This document shows positions 1 through 64,000 of a stretch of DNA of 64,000 nucleotides, in pieces (positions within the stretch are counted from its first letter, which is position 1; every line of letters begins with the position of its first letter). Source of the DNA: Selaginella tamariscina (taxonomy: Eukaryota > Streptophyta > Lycopodiopsida > Selaginellales > Selaginellaceae); NCBI GenBank assembly GCA_003024785.1, contig PUQB01000415.1:62001-126000 (forward strand), in the 5' to 3' direction. Under the pieces are notes generated by a model. The model did no database searches. It was not told the origin of the DNA and worked only from the letters and a program-made list of their open reading frames with translations. The position numbers and the translations under genes are program-made.

Positions 1-456
1 TGCTATATTATTAATATAACAATAACTTAAACACTGTACTTAAAAGACATAAGTTATTTATATATGCATATGTATGATCATAATCATGTATATACACACA
101 TGTGCAATTTAGAGATATATTATCTATATATATGTGATGTGAATATATGCTTATTATATATATATACATACTAAATATGAATAATTATATAAGATGCACC
201 TATTTGTCATTCACTTATACAAATAATATAGTCATCCATTTTAAAATTCATTTATTAATTTTTGTTCAAACTAATTTTAAATCAAAGATAATGAAAGTGA
301 TATTTTATTAAAACATAATTGAGAGTTACATCCCTGAGTGGATTTCCATGTGTTTTAATTATTGATAAGCAAAAGAAAAAAAAAATCTTTAGTAATTTAT
401 TACGTAATTATTATTATTATTGTCATTATTTATATAATGACAAACTGTATTGTCTA
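1..456. other. AT-rich flank without genes
   Basis: No credible coding region is seen. The stretch from about 100 to 456 matches, in inverted orientation, about 53.9-54.28 kb. That paralogous copy lacks the transposon inserted here at 466 and so acts as an empty-site reference. Confidence 0.6.
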
Positions 457-465
457 TTAAAGGCG
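457..465. repeat. Left target-site duplication of MULE copy 1 (TTAAAGGCG)
   Basis: The nine bases TTAAAGGCG occur here and again at 8209-8217, immediately outside both ends of copy 1. A 9-bp duplication is typical of Mutator-like transposases. Confidence 0.9.
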
Positions 466-600
466 GAATCCCGACAAAAAGAGGGCTTCTGGGCTTCCGG
501 GCTTGGACCCGGAATATTCTAAAGAATCTACCAGAATATTCTTAGAATATTCCTAAATATTCTTAGAATTTAGAATTTTGGCTCAGTCGGCAATTAACAA
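466..600. repeat. A-end terminal and subterminal region, copy 1
   Basis: The region begins with a 24-bp terminal repeat that runs into tandem GGGCTT-type units. GAATATTC repeats follow at 512-519, 534-541 and 545-552, each fitting the GAAnnTTC pair of a heat-shock element. A half-site of the internal palindrome, AGTCGGCA, lies at 585-592. Confidence 0.75.
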
Positions 601-646
601 CAAAAAATATTTAAAATCATCCATGTTTATACTGTATTATTAAAGT

Positions 647-652
647 TTTATT
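647..652 (-). promoter_or_regulatory. Polyadenylation signal AATAAA of the copy 1 methyltransferase gene
   Basis: AATAAA (minus strand) lies about 30 bases downstream of the stop codon at 683-685. The same hexamer sits at the same distance from the stop in the other two copies. Confidence 0.55.
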
Positions 653-682
653 TCAACACCAAAGAGTACAATTCAACACTTG

Positions 683-3600
683 TCACTTCTTCTTACGATT
701 GAGCAATGCTGCAATTCGTGAACCACCAGTCCTACTAAACGTCGCTATTGGTTGGGTTGGGATTTCCTCTGGCTGGATGTTCTCTTTAATCTTGTTCATA
801 GCAATTCTTCCGAGCTCAGGGTTCTTCTCAGTCCCAACAATGTTTCTCCCTAGCTCGATAGCTGCAAGCATTGAGGACCCCGTACCACTGCCTATATCCC
901 AGATAAGATCACCTGGCTGGGTGAGTCGTTCTATCACGAGCTGCATCAATCGAGTGCTCTTCGGTTGGTAGTCCATCCTGCATGTGAAGATAATGGTAAA
1001 TACTTAATTTGTTGAAATGAAATGCCTACCATGCTTCTTGGAACCGCTCAAGATTATCAACAAGAATTATTGATGACAAACGCAGCGGATTATCGCGCAA
1101 TCCTCTAGATGTATCTTGGAAGACAAGAAGGAGCAGGATGCTCTCCTGTTAAAACATCAAAAATTATTAATGAACTTCATGAATAAAGAAAAAAGTACCT
1201 TCATCTTGTTGCGGTAGCCCCAACCACGCCCTCTGTAGATGTAGTACGTTGCAGCAAGTTGAAGGTCCACCACACTTGCAGCTCGAACAACTTGATCCCA
1301 GGTGTTTGCTGCAGCAAACACAACCAACCAACCATTTGCAGCCATATGCATACCTGCAAACTGGAGTGCTTCATCGAATTTCACTGGATCAAGGTAGAGG
1401 TATGGCGTATCACTCGTTGTATTTCCTGGCAAGGTCCCATTTGGAAGGTCGAAGATCACCAAGTTGAAACCATATTCTCCCGCAATATGCTGGTAGCGAG
1501 TCTGGCTGTCAGCTGTATGGTACCTGGCCACCTGTGTCTGAACTTTTCTATAAGGAACCAGTCTAGCGTCAGGAACCTCCTCTTCCTTCTCATCCGTGAG
1601 CACGGCCTGTTGCATCTCCTCGATGTCATCAATCGCCAAGAAATTATCACCTCGAGCTGTAGCAAGTGAAGGGACGAATGTGACCAAGTCATCCTTGATG
1701 TCCATGGTTCCCTGCGATGGTAGCACTTCAGAATAAATTGAATAAGGCAACTGGATCGCGAGTAGTGGAGGTGCCAACTACTGTATTTGAGGTCTTCTTT
1801 GACTGCTGCACAGGCTGACGCCGCTTTGCCTTGGCCTTTGTCTTCTTAATGAAGTCGACCTCTGCCAGATCCCATGAGATGCATGGGAGATCTTTTGAGT
1901 GTTCATTGTAGAGATCCTTCTCCCATGTTGGTGGTTGCCCAGGTGGATAATCAAGCCAGAACGATATGTTTACACGTTCGAACTCTGTCAGGCCAGATCT
2001 TGTCTTCGACCACATGTGTGGTGCTTCCATGTAATCTGACCAGAATACCATAGTCTGTGTGTGAGGCACCTTTCTCGCTGCGACATACCTATAATGAACA
2101 TATAGTAGTGTCAGAATGTAACAATGTCAAGAAGATCATCCTTACCTCCAAATCATCCTTCTTGCTGTCTCTTCGTGTTCGAGGAACTCTTTCGGCTCTA
2201 TAGAGTAAGTGAACTTCACACACTCATGGAATGGCTGAAACATCACGTTCTTGCATTTTACTCGCACTTCATCGTACCAAGTCGTGAAATCTGTAACCGG
2301 CCTGCTCCACTCGCCATCCTCGATGAGTCCCGTGAGAATCTGTACTGCCTCCTCTCTGATCGCTCACCAATACAAATCGATAGTAAACCACCTTATCCAC
2401 TCCTTATCCTGAACACCCAGCAATCCAAGTGTCTCTTGCTCTCTCTTCAGATCGAGACGTACCAGTTTATTGAAGTACATGATTCTCGTCTCGTTTGGAA
2501 TTCTCGCCCTTGAAAGCGCGTACAGCTTTCCAACCCCATCCATCTGCATTGTTTCCATGTGATTTGGGTCACCTTGTCGAACCACTCTTCACCCAAAGCA
2601 GGATCGATGATGGCTAAGATCTTCATCATGCGCTTGTCATGCTTAATGTAGACCTGTTGTTGCTCCTGGTATTTGTTGCCTTTGGATGCCCTTGCAGCCT
2701 TCTCAAGATCATCCTCAATCTCACTCTGTAATTCACAGACGTAATCAACTAAGTAATATAAGTGTGAGACGTGGTACCTAAAAAAAGATCTTTGCACAGA
2801 TCAAATTCGGAAGTGGATGCCAAGCTTGTTGTCCAGTCGCGCTTTCCTTCCACTTTCTTATGTCATCTCATTCCTTGTCACTGAGCCTGGCCAAGATCTT
2901 CGCTGTGCCCTCCTCAGTGGTGCAACATGTCTTCACAAATAGCAAAAGATGTGGCAGTGGTTTGCACTGCCGTTGTGGAGGAACTGCATATTTGAAAATC
3001 TCGAAGTTAGTTAATCCTATGATCTAGAGGTCACTATGTTTACCTATTAATTTGCTGAAACATTGTCACAAGCTGAAGATTATCCATGACCCCAGCACGG
3101 ATGAAGCCTGAATGCACTCTCACTGCCCACTGATTCTTATCTTCCGTGTCTTCTATGTACAGCTTCTGAAGCACCTTTAGCCTGTGATTACCATCCCAAT
3201 AGATGAACTTCTTCATCGAAAGCATTGGTGCCCATTGTCGGAACATGTTAGACTGAAGCTCCTCCTCAAAAGCCAAATGCTGAGCATACATCGCTTCATC
3301 GCTTCTCAATGCTGCTAGATCTGCATCTGTCATGGGGTCCCCAACTTGAAGGATGAACTGAGTGGTGTTGCGCAAATAACCAACTGCCTTCTTGAAACTC
3401 CTAGTCAAAGATTCCAGATCCGCTGGATTGACTCTCCGCACCTGCTCATTTCCCAGAATTCGGCAAATAGGGACATCCGTGCCTCTCCATATTCTCGGAT
3501 TGTGATCTTCGCGAGAAGACGCACTGCACTCTCCGAATGCATGCTGGCTGCAATGTTGTAAACTTCCTCATTATCTGGCACTTCTGCTTTACCCTTCTTC

Positions 3601-3922
3601 TTCTTCTTAGCAGCCTCTGAATCTCCAGTAGCTTTGCGTCGTCTCTTCTTGTTCTTGGGTTCATCCTCTTCGTCACTCGACAAAGTCACTGTGCATGAGG
3701 CCTGTGTGCCTTCTATCTGCTCCTGTGTATCCTGTGGTAAGACATCATCCTCAACTTCTTCAACAAAGTCTGATTGTTCTTGTTGGGGTTGAACTACATC
3801 CTCTTGCTCTCCTGACCAGTCCTGCTGGCTTGTCTGTTCAACTGAATTGCAGCTCTAGCTTCTGCTTCTCTCTCAGTAGGCTCCTTCATCTTCTTTTCTT
3901 GTAAACGTTTTCAAGAGCGCAT
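683..3922 (-). pseudogene. ParB-like/DNA amino-methyltransferase fusion gene, copy 1, inactivated
   Basis: This is the counterpart of the genes at 13303-16617 and 31482-34793. The start region reads ATG CGC TCT TGA, a stop at codon 4 where the other copies have Ser-Gln. A 79-bp deletion near 3838 removes part of the basic N-terminus and shifts the frame. A one-base loss near 3481 breaks the start of the ParB-like domain. The C-terminal exons are well kept: the methyltransferase part at 1157-1777 and 683-976 still shows DLPNG and WDIGSGTG. At about 1965 this copy reads GTAAAC where copies 2 and 3 read GTAACG. Copy 1 thus keeps the frame at a site broken in both others, which helps reconstruct the gene model. 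Intron positions match the other copies. Confidence 0.8.
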
Positions 3923-4009
3923 CTACAAAAGCAATAAGGTTTAACAAAAAACTGTAATAAATGTTCAAAGATGTTTAATAAAAATTAAAAAAAACATACT
4001 AGCCCTCAC

Positions 4010-4375
4010 AGTCGGTGTGCCGACTGAGAGAGCAGTTGCTGTAAGTCCCAGTCAGCATGCCGACTGGGATTGGCAACAAAGGGAGGCCCAGTCGGCATGC
4101 CGACTGGGCCTGGCAACAAAGGGAGGCCCAGTCGGCATGCCAACTGGGACTGGCAACAAAGGGAGGCCCAGTCTGGGACTGGGATCGAAGCAAGGCCCAG
4201 TCAAAATGCTAGGTGGGACTAGAACAGTCAACCCTAGTCAAAATGCTGACTGGGGTTGGAACAGTCAACCCCGGTCAAAATGTTGACTGGATCTGGAACA
4301 GTCCACCCCAATCAGCCTGCCGACTGGGACGGACAACGAAGTCAGTCCGAGTCGGCAGGCCGACTCGAATTTCTT
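4010..4375. repeat. Palindrome array between the two genes, copy 1
   Basis: About 40-bp units each contain a palindrome with core AGTCGGCATGCCGACT, separated by a nearly constant spacer (CTCCCTTTGTTGCCAGT-like). This copy has about three recognisable units, two with single-base changes, one collapsed unit, and flanking degenerate palindromes with GACTGG half-sites. The array lies between the divergent start codons of the two element genes. Confidence 0.85.
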
Positions 4376-4841
4376 GCAACTGTGAAGAGATGTAAAAAGA
4401 TGAACAGATCATGAGCAGATCATGAAGAAATCAGAAAATACTCACCCCCTCAATGGAAGCCTATTGTGATTAATCCCTGGAGCCACACTTGCTCCACGCT
4501 ATGCCCCCAAATGAGCCCCTGCTCCACGAAAACCTAGCCGCCCTAGCTGCCCTAATTGCAAAACCTTAGCCGCCCTAAATCAATTAAAAACCAACCTAAT
4601 TTCTGTAAACATATTGCATGCATGATCGCCACTTGTACATAGTAAAACTTTTTAATTTACAAAAAACCTACCCAGACGCAGTAAATTAATTTCACTCTTC
4701 TACCCAGACGCACGCAATTAATATTATTTTTAATATTTGTCAATGAAATGATTGCCTCACGACTAACAAACACATTAACCATCGTGTGTAATATGTTTAT
4801 TGTCTTTGAATTTTAACTTTTGTTTGTTCCATTTTTGCTAC
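4376..4841. other. Upstream region of the transposase gene, copy 1
   Basis: This non-coding stretch lies between the array and the transposase start. It contains repeats of a CATGATC-like motif near 4405-4425, short CCGCCCTA-type repeats near 4530-4575 and AT-rich DNA. It probably holds the promoter and 5' leader of the transposase gene, but no single element can be assigned. Confidence 0.4.
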
Positions 4842-7800
4842 ATGGCAAGAATTAGCTACAATGGTGTTGACAAGGACTTCCCTGCAGATGAAGATGGTAT
4901 TGCATTTGTCTTTGAAACAGATCTCAGGTCTGCATTTGACATTCCACCTTGGCAATCTTTTAAAGTGTTGCATTTGATGTCTGTTGTTGGTGGAGATGCT
5001 GCAAATGTTGAGGTAGAACCAGAAGGGGCAAGAGCTAGCAGTTTTGTGTATTACACACTTCTTCCTTCCAAAAGACCGCTATTCCGATTGGAGACAACAA
5101 ATCGGGACAATTCTATGGTAACAATACTTCGCAATAGTCAGAGATGTAGGATTGGGAAGCAATTGGTGGTCTCGTCATCGATTCAGCAAGTTGCTGAGGT
5201 CCCAGAAGATTGCAACGGAAATGTGATTTACGAGTTGCCAGCACACGAAACAATGAAGGACAAGTACAAAGGGATGAATAGGAAGGATGGGTGTGATTAC
5301 TGGACTCAACGCTGCACAACACATTGGAATGTTCCAGCTCGTGTTAGTCGCAGTTCATGTATTGGCCACATGAAATGCGTAAAGGAAACATGTCCGTTCA
5401 TCAGCTTCAGTAAGAAAGCAAATGACTGCCAATTTAAGGGCACCATTGATAAAGTCCAGTTATCTTCAGATGGTAGAGTGCTTGGAATGAAGTGTGTGCA
5501 TTGCAACAATGAGCCCCTTCTAGTGCAGACATGCTCCGTTGTTACATATTACATAATTCCAGATGATATCACATGCACGAGGCTTTTCATCCATCTTGGA
5601 GAACATCAACACCCACGTAGACCACCCGAATCCATGGTCTCTAAAGACAGAGCTAAGGAGACAATCAACAAAGCAGTCGCTGCAACCCCAAGAACTAATC
5701 AACGTGTCATAGAGTTTCAAGCAGCACGCAATATAATTTTGGAAAAACTGGTAACAGATTCTGGAGATGTATCATACGACAAGGTTCTGTCAGATCTACT
5801 ACCACTCACGAATCACCATCGGTAAGCAAAAAAATTATTATTTCCTTTTGGAGATGCTTAACCTTTCCACTGTAGAACAAGAGAATGGATATCTCAGGCT
5901 AGAACAAGAGACACTCGTTTCAAAGAAGGTTACGAAGGACTTCTGCAGTTAAAGAAGAAGCTATCAATCCCATTCATACATGTTATCCACATACCCGGAA
6001 TGGACCTCAACGGAGCTGAAGAGCAGCCTTTAATCTTCAAAATGACGGTTGCCAGCCCAGGATCCGGAATAGACTACATTAGAAGGTGTCAATCTAGAGG
6101 TGATCTCGAACAGCAGTGGGTGGTGCTAGACCACACATATCGTATTGATGATTGGTGTACACTGGGAATACATCTCTATGATCCATTGTAAGTATTAACA
6201 TATCTATGTTTTAAAATACTTACTAATATAATGCACTTATGTTTGTGTAGTTTAAGGTCGATGGTGACACTTGCTTATGGTGACATGATCAGGGAGGATA
6301 GTGTGGCTGTGATCAAATTTTTGAACACTATGCTTCAAGTGTGCAGCAAGCAAGGACTTCATAATGTGAACTTTGCGGGGTTCATGTCAGATGAGTCAGG
6401 TGCAATTTGGTTAGCATTGCGTCAAGTTTTCAACAATGGGTCAAAGATGAGAGGAAGAGAAAGGAGTTGTTTGTTCCATTACATGCAGTCAGTGCGTCAA
6501 GTTACAAAGAAGTGGATACTTGAGGAACACAAGGAGGAGCACATGAACCTTGCACGCTCATGGCATGCAGCACTAACCAACCAAGATAAGTTGGAACGAC
6601 AAGTAATGTTGGAGTCATTTTGGGAAGGCAGGTCCAGTAACGTTAGCGCTTTGCAAACATGGCTTCATGGTGGGCAAGACATGAAGATCATATTTCCATG
6701 ACAGAGATAATTGACTTGACAGAAGATGGTGTTGCGAATGTGCCTACCACTAACAACTCCGAAGTTGTTCATGCAAGAGCACGAAGAGCAAGGCTGAAGA
6801 AGCGTGTTCCTTTGTTGGAGGCAACAATGTTAGATTTAACAGATGCAGTTTTCCAAAGTGCAAAGGTAAAGGCATCATTTGAAGGGAGATATTCAGGCAC
6901 AGGTCCTTCCATGGAAACTCTTCTGAAACGTGCACAGCAGAAACTTTCAGCGGGAAAATTAGTGTCTCCAACAACTTTTGCAAATCTTGTTAGTGATGAA
7001 GAGCATCTTGCAAGTCCAGAGTTTGCCTCTACAACAAATGTTCGTGTTCGAACCGTTCGTCAACCGTCAACTGGGGACCATGGGATTAATGCACTTCGTA
7101 CACATAGACATGACACACAATATGCAGAACAAGTCATCCCAAATGCACGCAGGAAAAAACTCAAGTTCCAAGATGTCAATGTCACTGAAAGGAGACGTTG
7201 ATGACTCAGTGGGCCATCAGACGCATTGGGGAGGCAAGTCAGGTGAAATGTCTAGGTCTCACTCAGGACGGTAACAACAAGTGTGGCAGACCCATAGGAT
7301 ATCCACATCATGTACCGGCACCAGGATTTCACGGTAGACGGCAATATACAAATGCATTTGGGAACATTGAGTTCACTCATCAGATGTTATGGTTCTGCCC
7401 ACGCGATTCTTGTTGCTTCAGACGACCATATGCAGGGATTCCTCCTGAGAGTATTCCAGAAGTTCCAGAGGTTTGGCCAGTTCAAAAAGGAACAAACTTG
7501 AATGCAAATGAGGTTGAAGCTCTTCTGAAAGCAGGATTCAAGTTGGAGGGATTTGAAGAAATGGTAGACGACAGTAGTAGCCGAATGGATCGAACACCAT
7601 CACCACCAAGAGGAGAGGGAGCACATAGAGTACCAACATACCATGGACGGAGTGTGCGAACACCAACAAGAATGTCCAAGGAACATGAGAAACATTACAA
7701 CCAGGCAAAGATTCTTCAAGGTCGGATCAACAACGTGGAGGTGGTTCAAAGAGGGAAGACTGAGGCCTTCATTGTCTCTGCAGGCATGCAATCTGCTAAT

Positions 7801-8011
7801 GTAATAATTTCTACTGTTCCGTCATGCACTTGTGCAACTTTTCAGAAAGCCAAGAACTGGAGCCCCTGCAACACATGTATTTTGTGTACACTCATGTTCT
7901 TGGATTGGACCCAACGATTACTTACTTTTACAGAGGCGGACCCTTACTCCAGCAGAAGTGCATCGGTTATTGGTTGATTGCAAGCGCAATGTCGAACCTG
8001 CGACCTTTTAA
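4842..8011 (+). pseudogene. MULE transposase, copy 1, frameshifted
   Basis: Exon 1 (4842-5821) is intact and starts at the ATG giving MARISYNGVDKDF. Exon 2 (5876-6187) and exon 3 (6251-8011) follow after short GT-AG introns. Exon 1 has a Cys/His zinc-binding region, with Cys pairs followed by HLGEHQHP, like the WRKY/GCM/FLYWCH-type fingers found at the N-terminus of MULE transposases. The catalytic core spans exons 2-3, with Asp in LDHTYRID and in GFMSDE and a following CLFHY. Compared with the other copies, exon 3 has frameshifts near 6662, near 7195 and in the SWIM finger near 7868. The protein family is clear and this copy is non-functional as read. Confidence 0.8.
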
Positions 8012-8208
8012 GTTCAGTCGGTATAGTAAAGTCTAGTCGGCAAATAATTAGCGTTTTTCACTTGTTGGTCGGCATTTATATTGAAAGTTAAAGATAATCT
8101 ACTTGGCAGAATATTTTAGAATATTCCCGTTTATTTGACAGAATATTCCTGGATATTCGGGAATATGCGAAAAGCCCGTTGTACGAAGCTCGGTTTTTGC
8201 TAATCCTC
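8012..8208. repeat. B-end subterminal and terminal region, copy 1
   Basis: Three half-site-like copies of the array palindrome occur at 8016-8023 (AGTCGGTA), 8035-8042 (AGTCGGCA) and 8067-8074 (GGTCGGCA). GAATATTC-type repeats follow at about 8108-8165, then the terminal repeat at 8185-8208. Confidence 0.7.
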
Positions 8209-8217
8209 TTAAAGGCG
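8209..8217. repeat. Right target-site duplication of MULE copy 1 (TTAAAGGCG)
   Basis: Identical to 457-465. Confidence 0.9.
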
Positions 8218-8910
8218 CTGTGTAAACATGAGAATATGTTGTATAATTACAACTATCAGCAACATACTTAACAAAGTACACAGTTAACTGGAAGTGTTTA
8301 ATAGATTCAATTACAACAGGTCAAACTCCAAGTCTCACCAAAATGATTAAGTTTTAAAGTAGTTTAATGAAGTTATTTATGCAATATATAATAAAAAAAT
8401 AAAGATTATATATAACTTTTAAGACTTTTAATTTATCATTAACATTTAAAATTTTAATTAAGATTAAAATTTTTTTTTCTTAAACTTTCTCACTTAACTG
8501 TTTTATATTGAAGAATGTTAATATGCGTAAATCCTGATCACTTATAAACATGTATGTGCTTGCCTATCACTATTATATACAAGCATATATCGTTAGTGTA
8601 CCCACACATCCAACACACACACACATACACACCACACACAACACAACACACACAATCACCTAGCTACACTCCTGTCGTTCCTTGCAGATATTCTTCACTT
8701 GCACCTGACAAAGAAAAGAATAACATATAAATGAGAAATGAACACATACAACATACAAATGAACATAATATATGGAATTCATGAAAAGAATGAATATTCT
8801 CTCTGGGACAATTACGGAAATAACAAATACATGAATATGGTAAACCAAACATTCTTTAGATATATACACCTATGTAATAAGTTTAATTTTTGTAAACAAC
8901 TAAGGAACCT
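8218..8910. other. AT-rich spacer between two inverted MULE copies
   Basis: The first ~200 bases match 53.64-53.88 kb in inverted orientation, continuing the paralogy that starts left of copy 1. A CA-rich microsatellite lies at about 8605-8650. No gene is seen. Confidence 0.6.
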
Positions 8911-8919
8911 TTTCTATTA
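8911..8919. repeat. Left target-site duplication of MULE copy 2 (TTTCTATTA)
   Basis: TTTCTATTA occurs here and at 16833-16841, directly flanking copy 2. Confidence 0.9.
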
Positions 8920-9111
8920 GAGGATTGGCAAAAACTGGGCTTCGTACAACGGGCTTTTCGCATATTCCCGAATATCTAGGAATTATTCTGTCAAATAAAG
9001 GGAATATTCTAGAATATCTGCCAAGTAGATTATCTTTTAACTTTCATTATAAAATGCCGACCAACAAGTGAAAAACGCTAATTATTTGCCAACTAGACTT
9101 TACTATACCGA
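8920..9111. repeat. B-end terminal and subterminal region, copy 2
   Basis: The terminal repeat is followed by two GGGCTT units. A three-part heat-shock-element match, GAATATTCTAGAAT, lies at 9002-9015. Palindrome half-sites (TGCCGACC, TGCCAACT, CCGACT) lie at about 9055-9113. Confidence 0.7.
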
Positions 9112-12100
9112 CTAACTAAAAAGTCGCAGGTTCGACATTGCGCTTGCAACCAACCAATAACCGATGCACTTTTGCTGGAGTAAGGGTCCGCCTCTGTAAG
9201 AAGTAATAATCGTTGGGTCCAATCCAAGAACATGAGTGTACACAAAATACATGTGTTGGCAGGGGCTCCAGTTCTTGGCTTTCTGAAAAGTTGCACAAGT
9301 GCATGACGGAACAGCAGAAATTGTTACCTTAGCAGATTGCATGCCTGCAGAGACAATGAAGGCCTCAGTCTTCCCTCTTTGAACCACCTCCACGTTGTTG
9401 ATCCGACCTTGAAGAATCTTTGCCTGGTTGTAATGTTTCTCATGTTCCTTGGACATTCTTGTTGGTGTTCGCACACTCCGTCCATGGTATGTTGGTACTC
9501 TATGTGCTCCCTCTCCTCTTGGTGGTGATGGTGTTCGATCCATTCGGCTACTACTGTCGTCTACCATTTCTTCAAATCCCTCCAACTTGAATCCTGCTTT
9601 CAGAAGAGCTTCAACCTCATTTGCATTCAAGTTTGTTCCTTTTTGAACTGGCCAAACCTCTGGAACTTCTGGAATACTCTCAGGAGGAATCCCTGCATAT
9701 GGTCGTCTGAAGCAACAAGAATCGCGTGGGCAGAACCATAGCATCTGATGAGTGAACTCAATGTTCCCAAATGCATTTGTATATTGCCGTCTACCGTGAA
9801 ATCCTGGTGCCGGTACACGATGTGGATATCCTATGGGTCTGCCACACTTGCTGTTACCGTCCTGAGTGAGACCTAGACATTTCACCTGACTTGCCTCCCC
9901 AATGCGTCTGATGGCCCACTGAGTCATCAACGTCTCTCTTTCAGTGACATTGACATCTTGAAACTTGAGTTTTTTCCTGCGTGCATTTGGGATGACTTGT
10001 TCTGCATATTGTGTGTCATGTCTATGTGTACGAAGTGCATCAATCCCATGGTCCCCAGTTGACGGTTGACGAACGGTTCGAACACGAACATTTGTTGTAG
10101 AGGCAAACTCTGGACTTGCAAGATGCTCTTCATCACTAACAAGATTTGCAAAAGTTGTTGGAGACACTGATTTTCCCGCTGAAAGTTTCTGCTGTGCACG
10201 TTTCAGAAGAGTTTCCATGGAAGGACCTGTGCCTGAATATCTCCCTTCAAATGATGCCTTGACCTTTGCACTTTGGAAAACAGCATCTGTTAAATCTAAC
10301 ATTGTTGCCTCCAACAAAGGAACACGCTTCGTCAGCCTTGCTCTTCGTGCTCTTGCATGAACAACTTCGGAGTTGTTAGTGGTAGGCACATTCGCAACAC
10401 CATCTTCTGTCAAGTCAATTATCTCTGTCATGGAAATATGATCTTCATGTCTTGCCCACCATGACAGCCATGTTTGCAAAGCGCTAACGTTACTGGACCT
10501 GCCTTCCCAAAATGACTCCAACATTACTCGTCGTTCCAACTTATCTTGGTTGGTTAGTGCTGCAGGCCATGAGCGTGCAAGGTTCATGTGCTCCTCCCTG
10601 TGTTCCTCAAGTATCCACTTCTTTGTAACTTGACGCACTGACTGCATGTAATGGAACAAACAACTCCTTTCTCTTCCTCTCATCTTTGACCCATTGTTGA
10701 AAACTTGACGCAATGCTAACCAAATTGCACCTGACTCATCTGACATGAACCCCGCAAAGTTCACATTATGAAGTCCTTGCTTGCTGCACACTTGAAGCAT
10801 AGTGTTCAAAAATTTGATCACCGCCACACTATCCTCCCTGATCATGTCACCATAAGCAAGTGTCACCATCGACCTTAAACTACACAAACATAAGTGCATT
10901 ATATTAGTAAGTATTTTAAAACATAGATATGTTAATACTTACAATGGATCATAGAGATGTATTCCCAGTGTACACCAATCATCAATACGATATGTGTGGT
11001 CTAGCACCACCCACTGCTGTTCGAGATCACCTCCAGATTGACACCTTCTAATGTAGTCTATTCCGGATCCTGGGCCGGCAACGTCATTTTGAAGATTAAA
11101 GGCTGCTCTTCAGCTCCGTTGAGGTCCATTCCGGGTATGTGGATAACATGTATGAATGGGATTGATAGCTTCTTCTTTAACTGCAGAAGTCCTTCGTAAC
11201 CTTCTTTGAAACGAGTGTCTCTTGTTCTAGCCTGAGATATCCATTCTCTTGTTCTACATTGGAAAGGTTAAGCATCTCCAAAAGGAAATAATAATTTTTT
11301 TGCTTACCGGCGGTGATTTGTGAGTGGTAGTAGATCTGACAGAACCTTGTCGTATGATACATCTCCAGAATCTGTTACCAGTTTTTCCAAAATTATATTG
11401 CGTGCTGCTTGAAACTCTATGACACGTTGATTAGTTCTTGGGGTTGCAGCGACTGCTTTGTTGATTGTCTCCTTAGCTCTGTCTTTAGAGACCATGGATT
11501 CGGGTGGTCTACGTGGGTGTTGATGTTCTCCAAGATGGATGAAAAGCCTCGTGCATGTGATATCATCTGGAATTATGTAATATGCAACAACGGAGCATGT
11601 CTGCACTAGAAGGGGCTCATTGTTGCAATGCACACACTTCATTCCAAGCACTCTACCATCTGAAGATAACTGGACTTTATCAATGGTGCCCTTAAATTGG
11701 CAGTCATTTGCTTTCTTACTGAAGCTGATGAACGGACATGTTTCCTTTACGCATTTCATGTGGCCAATACATGAACTGCGACTAACACGAGCTGGAACAT
11801 TCCAATGTGTTGTGCAGCGTTGAGTCCAGTAATCACACCCATCCTTCCTATTCATCCCTTTGTACTTGTCCTTCATTGTTTCGTGTGCTGGCAACTCGTA
11901 AATCACATTTCCGTTGCAATCTTCTGGGACCTCAGCAACTTGCTGAATCGATGACGAGACCACCAGTTGCTTCCCAATCCTACATCTCTGACTATTGCGA
12001 AGTATTGTTACCATAGAATTGTCCCGATCTGTTGTCTCCAACCGGAATAGCGGTCCTTTGGAAGGAAGAAGTGTGTAATACACAAAACTGCTAGCTCTTG

Positions 12101-12287
12101 CCCCTTCTGGTTCTACCTCAACATTCGCAGCATCTCCACCAACAACAGACATCAAATGCAGCACTTTAAAAGATTGCCAAGGTGGAATGTCAAATGCAGA
12201 CCTGAGATCTGTTTCAAAGACAAATGCAATACCATCTTCATCTGCAGGGAAGTCCTTGTCAACACCATTGTAGCTGATTCTTGCCAT
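9112..12287 (-). CDS. MULE transposase with N-terminal zinc finger and C-terminal SWIM finger, copy 2
   Basis: Three exons: 12287-11308, 11253-10943 and 10879-9112. The ATG at 12287 (MARISYNGVDKDF) is chosen because the in-frame extension upstream has no ATG. The consensus protein is about 1,020 residues. Residues ~150-280 hold a Cys/His zinc-binding region ending in HLGEHQHP. The DDE core shows LDHTYRID (exon 2), GFMSDESGAIW and CLFHY (exon 3), the usual MULE arrangement. Near the C-terminus, CTC followed by CQH fits the SWIM pattern CxCx(n)CxH. The protein should bind the element ends and catalyse cut-and-paste transposition in the nucleus. Exon 2 lacks one base near 11080 compared with copy 3, and the last codons differ, so this copy is probably inactive as read. 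It is divergent from the methyltransferase gene across the array. Confidence 0.85.
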
Positions 12288-12774
12288 GTAGCAAAAATGG
12301 AACAAACAAAAGTTAAAATTCAAAGACAATGAACATATTACACACGATGGTTAATGTGTTTGTTAGTCGTGAGGCAATCATTTCATTGACAAATATTAAA
12401 AATAATATTAATTGCGTGCGTCTGGGTAGAAGAGTGAAATTAATTTACTGCTCTGGGTAGGTTTTTTGTAAATTAAAAAGTTTTACTATGTACAAGTGGC
12501 GATCATGCATGCAATATGTTTACAGAAATTAGGTTGGTTTTTAATTGATTTAGGGCGGCTAGGGTTTTGCAATTAGGGCGGCTAGGAGCGAGGGCGGCTA
12601 GGTTTTCGTGGAGCAGCGGCGCATTTGGGGGCATAGCGTGGAGCAAGTGTGGCTCCAGGGATTAATCACAATAGGCTTCCATTGAGGGGGTGAGTATTTT
12701 CTGATTTCTTCATGATCTGCTCATGATCTTTTCATGATCTGTTCATCTTTTTACATCTCTTCACAGTTGCAAGA
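12288..12774. other. Transposase upstream region, copy 2
   Basis: Non-coding. It includes tandem GGGCGGCTAGG-like repeats at about 12553-12602 and three CATGATCT repeats at about 12710-12740. A possible intron lies at about 12690-12767 (donor-like GTGAGT, acceptor-like TCTTCACAG) in the leader of the plus-strand gene. Confidence 0.4.
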
Positions 12775-13232
12775 AATCCGAGTCGGCCTGCCGACTCGGA
12801 CTGACTTCGTTGTCCGTCCCAGTCGGCAGGCCGACTGGGGTGGACTGTTCCAGATCCAGTCAACATTTTGACCGGGGTTGACTGTTCCAGCCCCAGTCAG
12901 CATTTTGACTAGGGTTGACTGTTCTAGTCCCACCTAGCATTTTGACTGGGCCTTGTTCGTTCCCAGTCCCAGTCGGCATGCCGACTGGGCCTCCCTTTGT
13001 TGCCAGTCCCAGTCGGCATGCCGACTGGGCTCCCTTTGTTGCCAGGCCCAGTCGGCATGCCGACTGGGACTCCCTTTGATGCCAGTCCCAGTCGGCATGC
13101 CGACTGGGCTCCCTTTGTGCCAGTCCCAGTCGGCATGCCGACTGGGACTCCCTTTGTGCCAGGCCCAGTCGGCATGCCGACTGGGACTTACAGCAACTGC
13201 TCTCTCAGTCGGCACGCCGACTGTGAGGGCTA
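12775..13232. repeat. Palindrome array, copy 2 (six perfect units)
   Basis: Six perfect 22-bp palindromes start at 12968, 13008, 13047, 13087, 13125 and 13164, a 38-40 bp period. Each has the core AGTCGGCATGCCGACT flanked by CCC and GGG. Variant palindromes with CTG or ACG centres flank them at about 12780-12840 and 13206-13228, and degenerate TTTGACTGG units fill 12850-12955. Spacers are nearly identical, so this is a satellite-type array. It lies just upstream of the ParB-like gene, and copy number differs between element copies. Confidence 0.9.
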
Positions 13233-13302
13233 GTATGTTTTTTTAATTTTTCATCTTTGAACATTTATTACAGTTTTTTGTTAAACCTTATTGCTTTTGT
13301 AG

Positions 13303-16300
13303 ATGCGCTCTTCACAACGTTTACAAGAAAAGAAGATGAAGGAGCCTACTGAGAGAGAAGCAGAAGCTAGAGCTGCAATTCAGAGAGGGCGTCGGGGTCG
13401 TGGGAGAGGAAGTAGGAAGCTGGCTGTGGTTCAGGAACAAGGACCTTCAAGTGATGCTCCAGTTGAACAGGCAAGCCAGCAGGACTGGTCAGGAGAGCAA
13501 GAGGATGTAGTTCAACCCCAACAAGAACAATCAGACTTTGTTGAAGAAGTTGAGGATGATGTCTTACCACAGGAGACACAGGAGCAGACAGAAGGCACAC
13601 AAGCCTCATGCGCAGTGACTTTGTCGAGTGACGAAGAGGATGAACCCAAGAGCAAGAAGAGACGACGCAAAGCTGCTGGAGATTCAGAGGCTGCTAAGAA
13701 GAAGAAGAAGGGTAAAGCAGAAGTGCCAGATAATGAGGAAGTTTACAACATTGCAGCCAGCATGCATTCGGAGAGTGCAGTGCGTCTTCTCGCGAAGATC
13801 ACAATCCGAGAATATGGAGAGGCACCGGATGTCCCTATTTGCCGAATTCTGGGAAATGAGCAGGTGCGGAGAGTCAATCCAGCGGATCTGGAATCTTTGA
13901 CTAGGAGTTTCAAGAAGGCAGTTGGTTATTTGCGCAACACCACTCAGTTCATCCTTCAAGTTGGGGACCCCATGACAGATGCAGATCTGGCAGCATTGAG
14001 AAGCGATGAAGCGATGTATGCTCAGCATTTGGCTTTTGAGGAGGAGCTTCAGTCTGACATGTTCCGGCAATGGGCACCAATGCTTTCGATGAAGAAGTTC
14101 ATCTGTTGGGATGGTAATCACAGGCTAAAGGTGCTTCAGAAGCTGTACACAGAAGACACGGAAGATAAGAATCAGTGGGCAGTGAGAGTGCGTTCAGGCT
14201 TCATCCGTGCTGGGGTCATGGATAATCTTCAGCTTGTGACAATGTTTCAGCAAATTAATAGGTAAACATAGTGACCTCTAGATCATAGGATTAACTAACT
14301 TCGAGATTTTCAAATATGCAGTTCCTCCGCAACGGCAGTGCAAACCACACTGCCACATCTTCTGCTATCTGTGAAGACATGTTGCACCAGTGAGGAGGGC
14401 ACAGCGAAGATCTTGGCCAGGCTCAGTGACAAGGAACGAGATGACATAAGAAAGTGGAAGGAAAGCGCGACTGGACAACAAGCTTGGCATCCACTTCCGA
14501 ATTTGATCTGTGCAAAGATCTTTTTTGAGGTACCACGTCTCACACTTATATTACTTAGTTGATTACGTCTGTGAATTACAGAGTGAGATTGAGGATGATC
14601 TTGAGAAGGCTGCAAGGGCATCCAAAGGCAACAAATACCAGGAGCAACAACAGGTCTACATTAAGCATGACAAGCGCATGATGAAGATCTTAGCCATCAT
14701 CGATCCTGCATTGGGTGAAGAGTGGTTCGACAAGGTGACCCAAATCACATGGAAACAATGCAGATGGATGGGGTTGGAAAAGCTGTACGCGCTTTCAAGG
14801 GCGAGAATTCCAAACGAGACGAGAATCATGTACTTCAATAAACTGGTACGTCTCGATCTGAAGAGAGAGCAAGAGACACTTGGATTGCCGGGTGTTCAGG
14901 ATAAGGAGTGGATAAGGTGGTTTACTATCGATTTGTATTGGCGGGCAATCAGAGAGGAGGCAGTACAGATTCTCACGGGACTCATCGAGGATGGCGAGTG
15001 GAGCAGGCCGGTTACAGATTTCACGACTTGGTCGATGAAGTGCGGGTAAAATGCAAGAACGTGATGTTCCAGCCATTCCATGAGTGTGTGAAGTTCACTT
15101 ACTCCATAGAGCCGAAAGAGTTCCTCGAACACGAAGAGACAGCAAGAAGGATGATTTGGAGGTAAGGATGATCTTCTTGACATTGTTACATTCTGACACT
15201 ACTATATGTTCATTACAGGTATGTCGCAGCGAGAAAGGTGCCTCACACACAGACTATGGTATTCTGGTCAGATTACATGGAAGCACCACACATGTGGTCG
15301 AAGACAAGATCTGGCCTGACAGAGTTCGAGCGTGTAACGTACCGTTCTGGCTTGATTATCCACCTGGGCAACCACCAACATGGGAGAAGGATCTCTACAA
15401 TGAACACTCAAAAGATCTCCCATGCATCTCATGGGATCCGGCAGAGGTCGACTTCATTAAGAAGACAAAGGCCAAGGCAAAGCGGCGTCAGCCTGTGCAG
15501 CAGTCAAAGAAGACCTCAGATACAGTAGCTGGCACCTCCACTACTCGCGATCCAGCTGCCTTCTTCAATTTATCTGAAGTGCTACCATCGCAGGGAACCA
15601 TGGACATCAAGGATGACTTGGTCACATTCGTCCCTTCACTTGCTACAACTCGAGGTGATAATTTCTTGGCGATTGATGACATCGAGGAGATGCAACAGGC
15701 CGTGCTCACGGATGAGAAGGAAGAGGAGGTTCCTGACGCTAGACTGGTTCCTTATAGAAAAGTTCAGACACAGGTGGCCAGGTACCATACAGCTGACAGC
15801 CAGACTCGCTACCAGCATATTGCGGGAGAATATGGTTTCAACTTGGTGATCTTCGACCTTCCAAATGGGACCTTGCCAGGAAATACAACGAGTGATACGC
15901 CATACCTCTACCTTGATCCAGTGAAGTTCGATGAAGCACTCCAGTTTGCAGGTATGCATATGGCTGCAAATGGTTGGTTGGTTGTGTTTGCTGCAGCAAA
16001 CACCTGGGATCAAGTTGTCCGAGCTGCAAGTGTGGTGGACCTTCAACTTGCTGCAACGTACTACATCTACAGAGGGCGTGGTTGGGGCTACCGCAACAAG
16101 ATGAAGGTACTTTTTTTTATTCATGAAGTTCATTAATGATTTTTGATGTTTTAACAGGAGAGCATCCTGCTCCTTCTTGTCTTCCAAGATGCATCTAGAG
16201 GATTGCGCGATAATCCTGCGTTTGTCATCAACAATTCTTGTTGATAATCCTGAGCGGTTCCAAGAACATGGTAGGCATTTCATTTCAACAATTAAGTATT

Positions 16301-16617
16301 TACCATTATCTTCACATGCAGGATGGACTACCAACCGAAGAGCACTCGATTGATGCAGCTCGTGATAGAACGACTCACCCGGCCAGGTGATCTTATCTGG
16401 GATATAGGCAGTGGTACGGGGTCCTCAATGCTTGCAGCTATCGAGCTGGGGAGAAACATTGGTTGGGACTGAGAAGAACCCTGAGCTCGGGAGAATTGCT
16501 ATGAACAGGATTAAAGAGAACATCCAGCCAGAGGAAATCCCAACCCAACCAATAGCGACGTCAAGTAGGACTGGTGGTTCACGAATTGCAGCATTGCTCA
16601 ATCGTAAGAAGAAGTGA
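13303..16617 (+). CDS. ParB-like domain / DNA amino-methyltransferase fusion protein, copy 2
   Basis: Six exons: 13303-14261, 14322-14529, 14582-15161, 15219-16106, 16158-16270 and 16322-16617; about 1,015 codons. The ATG directly follows an intron-like acceptor (TTGCTTTTGTAG). Residues 1-140 are charged, with a bipartite basic nuclear signal at ~116-138. Residues ~178-320 resemble the ParB/sulfiredoxin fold, with a conserved-looking PICRILG start and WDGNHRLKVL at 269-278. A helical middle region is unrecognised. The C-terminal third has FDLPNG at the motif IV position, NGWLVVFAAANTW, then PKSTRLMQLVIERL and DLIWDIGSGTG, the beta-class order of N6-adenine/N4-cytosine methyltransferases. DLPN replaces the usual DPPY. 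Frame-breaking indels occur near 15033 (shared with no other copy), 15338 (shared with copy 3), 16216, 16267 and 16462. The role is inferred: DNA modification targeted by the ParB-like part. Confidence 0.82.
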
Positions 16618-16647
16618 CAAGTGTTGAATTGTACTCTTTGGTGTTGA

Positions 16648-16653
16648 AATAAA
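16648..16653 (+). promoter_or_regulatory. Polyadenylation signal AATAAA of the copy 2 methyltransferase gene
   Basis: AATAAA lies about 30 bases past the stop at 16617. The position is conserved in all three copies. Confidence 0.55.
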
Positions 16654-16689
16654 ACTTTAATAATACAGTATAAACATGGCTATGATTAA

Positions 16690-16832
16690 ATATTTTTTGT
16701 TGTTAATTGCCGACTGAGCCAAAATCCTAAATTCTAAGAATATTTAGGAATATTCTAAGAATATTCTGGTAGATTCTTTAGAATATTCCGGGTCCAAGCC
16801 CAAGCCCGGAAGCCCTCTTTTTGTCGGGACTC
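16690..16832. repeat. A-end subterminal and terminal region, copy 2
   Basis: The palindrome half-site TGCCGACT lies at about 16708-16715. Repeated GAATATTC motifs at about 16737-16790, GGGCTT units and the terminal repeat ending at 16832 follow. Confidence 0.7.
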
Positions 16833-16841
16833 TTTCTATTA
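16833..16841. repeat. Right target-site duplication of MULE copy 2 (TTTCTATTA)
   Basis: Identical to 8911-8919. Confidence 0.9.
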
Positions 16842-17661
16842 GGGCAAATAACGATAAAGACAACAAAGTCAAGTCAACATTAATATAAAACTCATTCTAC
16901 TCAATCACATTGAATTTTTTCTTCTTCACTTTTTGTGTGCATTTGATTTTGTTTAGTGTTGGTGGTATGTATATCTATATACCTTTTGATACACATTATT
17001 GTATACACATGTTAAAGTAGCAAACATGCACTATTGTTTAATTAATCCGTTAATTAATTTTGCTTTGTCTTTGTCTAGTTGTTGGTGGGGAAGAATCTCA
17101 AGGACACATAATGGATGTCGAAACAGGATCCATACGTCATCCTTCAGTACGGAGATCAAAACGTCGAGAACCAAGAGTTGCTCATTATTTAAAGTGTCAT
17201 TTCATATACAGCATGTGTCTATACACACACGCAACTCGATCCCGTATAAGTATGTATGTGTATGTATATGTGGTTGCGTGTAAAGTAATAGATCGCAAAG
17301 TGTAAATCTCGAATTCAGTGAAAGTATACATACATACAGATACATGTAAGATGTGTTTATGCATACATACATACACACATATATAACCCGATTCCAAATA
17401 TGTATATGCATATTAGAATGTATATATGCAATAATAATAATTATAATATTACAATATTGCCTTACAGAACTCAACAATCTCAACAAGAAATACGGAGAAA
17501 AGAAGTTTCGTGGAGCCAGTTTGGTATCTATGGGTTCCAGCATTCTGTGTATTTATTTGTACGCACACACACACATCTATATAATATACATACAAACATA
17601 CACGTGGATTCAAGTAAGTACATAGAAGCTAGTTATTGAAAGGCAGAAATATACATAACAA
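16842..17661. other. AT-rich region with two possible orphan exons
   Basis: Two short plus-strand segments look exon-like against AT-rich, CA/TA-repetitive surroundings. One, at about 17080-17195, could encode a basic segment including VRRSKRREPRV. The other, at about 17468-17520, follows an acceptor-like TTACAG. No start, stop or family can be assigned. They may be remnants of a host gene or captured exons. Confidence 0.25.
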
Positions 17662-20600
17662 TCATTGATGTTGTTGGCACAGCCAAACATGTCGCCCATT
17701 CTGTATTCTCCTACGTAACCCCAAGTCATGCTCCAGATCCCTTCCCTTCAAAAACATATCAAGAGATTTATGAAACTCTTTCAGCTCGTCTCTCGTGGGA
17801 AATCCAGACTTGAGGTGTTTATCAACGCTGCCAAACACTGCCTCCACTACTGCTTGAATTTCTGCATCCTCGAGACCCTTGGGAAATGCAGATGCCGGAC
17901 ATGGAATGACTACACCAAAACCCGCAATAGCGACCACCTTGAGTGCAAAGAACATAATTCTGAGTGCTGGAACTAATACTGGAGCTGCTTTCTTCAACCA
18001 CTCCGGACTTACAGTGATTTCAATACCTCGTTGGTTCTCCACTGGATGACAACGCTGGTGGCTTTCACAAAGAAATGAAGTCTCAGAGTTGAACCGAATG
18101 CAGATTGAGACAGCTTCTGGAGGAAGTTGTTCTCGTCTGTTATGTATGGGTACTTGGGTGCCTCAAAGTCCATATGGAGCATGAGCTTAGAGAGAATCTC
18201 ACCTAATTGCATGTGTACAGCATCCACTTGTTTTTTGACAACCAACTCCAGTCTGTGAATCTCGCTGTTATCCTGGCTTCTGAGGTTCTTATCTCCCTCA
18301 CTATGTTGGACTCCATCCGTTTGAGTACACCAATGGTTAACTCACTGCTACCATCCGTGGTACTATGCTCACTGTCACTAGTTGTTGCATCTAAACACTC
18401 TTGTACCTTGAACCCGATGACATTCAGTTGCACTGCTGTGCTGCAAAGTATTTATCCCGTTCACTCGGCAACAAGAGCTCGTAGATTGGATTACTCTGCA
18501 AACTTGGCCAAGTATGTTCATAGAGCAAAGTACGACCATCCATGTTGAGCTCTTCAACAAGTGAGACTAGTGGGCACACATCCTCAAATCTTGAACTTAA
18601 GTTGCTCTCAATTCGTTGCGGCCTGATGACTTTCTCTTCCAGTTCCAGTGCAGGACATCCCCAGTTCGGAGCTCCACAAACTTCAGCAATGCACAGGTTC
18701 ACGCGCTGGAAAAGGTTCTCGGCTTGCTCCAGTAGGTACGTCTCACAGTTGAATGGTATTCGAACAAGTACATCGACCCAATTCATATCATACCATTCTC
18801 CTCTGCTGCCTCCATGACAATCACATGGATTCTGTTCTCCACCAGGTACAGCCAGCCTTGTCCAACCCTATGTTGAGAAAACATACCTGCAAGTGTCACT
18901 TGAAGCATGTTGAAGATCCCAGATGGCAGAATTGTTGTCTCAGAGTGTTTGCAATCGAATCTCCTTCCCCAGAAACAGTAACTGCTGACCCCGGGCCTCC
19001 CACGTTCTTGCTGCCATTGCTGGAGAGTTTCTTTCAACAAAGGCAAGATCGTAACATGAGTTTCCCCCTGGTTTGGTAGCTTCTGAAGTGAAGACAGTAT
19101 ATAAGGAATGTGAGTTTCTTCACACCAAGTTGCGAGTTTTGCACGAACACTCATGATGGGCTGCACTGCCGGAGGTCGTGCGTCATTCAAGTTCCTTCCT
19201 AACCGAGGCAGAAAAACACCAATAACATCTCGCAAGAACCACTGAACATCCAGGACAACAAACTGTTGTGTCTCATCTGGTGTGTCATCTTCAAAGTAAC
19301 CAGTTCTCCACTATCGTGAAGATGCATGAGACATGCCTTAAACCGGATTTCCTTGAAGTTTCTCATGTTGTACATGTTCCTGAATTTCTCAAGTGACACC
19401 ACCTTGGGTTGCTGTGTAGCATTCAACTGATTCATGATGCGATTGCAAAACTGTGGAACCTTTGTTCTCTTCTCCAACACTCCTCCCAAGGCTCTCTCCA
19501 ATGCTCCTTTGAGTTGTCTGACTTGGTTGATTTTTCTAGCCACAATTCCATATACACTAATGCTTCTGTATCCCCAAAGTCAATGCACTGCGAATACTCT
19601 TGGATTATTGCTCCACATCGGATCAATGCGAGCCCTTTCATCGTTGTACTTTGATATTGTTTGGCCTCTCGCTAGCGGGAAAGTAATTGAGAAGTATCAA
19701 TACTCTTGGCCTCTGGTCGGACAAGGAACGATGTGCAACAATGAATCTCAGCCAGTATTTGAGTTGTTTTTCTAACTCTGCTGGATCGTCTGCAGCTGTA
19801 GGAGCCCTACAAACGAGGAGAAACAAATCTTTATCACTGCCTCTTACAAAGTAGTGATGAAATGTATGTACTCAGATTGGCCAGCTAAGTCACACCAATC
19901 AACTTCTTATCTGTAAAGCATAAAGCTTGAAGCTCTATGCCATAAGTCGACTTTGATGACTGGAAAATGCTGGGGATCCAAACCCTTCTGGCAAGGTTCT
20001 TCCTAATGGTTGTCTTCCCTACTCCAGTGTCTCCGCAGATAAAAAGCTTAGCATTTGAAGGTGCAGTTACGCCTCCTTCCAAAAGACCTCGTTCTCGATA
20101 GAGTTTGTTCCGCTTCAAGATTTGCAAACAGCTTTGGTGTAACACTTGAGACTGCCACTCATGAAGGTCCAATGTCCCCAATGGACAATCGATATTCCTG
20201 TTCAAGAAATCCACAAGCTTCCGTTGTTCTCCAAGCGGGCACCAAATGTGTTCCACTGACAGTAAGATGTCTCAGCCTTGAAGTCGATATAGCCTCGCTC
20301 AAAACGTTGCGAGCTCTCGAGCAAGAACTGGCCGGAGTAGATGTACAATCTGAGATGCGTCAACTTGGAACTGAGCAACGACTCCATATCGAGACGATGA
20401 GAGGTATCTAAGAAGAGTGATGTGAGCTTTAGATCATCCTTGTGCAATGTTGTCTCCAACCCTTCAACAAAATCATCATCCCTAGTGAATAAAGATAAAT
20501 TGCTGCAGTTTGCTACATTTCAGGGCGTCTAAGAAATTGCCTGTACCCTTCAGTTTTCTCGCCCAGCAATGTACAGTCAGGATGCCTGAGAACATTTGCC

Positions 20601-21252
20601 AGAATCAGGGTAACTGTTCGCCACCCTTTGAATTTCCAGGTCGTATATGTTACACCGTGGAGAGGTGAGATGGTTAAACAAAACCTCTTTCCCGACCCCT
20701 ATCTTCTCCTATACAGAGCCTCCTTAGAGAAGTCATGGACACAATTGCATCCAGGAGCTCGTCATTATCCGGCCAGTTGTGATTGAGGAACATATTATTG
20801 AGTTGAAGCTCCTCGATAACACACTTTGAATCCCTTAGTGCAGTGAAAAAAGCCTGAGCAGCGTCTTTACTTACCTCGATGCGTAGACATCTGAGCTTGT
20901 CTAGCTCATGGAGCCAATTGAAATTTTGGACATACCCAATCCAGAGTGTCTCGAGATGTTTCATCCTATGTGCATATGCATACATCAAATCACCATACCA
21001 ATTGTTCTTGTCAACTATGTAGTCTAAGGTCAGGTGCTTGACTATGAGAGGAATGCTGTCGAGATTCGTGAGATTGAGGTTTTCTTCAAACATGAGCACT
21101 ACTGTTTCGTGTTTGGACAGTGCATCCTCGACATCCTCAGCTGATTTCATTTCCACTACATTGCTGTTGCTAACAAAGATGTGGTAGAAAGTGCTTCCTT
21201 TTGACAGATCGTAGAGCTCTTGGTCGGACAATGGCTCCATTAAACATGTCAA
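17662..21252 (-). pseudogene. ROCO-family (LRR-Roc-COR) gene, reading frame interrupted
   Basis: Read on the minus strand, coding segments follow in ROCO order. A leucine-rich-repeat segment lies at 21252-20674, continuing at 20459-20202. A Roc GTPase follows with Walker A GDTGVGKTT (about 20008-20034), switch II DLAGQSEY (19868-19891) and a downstream LILLNYF strand (19826-19638). COR-like and C-terminal segments lie at 19543-17662, ending with NQRGIEITVSPEWLKK. Adjacent segments change frame with short overlaps rather than intron-like gaps, for example at 20256/20202, 19235/19199, 18786/18783, 18433/18424, 18245/18203 and 18042/18009. It is therefore a pseudogene or carries many sequencing indels. 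Intact ROCO proteins bind GTP through Roc and dimerise through COR. In plants the family is known from TORNADO1. It stands between MULE copies 2 and 3 and is unrelated to them. Confidence 0.65.
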
Positions 21253-22239
21253 CTCTGTTCTAGAGGTTTGATAAGAGAAAAAGAAAGAATAAAAGAAGTC
21301 AACAATGAAATAATAATAATAATAATGTTTTTATTTAATGTTCACTCCCGATAAGTATTTATTAATTAATAATAATAATAATAATGTTTTCATTCAAGAT
21401 TTATATGAAAAAGGAATTTAAATAGATTAATAATTTTCTTTATATTTAATTTGTTAACGAGAATATAATAAAAAATTTAAATGAAGTTTAAATAAATGCA
21501 GGATGTCTATCACTTTTGAATTTATTTAAGAAAGTTTCACAAAGTTGTTAAATATATGTAAATGTAAATTTTGGCCCTATAAAGATTCTATAAAATATAC
21601 TTTCTATCAGATAATATAATAAAGCCTTTTTATTAATGAAAATACTTTTCTTCCTAATTTAATTTACCTTTATTGTTTGTTCAAGACGTTGTTTTTTAGT
21701 ATTGATTAATGGTTCACGTACAGTATCATATTCAAAAGTCGTAGTATTTAACTTTAAAACACTGTCCTTTAAACATGTATATTATAGTTATTTATAAGAT
21801 TATAAATAATTACTAACAATTTCTTATTTATAAAGTAGATTTATTTTGTTTTATTCTATATATATATATATATAATATATAATATTCATATCATTTTATT
21901 CTCATTTTATTCTACTTTAAATGAATAAAATAATAATTATAAACAAATAATTAATAATAATCATTTCTTAGTTAAAAATTTATATTAAACATTTTTAAAT
22001 ATTATATGAAGTTATTTATATTATATATGGTATGCTATAATTTATAGTTTGAGTTTAATATATTTTATAAAAACATAAAAATCCTTTTATAAAATTATAT
22101 CATCAACCAGGACTATTTAATTATAAACACAATATTTCAAATAATTTAATTATATTTATTGATGATTTTTTTTTAAAATAGTAAATTCTATATGGCAATA
22201 TTCATAGCTCACATATATACATCCATATATCATATTCAG
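21253..22239. other. AT-rich intergenic DNA
   Basis: AT-rich with TAA and TA microsatellites (about 21310-21335, 21368-21385 and 21861-21882). A motif with AACACTGTCCTTTAAA at about 21758 recurs at about 22262 and, inverted, near 36560. No gene is seen. Confidence 0.6.
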
Positions 22240-22485
22240 AAGTCATAATATTTAACTGTAAAACACTGTCCTTTAACCATGTATATTATAGGATTATAGT
22301 AATTATAATAGTTTTAAATAAATAATTAAAATAACTATTTTTTTGGTTAAAATTTATGTTAAGATTTTAAAATGTTATATGAAGTTCTCTAATAATTTAG
22401 TTCATTTTAAAAACTTTTGTAACAAGTCTCCACACCGCACGATTCACATTACTTTCATATTTTGAAAACTTTGTTGAAACATTCT

Positions 22486-22539
<54 letters not shown>

Positions 22540-22900
22540 ATCTTAATAAAGGAAACTCTCTTAACTCATTATAGTTTTTTCATTTTATAAATCTTATTAA
22601 AAATGACAAAATGTGTCTTTATTAAAAAATGTAGCTATGTCATTTATTATCATGTGTATACACCTTTTTATATGTATATATAAATAAATTAATATATATA
22701 ATTATAATAATATGGAACACACTTTGAAAACAATATGTAAATAGTCTATATAAGAATATATACATGTACATTATTGACTTTATAATTATAAAATAAAGTA
22801 AGAAAATAATATATATTATAATTAATTATTATAATTCGTAAAACCATCAGTTCTTACCCGGCTTCCTGCCCTTTCCAGGTTTACCACCAGTTTTACCACC
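22240..22900. repeat. Inverted duplicate of 35.88-36.59 kb
   Basis: This segment matches about 35880-36590 in reverse complement, including AACACTGTCCTTTAACCATG and a shared end at CATCAGTTCTTACCCGGC. A CT/TA microsatellite lies at about 22490-22540. The partner carries a MULE terminal fragment where this copy is uninterrupted, which helps define the transposon boundary. Confidence 0.75.
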
Positions 22901-23090
22901 CTGGTTTACCACCAGTTTTACCACCCTTCCAAGGTTTACCACCCTTACCGGGTTTACCACTACCCCTTGAACGAGCATCTTTCTTCATCCGACGGTCCTC
23001 CCTTCTTTGCAACTTCGACCTCACGTTTGGGTTTGGGCTTCTTTATATTGGCTGCTGACCTTCTTATACACCTTCTCCATCATCCTGTTT
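22850..23090 (-). pseudogene. Lys/Gly-rich C-terminal exon relic
   Basis: On the minus strand the segment encodes, with one or two frame changes, a very basic stretch beginning REDRRMKKDARSRG. Repeated GGK/GKPGK units follow, ending in KPGKN and a stop. Basic Gly/Lys tails of this kind occur in nucleolar and ribosome-biogenesis proteins, but the family cannot be named. The last ~40 bases recur in the inverted duplicate at about 35885-35930, so the duplicated block includes the end of this exon. Confidence 0.35.
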
Positions 23091-23099
23091 ATAATTTAC

Positions 23100-24200
23100 A
23101 TTAATTATTAAGTAATTATAATAAATCTAAATTATATTACTATATCATTATAAGGTTTACTTATTATATATGCTTGAAATATATGGTGTGCGTGATCGAT
23201 AGTTCAGTTTGTCATACTTTAATATATTGTATTTTTGAAATATTTATTGTAATACCACAACTCTTTACCTATCTCCCACACACACATATGTATTTATATG
23301 TACGGTGTTTATTTGTATATTATAATTTCTATATATCTATCTCGAAAACACAAATTCTAGGGGCAAGGAAGTGGTGGCAGAATTAATCTCACCACTTGTC
23401 CCTGCCTCTTAAAATAGTGGTGAGATTAATCGCTTATTTTCTCTGAAACAAAAAAGGTGATGGGATTAATCCCACCAAATTCTAATGTGTATTAATATAT
23501 ATATATAAGTTATCTCCTTTTATTTATTTTTATATCTTATCATAATATTTAAATAAAAGCCAGTAAACCATGTAAAATTATTTAAAGTTCACATTTGTGA
23601 TAGTTCTAAAACCAAATGATACCAGTTCCTTGCACTATCACAAATGTGAGTTTGGACACTTAATCCCACCCACTTTTTTAAACAAAGAAGTGTGAATGTG
23701 AATGTCCCAGTCTTTTTAAAACAAAGAAGTGTGAATGTGAATGTCCCAGTGTATTAATAATAAGTACATGTTTGTTTGTATATTATAATTCCTCACCATC
23801 TAATTAATCTGAGCACTTCTGATAAAAATGTATAGACTCTATAAAGTTTTAATAGTGTATTTGTATATTTGGATTTATATAAGTGTGTGTGCATTTTATA
23901 TGAATTGTATTCATAATGTAATATTGTGCAAAGAGACAGCTTAATCAAACGAACTGATTCAGTCATTAGTATGGAATCGTCATCAAATTCTTGGTAAGAA
24001 TTAAAACAAATTTGTTATACTCGGATATATACTTAAAGAACTTATTATTTTTTGTATTCAAATGTGGAATTGAGGTGACATTAAAGACGAGGAGGAGATG
24101 AGATGGGCTGGGAATTTTGCAATCAACTTGGTCATATTTCAAAATAAACAGAAAGCACATTGATCAACTGTGGTTGATATCAAACTAACCTCTGTCACAT
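23100..24200. other. AT-rich DNA with small hairpin and tandem repeats
   Basis: A short inverted repeat (CACATTTGTGATAGT and its complement) lies at about 23590-23649. A ~40-bp direct duplication containing AAGTGTGAATGTGAATGTCC lies at about 23675-23752. Both resemble remains of miniature elements. No gene is seen. Confidence 0.45.
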
Positions 24201-25439
24201 CGGGTGGACAAGCAAAATAATGAAAAAGTAGATTCACTAGTCAAACACTCGAGGGCAGGCTGCAAATCAAGATTGGACAATGCTCGAAATATATACCTTG
24301 TTCCATTTAATGTCACGTTCTCAGATCCGAAGGACGCCAGATACTATAAAACCTCGGGTGGTTCTGTCGACTTGTGGATTATGACATTCATGTGTTCACT
24401 AATGATGTCGATTGTGGAATTCTTCTTTAATTAAACGAAAGCCCATCTATGGAGGGATTGATTAGATGTCTACTTCGAGGATCTTAATAGTTATCAAATA
24501 GGTGTATTCGCAACAAATATTACTTCATAATACAAACATCCACAAGTGAAGCAATTGTCCCACGTCTTATTGAAGAATAACACAGTGACATCATTAGGGA
24601 GATTGAGAGGATGGCTTGGTCCCAAGTTCTTTACAGATCACATTTAATTTGTTTAGGAATCTTCGGAAGTTGAAAGAGTGTGCCAAGAACACTAAAACAT
24701 CTGCAATCAGGGTTTACACATGTTGATTCTGACTGCAGAAGAAAATCATTAGTCGTTTTGTCAGCTGCACCAGTGGGATCCTATGCTACAATAAGCCACA
24801 AGAAATGATGTCGGATGATAAGATTTATGTGTGTAAGGTTAAGTATTGCAGCGCTAACCCAACTTCAATTATAGGCCACTCAACTAGGAACGTGTAGTTG
24901 AGCTCATAGAGAAGATGAAGGACGACAATTCTTACATTGCTCCACATAATGTTGTTTTGTGCCCATACTATGAAAGAAAGAAAGGCACTGAGATAGTGTG
25001 GGTAATAACACCAGAACATATTACGAAAATCCAAACGGAGAATAAAAAATCAATACATTATTAGCGGCCAACACACGATAACACCAAATGACTTCTTGAT
25101 GAACACAATAAGGGAATGGTAACAAAGCTTTCCGAGTATACTCGTAAGCTAACAAAAAGATCGATGTTTTTAGCTAAGTCAAATCTTATAACCGCCATAA
25201 ATTATCGACGGAATGGGACACTACTGACACCAATCACTATAACAGCAAATATGGGAGAAGTTCAAACACACACGATCCATGTGGAAAACTCTTGGGCGGT
25301 TGCAAAGAGTTACTACAAGAGATAACAAAGTGCAAAATACCAGATAAGGAAATTGTTTTGGCAGGATTTATCTCGCTATTATAATATATTACTTTTTTCA
25401 TTAGTAAAGAACTGAAGAAATTACAGCAGTTGATTTTGC
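24201..25439 (+). other. Possible decayed coding relic, unrecognised
   Basis: Base composition is less AT-rich here, and short plus-strand frames at 24204-24434 and 25116-25325 look protein-like. They are separated by stops and no conserved motif is visible. The stretch may be an old gene or transposon fragment. No function is assigned. Confidence 0.25.
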
Positions 25440-27186
25440 ACATGTGGGCGGGAAGGAAACATCGTTCATGAAGGCATTTGTAAGTCCCTCTTCATTGATC
25501 TTGGAGGGATTGTCTCCTTTTCACCAGTTCTCGTCGGAGTTGGAGCTACCAGACTTGGCCCTACACGATCGGCCATGATCGGGACCATGGTCGTGAGCTC
25601 ATCTGCTTCGACTACATCGGAGGCGGTTGCCAAGGTACATAGCATTATGATTCCCCCTGCGGGGATGGCACTTTGCACTACTTAGCCCATGCTCGGTTCT
25701 CCACTTCCTTTTTCGCAGACAGTTCGCAATAATGTGCTCTTTGCGCGTCATCAACCTCATCCGACAAGCTCCACACATACACAGTTGAGAGCTCGGGGGT
25801 TTTACTGGTCCTCGGACTTCACATACACCCGGCTCCGTTTCTTGGATAGAGAAGCTGCCCTCGGTCCAGCCAAACCTCTCTTCAGCCATACGCTGCAGCG
25901 CCATTGCTGGAGTTCTCCTCTCCCAAGCAAGGCGGGCAAGAACCCACTGTCCGTCTTCCAACCTTCCATGAGGATACGCTGGGGTCCCACTGCAACTAGC
26001 ACCACCTTTGTTGGAGTTAAGGTTCGCACCTCCTCCTACGCCGTTCTCAGAACGTTGAAAGGGATCTTCGGACGCAGCGCACGAATTCACTCCTCCAGTT
26101 CTCCAGGTACTTTGGGAAGTGTTTCCCGCACCACCACACCCCATCCACCGGTGGTTGTTCCACACTTCCATTCTTGGCAGCTGCTGCCAAAGCAGCGGCC
26201 TGGTTAGAGAGAGCATTCACTCTCGCATTCTCCCTCCAGGGTACATGAACCATCTCAAGTGTTCAAACTGTTTCGCCAAAATCATTACACGCTCGTGTAA
26301 TACTTGGAGAGACTGCTTCTTCACCCCACCTGCCCACAAACCTGCTTGGCCATCAGGTCTGAATCGCAGAAAGCCCGCACCGATAGAGCTCCAGCTTCCT
26401 TTGCAACACACAGTCCAATTGTGAGTCCCCAATACTCTGCCTCGTTATTGGTTGCACGTAGAAGTGGTTGTAGCACTTCGTGAACAACCTTCCCATTCAG
26501 CATTGATAGTACGCCCCAGCACCTGCCACCCCTTGGGGTTCTCCTTCGCTGCACCATCAGAATGTAGGATCATCCATCTTTCACCCCCATCCTTGCTCGC
26601 TGCCCGCTCATTGTCCGAACCTTCCTCGCTCTTCCTTGAATTGTATGCACCATCCGAACTCGAAAGTGCACAACCACTGCTATCCATCCCGACTGATGAG
26701 CGTCGAGTCCTCATCTCCGCGCCCATCTCCTCCGACTGGTTCGATAGTCCCTCTCTCATCTGCCGAATACGCCTAGTCTCCACCATGATCCTCAAGTTCC
26801 TCCGACCCTGCTCCTGTTCTGTTCTATCTACTCTGCTCTACCTCGACCTTGCTCCTGTTTGATCTACCCTACTCTGCTCTACTCTGCTTTGCTCTCCTCT
26901 GCCCTAATCCTTACGTGTGACCCTAATTTTGGCTTACCCTACACACCTTGAGCCTTCGATTCTACTCCATCCCATCAAATCGCTTGAAATCCATCATGCC
27001 ACTTGCAATTCCAATCCTCGCGCACCGCTTTTCAGCCAAAATCCCATACCCAATCCATTTCACTTCTTGCCCTGCTTTACACCCTGTGCACAGGTCCGAC
27101 CTGCCCAGATCCTACCTCCCCACTACTTCACACCTAAATGCTGCTGTCTATTGTATGCATCACCACCCCAGCTCCTACAAATGCAC
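25440..27186 (-). mobile_element. Retroelement relic with RNase H domain, interrupted by MULE copy 3
   Basis: The GC-richer minus strand encodes an RNase H-like domain in shifting frames. LHSDGAAKENPKG is the first Asp strand, ATNNEAEYWGL the Glu motif and FCDSDLMAKQV the second Asp motif (about 26560-26320). HVPWRENARVNALSNQAA, the usual C-terminal RNase H end, follows at about 26250-26195. A Cys-rich tail ends near 25600. This type of RNase H occurs in plant LINEs and some Ty3 elements. No reverse transcriptase is seen, so the class is uncertain. The upstream part is low-complexity pyrimidine-rich DNA and continues at 35020-35170 beyond MULE copy 3. Confidence 0.6.
27178..27186. repeat. Left target-site duplication of MULE copy 3
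   Basis: CAAATGCAC here pairs with CAATGCAC at 35020-35027. The two differ by one A, from mutation or sequencing error. Confidence 0.75.
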
Positions 27187-27376
27187 GAGGATTAGCAAAA
27201 ACCGGGCTTCGTACAACGGGCTTTTCGCATATTCCCGAATATCCAGGAATATTCTATCAAATAAACGGGAAATATTCTAGAATCTGCCAAGTAGATTATC
27301 TTTAACTTTCAATATAAATGCCGACCAACAAGTGAAAAACGCTAATTATTTGCCGACTAGACTTTACTATACCGAC
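27187..27376. repeat. B-end terminal and subterminal region, copy 3
   Basis: The terminal repeat starts GAGGATTAGCAAAAACC and runs into GGGCTT units. GAATATTC-type repeats and palindrome half-sites (TGCCGACC, TGCCGACT) follow, as in copies 1 and 2. Confidence 0.7.
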
Positions 27377-30300
27377 TTAAAAGGTCGCAGGTTCGACATT
27401 GCGCTTGCAATCAACCAATAACCGATGCACTTCTGCTGGAGTAAGGGTCCGCCTCTGTAAGAAGTAAGTAATCGTTGGGTCCAATCCAAGAACATGAGTG
27501 TACACAAAATACATGTGTTGGCAGGGGCTCCAGTTCTTGGCTTTCTGAAAAGTTGCACAAGTGCATGACGGAACAGTAGAAATTGTTACCTTAGCAGATT
27601 GCATGCCTGCAGAGACAATGAAGGCCTCAGTCTTCCCTCTTTGAACCACCTCCACGTTGTTGATCCGACCTTGAAGAATCTTTGCCTGGTTGTAATGTTT
27701 CTCATGTTCCTTGGACATTCTTGTTGGTGTTCGCACACTCCGTCCATGGTATGTTGGTACTCTATGTGCTCCCTCTCCTCTTGGTGGTGATGGTGTTCGA
27801 TCCATTCGGCTACTACTGTCGTCTACCATTTCTTCAAATCCCTCCAACTTGAATCCTGCTTTCAGAAGAGCTTCAACCTCATTTGCATTCAAGTTTGTTC
27901 CTTTTTGAACTGGCCAAACCTCTGGAACTTCTGGAATACTCTCAGGAGGAATCCCTGCATATGGTCGTCTGAAGCAACAAGAATCGCGTGGGCAGAACCA
28001 TAACATCTGATGAGTGAACTCAATGTTCCCAAATGCATTTGTATATTGCCGTCTACCGTGAAATCCTGGTGCCGGTACACGATGTGGATATCCTATGGGT
28101 CTGCCACACTTGCTGTTACCGTCCTGAGTGAGACCTAGACATTTCACCTGACTTGCCTCCCCAATGCGTCTGATGGCCCACTGAGTCATCAACGTCTCTC
28201 TTTCAGTGACATTGACATCTTGAAACTTGAGTTTTTTCCTGCGTGCATTTGGGATGACTTGTTCTGCATATTGTGTGTCATGTCTATGTGTACGAAGTGC
28301 ATCAATCCCATGGTCCCCAGTTGACGGTTGACGAACGGTTCGAACACGAACATTTGTTGTAGAGGCAAACTCTGGACTTGCAAGATGCTCTTCATCACTA
28401 ACAAGATTTGCAAAAGTTGTTGGAGACACTGATTTTCCCGCTGAAAGTTTCTGCTGTGCACGTTTCAGAAGAGTTTCCATGGAAGGACCTGTGCCTGAAT
28501 ATCTCCCTTCAAATGATGCCTTGACCTTTGCACTTTGGAAAACAGCATCTGTTAAATCTAACATTGTTGCCTCCAACAAAGGAACACGCTTCGTCAGCCT
28601 TGCTCTTCGTGCTCTTGCATGAACAACTTCGGAGTTGTTAGTGGTAGGCACATTCGCAACACCATCTTCTGTCAAGTCAATTATCTCTGTCATGGAAATA
28701 TGATCTTCATGTCTTGCCCACCATGACAGCCATGTTTGCAAAGCGCTAACGTTACTGGACCTGCCTTCCCAAAATGACTCCAACATTACTCGTCGTTCCA
28801 ACTTATCTTGGTTGGTTAGTGCTGCAGGCCATGAGCGTGCAAGGTTCATGTGCTCCTCCCTGTGTTCCTCAAGTATCCACTTCTTTGTAACTTGACGCAC
28901 TGACTGCATGTAATGGAACAAACAACTCCTTTCTCTTCCTTCATCTTTGACCCATTGTTGAAAACTTGACGCAATGCTAACCAAATTGCACCTGACTCAT
29001 CTGACATGAACCCCGCAAAGTTCACATTATGAAGTCCTTGCTTGCTGCACACTTGAAGCATAGTGTTCAAAAATTTGATCACCGCCACACTATCCTCCCT
29101 GATCATGTCACCATAAGCAAGTGTCACCATCGACCTTAAACTACACAAACATAAGTGCATTATATTAGTAAGTATTTTAAAACATAGATATGTTAATACT
29201 TACAATGGATCATAGAGATGTATTCCCAGTGTACACCAATCATCAATACGATATGTGTGGTCTAGCACCACCCACTGCTGTTCGAGATCACCTCCAGATT
29301 GACACCTTCTAATGTAGTCTATTCCGGATCCTGGGCCGGCAACCGTCATTTTGAAGATTAAAGGCTGCTCTTCAGCTCCGTTGAGGTCCATTCCGGGTAT
29401 GTGGATAACATGTATGAATGGGATTGATAGCTTCTTCTTTAACTGCAGAAGTCCTTCGTAACCTTCTTTGAAACGAGTGTCTCTTGTTCTAGCCTGAGAT
29501 ATCCATTCTCTTGTTCTACAGTGGAAAGGTTAAGCATCTCCAAAAGGAAATAATAATTTTTTTGCTTACCGGCGGTGATTTGTGAGTGGTAGTAGATCTG
29601 ACAGAACCTTGTCGTATGATACATCTCCAGAATCTGTTACCAGTTTTTCCAAAATTATATTGCGTGCTGCTTGAAACTCTATGACACGTTGATTAGTTCT
29701 TGGGGTTGCAGCGACTGCTTTGTTGATTGTCTCCTTAGCTCTGTCTTTAGAGACCATGGATTCGGGTGGTCTACGTGGGTGTTGATGTTCTCCAAGATGG
29801 ATGAAAAGCCTCGTGCATGTGATATCATCTGGAATTATGTAATATGCAACAACGGAGCATGTCTGCACTAGAAGGGGCTCATTGTTGCAATGCACACACT
29901 TCATTCCAAGCACTCTACCATCTGAAGATAACTGGACTTTATCAATGGTGCCCTTAAATTGGCAGTCATTTGCTTTCTTACTGAAGCTGATGAACGGACA
30001 TGTTTCCTTTACGCATTTCATGTGGCCAATACATGAACTGCGACTAACACGAGCTGGAACATTCCAATGTGTTGTGCAGCGTTGAGTCCAGTAATCACAC
30101 CCATCCTTCCTATTCATCCCTTTGTACTTGTCCTTCATTGTTTCGTGTGCTGGCAACTCGTAAATCACATTTCCGTTGCAATCTTCTGGGACCTCAGCAA
30201 CTTGCTGAATCGATGACGAGACCACCAGTTGCTTCCCAATCCTACATCTCTGACTATTGCGAAGTATTGTTACCATAGAATTGTCCCGATCTGTTGTCTC

Positions 30301-30549
30301 CAACCGGAATAGTGGTCCTTTGGAAGGAAGAAGTGTGTAATACACAAAACTGCTAGCTCTTGCCCCTTCTGGTTCTACCTCAACATTCGCAGCATCTCCA
30401 CCAACAACAGACATCAAATGCAGCACTTTAAAAGATTGCCAAGGTGGAATGTCAAATGCAGACCTGAGATCTGTTTCAAAGACAAATGCAATACCATCTT
30501 CATCTGCAGGGAAGTCCTTGTCAACACCATTGTAGCTGATTCTTGCCAT
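27377..30549 (-). CDS. MULE transposase with SWIM finger, copy 3
   Basis: Exons: 30549-29570, 29515-29204 and 29140-27377. Exon 1 (zinc-binding region) and exon 2 (first catalytic Asp in LDHTYRID; 312 bases, full length) are intact. Exon 3 lacks two bases near 28939 compared with copy 2. This turns the segment after NNGSKM out of frame for the rest of the core. Downstream of that point the frame is open to the stop, with the SWIM pattern CTC...CQH complete. The function is as for copy 2: DDE transposase acting on the element termini. Because the exon 2 defect of copy 2 is absent here and the exon 3 defect here is absent there, the two copies together define an intact consensus. Confidence 0.85.
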
Positions 30550-31030
30550 GTAGCAAAAATGGAACAAACAAAAGTTAAAATTCAAAGACAATGAACATAT
30601 TACACACGATGGTTAATGTGTTTGTTAGTCGTGAGGCAATCATTTCATTGACAAATATTAAAAATAATATTAATTGCGTGCGTCTGGGTAGAAGAGTGAA
30701 ATTAATTTACTGCGTCTGGGTAGGTTTTTTGTAAATTAAAAAGTTTTACTATGTACAAGTGGCGATCATGCATGCAATATGTTTACAGAAATTAGGTTGG
30801 TTTTTAATTGATTTAGGGCGGCTAGGGTTTTGCAATTAGGGCGGCTAGGGCAGCTAGGCGGCTAGGTTTTCGTGGAGCAGGGGCTCATTTGGGGGCATAG
30901 CGTGGAGCAAGTGTGGCTCCAGGGATTAATCACAATAGGCTTCCATTGAGGGGGTGAGTATTTTCTGATTTCTTCATGATCTGCTCATGATCTTTCATGA
31001 TCTGTTCATCTTTTTACATCTCTTCACAGT
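30550..31030. other. Transposase upstream region, copy 3
   Basis: Equivalent to 12288-12774, with GGGCGGCTAGG-like repeats near 30815-30870 and CATGATC repeats near 30975-31005. No gene is seen. Confidence 0.4.
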
Positions 31031-31034
31031 TGCA

Positions 31035-31405
31035 AGAAATCCGAGTCGGCCTGCCGACTCGGACTGACTTCGTTGTCCGTCCCAGTCGGCAGGCCGACTG
31101 GGGTGGACTGTTCCAGATCCAGTCAACATTTTGACCGGGTTGACTGTTCCAGCCCCAGTCAGCATTTTGACTAGGGTTGACTGTTCTAGTCCCACCTAGC
31201 ATTTTGACTGGGCCTTGCTTCGTTCCCAGTCCCAGACTGGGCCTCCCTTTGTTGCCAGTCCCAGTCGGCATGCCGACTGGGCCTCCCTTTGTTGCCAGGC
31301 CCAGTCGGCATGCCGACTGGGACTCCCTTTGTGCCAGTCCCAGTCGGCATGCCGACTGGGACTTACAGCAACTGCTCTCTCAGTCGGCACGCCGACTGTG
31401 AGGGC
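31035..31405. repeat. Palindrome array, copy 3 (three perfect units)
   Basis: Perfect 22-bp palindromes start at 31260, 31300 and 31339. A collapsed unit lies near 31230 and variant palindromes at both array ends. Copy 2 has six perfect units, so unit number has changed since the copies separated. Confidence 0.88.
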
Positions 31406-31481
31406 TAGTATGTTTTTTTATTTTTTTAAACATCTTTGAACATTTATTACAGTTTTTTGTTAAACCTTATTGCTTTTGTAG

Positions 31482-34400
31482 ATGCGCTCTTCACAACGTT
31501 TACAAGAAAAGAAGATGAAGGAGCCTACTGAGAGAGAAGCAGAAGCTAGAGCTGCAATTCAGAGAGGGCGTCGGGGTCGTGGGAGAGGAAGTAGGAAGCT
31601 GGCTGTGGTTCAGGAACAAGGACCTTCAAGTGATGCTCCAGTTGAACAGGCAAGCCAGCAGGACTGGTCAGGAGAGCAAGAGGATGTAGTTCAACCCCAA
31701 CAAGAACAATCAGACTTTGTTGAAGAAGTTGAGGATGATGTCTTACCACAGGAGACACAGGAGCAGACAGAAGGCACACAAGCCTCATGCGCAGTGACTT
31801 TGTCGAGTGACGAAGAGGATGAACCCAAGAACAAGAAGAGACGACGCAAAGCTGCTGGAGATTCAGAGGCTGCTAAGAAGAAGAAGAAGGGTAAAGCAGA
31901 AGTGCCAGATAATGAGGAAGTTTACAACATTGCAGCCAGCATGCATTCGGAGAGTGCAGTGCGTCTTCTCGCGAAGATCACAATCCGAGAATATGGAGAG
32001 GCACCGGATGTCCCTATTTGCCGAATTCTGGGAAATGAGCAGGTGCGGAGAGTCAATCCAGCGGATCTGGAATCTTTGACTAGGAGTTTCAAGAAGGCAG
32101 TTGGTTATTTGCGCAACACCACTCAGTTCATCCTTCAAGTTGGGGACCCCATGACAGATGCAGATCTGGCAGCATTGAGAAGCGATGAAGCGATGTATGC
32201 TCAGCATTTGGCTTTTGAGGAGGAGCTTCAGTCTGACATGTTCCGGCAATGGGCACCAATGCTTTCGATGAAGAAGTTCATCTGTTGGGATGGTAATCAC
32301 AGGCTAAAGGTGCTTCAGAAGCTGTACATAGAAGACACGGAAGATAAGAATCAGTGGGCAGTGAGAGTGCGTTCAGGCTTCATCCGTGCTGGGGTCATGG
32401 ATAATCTTCAGCTTGTGACAATGTTTCAGCAAATTAATAGGTAAACATAGTGACCTCTAGATCATAGGATTAACTAACTTCGAGATTTTCAAATATGCAG
32501 TTCCTCCGCAACGGCAGTGCAAACCACACTGCCACATCTTCTGCTATCTGTGAAGACATGTTGCACCAGTGAGGAGGGCACAGCGAAGATCTTGGCCAGG
32601 CTCAGTGACAAGGAACGAGATGACATAAGAAAGTGGAAGGAAAGCGCACTGGACAACAAGCTTGGCATCCACTTCCGAATTTGATCTGTGCAAAGATTTT
32701 TTTGAGGTACCACGTCTCACACTTATATTACTTAGTTGATTACGTCTGTGAATTACAGAGTGAGATTGAGGATGATCTTGAGAAGGCTGCAAGGGCATCC
32801 AAAGGCAACAAATACCAGGAGCAACAACAGGTCTACATTAAGCATGACAAGCGCATGATGAAGATCTTAGCCATCATCGATCCTGCATTGGGTGAAGAGT
32901 GGTTCGACAAGGTGACCCAAATCACATGGAAACAATGCAGATGGATGGGGTTGGAAAAGCTGTACGCGCTTTCAAGGGCGAGAATTCCAAACGAGACGAG
33001 AATCATGTACTTCAATAAACTGGTACGTCTCGATCTGAAGAGAGAGCAAGAGACACTTGGATTGCCGGGTGTTCAGGATAAGGAGTGGATAAGGTGGTTT
33101 ATATCGATTTGTATTGGCGCATCAGAGAGGAGGCAGTCAGATTCTCACGGGACTCATCGAGGATGGCGAGTGGACAGGCCGGTTACAGATTTCACGACTT
33201 GGTACGATGAAGTGCGGGTAAAATGCAAGAACGTGATGTTCCAGCCATTCCATGAGTGTGTGAAGTTCACTTACTCCATAGAGCCGAAAGAGTTCCTCGA
33301 ACACGAAGAGACAGCAAGAAGGATGATTTGGAGGTAAGGATGATCTTCTTGACATTGTTACATTCTGACACTACTATATGTTCATTACAGGTATGTCGCA
33401 GCGAGAAAGGTGCCTCACACACAGACTATGGTATTCTGGTCAGATTACATGGAAGCACCACACATGTGGTCGAAGACAAGATCTGGCCTGACAGAGTTCG
33501 AACGTGTAACGTACCGTTCTGGCTTGATTATCCACCTGGGCAACCACCAACATGGGAGAAGGATCTCTACAATGAACACTCAAAAGATCTCCCATGCATC
33601 TCATGGGATCCGGCAGAGGTCGACTTCATTAAGAAGACAAAGGCCAAGGCAAAGCGGCGTCAGCCTGTGCAGCAGTCAAAGAAGACCTCAGATACAGTAG
33701 CTGGCACCTCCACTACTCGCGATCCAGCTGCCTTATTCAATTTATCTGAAGTGCTACCATCGCAGGGAACCATGGACATCAAGGATGACTTGGTCACATT
33801 CGTCCCTTCACTTGCTACAACTCGAGGTGATAATTTCTTGGCGATTGATGACATCGAGGAGATGCAACAGGCCGTGCTCACGGATGAGAAGGAAGAGGAG
33901 GTTCCTGACGCTAGACTGGTTCCTTATAGAAAAGTTCAGACACAGGTGGCCAGGTACCATACAGCTGACAGCCAGACTCGCTACCAGCATATTGCGGGAG
34001 AATATGGTTTCAACTTGGTGATCTTCGACCTTCCAAATGGGACCTTGCCAGGAAATACAACGAGTGATACGCCATACCTCTACCTTGATCCAGTGAAGTT
34101 CGATGAAGCACTCCAGTTTGCAGGTATGCATATGGCTGCAAATGGTTGGTTGGTTGTGTTTGCTGCAGCAAACACCTGGGATCAAGTTGTCCGAGCTGCA
34201 AGTGTGGTGGACCTTCAACTTGCTGCAACGTACTACATCTACAGAGGGCGTGGTTGGGGCTACCGCAACAAGATGAAGGTACTTTTTTCTTTATTCATGA
34301 AGTTCATTAATGATTTTTGATGTTTTAACAGGAGAGCATCCTGCTCCTTCTTGTCTTCCAAGATGCATCTAGAGGATTGCGCGATAATCCGCTGCGTTTG

Positions 34401-34793
34401 TCATCAACAATTCTTGTTGATAATCCTGAGCGGTTCCAAGAACCATGGTAGGCATTTCATTTCAACAATTTAAGTATTTACCATTATCTTCACATGCAGG
34501 ATGGACTACCAACCGAAGAGCACTCGATTGATGCAGCTCGTGATAGAACGACTCACCCGGCCAGGTGATCTTATCTGGGATATAGGCAGTGGTACGGGGT
34601 CCTCAATGCTTGCAGCTATCGAGCTGGGGAGAAACATTGTTGGGACTGAGAAGAACCCTGAGCTCGGGAGAATTGCTATGAACAGGATTAAAGAGAACAT
34701 CCAGCCAGAGGAAATCCCAACCCAACAATAGCGACGTCAAGTAGGACTGGTGGTTCACGAATTGCAGCATTGCTCAATCGTAAGAAGAAGTGA
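31482..34793 (+). CDS. ParB-like domain / DNA amino-methyltransferase fusion protein, copy 3
   Basis: Six exons: 31482-32440, 32501-32706, 32759-33333, 33391-34278, 34332-34447 and 34500-34793. Exon 1 has the same 320-codon open segment as copy 2, with the basic nuclear signal and the ParB-like region with WDGNHRLKVL. The C-terminal methyltransferase part keeps DLPNG, NGWLVVFAAANTW, DLIWDIGSGTG and GTEKN. Copy 3 corrects the copy 2 errors in exons 5 and 6 but has its own. One base is missing in exon 2 near 32648, several in exon 3 near 33101-33174, and one near 34728 cuts the last ~20 residues. The one-base difference near 33510 is shared with copy 2. The middle region (exons 2-4) has no recognised domain. 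It is divergent from the transposase, with the palindrome array between. Confidence 0.82.
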
Positions 34794-34823
34794 CAAGTGT
34801 TGAATTGTACTCTTTGGTGTTGA

Positions 34824-34829
34824 AATAAA
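34824..34829 (+). promoter_or_regulatory. Polyadenylation signal AATAAA of the copy 3 methyltransferase gene
   Basis: Same position relative to the stop codon as in the other copies. Confidence 0.55.
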
Positions 34830-34869
34830 ACTTTAATAATACAGTATAAACATGGCTATGATTTAAATA

Positions 34870-35019
34870 TTTTTTGTTGTTAATTGCCGACTGAGCCAAA
34901 ATCCTAAATTCTAAGAATATTTAGGAATATTCTAAGAATATTCTGGTAGATTCTTTAGAATATTCCGGGTCCAAGCCCGGAAGCCCGGAAGCCCAGAAGC
35001 CCTCTTTTTGTCGGGACTC
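34870..35019. repeat. A-end subterminal and terminal region, copy 3
   Basis: The half-site TGCCGACT lies near 34886. GAATATTC repeats follow at about 34915-34965. GGGCTT-type units (one more than in copy 1) run into the terminal repeat ending GTCGGGACTC at 35019. Confidence 0.7.
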
Positions 35020-35170
35020 CAATGCACCTGCTACTGCTCCAGCCAAGACACATCAGCCCCAGCTAGAACCCTTGCACGAGACCTCACAAAGCACATGGCG
35101 CCAGTGTGGCGCCATGGCGGCGCCCCATGGAGACCTCCACAGCCCCAATCATGCACTACACTCCAAGCTT
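35020..35170 (-). mobile_element. Continuation of the RNase H retroelement relic
   Basis: GC-rich DNA resumes directly after copy 3 with the target duplication CAATGCAC, then changes to AT-rich DNA at about 35170. It is the other half of the sequence interrupted at 27186. No coding motif is visible. Confidence 0.5.
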
Positions 35171-35879
35171 CCCACAATTTATATAACTAATATCTTATGT
35201 TGTTTGTTATGTTAATAAATAGTTATTATGTTAGTATACAACTTAATTAATATCTTTTGTATACATACCATACATATAAATGGGCATACTATACACACGC
35301 AGACACACAGGTATATGCTTAATACATGGTATACAAAATGTATGTTGTATGTATCTAGAGAGAGAGAGAACTAATATATTTATTTAATTATGCAGAGTTT
35401 GGATCGCCTTATATCACCTATATTATATGTACATACATACAGTGCGTATGTGTACTAAGTCTGAGCTACCTAGGAAAATATATACGGAATTAATAGAAAG
35501 ATATATTTATAAGTGTGTCCAAAGTAAAATGAAAAGTTCTTTTAATTAAGACATTGTTTTTACTTTTTTTAAAGTATTACGTAGTTAATATTTTAATATG
35601 AAAATTTGTAGTTATAAGTGTTTTATTTTTTATAATTTTTAGAGATTAATAATATCTTGAATTTAGACTACAAATAGAATTTAATTAGATGTATTTAATC
35701 TCTTTGTTTAATGTTAAGGTGTATGTTTCCTAAATTATGGTAATTATACTACTATGCTAACAATATAGTTTGTAATGTTAATTTATTGTTGATTACTAGA
35801 AATATTATTCATGTACGTATGTATGAATATGTATGTGTGTGTGTATGTATATACATGAGAATAACGGCATATAAGAACT
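35171..35879. other. AT-rich intergenic DNA
   Basis: TA-, GTAT- and GA-rich simple sequence. No gene or RNA is seen. Confidence 0.6.
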
Positions 35880-36273
35880 ATCGGTAAACCTGAAAAGGAC
35901 AGGAAGCCGGGTAAGAACTGATGGTTTTACGAATTTTAATAACTAATTATAATATATATTATCTTTTTACTTTATTTTATAATTATAAAGTCACTAATGT
36001 ATTCGTCTCTCCTGTGTACATGTATATATTTCTTTAATATAGACTATTTACATATGTTTTCAAAGTGTGGCTGTAAACCTGAAAGGCTGGTTTTCCATAT
36101 TATTATAATTTATATATTAATTCATATAAAAAGGTGTATACACATGAAAATAAATGACATAGCTACATTTTTAATAAAGACACATTTTGTCTAATTCAAT
36201 AATTTTTAATAAGATTTGAAAAACTATAATGAGTTAAGCAGAGTTACCTTTATTAAGATGGTAATATAACTCT

Positions 36274-36342
<69 letters not shown>

Positions 36343-36590
36343 CTTCAAAATTATGAAAGCAATGTTTACCATGGGAGGGAGACTTATTACAAAAAATATT
36401 AAAATGAAACTAAATTTTGTAGAGAACATATAACATTTTAAAATCTCTAACATAAATTTTAACCAGAAAATGATTATTTTTAATCATTTATTTAAAACTT
36501 ATTATTTATTAGTAATTACTAGAATCTTGTAAATAAGTATAACATACATGGTTAAAGGACAGTGTTTTGGAGTTAAATACTGTGACTTCT
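35880..36590. repeat. Inverted duplicate of 22.24-22.90 kb
   Basis: Reverse complement of 22240-22900 with scattered differences, plus a long uninterrupted TA run at about 36280-36340. It ends abruptly at 36590, where a MULE terminus begins. Confidence 0.75.
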
Positions 36591-36616
36591 GAGTCCCGAC
36601 AAAAAGAGGGCTTCCA
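36591..36616. mobile_element. Terminal stub of a fourth MULE copy
   Basis: GAGTCCCGACAAAAAGAGGG followed by CTTCC is the A-end terminus of the MULE family. It starts exactly where the paralogous sequence at 22.24 kb continues without it. The rest of the element is missing: the next base begins a truncated L-family LTR. Confidence 0.75.
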
Positions 36617-39600
36617 GGTACCCTAAACCACAACTAACCCCTAAGGGTTTGGGTGGCCAAGTCATACCCTAAACCTAGGGCTAGTACTTAGTGAGGACAC
36701 AAGTGTGCACTGTAGGCGGACATGAGTGTTATATTAAGCAAACTCCCTAAGGTTAGGTTTGGAAAACCCTAAGTACATGACCTTGCAAGTACTTCACGAA
36801 AAGGCTCATGCTAAACAATCTTAGGTTGTTCAACCCCTGGATTCCAAGTAGGACACTCCCCTAGCCAAGTGTGCCTAAGCACACCTGGTTACGAGACCTA
36901 ACCTCCTTCAGCAAATGCCCAAGGCTTAGCACCCTAGCGCGAGCACAAGCATGCCTGTTTGTCAGAGTATCCAACCCCTTGGCAATAAGCCCATGACATA
37001 ACCCCAAAGGGGTGCCTTGGGTGTTGTATCGTGTAACGTTTAGCCCAGTGTCACATCTCCATGTGACATTGCCTTCCCCCGATGTGGGCTATCATGCCAT
37101 AGCCCTTAGATTCAAGAGATGCACCAAGTGCCACAAACGTGGCTCTTAAATGCCAACTCTAGAACCCCTTAGTGAACCCTCAGGAACTGATAATGTGAAC
37201 CTGTCAAACAAGATCCCACACCCACAGTTGGTCAAGGACATGAATGTGCCTTGTTTGGCCATGAGTGCTACACCTAGCTTGACGTGGAGGAGGCTAAGAG
37301 ACAAGCCTCAACCTCTGCCTCTTGACCGACAAGACCTCCCAAGCATGGATTCACCAACGTTAAGGGTAAGTTACCCCAAAGGTGTAACATACCACTATCA
37401 TCTGGAAGTTAGGGCGGCACAATAGAGGGTTGTGCCTTGACGACACAAGCTAGAGCTTGCACCGGGAGAAGAGTAACAAGCTCAGTCATGAACCAAGAAC
37501 CTCATTCCTATATACTACCTTATTTATGTGACAGAGCCCCCCCCCGGTTTTCCTGTTTACTTAAGTGGGCTGGCATGGAATCTCATTCCCAGAGGGAATA
37601 TACTTGGTGAGTTATCCATCGACCCTAAACCCTAACTTGTGAAACCTAGGGCTATTTCTAAATATATCTGACATGCCGAACTCACTGGAACTAGCCATTA
37701 ACCCAACCGGGACACGGAAAACCAAGGTAAGAGTTTTCTAGATGAAAGTGCTAGCTTAACTTAGAGTTTCTTGTAAATACCTAATAACACATGGCTGGAC
37801 CATCACTAGATATTCAAGTGCACTAAGCGGGCCTGTTTCTTCTACACCTAAGGTTTATTAACATAGTACAGTAGGTAACAACAGTCAACGTCCAAAGTAA
37901 AAGGGGAGTCATAGTAAAAACTATGACACACTCCCCGCCGTTGAAAATGTCAACATCCTCGTTGACGTCCAACTCCAAGACTAGATAGTTAGAGAAAACT
38001 AACCAAAATTAACATATCACTCTATGCGAAGTTAGCCAAAAGTTTATATAATTTCATTACCCCCTTGCATTATGCAAAGCCAAGTACTTCAGAACTGTTG
38101 TTCACTGAGCCGTAAACCCAGTTGTCGGAGGCACACCTGCGACATGAAATCACTTGGAAATCTTTTGCACGTCTGCAAAGTCTGTCACCCGACACACACA
38201 ACACAATGGTTAATTTCTTTACTTAACTAAAATTTATATTGGAGGCCTTGGCCCTTAGTTAACAAGAAATAAAGGCTTGCTTTATTCCTTAATATCAAAC
38301 GCTATTGACTACCTTGTCATCTTAACACACAATAAGCACTTTGACGTCCATCTCAAGTGCTTAACCAAACGCCTTCACATTTCTCCAATTGTTCCACATT
38401 TCCACATGTCATGATATTATAGCTTCACTTTTTTGTATCCCTCGGTGTTTCTCATTATCCCTTTACATAAGGGTTTGCTATTATACCTATCCCTCGTTAG
38501 TATATAGTTACGTTAGACTAGGTATGAGACTTTATTGGAATCAAGCTCTTTTACGATATTAGAGTACTATTCCTGAAACCCTGTTTTGTGTAGACATGTC
38601 AATCTGGCCAGAGGCAATCACAGAGGCGCATGATTGTACACATGTATACAACAAGGTCATACCAATCTACCAAATGCCATCCACTTGGTGTGTTATTAAC
38701 ATAATTTATTCCCTATAGGAATCAAATTTAGTCAAATCTATAACCAAATGTGATAGCTTTACCATTCATCTTTCATAACCTAGCTTGTATTCTTTCATAA
38801 CACCGACCAGTTCAGGGACCAAATAAGTTAACATACCTTTCTAACAAACTAATGTGGAAACAGGAAATTCAACCCATCTCTAAGATAGTACATGACTTAA
38901 TTGATGACCTTTAGATAACACATCTCTTAATTGTACTTTCATTGTACTCATTCCCTAAAGAGCACATCATACTAGATGCCATTCAATATTTCCTAACTCT
39001 TTATCTCACTAAGTTTAAAATTACCAAATTTTAAAACTTAATTTCCACAATAAGAGTCTCCCTGAACTTGTAATACTTCATGCCGTTATAACATTATATC
39101 TATTTCCAACTCTCAAACTGATTAAATAAATGTTCCCAAACACTATACCAAAGTATAGCATTTTCACTAATTCAAGTAATTAGTGTTTTTGACAAGCAAG
39201 TTCAACCTAATCCTTAATCCATAAATAATTGCAATTATGATATTGATACTCTTCAATGAATAATGATCGTTTTTAACATTCAAATCCTAAGCTTACCAAC
39301 CAGTTGTTAGATTAACGGATATAAACTTACAATCATATCAATTTATTGAAATGTTACAACTATAATATAGACATAGTCTTAGTTTACATGAGCCAAACTT
39401 CAGTTTTGGAACGGAAGTATAATGTCACAATAGTATTCGAGGAACTTTATTCAGAGACTAAGAAGAATCATGAACTAGTGTCTAGTTCATCTAACTGATT
39501 TAGTAAGATATTAACTTTCACATAAATGTTATCATAACACTAAAGTGTCATATTAATTTCATGTTTTAGTTATATTCCATAATTCAGTAGATCTCCCCAA

Positions 39601-42254
39601 ACATGAATAAGATATTTAGTTCAGTACGTCGAACTAAGATATACTATTCATTAGACATCTAGCAATTATCAGAGTACCACATTGCTCCTCAAGCAACGTA
39701 TTGAGAAACACTTCATTTTTTCAGCTATCTTGAAAACACGTTTCAAGTTACAACACTAAGGTAGTGCCTTACCAAAGTGTCGAACTCAGGTCTGTTTGAG
39801 TCTTTATATTTTATGATTATGGCACTTCATGTGATCATAACCAAGTTTCAATTTGAGCGCTCCAAACTCAATATTGAAGAGATCATAATACTTTGACAAG
39901 TCATTTATAACTAATCTTGAAATGATTGTCACGAATATTTCCAAAGTTTAAAATATAAATATCTCAATAAATGAAGTGATAAGAAACCTCATATTTTCAT
40001 ATCGGATATTGGACCATACTGTTATAGTTTTTACTATGACTTGACCCTTTACTTTGAACGTTGATTGTTGTTACCTACTGTACTATGTTGATGGACCCTA
40101 AGATGTAGTAGGAAACAAGCCTGCTTAGTGCACTTGGGTATCTGGTGATGGTCCAGCTGGGTGTCATTAGGTATTTGCAGGAAACTCTAAGCGAAGCTAG
40201 AATTTACCTTCCTAAAAACCCACCCCAATTTTGACGTCTCGAATAGGTTGATTGGTCTTTGTAATGAGTTCGGCGTGTTAAGTAGGGTTAGGAACACCCC
40301 TAGGGTTGACCTAACCCACGCTTTAAAACCCCACCCCTTGGGTAGGGTTTAGGGGTAGGAGTAAGGGTGAGTTATAAGCTCATATTACTAATTTGTCGAA
40401 GGGCAATTAAATGCCAGCCCACTAACACATATAGGAAAGAGGGGGGGGGGGCTCCGTCACATAAATAGTAGAGTATATGTAGGAGAGCTCTGGGTTCATG
40501 ACTGAGTTCGTTGCTCTTCTGTCAGTGCAAGCTTTAGCTGTTGTCGTTAAGGTACAACCCTCTGTTGTGCCGCCCTAACTTCCAAATGCTAGGGTACATC
40601 CACCTTTGGGTAGCTTACCCTTAACGTTGGTGAATCCATGCCTGGAGGTCTTGTCGGAATGCATGTTCCAAGAGGTAGAGGTTGAGGCTTGTCTCCAGCC
40701 TCCTCCACGCAAGCTAGGTGTAAACTCACAACCAAGCAAGACACATCGTGTCCTTGTCCAACTGTGGGCGTGGGATCTTGTTTGACAGTTCACATTACCA
40801 GTTCCTGAGGGTTCACTAAGGGGTTCTGAGTTGGCATTTAGGAGGCACGTTTGTGCACTTGGTGCAACTCTTGAATATAAGGGCTATGGCATGATAGCCC
40901 ACATCAGGAAGGCAGTGTCACATGGAGATGTGACACTGGGCTAACGTACATGGTACAACGCTGAGGCACGCCCTTTGGGGTTATGTTATGGCTTGTCACT
41001 AAGGGGTTGGATACTCTAGCAAACAGGATGCTTGTGCTTGCACTAGGTGCGCCTTGGGCATCCGCTCAAGGAGGTTAGGTCTCGTAACTAGTGTGCTTTG
41101 GCACACTTGACTAGGGAGTGTTCTCCTTGGAATCCAGGGGTTGAACAATCTAAGCTCATTAGCAGAAGCCCTTTCGTAAGCACTCGCAAGGTCATGTGCT
41201 TAGGGTTATCCCAAACCTAGCCTTAGGCACCTAAAAATGTAAACCCTAGTTTTGTCATTTTAGGATAAAAAACATCTTTAAAAAACAAGCCTTTGTTTTT
41301 GTAAAAAACAGTTAACTACTAAGGATAAACATTGAGTTAACATACTAAGGTCAACATTGATTTGTTTTTACATTGTAGTTATTATAGTTAATATACCTTG
41401 TAATATTGTTTTTGTTTTTACCCTTATTTTATAATAATAATTCTGTTTGTTTTCTATAATTGATTTTTTATTTTAAGTTTGTTTATTGATTTAATTGTTA
41501 CTTAATAAAAACTCTTTAACTTTCATTAATTAATTAAAAACAATAAACATTAAATCTCTTTATTTTTTCACTTGTCTTCTTTCTTTCAAGCTTTTTCACT
41601 TATCTTTCTAATCCTTGTAATAACTATATGAGTATGTATATATTATAATATTACATAATATATAAAGGAACAATAATCTTACAATAACTATATAAAATGT
41701 ATTCATTGCTAACTTAAGGACACTATCATATATGTTGGAATGCACATGAAAATATAATAAACCTGGTTTTTGTCGTTAATTTGCACACATTTTGCATATG
41801 ACAACCATCGTGCTCTCAAGGTGTATCCATGAACAGCAAAACGTGTGAGCAACAATGTACATAGTAAATATCTTACACAGCAGAATATAAACAAGTTTTG
41901 TATTCTCTGTGAGACACAAGAAATAGAACAAAAAGACATATACTAAATGTACCATAAGAAACATCTCTCGGCAAGTACTCAAATGTCACTCTTGTACGCA
42001 CACACACTCACCACACTGTCAACATGAAAACATCTTAAGAATGTATATGTATGTATGTTTAAACTATCAAATAAAGAAAGACCTCAAGCAAGAGAGAGCA
42101 ACAATGTTCCTTCTTCTCTCACACACACACAACGCACGTACAGAAATACGCACAATGTAATATGTCCCCAACCATATTATACATACATATATGTTATATG
42201 CAAACCTTTTGCTCATTTTCTCAAGTGTCTTTGATCGCATCCACCTTAGTGGAT

Positions 42255-42624
42255 AGCCTGAGAAAGTATTCCACAATGCCTTCTTCTACTGCAGCTGAAA
42301 TCAGCAAATTAATTATATATGTGTATGTTTCTTCTTTATGATTATTATATATCTTAATGATTTTACCTTGGTCGCATTCAGTGCATCCTCAACTCTAAGC
42401 TTTTTCTTCAATTCCGTTTCAGTTGGGCACCAACCTTCAATGAAAACACTCAATTAATCAGAAATGGATCAATAAACTTAAAAATAATTACATATATACC
42501 TTTTTAAGGTTAAATTCCTTTTATTTTCTAATAACGCAATTTTGTACCTGAATTACAGCAACTCCTCAAAGAGCTTAGTTATTCTTTCATTTAGCTTCTC
42601 CTTCTCGTAATCCTGCTCCGATGC
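42255..42624 (-). pseudogene. Captured exons of plastid-type chaperonin 60 beta
   Basis: Three minus-strand exon fragments keep their introns. 42624-42548 encodes ASEQDYEKEKLNERITKL, 42434-42367 encodes TETELKKKLRVEDALNATK, and the segment from 42294 leftward encodes AVEEGIV. Together they match consecutive GroEL/Cpn60 equatorial-domain sequence. The TETELK and RVEDALNATK forms are those of the chloroplast beta subunit. One or two missing bases break the frame in each exon, so no chaperonin is made. The parent would fold proteins, including Rubisco large subunit, in plastids. Capture inside a CACTA-like element is the Pack-type pattern. Confidence 0.75.
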
Positions 42625-42699
42625 CTAAAAGAAGATTGTAATAATTTATACAGTTAAAATGATTAGCAAACATTAATAATATGAGAGAGAAATCCTCGT

Positions 42700-43200
42700 G
42701 TATATAATAAGTTGGACATCCGTATCAATATTCGCATTAATGTCCTCAACGTAGGCTTTGATTTTCTTAACCACGTCCTTCACACTGACCGATTGGACTT
42801 CTCTCTCTCTCTCTTTCACACACACACACACACACAACTAAACTTGTAAAACGGAGTTACGATAGATGTTGTTAGACACTTTAAAGTTAATTGTATGTCT
42901 ATATGTGTGTTGTTGTGAGAAAGAAGGAATATTCAACGAACCTGCAATCCTCCACTCTCCAGGAACTTGATTAATTCCACCAGTTCTTAATTAATATATA
43001 TCGTAAATAAGTTAATATATCATCGTTATAGTTATTACATATCATAGTTAAATTAAAATATCATAACTAAGTTAATATAATATAAATTATATTACTTACA
43101 ACTCCACTGTGTAGGCTTCCTTGTGGATGATGTTGCAAAACCATACACTTTCTAGCTTGGATGAGCAAGGAAATCGGCATAAAACCGTGTCTGAATCTCT
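42700..43200 (-). pseudogene. Further exon-like fragments inside the CACTA-like element
   Basis: On the minus strand, segments at about 43155-43095 (ESVWFCNIIHKEAYTVEL), 42995-42945 (ELVELIKFLESGGLQ) and 42790-42715 (VKDVVKKIKAYVED) are open and lie between intron-like borders. They do not clearly belong to Cpn60 and no family is recognised. They may come from a second captured gene. Confidence 0.35.
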
Positions 43201-44511
43201 TTAAAGTTCCATACAAAGCTCAAGTGGATTAATTGCCTAAAATATTAATTTAACCATTAATGACCACCTCTCTTCACACATGCACGCGCACACACACATC
43301 AGTCCATATAGCCATGGCCATGTACATACAACCATACACCATGCAGATTTCGGTTGTACAGCAGTTCCATGTAAGACCCGCTGGACTTAAATCATGCATC
43401 TATTACAGAGCATAGTATCCTGCATATATACATACACTTCAAAGCACACACGCTAACAACCTACATATACATAGAAATCTGTAGTGTATAACCATGAATC
43501 CACTCACCAGATTGAAATCCATACATCTAGTAGTGGCCACCATTGATATTGCACAGCGGCCATATCTTGGAGAGCTAAACCCATGCGCCGGATCTGCAAA
43601 GCACGCTTATGAAGCATATATATAGTCAAAATCTTCGGAATGCACATCAAAATTGCAGATTTATTACACGCAGGCATACACATACATGAAAATCTCTCCA
43701 GATACACAGATTGACACAGCCAGATACCTGAAATCCTGAACAGAGGCGGTCTCCATCATAGCCTCGGCTGGCAAACGAGTTCATCCGCATCCAAGACTTT
43801 GCCGTATTTGCTGCGCACGGACCATGAATATGGATAGATCGTCGCCGCTTCACAAAAGAACCCTAAAGCATATTCTAGGATCCCTGTTTAGGTTAGCTTA
43901 CGTGTATTACATGTAATATTTTATATAATATTCTATAAATAAGTGCGAAGAACAGTAACTGTATAATGTATGTATATAGTAAGAATTTCATAAGTATTTA
44001 TTATATCTATTATAATTTAAATATGTGAGTTTATACATCTTATAGACATTATTTATATATGTGTGTGTAGAGAAAGACAAAGAGAGATGAATTTATGTAT
44101 GCACACATGCTTATATATATATACAACACGTGTTTACCTTCAACACATGCCCATGCCCATGCACATAGTCACAAATTTTCAATTAAATATTAAATCACTA
44201 AATCACATTATAAAACTCAGAGACAAAAAACCAACATGGGCACATCGTATACATATCCACATGCACATACGCATATATCATGGAATTAAACATTCATAGG
44301 CACACCATTTCAAAATAAAGTAAATAAAATGTTTTTTCACTGTATTTTAACGAATTATAAATAATTTTATACATGTTACAAACCCAAAAACCAACCCTTG
44401 TTTTTGGACCTTAGTACTTCCTCTAGTATGTTAGTCAAAAAATTTCTACCCTAGTATTTATAAATTAGGCATAGTTTTTTTGCTTTGTTTATTTTACATT
44501 TTCCGGTGAGG

Positions 44512-45074
44512 TTTGCTTAGCAGAACACTCGTGTCCGCCTACGGCGCACACTCGTGTCCTCACTAAGTATTAACTCTAGGTCTAGGGTATAACTTGGCCA
44601 CTCAAACCCTTAGGGTTAGTCGTGGTTTAGGGTACCCTTGTCACCCTAAAGGGTTGTACTCCCGGATGAGGGTATTCCTTAATGGGTAAGTGACGATGCC
44701 TTAGCTCTGTCTAGGGGTATGTGTGGAACACACGTCTCCTTGATGGGGGTTAGGGCATGAGCCTGTCTAGGTCTTCTAGGGCAAAACCCTAAGTCAACTA
44801 GGGTTATCCCTTAAGGGTTTTGGGGTAGACACTCTAGGGAGACTTAGGGTAAACCCTAAGTCACTAGGTTATCCTCAAGGGTTTTGGGGGCAGACATTCT
44901 AAGAGAACTTAGGCTAAACCCTAAGTCTCCTGTCCACTTGGGCATTAGAGTCTAACCTAGGGGTCGTTGGGGTTGTTCTGGGAAACTTAGCGTTGCTCAA
45001 CAGGATGATGACGCTGAATGGCCACTTGGCAGCCACGTGTTGCACGTGTTGGCCTTTGGGTTAAAACTCTGACA
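44512..45074 (+). repeat. Right part of the solo LTR
   Basis: Continues the LTR interrupted at 41227 and ends with AAAACTCTGACA. It contains repeated CCCTAAGTC and CCTAAGGG motifs that make the LTR look telomere-like in places. Confidence 0.7.
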
Positions 45075-47825
45075 CATACGTTACGAACCATGAACTATGA
45101 TAAACAAGAAGGGACACCATCTTCTTGAGCTAATCCCGCTACTTAATATTATACTTACAAGAACATTGAACCAACTCAAGGAACACCATCAAAACCTTGA
45201 GATAGAATTAACAACTAACCAAGAATACAATCAAACCTTGATCAAGAATAGTTCTATTTTTCGATATTTTAAAGAACTGAAAATACTAATAAGTTTCTCT
45301 GAGTGCCCACATTTTCGACCATGATGCAAAGTCAAGAAACCGTCTTTTAAATACGTTATTTGACTCTAAAATGAAATCGATATTGGAAACTAATACCAAC
45401 TTTTAATTCTTATCGAATACATACTATCTTAAGGAGGTACATGCATTTAAACCTTCAATGGAAATCCAACTGTTATACTAACACATTGATAGTTCCCACA
45501 TAAGTTATCAAACTTAATAAGTTTCTTTACTTAGTCAATAACCAAAGTGGAGAATCCCAAATCATGCTCTTTTAAATCAAGGAATCACCTTGTTCAAGAG
45601 CTTATCCCCACATTGCAAATAACGTTACAAATTTTCAAGATTAAAGAGTTAATAATGAAAATGCACAAGTGTGCGCTGAACGCCTTCACTATGCAAGTCC
45701 TTCATTACTTAATAAACTGAAAATGTAAATGTACATTCCAACATTACTCTTTCTAGTAAATCTTGCCATCTATCCCAAAAACTGCATTGATAGGGATGCA
45801 ACATTAAATCTGTCTACTGCCAAAATCTATCATTCTATCTTTATTCTTATGATCCCAGATGAGATAACTTCATATCAAGTTAGTCGAGCTAGCTAACTTG
45901 AATACAAAGTGCGTGCTTATAATTAACTAAGGTTTCAAGTTGTACTTTATTCAAATTAGATAACTTGAACTTAGTAAATTTTTTCACTTAATGCTACTTG
46001 TAGCTAGTGTCATTAAAATATTATGAACATCGGACAATACTTTGATTACATTGGATCTTCAAACAACTGCTTAACATGTTCATCATATGTTAATATCTGA
46101 CATCTCGTTGTATTATAAGTTCATCATCATAGTCTGCTTCTGGAGTTACACTCTAAAAAACATGCACTTATAATGAGATTAATTTTACACTTTATGTTAA
46201 AATGTAGTATTTCATCTTATGTTTGAATATGCCCCTTCTCCCGAAGTCAAGGACGCACATTTAACATAAGCCTTTCCCTATTTGAACACTATTGCCGAAC
46301 CCGATATTGAATCTTGATCTAAGCCAAAATCAATGGACACTGTTTTTTTTAAATCATGTGTTATCCCAAATTCAAAACACCTTAATAAAAAGAAAAATTT
46401 TCAATAATGTATAAACTTAGCATACATAATCCACTTCACAAGACTTAATTTGTAAGCCAGAATAAACTACATGCCACGTCTTGTGGAAGGATATAGTAAA
46501 GTAACTTGAACATTCATAAGGTAAGTTAACCTAGCCTACAACTTGGAAGTTGCCTTCCAAGTGCTACCTTCAACATTAGAATCCATAACTTACACCCACT
46601 TATGGAGTAGTGTACTCTGAAGAGTTATAGATCTTAGGACCATCTCTCAACACAGAATCCAGACGTTAGCCGAAAGTGATAGAGTACTTTAAAAATTTAG
46701 AACTAACTAACCCTAAAACACCAACACTTTAGGCAGTCCTACTGATCGTAGAGAATAACTCCAGTACCAATTGTCAGAGTTTTAACCCAAAGGGCTCACA
46801 TGGCAACACGTGGCTGTCAAGTGGCCATTCGGCGTCATCACCCTGTGTAAGCAACGTTAAATCTTCCAAGATAACCTTAAGAGTCTGACTCATGGGCCCA
46901 AAGACTTAGAGTCCTACCCTAAGTCCCCTAGAATGACCATCCCCTAAACCTAGAGGATAACCCGAGTAAACTTTAGGATCCTGTCTCAGTAGACCTAGAC
47001 AAGCTCATGCCCTAACCCCACAAAGGAGATGTGTCTCACACATACCCCGTGACAGAGCTAAGGTATCGTCACTTACCCCTTGAGGAATCACCCTCATCCG
47101 AGAGTACAACCCTTTTAGGGTGACAAGGGTACCCTGAACCACGACTAACCCCTAAGGGTTTGGGTGGCCAAGTCATACCCTAGACCTAGGGCTAGTACTT
47201 AGTGAGGGCACGAGTGTGCACCGTAGGTGAACACAAATGTTCTACTAAGCAAACTCCCTAAGGCTAGGTTTGGAAATCCCTAAGTACATGACCTTGCAAG
47301 TGCTTCACGAGAAGGCTCATGTTAACAAGCTTAGGTTGTTCAACCCCTGGATTCCAAGCAGGACACTCCCCTAGCCAAGTGTGCCTAAGCACACTTGATT
47401 ACGAGACCTAACCTCCCTTGAGCAAATGCCCAAGGCTTAGCAACATAGCGTGAGCACAAGCATGCTATTTATCAGAGTATCCAACCCCTTGGCGACAAGT
47501 CCATGACATAACCCCAAAGGGCGTGCCTCGGGTGTTGTACCGTGTGATGTTTAGCCCAGTATCACATCTCTATATAACACTGCCTTCCCAATGTGGGCTA
47601 TCATGCCATAGCCTTAGATTCAAGAGATGCACCAAGTGCCACCAATGTGGCTTTTAAATGCTAACTTTAAAACCCCTTAGTGAACCCTCAAGAACTGATA
47701 ATGTGAACCTGTCAAACAAGATTCCACACTCACAATTGGTCAATGACACGAATGTGCCTTGTTTGGACATGAATACTACACCTAGCTTGACGTGAAGGAG
47801 GAGGCTGGAGACAAGCCTCAACCTT

Positions 47826-48800
47826 TAGATTTATTCATATATAATTATATTGACATTAAGTACTGTAATCAATAAAATAAATATCTACAACTTAGTTTTT
47901 ATTCATGAAAAAAGAATGATCCTAAATGATTTTAATATAAAAACAATTCAGATATGGAGAATAAAATATCAGAAAAATAGAAAAATATTTATTCTACTTC
48001 TCTATATACTTGCTATTGTAGGTGCAGCAATGTATGTGTATTTACTGCATACAGTACGTAGTGATTTGGCTTCCACGTGTTAGTGTCATGTGTCACATGT
48101 GGACGACGTAAGGATTGCGTATATAAGTAAATTAGATAAGTTTATAATGTTTGTTTTATAGTTTCAATACATTATAAATTACATAATTAATTATATTATT
48201 TACCAATTAAGAAACTTATATATACTAAATTAAGATTCTAATTACTTTCTTAATACTATATAGTGTCTTCTTATGTGTTGGTTAAATAAATTACCTGATA
48301 AAATTAAGTTTATAATTAATTTGATTTCAGTGCATTTAACTTAGAAGTTTTATTCTTATTGAGTTTTATCCTGGATATAATAAATTGCAATGTCAATCTG
48401 ATTTGTTTATTAACTTAGATTAGAAATTAAGAAACCAACATATTGAATTAACATTTAACCTTGTTATAAATTATTTTATACTAAATTTTATACTGTACAA
48501 CTACACACGCTTCTTTTTATACAGTCGATAAGTACAATAATTGTTCTGACATATTGTTAGTACATACGTGTTTATAGTATTAAATTAAGACATAGTAAAA
48601 TTTACAGGCTGGTGCGGACGGCCCTAAAATTGACTATCACAACAACAACTTGATAAGCCATTTGTTAGTCTTACGTGGCCTATTATTTAATAAATACAGC
48701 ATTTGTTGTCATTAATATCGCCACGCATATATAAATCACGCTTTGTATAGTCTTGAGCAGAAGAAGAGTTTACAATCTTTTCTACATACACGTGTATTTA
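47826..48800. other. AT-rich DNA
   Basis: Mostly non-coding. A short segment at 48608-48650, preceded by TTTACAG, could encode GADGPKIDYHNNN and may be an exon of the candidate gene to its right, but no donor site is convincing. Confidence 0.35.
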
Positions 48801-48822
48801 TATAAGGTTGTTTTTGTTGCAG

Positions 48823-49261
48823 AGTATTGAGCCAGCCAGTAAAAAAGATAGAGCTGACATCGATACGTAGCTGTTGCTTGATGATTCTTTAGATAAAAAT
48901 CTTAAACAGGTGTGTGTGCGTTTGTGCTTGTGTGTGTGTGTGTGTGTGCGTGAGAGAGAGTACAATTTCATTTTCACAGATGACTCTAGACAAGAAGGAC
49001 AGGCCAACCGAGGTGGATGGAGGATCGACAGTCAGAGTAACGGGCCATTCCCGAAAGAAGATCCCAATACTAATATCAGAATCTGGCAGTGCAGAACGCA
49101 AATGCGAAGGGAAACAAGTAGTCTACGCTGGCTTGGTTGCCCCTGTTGGTGTGAATCTTGGCAAGCAGATGTTCAAGGACGGTTTCACAAAGAGTATGGA
49201 TAATGAGAAGGTGGTTGTGATTAAGAAGGTTAATGACAAGTGGGAGATAGTACTTGAGTGA
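48823..49261 (+). pseudogene. Small unrecognised two-exon gene with an in-frame TAG
   Basis: Exon 48823-48909 follows TTGTTGCAG and reads SIEPASKKDRADIDT, then TAG, then LLLDDSLDKNLKQ. A GT-rich intron (48910-48978, ending TTTTCACAG) joins in phase to an exon at 48979-49261 starting MTLDKKDRPTEVDGG and ending DKWEIVLE and a stop. The second exon (about 93 codons) has balanced composition unlike the AT-rich surroundings and looks coding. The TAG in the first exon makes it a pseudogene, or translation starts at the second-exon ATG. No family is recognised. Confidence 0.4.
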
Positions 49262-49689
49262 TAAATAATTAGCTATAAATAAGTAATAAATAATGTTTAT
49301 TTAACATCAAAACGCTTGGTTTACTGTGTGTGCTGAAGGATTCTTGTATATTTCTGAAATTTATCGTATTTACATATATATATGTATATATATATATATA
49401 TGTCCCTTTCTGAAATTTTAATTTACATATATATTTGTGAAATTTCAATTTAAAACTATATATAATTAGATTAACAATTATAAACTTTATTTTATTTTAT
49501 TCTAAATATGTTATAAGTTAAATATATAATTTATTTAAGTATTATTATTTAAAAATTAGAAATTCTTAAGAATATAAATGTAATTTTAAAACTAAATTAA
49601 AAAATTTCTAAACGCCTTCAGAAATTTGAGAATTTTAAATAAGGACCATGAATCAACTAATAAAGAGAATAAGTATTTCTCATCATGTG
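49262..49689. other. AT-rich DNA
   Basis: TA-rich simple sequence. No gene is seen. Confidence 0.6.
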
Positions 49690-50480
49690 CTACTGATATC
49701 TATTATATACTATTTTAATTGCACTTACTAAGTTAATTTCACCACATTTCTCGTCTAAATAATAAATATTCACCATTTTTTCTTTCTTACTTTTACATCT
49801 TTTCTTTTGAATGAATTATTAATTTATTAATTTTAAAACACACACATCATTTTTACGGTTTGCATAATGCCACGTACGCAGTTTTATTAATTTATCAAAG
49901 ATGTAGGTTGGCTAGTATAGAAATTTTTTATTTAAAATGTTATAAATCTTTTTTAACAGGCTTCAAAATGTTAATGACAATGGGAGAGGGTTAACCATTT
50001 TGGTAAGGATATATATTTCTTAATTCTAAATTAAAAATTGTATTTTAGAGAATAAAATAATCTGTTTGCTCCAACAATTTATTAAGTAAAAAAATCAGTG
50101 AAAGCAAAAGAAGAAATAAAAGTCAACCTACTTGCTCAAAAATGGTATATATTATAATTAATTTATGATTTTAATAAATAGTATATATTAAATTTACTTA
50201 TGAATTTCAAGAGCTGAAGATGATTTGAAGCTTAGTAAAATGTTTTCTATAACATTTTGAAACTTATTAAGAAATTCTAGACATCGCTAATTCAATAAAT
50301 TAATAAAACTGCGTACGTGGCAGTACATCAGATCATTTTATGAATTAATGAATAATTTCATTAAAAAGAAAATATATAAAAGTAAGAAAGAAAAACATGT
50401 GAATATCTTATTATTTAAATAAAGAATGTTATAGGATTAACTTATTAAAATAGTTATAAGACAATTGAAGGCAAGAAGTG
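49690..50480. mobile_element. Foldback (MITE-like) element, ~0.8 kb
   Basis: The two halves are imperfect inverted repeats of roughly 200 bases. The best-preserved core is GCCACGTACGCAGTTTTATT at about 49871 and its complement at about 50300. TTTTTCTTTCTTACTTTTA near 49780 also has its complement near 50380. No coding sequence lies between. Exact ends and target duplication could not be fixed by eye. Confidence 0.6.
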
Positions 50481-53400
50481 ATAATTACCAATATCAATAA
50501 TATTGACACAAGATTCATTAAAAATTATTTATTAATAGTGATACTATCAGTATAATACAGTGCACTAGCTTTTAAACAAAATATATAGCTGTATTAAATA
50601 AGAAATAAATTGAATGATAACCCAGAATATATATGTGTATGTATCAATGATATTTCCATAACAATATAAAATGTATGTAGATGTATAGACACATAATCTA
50701 CTCGTTAATGTGTAAATTTAATTAACTTAGTTTCATGTTCGAGATCGCATTAAAATTTAATCCTGATTATCAGATGGATAATAGCAGATAATAATATAGC
50801 AGTACATATGTAGTTATTTATACTTACTAATACGTACTTTTTATTATACGAGATGTCTACTATATGATCATGTAGACTTATAAACATAAGTGCATACTTA
50901 TATGCACGAATATGACATAGTTGTTTATAAGTAATATATACTATTTGAATAGATTAATAAATAATTATATATAATTAAAGTCTATATTTTCTTATTTTAA
51001 CAAACATTTAACTCTTTTCAAAATTATTTCATTTCTAGACTTATTTGAGTCAAATAGCATTTCTATTTATGCTTTTTTAATTAGTACTTTAATCATTAAA
51101 TTAATTAATTATTATAATTTGTGCAATTAATATGTATACCCTTGTTTTAATATACTTACTTAGATTCAGGTCTTTGAGTATTCTTAGTTATTGTTGTTAT
51201 TAGATAAATATATAAGTAAACATACAAAGAAGTATGACTACTATATATAATTTACATTGCAAACCAATTTTTATATATAATTTCTGGTTTAATTAATAGT
51301 TTGACAAATTAATTCTTTTAATTAAAAATATTTAATTCTCAAGGGATAAAATAAGATTTGCTTATTTATTTATTTGTTTATTACTTATATTTTTATTTTT
51401 TGTTGAAGGATATGTATATGCATCCACTACTAATAGATTAAATATAAAAGGTAAAATTAAAAATAAAAAATGTAAATAAGGCTAGTAATTGTATTTATTG
51501 AACTATATTAAAATATATATAATCTATAGATATTACTATTTATTATACTCCTCAGGTTTGTATATTGTAATAATATGAACGTGTATGAGTAGACAGATGT
51601 GTACACATACATATAAGTCTGTGTGCGTTCAGAATATATATATTTTGTTTAATATATATAAAAGGTGACAGATAATCAATAACTTAGTCTTAAATTTTTA
51701 TATCGGAAGGGATCAAATTCAAATTTTCTTTACTTTCCTACCAGTTAGATGTTGTTTTTTTATCTTTTAAATTTTTGCATCATATAGTCGTATCCTATCT
51801 ATTTAAACGAATGGTCATCTTATATACTGGATATCAAATTTTCATGTGCTTAATCTTGCATATATATTAAGTGAATAAAATTAAACACAGCGAGCAGAGT
51901 AATTCCGTTATATACTACATTCGATGGCTGTACTATTCCATCACTCTCTCTCTCTCTCTCTCACATACACACGGTTTAATCTTCGCTAATGTACTTTTAT
52001 ACGTAAGAATAAAGTGGTATTATACGATGCATGTAAATAACATCCTTATACAATATAATATAGTTATTTATAACATTTACTAACATTTTCTTATTTCATT
52101 CCAATTTGTTATAAATTAAATATCTATTTATTTGATTTTGTTATAGTTTTTCATGAATTAAAATTATGTTTCTACTTAATATTATTCTATGTCATTTCAA
52201 ATTTTAAAACAAATAATTCACTTTCTACCGTGGGTTTAGTTTTTTACTTGTTAGTTATTTATAATTTATAATTTACATGGCACATATGTGGCATATGTGG
52301 CATCTACATGGTTTTTTTTGGTGGTACGGTTGTATGGTTATCGAGCATAATTAAATGACATGTGTATCAAAACAATGAATTAGGTTTTACTTTTTTTAAA
52401 TTTTAAAAAAAATTAATGAAAAAACTGATAAATTAAAATTTTAAAATAAAGAGCGAATATAGATTCAGCAAAATATTACTCATTTATATGTAAAATATTA
52501 TATATATATAGAGAGAGTATTATAGACAACACATTATTTAATATACTTAAAAAACATAAGTTATTGTAGATAATATGCAGATATTTGAAGAGTCTTTTTA
52601 TATGACATAAACATAAATGTGTGTGTCCTTCTTTCTGTAATATTGTTTCATTCATACTTAGCATGTATTAATATAAATGATGTAAGTATTGTAAGAATGC
52701 ATAATAATATATAGATTTTTTTCATATACATGTAATATATTTAAATATATATATGAGAGATTTCTTTATAAGTATAATCAATAAATAATTAAATAAACAA
52801 TTCTTATGTATAAATAAGTATACATATATATGTACGTGAGTATATAATTATATATATATGTACTATATTTATACATATATATATATATATAGAGTATGTA
52901 ATAATTGAAATCTCTCTTTTTCTCTCAACACTCATATGTTTGTGTGTAATATATATATAATATATTATATAATATTATATTATATATAAAGAGACACTAG
53001 TAAATTATAATTAATAATTCTATATAAGAAAATAACAATGAAAAGTTAGAGTTTTAATATATTTTTTTAAAAAATATTGAGTAAGTGCACATTTATTACG
53101 TATGTGTAAATATATATATATATGTATGTATGTGAAAACCCTCTTTATAACAACCGGTTAAATGGAAATTGTGTATTGCTAATTTATTTTGTGGTAGTAA
53201 TAATTAATAAACATGGCATTATTTTAATTTATCACCAGGCTAAATAACCACCCTTTAGTGAAAAAGGATCCTAAGTTTAAATAATTTAAAAGTGAATATT
53301 CTTATTTGCTTACATATGTGCATATTAACATTCAATATAGAACATTAAGGAATTTTCTTTAAAAAAAGGATAATTAAGATCTTAATGTTAATTGTAAGGT

Positions 53401-53639
53401 AATTATGATAAATACGTAAGTTACTTACTAAATGTAATATATACAAAGGTTAATCCTATAATTAGGATAATGAAGTTAATTTTATAATTAGGATAATCTA
53501 TTATGGATTTATAGAATAACACTTATAGTTACCTAAATAATGATAATTAAAATTCTTAGAAGTTATATAATATTTATATTAAATGTTCTTATTTTTATTG
53601 GTTTCTTATATATTGATTATGTATTTATTATTATGCATA
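50481..53639. other. AT-rich desert
   Basis: Very AT-rich with short TA, TC and GTAT microsatellites, for example TC at about 51940-51961. No gene, RNA or element end is recognised. Confidence 0.6.
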
Positions 53640-54280
53640 ACAACTTCATTAAACTAATTTAAACTTAAATAATTGTGGTGTGACTTTCAGTTTGACTTGT
53701 TATAATTTAAATTATTAAGTTTTAAAGTAATTTAATAAATTTATTTAACTATATAAAAGAAATATATAAAAATCATAAGAATAATTTAATACAATTATTA
53801 TATAGAACACTTTCGATTAACTGTGTACTTTTTTTAAGTATCTTTGTCTGTTTATGATAGTTATAATATACACACATATTCTCAGTTTACACATACTTTA
53901 ACGGACAATACAGTTTGTCATTATATAAATAATAACAATAACATAATAAAAAATTAAATTTATATGAAAAAGTCAATTTCAAGCAATATATTATTAAAAA
54001 CTTTCTTTTTTCTTTTGGTTGTCAATAAATAAATCCACTAGGGAGTGCCGATCTCAATCAATGGTTTAATAAAATACCACTTTCATTATCTTTGATTTTA
54101 AATTATTTTAAAAATTAATAATTAAATTTTAAAATGGACGATTATATATTTATATAAGTTTATTTAACAAATAAAATGAATGATTCTTATTTAATTATTA
54201 TTCTTATTCATATTTAATACATAAGCATATATTTACTCATATATTACATTTGTGTGTGGTGTACAGTTTTCGTATATTTT
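53640..54280. repeat. Inverted paralog of the DNA flanking MULE copy 1 (empty site)
   Basis: The reverse complement of this segment aligns with about 100-465 and then, without a break, with 8218-8420. Here GACAAACTGTATTGTCCGTT continues directly into AAAGTATGTGTAAACTGAGAA. In the filled site the 7.7-kb element and one TTAAAGGCG copy lie between. It is thus a pre-insertion reference for copy 1. Confidence 0.78.
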
Positions 54281-54663
54281 TTAAAAGTTACTGTTGTTTG
54301 AAGAATTCAAGATAATAAGAACAATTTAGGACAATTACTATACAAAACATACATATATATTTGTGACATTTCATTGTACAGTACATGTAATTATCTGATC
54401 AATTATTTTCGAATTAAATTATCTTACGATTGATTTTTTGACTTAAAATTAACTTATGATCAAATATTATCGCGTTAAATTAGATTACAGTCGATTATTT
54501 CCCAGTTAAATCTCTTAAGGACATTTAGAATTCATTCTTTTAAATGGGCAATTTATTATATGATTAGAATTTACATTATTTATTTATTTATTATTATTTT
54601 ATATGCACATTGAAGCACATTGATACTTCTAGTTTGACATATGCACTTAGAAGTCTGTGTATG

Positions 54664-54701
<38 letters not shown>

Positions 54702-55789
54702 TATATATATATAAACATAAACACAAATTTGTTAAATATCTTATATATAATACCCTGTTCTCGTGTCACATAATACTGAAAATTTATTTTTATAAAAATG
54801 CATTAAAATAATATTATTATTAAATATCAATAACATAAGCCTAAATAAGAAATTTATCTCTTTAACTTCAAAAAAAGAAAAACTTAACTTGATACGAATT
54901 TTTTTATAATGAAAATACCAAAAAGAATCAGTTTTTTTAATATTTATTATTATTCTTTGATTTTAAAATTATTTTAATCAATCAAAAAAAAATAATTTTA
55001 ACAATAATCTTTCAAAAACGATTAAACATGACTTTATTTATTACATCAAATTTTTTTTAAATGAACTGCAGTGGGTGGAACTTATTAACTAAGTGTACAC
55101 TTGACTTGTATTTGTACATAGTACTTTGGATTAACATAATATATGCATGTGTGCGTGGGTGTGCCTGGCGTATATATGCGTGTGTGTGTGTGTAAAGATA
55201 TGCTATGTATGTAACTGTGTTATATGTTTTTTATATATCATTGACACTGAAGGATTTATATTTGACAAATTCTCTACAGTTAAAATATGAGAATGCATTT
55301 GCTTATTTAATAGTTGGGATTTAAAAATTACATGTGGAAGCCATGTATTATATATTCCTGTGGATAAGAAGTGAAAAAAGAGAAATAGGGAACATTCTTA
55401 TTGTTAGGAATGTATTAATTATGTTCTGCGTAATTCATAACTAATAAAATTAACAATTTGTAAATCGAAATTCTTTTTATAAACTAAATAATTTTTTATG
55501 TTAATATTTAAATATTAAATTGATGTTTATTTTATGTAAGTCAACCACTGTTTAAAGCTAGTATTAGTGAACAATTCAAGTACGGGTTCTTCTCTCTCAC
55601 ACGCTCACACGCACGCGCACACACACATATCAGACTTGCCAATTATGACATGCGTTCGTTCACATCTTTATCTCAAAACACCACTTTTAACTTATGTTGT
55701 TTGTTATGCTGGAATTCTGTGTATCTTATTCAATAGTGTAGTAGTGTACACCAGAGGATTCCATTTATAAATAAAAGGGTGACTACCTT
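54281..55789. other. AT-rich DNA with long TA microsatellite
   Basis: Two TA runs lie at about 54669-54711. A short CA/TG-rich repeat lies at about 55148-55195. No gene is seen. Confidence 0.6.
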
Positions 55790-57510
55790 ATTTTCTACTG
55801 CCTGCTACCTCCTATTGCTATCCTAGCCTTCTACCTCTGCCACGTCACCTACCTGCCACATCAGCAACCTGCCACGTCAGCATCCTAACACATCAGCAGC
55901 TTGTTGGCCTCTTCTTTGCCATATCACACGCACCAGTCCGACGTTCACCAACTTCGGAAGAGGAGAAAACTAGACCACTTGCGGGTTGAGGAGACCATCC
56001 AGTCCTACTTGAAAGCCTGCTCCTTCTCGAGCGTCCATGTCAGCTATGTACCAAACCTTGTCCAATGCGGCACCAGTCCCCCACTCGGACCTCGCTCTCC
56101 GGCCAAGTGCCTCCAAAGTCTCGTAACACCTGCTCACATGCTGATAGCAAGATGCCGAGTGCTGTTACCTCAATATCCGTTAACCGCAGTGCAATTCTTT
56201 CTGGTTCCCACTTACGAACCCATGCTGACACCCTATCTGGCTGCATGTCTAGTCTTGAAGTTGGCCCACCGTGCGCAGCCCGACTGCATGCCACCGTATG
56301 TATACTACCTTAACTCCTTGTGGCATACGCTCATCTCCGAGAGATATCCCGATGCCACCGGATGGACTAGCTTGTGGAGAAATAGTGGAAGGGAGTTTAA
56401 TTCTTCAAGTCATGAAGGGCGCACGGGAATTAGGGCTGTCCGAAGCTCCATCCAGTACCGTAATAGTATCCTGCCGTACGAGTCACGGGACGCCGGAATC
56501 CTAAAGGGCAGTATGCTGAATATCCAACGGGATCTTCGGTCCACTGGACCGTTGTAGCTGCAGATGATCTAAGGGGTCTGACTTGCAGGAGCAAGGCGCG
56601 GAGCATCACCTTCCACGGCTGACACCCTGGGAAAAAACAACGTACCATCATCTTGACCATCAACGCTCATGCTGTAGGGCCTGGGGCAAGCAACCCGATT
56701 CCTCCATTCGCCTATGGTTGTGCATGAGAATCCCATCTCACACGAGCCTGGTACCTCTGCTTGCGGCTTGAACCTTTCCAGATGTACACCCGAAGAGCTG
56801 CTCTATCTCCCTTACATTTGTTGCACTGAGGCTCCAAACTCCCACGTAGAACCAAAGGCTGCCTAGGAGCACCGCATTGGCCACCACAAGGCGTGCCGGG
56901 GGACAGCGAACGGTTACCCCAACTGCACATATGGGCTAGGAGTCGCTACAGTACAAACGCGCCTTGTCTGGTTGCATCATACCGATCACCCAACTGGAAC
57001 CCAGATACCTAGTTGTCCTCCCCCGCTCGACCCAGACAAACCCCAATCTGCTCCCCAATCCGGCCTCGCATGTGCACTGAGCCATACACCACGGGACTTA
57101 TGCCAATTCGTCTGCCCCCAGCCACAAAATTGAACCGATCAAGTAGCTGCTTTACCCGATCCAAGTTCTCTGCCGTTCCCAACACCAAAAATCCTGTGTC
57201 ATCTGCAAACAGGTTGTCAAGAACGTTCTCTCTCTCGGCGGACCAAGGTCGCGCAAAGGCCCTGGCAATTGGTAGCGGAATCCCCTTGGCTTGGACGGGC
57301 AGTCTCGATGCATATATGCATGTAGCACTTCAGCCTGCATCAAGAAGAGGTACAGTGCAAGTGGGCATCCTTGTCTTACCGATCTAGAGAGATGAATCGG
57401 CCGCCCCATCCATCCATTGATGACCAAACAACTCGCTGATTGCCGATAGAGCCTTGCAATCCACCTTACAAACCAAGCCGTCGCATCACCATCTCTAAAA
57501 AGTGCCAGTC
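55790..57510 (-). mobile_element. LINE-type retrotransposon fragment with reverse transcriptase motif
   Basis: The minus strand encodes INGWMGRPIHLSRSVRQGCP, the LINE reverse-transcriptase motif before the active site, at about 57420-57350. After a frameshift, LFADDTGFLVLG (catalytic FADD at about 57198-57209) and AENLDRVKQLLDRF follow. Downstream minus-strand sequence to about 55900 is GC-rich, probably the rest of ORF2 with many frame breaks. A CTGCCACGTCA-type short repeat lies at 55838-55885. The element is cut at 57510 by an L-family LTR. It is inactive. Confidence 0.7.
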
Positions 57511-59192
57511 TGTCAGAGTTTTAACCCAAAGGGCCAACACGTGGCAACACGTGGTTGCCAGGTGGCCATTCGGCGTCATCACCCTGTGTGAGCAACGCTA
57601 AGTTTCCCAGAACAACCCCAACGACCCCTAGGGTTAGACTCTAATGCCCAAGTGGACAGGAGACTTAGGGTTTAGCCTAAGTCTCCCTAGAATGTCTGCC
57701 CCAGAACCCTTGAGGGATAACCCTAGTTGACTTAGGGTTTAGCCTAAGTCTCCCTAGAGTGTCTACCCCCAAAACCCTTGAGGGATAACCCTAGTTGACT
57801 TAGGGTCTTGCCCTAGAAGACCTAGACAGGCTCATGCCCTAACCCCCATCAAGGAGACGTGTGTTCCACACATACCCCTGACAGAGCTAAGGCATCGTCA
57901 CTTACCCCTTGAGGAATCACCCTCATCCGGGAGTACAACCCCTTTAGGGCAAAAGGGGTACCCTGAACCACGACTAACCCCTAAGGGTTTGAGTGGCCAA
58001 GTTATACCCTAGACCTAGGGTAGTACTTAGTGAGGACACGAGTGTGCGCCGTAGGCGACATGAGTGTTCTGCTAAGCAAACTCCCTAAGGCTAGGTTTGG
58101 GATAACCCTAAGCACATGACCTTGCGAGTGCCTCACGAAAGGGCTCCTGCTAACATGTTTAGGTTGTTCAACCCTTGAATTCCAAGGAGAACACTCCCCT
58201 AGCCAAGTGTGCCAAAGCACACCTAGTTATGAGACCTAACCTCCCTTGAGCGGATGCCCAAGGCTTAGCACCCTAGTGCAAGCACAAGCATGTCTGTTTG
58301 CTAAGTATCCAACCCCTTGGCGACAAGCCCATGACATAACCCAAAGGGCGTGCCTCAGGCGTTGTACCATGTGACGTTTAGCCCAGTGTCACATCTCCAT
58401 GTGACACTGCCTTCCCCATGTGGGCTATCATGCCATAGCCCTTAGATTCAAGAGTTGCACCAATGCCACAAACGTGGCTCTTAAATGCCGACTCTAGAAC
58501 CCTCAATGAACCCTTAGGAACCAGTAACATGAACCTGTCAAACAAGATCCCACGCCACAGTTGGACAAGGACACGGATGTGCCTTGCTTGGCCGTGAGTG
58601 CTACACCTAGCTTGACGTGGAGGAGGAGGCTGGAGACAAGCCTCAACCTCTGCCTCTTGGAACGTGCATTCCGACAAGACCTCCCAGGCATGGATTCGCC
58701 AACGTTAAGGGTAAGCTACCCCGAAGGTGGGACGTACCCCTGGCATCTGGAAGTTAGGGCGCACAACAGAGGGTTGTGCCTTGACGACACAAGCTAGAGC
58801 TTGCACCGGGAGAAGAGTAACGAGCTCAGTCATGAACCCAGGAACCCTCACTCCTATATACTACCTTATTTATGTGACAGAGCCCCCCCCCTGTTTTCCT
58901 GTTTACATAAGTGGGCTAGCACTGAAATCTCATTCCCAGAGGAACATACTTGGTGAGTTATCCATCCAACCGGGACACGAAAAAACGAGGGTAAGAGTTT
59001 TCTAGAAGGTAAGTGCTACCTTCGCTTAGAGTTTCTCGAGATATCTAAGGACAGCCGGCCGGACTACCCCTAAACACCTAAGTGCACTAAGCGGGGCTGT
59101 TTCTCACTACATCTAGGGCTTGTCAACATAGTACAGTAGGTAACAATAGTCAATGTCCAAAGTAAAGAGGAGTCATAATAAAAACTATGACA
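57511..59192 (-). repeat. Complete LTR of the L family
   Basis: TG...CA-bounded (TGTC/GACA) LTR of 1,682 bp. It contains a tandem ~68-bp duplication at about 57656-57795 rich in CTTAGGGTTTAGCCTAAG-like palindromes, and a long C run near 58884. The minus-strand promoter and terminator should lie within it but cannot be pinpointed. Confidence 0.82.
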
Positions 59193-62100
59193 CACTCCCC
59201 GCCTTTGAAAATGTCAACGTCCTCGTTGACGTCCAACTCCAAGACTAGATAATGTTAGAGAAAACTAACCAAAACTAACATATCACTCTATGCGGAGTCA
59301 GCCAAAAGTTCACATAATTTTTTACCCCCCTTGCATTACGCGAAACCAAGTACTTCAAAACCGTCGTTCACTGAGTCGTAAACCCAGCTGCGGAGGCACC
59401 ACCTGCGACATGAAGTCACCTGGAGACCTTTTGCACGTCTGCAAAGTCTGTCACCGACGCACACAACACTGGTTAATTTCTTTATTTAACTAGAATTTAT
59501 ATTGGAGGCCTCTAGTTAGTGTTGTTGCGGCCCTTGGTTAACAAGAAATAAAGACTTGCTTTATTCCTTAATATTAAATGCTGTTGACGATCTCTGTCGT
59601 CTAACATGCAACAAAGCACTTCTCAAATGCTTGACCAAACACCTTCGCATTTCTTTTGATTTTCCAATGGTCCACATCTCCACATGTTACGATATAATAG
59701 CTTACATCTCTGCATCCCTCGGTGCTTCTCATTACCCCTTTTCATAAGGGTCTGCTACTATACCTATCTCTCATTAGTATATAGCTACGCCAGACTAAGT
59801 ATGAGACTTTTATCGGAATCAAGCTCTTTTTCGATATAAGAGTACAAGTCATAAAACCCTTGTTGTTTACATGTGTACAGCATGCGCCTCTGTGATTGCC
59901 TCTGGCCAGATTGACATGTTACAAAGGTCTTGCCAATACCAACTGCCATTCACTTGGTGTGTTATTAACATAAATTTATTCCTGATAGGAATCAAATTCA
60001 GTCAAATCCGTAATCAAGTGTGATAGCCTTACCATTCGTCCTTCGCCAACCATCTTTGTACTCTTTCATAACACCGACCAGTTCAGGGACCAGATAAGCT
60101 AACATACCTTTCTTACAAACAATGTGGAAACCAGGAAATTCAACCCATCTCTAGTGCCTCAATCAACAATCTTTGTCTTAATTGTCCTTCATTGTACTCA
60201 TTCCCAAAGAGCACAACATACTAGTGCCATTCAATATTCCTAACCTTATCTACTAAGTTCAAAATACCAAATTTTAAGACTTAGTTTCCACGATAAGAGT
60301 CTCTCTGAATTCAGAATACTGCACGCCTCCATAACATTATATTTATTTCCAACTCTTAAACTGATTTCGTAAATGTTTCTCAACACTATACCGAAGTATA
60401 GCATTTTCACTAATTGAAGCAACTAGTGTTTTTGATAAACATCTTTTAAAACTAATCCTTATTTATAAATATCGCAATTTCGATATTGATACTCTCGAAT
60501 GGATAATGATCGTTTTAACGTTCAAATCCTAAGCTTATCAACTAGTTGTTATACTAGGATATAAACTTACAATCATATCAATTTATCAAAATGCTACAAC
60601 TATAATATAGACATGGTCTTAGTTTACATGAACCGAACTTCAGTTTTGAGATGGACATATAATGTTATGACAGTATTCGAGGAACTTGTTCAGAGACTAA
60701 GAGGAATCATGAACTAGTGTCTGGTTCATCTAATTGATTTAGTAAGATATCAACCTCCACATAAATGTTATCATAACACTGAAGTGTTATATCAACTTCA
60801 TGTTTTAGTCATACCTTATAATTCAATAGATCTCCCCAAACATGAATAAAATATCTAGTTCAGTACATTGAACTAAGATACATTATTCACTCTAGACACC
60901 TAGCAATCCAGAAAGTATCACATTGCCCCTCAAGCAATGTATTGAGAAATGTCTCATTTCTCAACTAACTTGAAAACACGTTTCAAGTTATAACACTAAG
61001 GTAGTGCCTTACCAAAGTGTCAGACTCAAATCCACTTGAGTCTTTATATTATATGATTACGGCCACCTCATGTGATCATAACCAAGTTTGATATTGAGCG
61101 CTCCAAACTCAATATTGAAGAGATATCATACCATACTTTGACAAGTCATTTATAACCAATCTTGAAAAGATTGTCACAAATTCTGCCAAAGTTTAGAATA
61201 TAAATATCTCAACAGATGAGGTGATAGGAAACCTCATATTCTCGAACCGGATATTGGACGAACCTTGAACTACAATCATCAAGAAGGGACACCATCTTCT
61301 TGAGCTAATCCCGCTACACAATATCATACTTACAAGAATATTGAACCAACTCAAGGAACACCATCAAACCTTGAGATAGAACTAACAACTAACCCAAGGA
61401 ATACAATCAAACCTTGAGTCAAAATAGTTCTATTTTTCAATATTCCGAAAGATTGAAGATACATACTTTATTTGTTCTTTAAGTGCCCACATTTGCGACC
61501 ATGATGCAAGTCAAGAAACCGTCTTTTGAATAATCGTATTCGACTCTAAAATGAAATTGATATTGAAAATCAATATCAACTTTCAATTCTCATCGAACCA
61601 CTCTCTGAGGAGGTACATGCACTTAAACCTCCAATGGAAATCCGACTATTACTAGCTCATTGGTAATTCTCAACATAAGTTATCAAACTTAGCAAGTTTC
61701 CTTACTTAGTCGATAAACAAAGTGAAGAATCCCAAATCATGCTCTTCTTAACCAAGGAATCACCCTTGTTCAAGAACTTCTCCCACATTGCAAACAACGT
61801 TACAGTTTCAAGATTAAAGAGTTAACAATGAAAATGCACAAGTGTGCGCCGAACGCCTTCACTATGCAAGTTCTTCATTACTCAGTAAACTAAAAATGTA
61901 AACGTATGTTTCCAACATTACTCTTTCTGATAGATCATGCCATCTATCCCAAAAGTTCATTGATAGGGATGCAACATTACATCCGTCTACTGCCAAAATA
62001 TATTATTCTATCCCATTCTTAAGACCCACATGAGATAACTTCATAATGAAGTTAGTTGAGTTACCTAACTTGAATACAAAGTGCGCGCCTACAACCAACT

Positions 62101-62943
62101 AAGTTTCAAGTTGTACTTGTTCAAATCAACGACTTGAACTTAGTAAACTATTTCACCTAATGTTACTGTAGCTAGCGTCATTAAAGTATTACGTTCATCG
62201 GACAATACTTTGATTACATTGGATCATCGAACCAACTACTTAACATATTCATCATATGTTAATATTCGACATTCCGTTGTATTATAAGTTCATCACCATA
62301 GTCTGCTTCTAGAGTTACACTCTTGAAAACATGCACTATAATAAGAGCTTATTTACACTTTATGTCAAAATGTAGTGTTCATTCTTATGTTTGAATATGC
62401 CCCTTCTCCCGAAGTCAAAGATGCACTTTTGAACATAAGTCTTCCTCGTTTGAACACTATTGTTGAACCTGATATTGAATCTTGCCCTAAGCCAAAACTC
62501 AATGGACATTGTCTGTTTCCAAATCATGTGTTATCCCAAATTCAAACACCTTAAAGAAAAAGAAAAATTTCAATAATGTGTAGACTTAGGATATCACAAG
62601 ACCCACCTCCAAGACTTAGTTTAAGCCAGAACAAACTAAACACGCCACGTCTTGTGGAAGTATATGGTAAAGTAACCTGGACAACCTTAAGGTCAAGTAA
62701 CCTAGAGAAAACGTAACCTGGCATGCAACTTGGAAGTTGCCTCCCAAGTGCTACCCAACATTGGAGTCCATAACCCACACCCACTTATGAAGTAGTGTTC
62801 TCTAAAAAGTTATAGATCTCAAGACCAACTCTCCGCGCAGAATTCAGACGTTAGCTGAAAGTGATACAGTACTTCAAGAATTTAGAACTAACTAAACTCT
62901 AAAATACACTACACTTTAGGTAGTCCTACTTGACCGTAGAGAA

Positions 62944-62959
62944 TGGCTCCGATACCAAT
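62944..62959 (-). other. Primer-binding site (initiator tRNA-Met type)
   Basis: The minus strand reads ATTGGTATCGGAGCC directly after the LTR end CTCTGACA. This is close to the TGGTATCAGAGC site primed by initiator tRNA-Met in many plant retrotransposons. Confidence 0.75.
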
Positions 62960-63347
62960 TGTCAGAGTTTTAACCCAAAGGGCCAACACGTGGCAACACG
63001 TGGCTGCCAGGTGGCCTTTCGGTGTCATCACCCTGTGTGAGCACGCTAAGTTTCCCAGAACAACCCCAACGACCCCTAGGTTAGACTCTAATGCCCAAGT
63101 GGACAGGAGACTTAGGGTTTAGCCTAAGTCTCCCTAGAATGTTTGCCCCCAGAACCCTTGGGGGATAACCCTAGTTGACTTAGGGTTTAGCCTTCCCTAG
63201 AGTGTCTACCCCCAAAAACCCTTGAGGGATAACCCTAGTTGACTTAGGGTCTTGCCCTAGAAGACCTAGACAGGCTCATGCCCTAACCCCATCATGGAGA
63301 CGTGTGTTCCACACATACCCCCGCAGAGCTAAGGCATCATCACTTAC

Positions 63348-63937
63348 TGTCAAGCCACGATCCAGAAACAGGAAGAGAGCAGGATTCCAAGGACATGAAG
63401 GCTTGACTCAGGAACAGGACCGAGAGCAGGACAGGAACCAGGAATAGGAACAGGACGGATCTAGGAGTAGGACAGGATTAGGATAGGATCCGGGAGCAAG
63501 ACAGGAAAGCACAGGATAGGATCCGGGAGCAAAACAGGAACAGGACAGGATCCCGGAGCAGGACAGGATCCAGGAACAGGACAGGAAATAGGAGCGAGAC
63601 AGGAACAGGACAGGAAACAAGACAAGACAAGATTGATCGTAGTAAGACTGGTGTTGATAGTAACTGATTGTACAACAATTAGGTCGGAGCTTTTATGCTC
63701 ACAACTCCAAGAGCTAATCTAGGCATGCATGCAAAAGTGGTTGCATGCATGCAAAAGTGATTGCATGCATGCAGAGGCTAAGATGAGTCCACATGTCCCT
63801 TATCCTCTAGGCATATCCTGTAGGAATATCCTGCAACCGAATCCTGTGTCCGGAATCCTGGTAGGAGTATCCTGTAGGAAAATCCTGCAACCCATATCCT
63901 GTATCCGGAATCCTGTATTCTGTATCGGGTCGTGACA
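63348..63937 (-). mobile_element. LTR of a second retrotransposon family, inserted in the L-family LTR
   Basis: The sequence is bounded by TGTCAAGCC and CGTGACA. On the minus strand it starts TGTCACGACCC, a common start of plant Ty3-type LTRs. CTTAC at 63343-63347 is the expected left target duplication. Inside are a minisatellite of AGGACAGGATCC-like units (about 63375-63625), GCATGCATGCAAAAGTG repeats (63726-63775) and a duplicated ATCCTGTAGGA block (about 63810-63920). Confidence 0.72.
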
Positions 63938-64000
63938 GCACCTCCTCCCTAAAGACGAGTTCCACGAGTCTTGGGACCTGGTTTAGCAGGATAATGCCGA
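63938..64000 (-). mobile_element. Start of the second retrotransposon's interior (polypurine tract)
   Basis: GCACCTCCTCCCTAAAG is the complement of a polypurine tract directly beside the LTR end. The 63348-63937 repeat is therefore the 3' LTR of a minus-strand element that continues beyond the window. Confidence 0.55.

Follow-up and report, generated by a model that had tools for sequence, protein, structure and literature searches.

A Mutator-Like Element Family of Selaginella tamariscina with a Divergent Methyltransferase Gene and an Array of Candidate Protein-Binding Palindromes

The window analysed here, a whole stretch of 64,000 nucleotides, holds three copies of an element that is best explained as an autonomous two-gene family of Mutator-like elements (MULEs), made up of a transposase and a divergently oriented accessory gene. 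The accessory protein, presumably nuclear, is best explained as having a basic tail, a region with a ParB-like motif, a long middle, and a putative beta-class N6/N4 methyltransferase domain. An array of 22-bp palindromes between the two genes is a new observation of this analysis, and the palindromes may be candidate binding sites of one element protein.

Element Copies and Gene Models

The copies, 7.7–7.9 kb in length, and a fourth terminal match are located as follows:

466..8208, minus strand: element copy A, with target site duplication (TSD) TTAAAGGCG at 457-465 and 8209-8217
8920..16832, plus strand: element copy B, with TSD TTTCTATTA flanking each end
27187..35019, plus strand: element copy C, with TSD CAAATGCAC vs. 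CAATGCAC, which differ by one base (CAATGCAC has one base fewer)
36591..36618, plus strand: 28 bp that match the right terminus alone, adjoining another repeat

The three full copies with 9-bp duplications, one of them with a one-base difference, and common ends that had been described in the original prediction were verified for both bounds and TSDs. As assembled, none of the three copies is intact. Pairwise identity ranges from 98.4 to 99.5% (A–B 98.37%, A–C 98.65%, B–C 99.54%), copy A being the most diverged, and the 28-bp stretch is likely to be the remnant of a fourth copy. The ends are short, imperfect, and inverted, with 16 of 24 bases alike by direct count, unlike the long terminal inverted repeats of classical MULEs. 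A single segmental duplication was rejected as the origin of the copies because the TSDs differ among all three, and a retrotransposon was rejected because no reverse transcriptase was found by Pfam in either protein, the TSDs are 9 bp long, and the ends are inverted rather than direct.

Since the frame of the second gene was not open in a strict majority consensus, a frame-guided consensus of the three copies was used, which gives two divergent and clean spliced proteins, a transposase of 1018 aa in three exons and an accessory protein of 1015 aa in six exons. In this consensus, the reading of copy A was taken in accessory exon 4, where copies B and C have a common frame-breaking difference, that of copy C in accessory exon 5, and that of copy B in three-way ties. 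All seven introns of the two genes are sequence predictions and have GT-AG borders.

The Transposase

4842..8011, plus strand: transposase gene of copy A, its start derived from the open reading frame
9112..12287, minus strand: transposase gene of copy B, its 3' limit approximate and its frame broken near the end
27377..30549, minus strand: transposase gene of copy C (consensus D412-D478-E602, CxxH 504, SWIM 957)

MULE transposases have a DDE triad with a CxxH motif between the second D and the E, and MULE TSDs are 8–11 bp long. The TSDs of all three copies, at 9 bp, are inside this range, and residues picked by eye give a spacing of D412-65-D478-123-E602 with CxxH at 504, between the second D and the E. 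When residues 100–620 were searched against a set of 5.8 billion proteins (E up to 10), one relative, P0001, was recovered at E 7.6e-19 with 34% query coverage; its second D, CxxH, and E align with those of the transposase, the first D being beyond its reach. The SWIM finger (PF04434) scores 19.7 bits (cut-off 19.6; E 6.1e-4) when the C-terminus is searched alone and is under the cut-off in the whole transposase (14.5 bits) and in P0001 (17.7 bits). Neither PF10551 nor any other MULE-family Pfam model matched the whole transposase or its DDE region up to E 10. The N-terminal region is cysteine-rich, with a GEHQHP motif. The assignment of a MULE transposase to each copy is upheld by the DDE triad, the CxxH motif, the SWIM finger, and the 9-bp TSDs, without a PF10551 match.

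The Accessory Protein

683..3922, minus strand: methyltransferase gene of copy A, with three stop-making substitutions and, in its basic N-terminal part, a 79-bp gap
13303..16617, plus strand: the same gene in copy B
31482..34793, plus strand: the same gene in copy C, with six exons in the consensus model
34027..34041, plus strand: motif IV of copy C, DLPNG codons (canonical DPPY), identical at 1436-1450 in copy A and 15855-15869 in copy B
34579..34599, plus strand: motif I of copy C, the SAM-binding DIGSGTG
32289..32306, plus strand: ParB-like DGNHRL block of copy C (consensus aa 270–275), found by eye without a profile match, its coordinates counted from the start of exon 1

The C-terminal part of the protein matches PF01555 (N6/N4 methyltransferase) at E 7.1e-9 and phrog_67 at E 6.5e-12, the Pfam match covering only the SAM-binding half (residues 923–978), and motif IV (aa 796) precedes motif I (aa 945), as in the beta class. 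The expected beta-class-order amino-methyltransferase is thereby borne out. When a blastp search was restricted to eight plasmid and phage methyltransferases, picked as matches from the plasmid and phage searches, all eight aligned to this domain with E-values no higher than 5e-10. The catalytic motif IV of N6/N4 methyltransferases is (D/N/S)PP(Y/F/W). This motif is absent from all three copies, which have DLPN in its place, and the seven of the eight relatives that are in the alignment (vir524 is not) all have Y at position 4. Catalysis is therefore uncertain, and the enzymatic form of the roles suggested in the original prediction (marking of element DNA, protection from silencing, or control of excision) is weakened. 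Motif I is DIGSGTG in all three copies vs. DPFAGSG in a Curtobacterium relative.

The original prediction had described a fusion of a basic nuclear-localisation region, a ParB-like domain, and a methyltransferase, of which the basic, NLS-like stretches (recognized by eye) and the methyltransferase stand, and the ParB-like domain is a plausible resemblance by eye. In profile searches with the consensus, the methyltransferase was recovered, and no ParB-family match was found in Pfam, PHROGs, or NCBIfam. Alignment with hhalign to a generic ParB profile gave 0.1% over five columns, which is not above the shuffled controls (as high as 1.0% in the 59 of 60 shuffles that returned a value) and compares with 0.04–0.54% for nine other segments. 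Eleven of 400 shuffles and none of 68 other windows attained the ParB block score, and the first block scored highest at a position other than the one chosen by eye. As a query on its own, the ParB region found one phage match at E 7 and, in the PDB, one unrelated chain at E 0.31; a single-sequence AlphaFold model, with a pLDDT of 40.6, was too poor to lend ParB support. The resemblance plausibly extends, by eye, to the level of the DGNHRL motif only, and a long insertion ahead of this block may explain the lack of a ParB profile alignment.

No homologue of residues 160–1015 (E up to 1), nor of a two-domain chimera of the accessory protein (E up to 10), appeared in the best 8000 candidates scored in each search of the 5.8-billion protein set, and none was found in viral contigs. 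Among phages (327 records) and plasmids (1496 records), the best 20 of 327 and the best 20 of 1496 match only the methyltransferase part.

Palindrome Array and GCCGAC Sites

4007..4368, unstranded: palindrome array between the divergent genes of copy A, six sites of the 22-bp family
12778..13225, unstranded: palindrome array of copy B, nine sites, core CCCAGTCGGCATGCCGACTGGG
31041..31400, unstranded: palindrome array of copy C, six sites
27320..27357, plus strand: left terminal non-coding DNA of copy C, two GCCGAC half-sites; in copy A at 8036-8073, and in copy B one, at 9056-9061
34886..34891, plus strand: right terminal non-coding DNA of copy C, one GCCGAC half-site; in copy A at 586-591 and in copy B at 16709-16714

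GCCGAC occurs 11, 20, and 15 times in copies A, B, and C, respectively, and a single time in the rest of the window, about 40.5 kb; it is absent from the genes and introns of all three and present three, two, and three times in their terminal non-coding DNA. At least three occurrences in the 418 bp of terminal DNA of copy C were reached in none of 20,000 first-order Markov simulations, a figure to be read with the facts that the hexamer was picked after the array was seen and that the three copies are not independent. Taken singly, the ends of copy B have one site each, with P 0.05 on the left (350 bp) and P 0.03 on the right (220 bp).

Decay of Copy A

In copy A, the oldest of the three, C-to-T changes affect 32 of 688 CHG, 19 of 455 CG, and 18 of 2309 CHH sites (CHG vs. 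CHH, p 4.7e-10), and this decay at CG and CHG fits plant-type silencing and a plant or green algal host. Of its private changes in the accessory gene, 27 are nonsynonymous, 13 are synonymous, and 3 create stops (about 2383 nonsynonymous and 659 synonymous sites), and strong purifying selection on this gene between the copies finds no support in a test that few changes and the C-to-T bias make weak. Since copy A carries the gene and yet shows silencing-type decay, any protection that the gene provides would not be lasting.

Comparison with Known Systems

A MULE with a ParB-N6/N4 methyltransferase had been thought new; as a claim of novelty this goes too far, since a 2025 paper describes, for Sola1-1_Ec32 of Ectocarpus, a gene for an 1104-aa ParB-like and N4/N6 methyltransferase protein that runs on the other strand from the transposase, and similar proteins from green and red algal transposons, citing Iyer 2011 and Petroll 2025 (PMC12477816). 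No report of a MULE that carries such a gene was found in the literature searched, whose coverage missed key cited works. The two elements, likened by description, are both DNA transposons with an opposite-strand protein of about 1000–1100 aa, an N4/N6 methyltransferase, and a ParB-like region, here at motif level; however, the brown algal element belongs to the Sola1 superfamily and is 21.5 kb long, and the available part of PMC12477816 mentions no palindrome array, which the MULE has. The divergent position of the accessory gene and its methyltransferase agree with the description of the algal genes in PMC12477816.

VANDAL elements are a MuDR family (PMC12730594) and, like the present family, are MULEs with an accessory gene, VANC, whose motif lies in copy-variable, non-coding tandem repeats that include the terminal regions (PMC5735166); here, such repeats are a candidate target. 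In contrast, the available part of PMC5735166 mentions no methyltransferase domain for VANC, and the motif of the Selaginella family is a GCCGAC-cored palindrome, with anti-silencing only proposed. A ParB domain followed by a methyltransferase, the order proposed here, occurs in prokaryotic fusions such as Bce_0392 (PMC5512222) and the phage proteins of loci L009-L011; the N-terminal parts of these phage proteins hit Spo0J with E-values of 8.3e-10 or lower, and their methyltransferase is annotated. Unlike those phage proteins, which have 422–431 aa and a recognisable ParB, the MULE protein has no ParB profile match, a long added middle, and DLPN as motif IV. DNA methyltransferases are also carried in algae or other eukaryotes by DIRS elements, with Dam-like methylases, and by the Klebsormidium Gypsy-Dnmt3 (PMC5890265), but these are retrotransposons with Dam-like or cytosine-C5 enzymes, whereas the fungal DNA transposons with TET/JBP (PMC12730594) share the presence of a DNA-modifying enzyme but belong to other superfamilies and carry a dioxygenase instead of a methyltransferase.

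Possible Mechanisms

By analogy with VANC, the accessory protein is best read as a putative element-specific factor that would bind GCCGAC sites. One of the element's proteins, most likely this one, could occupy the palindromes of the promoter that the two genes share, along with the half-sites close to either end, and thereby alter how the element is methylated or packaged in chromatin; in this way, host CG/CHG cytosine methylation could be countered and/or transcription and excision timed. Element anatomy, homology to methyltransferases, the array and its shared motif, and the decay trace are observations; we infer the identity of the binding protein, methylation by the accessory protein, and the anti-silencing outcome, and we give an even chance to an autonomous MULE whose accessory protein acts in this way. 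The stronger version, in which a ParB-like/methyltransferase protein, a parS-like array, and end sites would form an epigenetic system of the element's own that evades CG/CHG silencing through 6mA/4mC self-marking, is considered unlikely.

Other DNA transposons with subterminal repeats are bound there by the transposase. Binding of GCCGAC by the transposase, with the array as part of a transposase-controlled promoter and subterminal region and the methyltransferase acting elsewhere or nowhere, is unlikely; it accords with the occurrence of sites outside the array, in the left and right terminal regions, and with the cysteine-rich, GEHQHP-containing N-terminal region, but the strongest cluster (6–9 palindromes) is in the divergent promoter and the ends have only one or two half-sites each. 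The substitutions in motifs IV and I, found in every copy, and the restriction of the Pfam match to the SAM-binding half would be consistent with a catalytically dead domain; the protein could then be a pure sequence-specific DNA-binding factor for anti-silencing or regulation, VANC-like in action and not in descent. Nevertheless, the SAM-binding GxG motif and the motif order are retained, and DLPN could be private to the local lineage because the three copies have a recent common ancestor; this reading is regarded as unlikely.

Gene capture is reportedly common in MULEs (PMC13317346, PMC8903248), and the private changes of copy A give no clear sign of constraint, as would be expected of a Pack-MULE-style passenger, a captured host or bacterial-derived gene useless to the element. 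However, the frame-guided consensus keeps all 1015 codons open through six exons, its splice sites and the neighbouring transposase being intact, and the same kind of gene lies opposite the transposase in the Sola1 superfamily (PMC12477816), which makes a mere passenger improbable. If MULEs, Sola1, and the red and green algal transposons all carry such genes, different superfamilies have acquired the same bacterial-type module, which would suggest that the element truly profits from it.

Implications

With respect to the reading of the accessory protein as a VANC-like binding factor, the MULE case adds to the anti-silencing idea a concrete candidate target, formed by the array and the end sites, and CG/CHG-type decay on one copy, which make this idea directly testable. 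If true, a self-marking MULE would represent a convergent counterpart of VANC with a bacterial-type base-modifying enzyme.

Element Copies and Their Divergence

Three full copies of one MULE-type transposon family with flanking duplications occur in the window, as the original prediction had stated:

466-8208, reverse orientation: element copy A, flanked by TTAAAGGCG on each side
8920-16832: element copy B, flanked by TTTCTATTA on each side
27187-35019: element copy C, flanked by CAAATGCAC and CAATGCAC

The two ends read GAGGATTAGCAAAAAC... and GAGTCCCGACAAAAAG...; 16 of their first 24 bases agree by manual count. Pairwise identity reaches 98.37% (A-B), 98.65% (A-C) and 99.54% (B-C). The family is regarded as real, of MULE type and recently multiplied, and its accessory gene is of methyltransferase type. 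The element DNA and both its proteins have no other match in the window besides a 28-bp piece at 36591-36618, which matches the right end only (96% identical), lies directly before another repeat family and is likely the remnant of a fourth copy or insertion. As assembled, none of the three copies is intact. Private indels and private substitutions number 18 and 96 in A, 18 and 27 in B, and 16 and 5 in C, and this surplus of indels in copy C suggests residual long-read assembly error, not decay. Between copies B and C, ORFs are present at 17662-21330, possibly a broken host gene; among three scanned, one matches leucine-rich repeats below threshold (E 0.13), and the other two have no match.

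The Transposase and the Divergent Gene

The three-copy consensus yields two full-length spliced genes in which all predicted introns are GT-AG, the second gene requiring choices, since a plain majority does not leave the frame open: the same frame-breaking difference occurs in exon 4 of both B and C, whereas copy A reads through. The transposase (1018 aa, 3 exons) carries D412, D478 and E602, together with a CxxH (504) and a SWIM finger (957). With the C-terminus alone as query the finger scores 19.7 bits, for a cut-off of 19.6, and with the whole protein 14.5 bits. The Pfam MULE transposase profile gives no hit, even with E up to 10. A large protein-collection search with residues 100-620 yielded a single relative, P0001 (E 7.6e-19; 34% of the query covered), which retains D2, the CxxH motif, E and a C-terminus resembling a SWIM finger.

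The product of the divergent gene (1015 aa, 6 exons) opens with basic stretches, followed by a region in which a DGNHRL block sits at residue 270; its long middle part gives no accepted match, and a methyltransferase domain comes last. For METHYLTRANSFERASE, PF01555 matches residues 923-978 (E 7.1e-9), phrog_67 also matches (6.5e-12), and PDB chain matches include MboIIA (1g60; 8e-4). When the protein is aligned with seven relatives from plasmids and phages, motif IV (aa 796) precedes motif I (DIGSGTG, aa 945), in agreement with the amino-methyltransferase proposed, and copies A, B and C encode both motifs with the same codons. Nevertheless, catalysis by this predicted domain is uncertain because motif IV reads DLPN, while the fourth residue is Y in all seven relatives (DPPY, DIPY or DLPY), a departure that calls for caution on methyltransferase function. 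A perfect 20-bp palindrome, GTGTTTGCTGCAGCAAACAC, lies within exon 4 of this gene (15984-16003 in copy B, with equivalents in the other two).

Of the fusion originally proposed, the basic stretches and the methyltransferase stand, and the ParB part is not confirmed. ParB-family profiles in Pfam, PHROGs and NCBIfam do not match the divergent protein, and a profile built from nine phage ParB domains and Spo0J reaches a probability of 0.1% over 5 columns, against up to 1.0% for shuffles of the same region. A block score is attained by 11 of 400 shuffles and by none of 68 other windows of both proteins. Structure prediction lends the ParB claim no support either, since AlphaFold, run without an alignment, gives a pLDDT of 40.6. 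"ParB-like" is a suggestion at the level of motifs.

Methylation-Type Decay of Copy A

In copy A, 70 of the 96 private substitutions are C>T or G>A; split by context, C>T occurs at 32/688 CHG, 19/455 CG and 18/2309 CHH sites (CHG vs CHH, p 4.7e-10; CG vs CHH, p 8.8e-7). Comparison of B with C reveals no CHG or CG excess of C/T differences. The bias in copy A fits deamination after plant-type methylation at CG and CHG sites, and agrees with a green host, such as a streptophyte, without proving it. A second repeat family at 36617-63350, made up of several blocks in direct and inverted orientation whose longest matches are about 79-95% alike, displays a weaker, unpolarised C/T excess at CHG and CG in all three pairs compared.

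The Palindrome Array and Comparable Transposons

The start codons of both genes are 1015 bp apart in B and 932 bp in C, the copies measured, and the intergenic region contains a family of 22-bp palindromes with the core CCCAGTCGGCATGCCGACTGGG. When up to two mismatched arm pairs are allowed, A, B and C have 6, 9 and 6 members, with 1, 6 and 3 exact copies of the core; in one member, intact in B and C, symmetry is preserved by paired changes (CCGAGTCGGC...GCCGACTCGG). Copy A contains 11 instances of the hexamer GCCGAC, copy B 20 and copy C 15, against a single one in the ~40.5 kb outside them, a pattern that, given the recent common ancestor of the copies, is one observation seen three times. 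Beyond the array, the hexamer is confined to non-coding DNA near the two ends (left 2/1/2, right 1/1/1 in A/B/C) and is absent from genes and introns in all three. At least three sites in the 418 terminal bases of copy C arose in none of 20,000 first-order Markov simulations, for a hexamer selected only after the array had been seen; the ends of copy B, taken singly, have one site each and give only P 0.05 and 0.03.

The concept of the original prediction is already known: PMC12477816 describes a ParB-like/N4-N6 methyltransferase gene on the strand opposite a Sola1 transposase in Ectocarpus. Other papers describe adenine methylases of DIRS elements and Gypsy-Dnmt3 elements of charophytes (PMC5890265), transposons bearing TET genes, VANDAL elements and SET genes in MuDR (PMC12730594), and bacterial ParB-methylases (PMC5512222). 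Searches of the open PMC library turned up no MULE with a ParB-like/methyltransferase gene, and a MULE case in Iyer 2011 or Petroll 2025 is possible. The most useful additions here are the palindrome array and its counterparts at the ends, the methylation-type decay of copy A, and the caution over motif IV and the ParB claim. PMC5735166 reports that VANC, the anti-silencing protein of VANDAL elements, targets repeats in non-coding DNA that differ between related elements, a layout that the GCCGAC palindromes resemble. In the present family, element-specific DNA binding may affect silencing or transposition.
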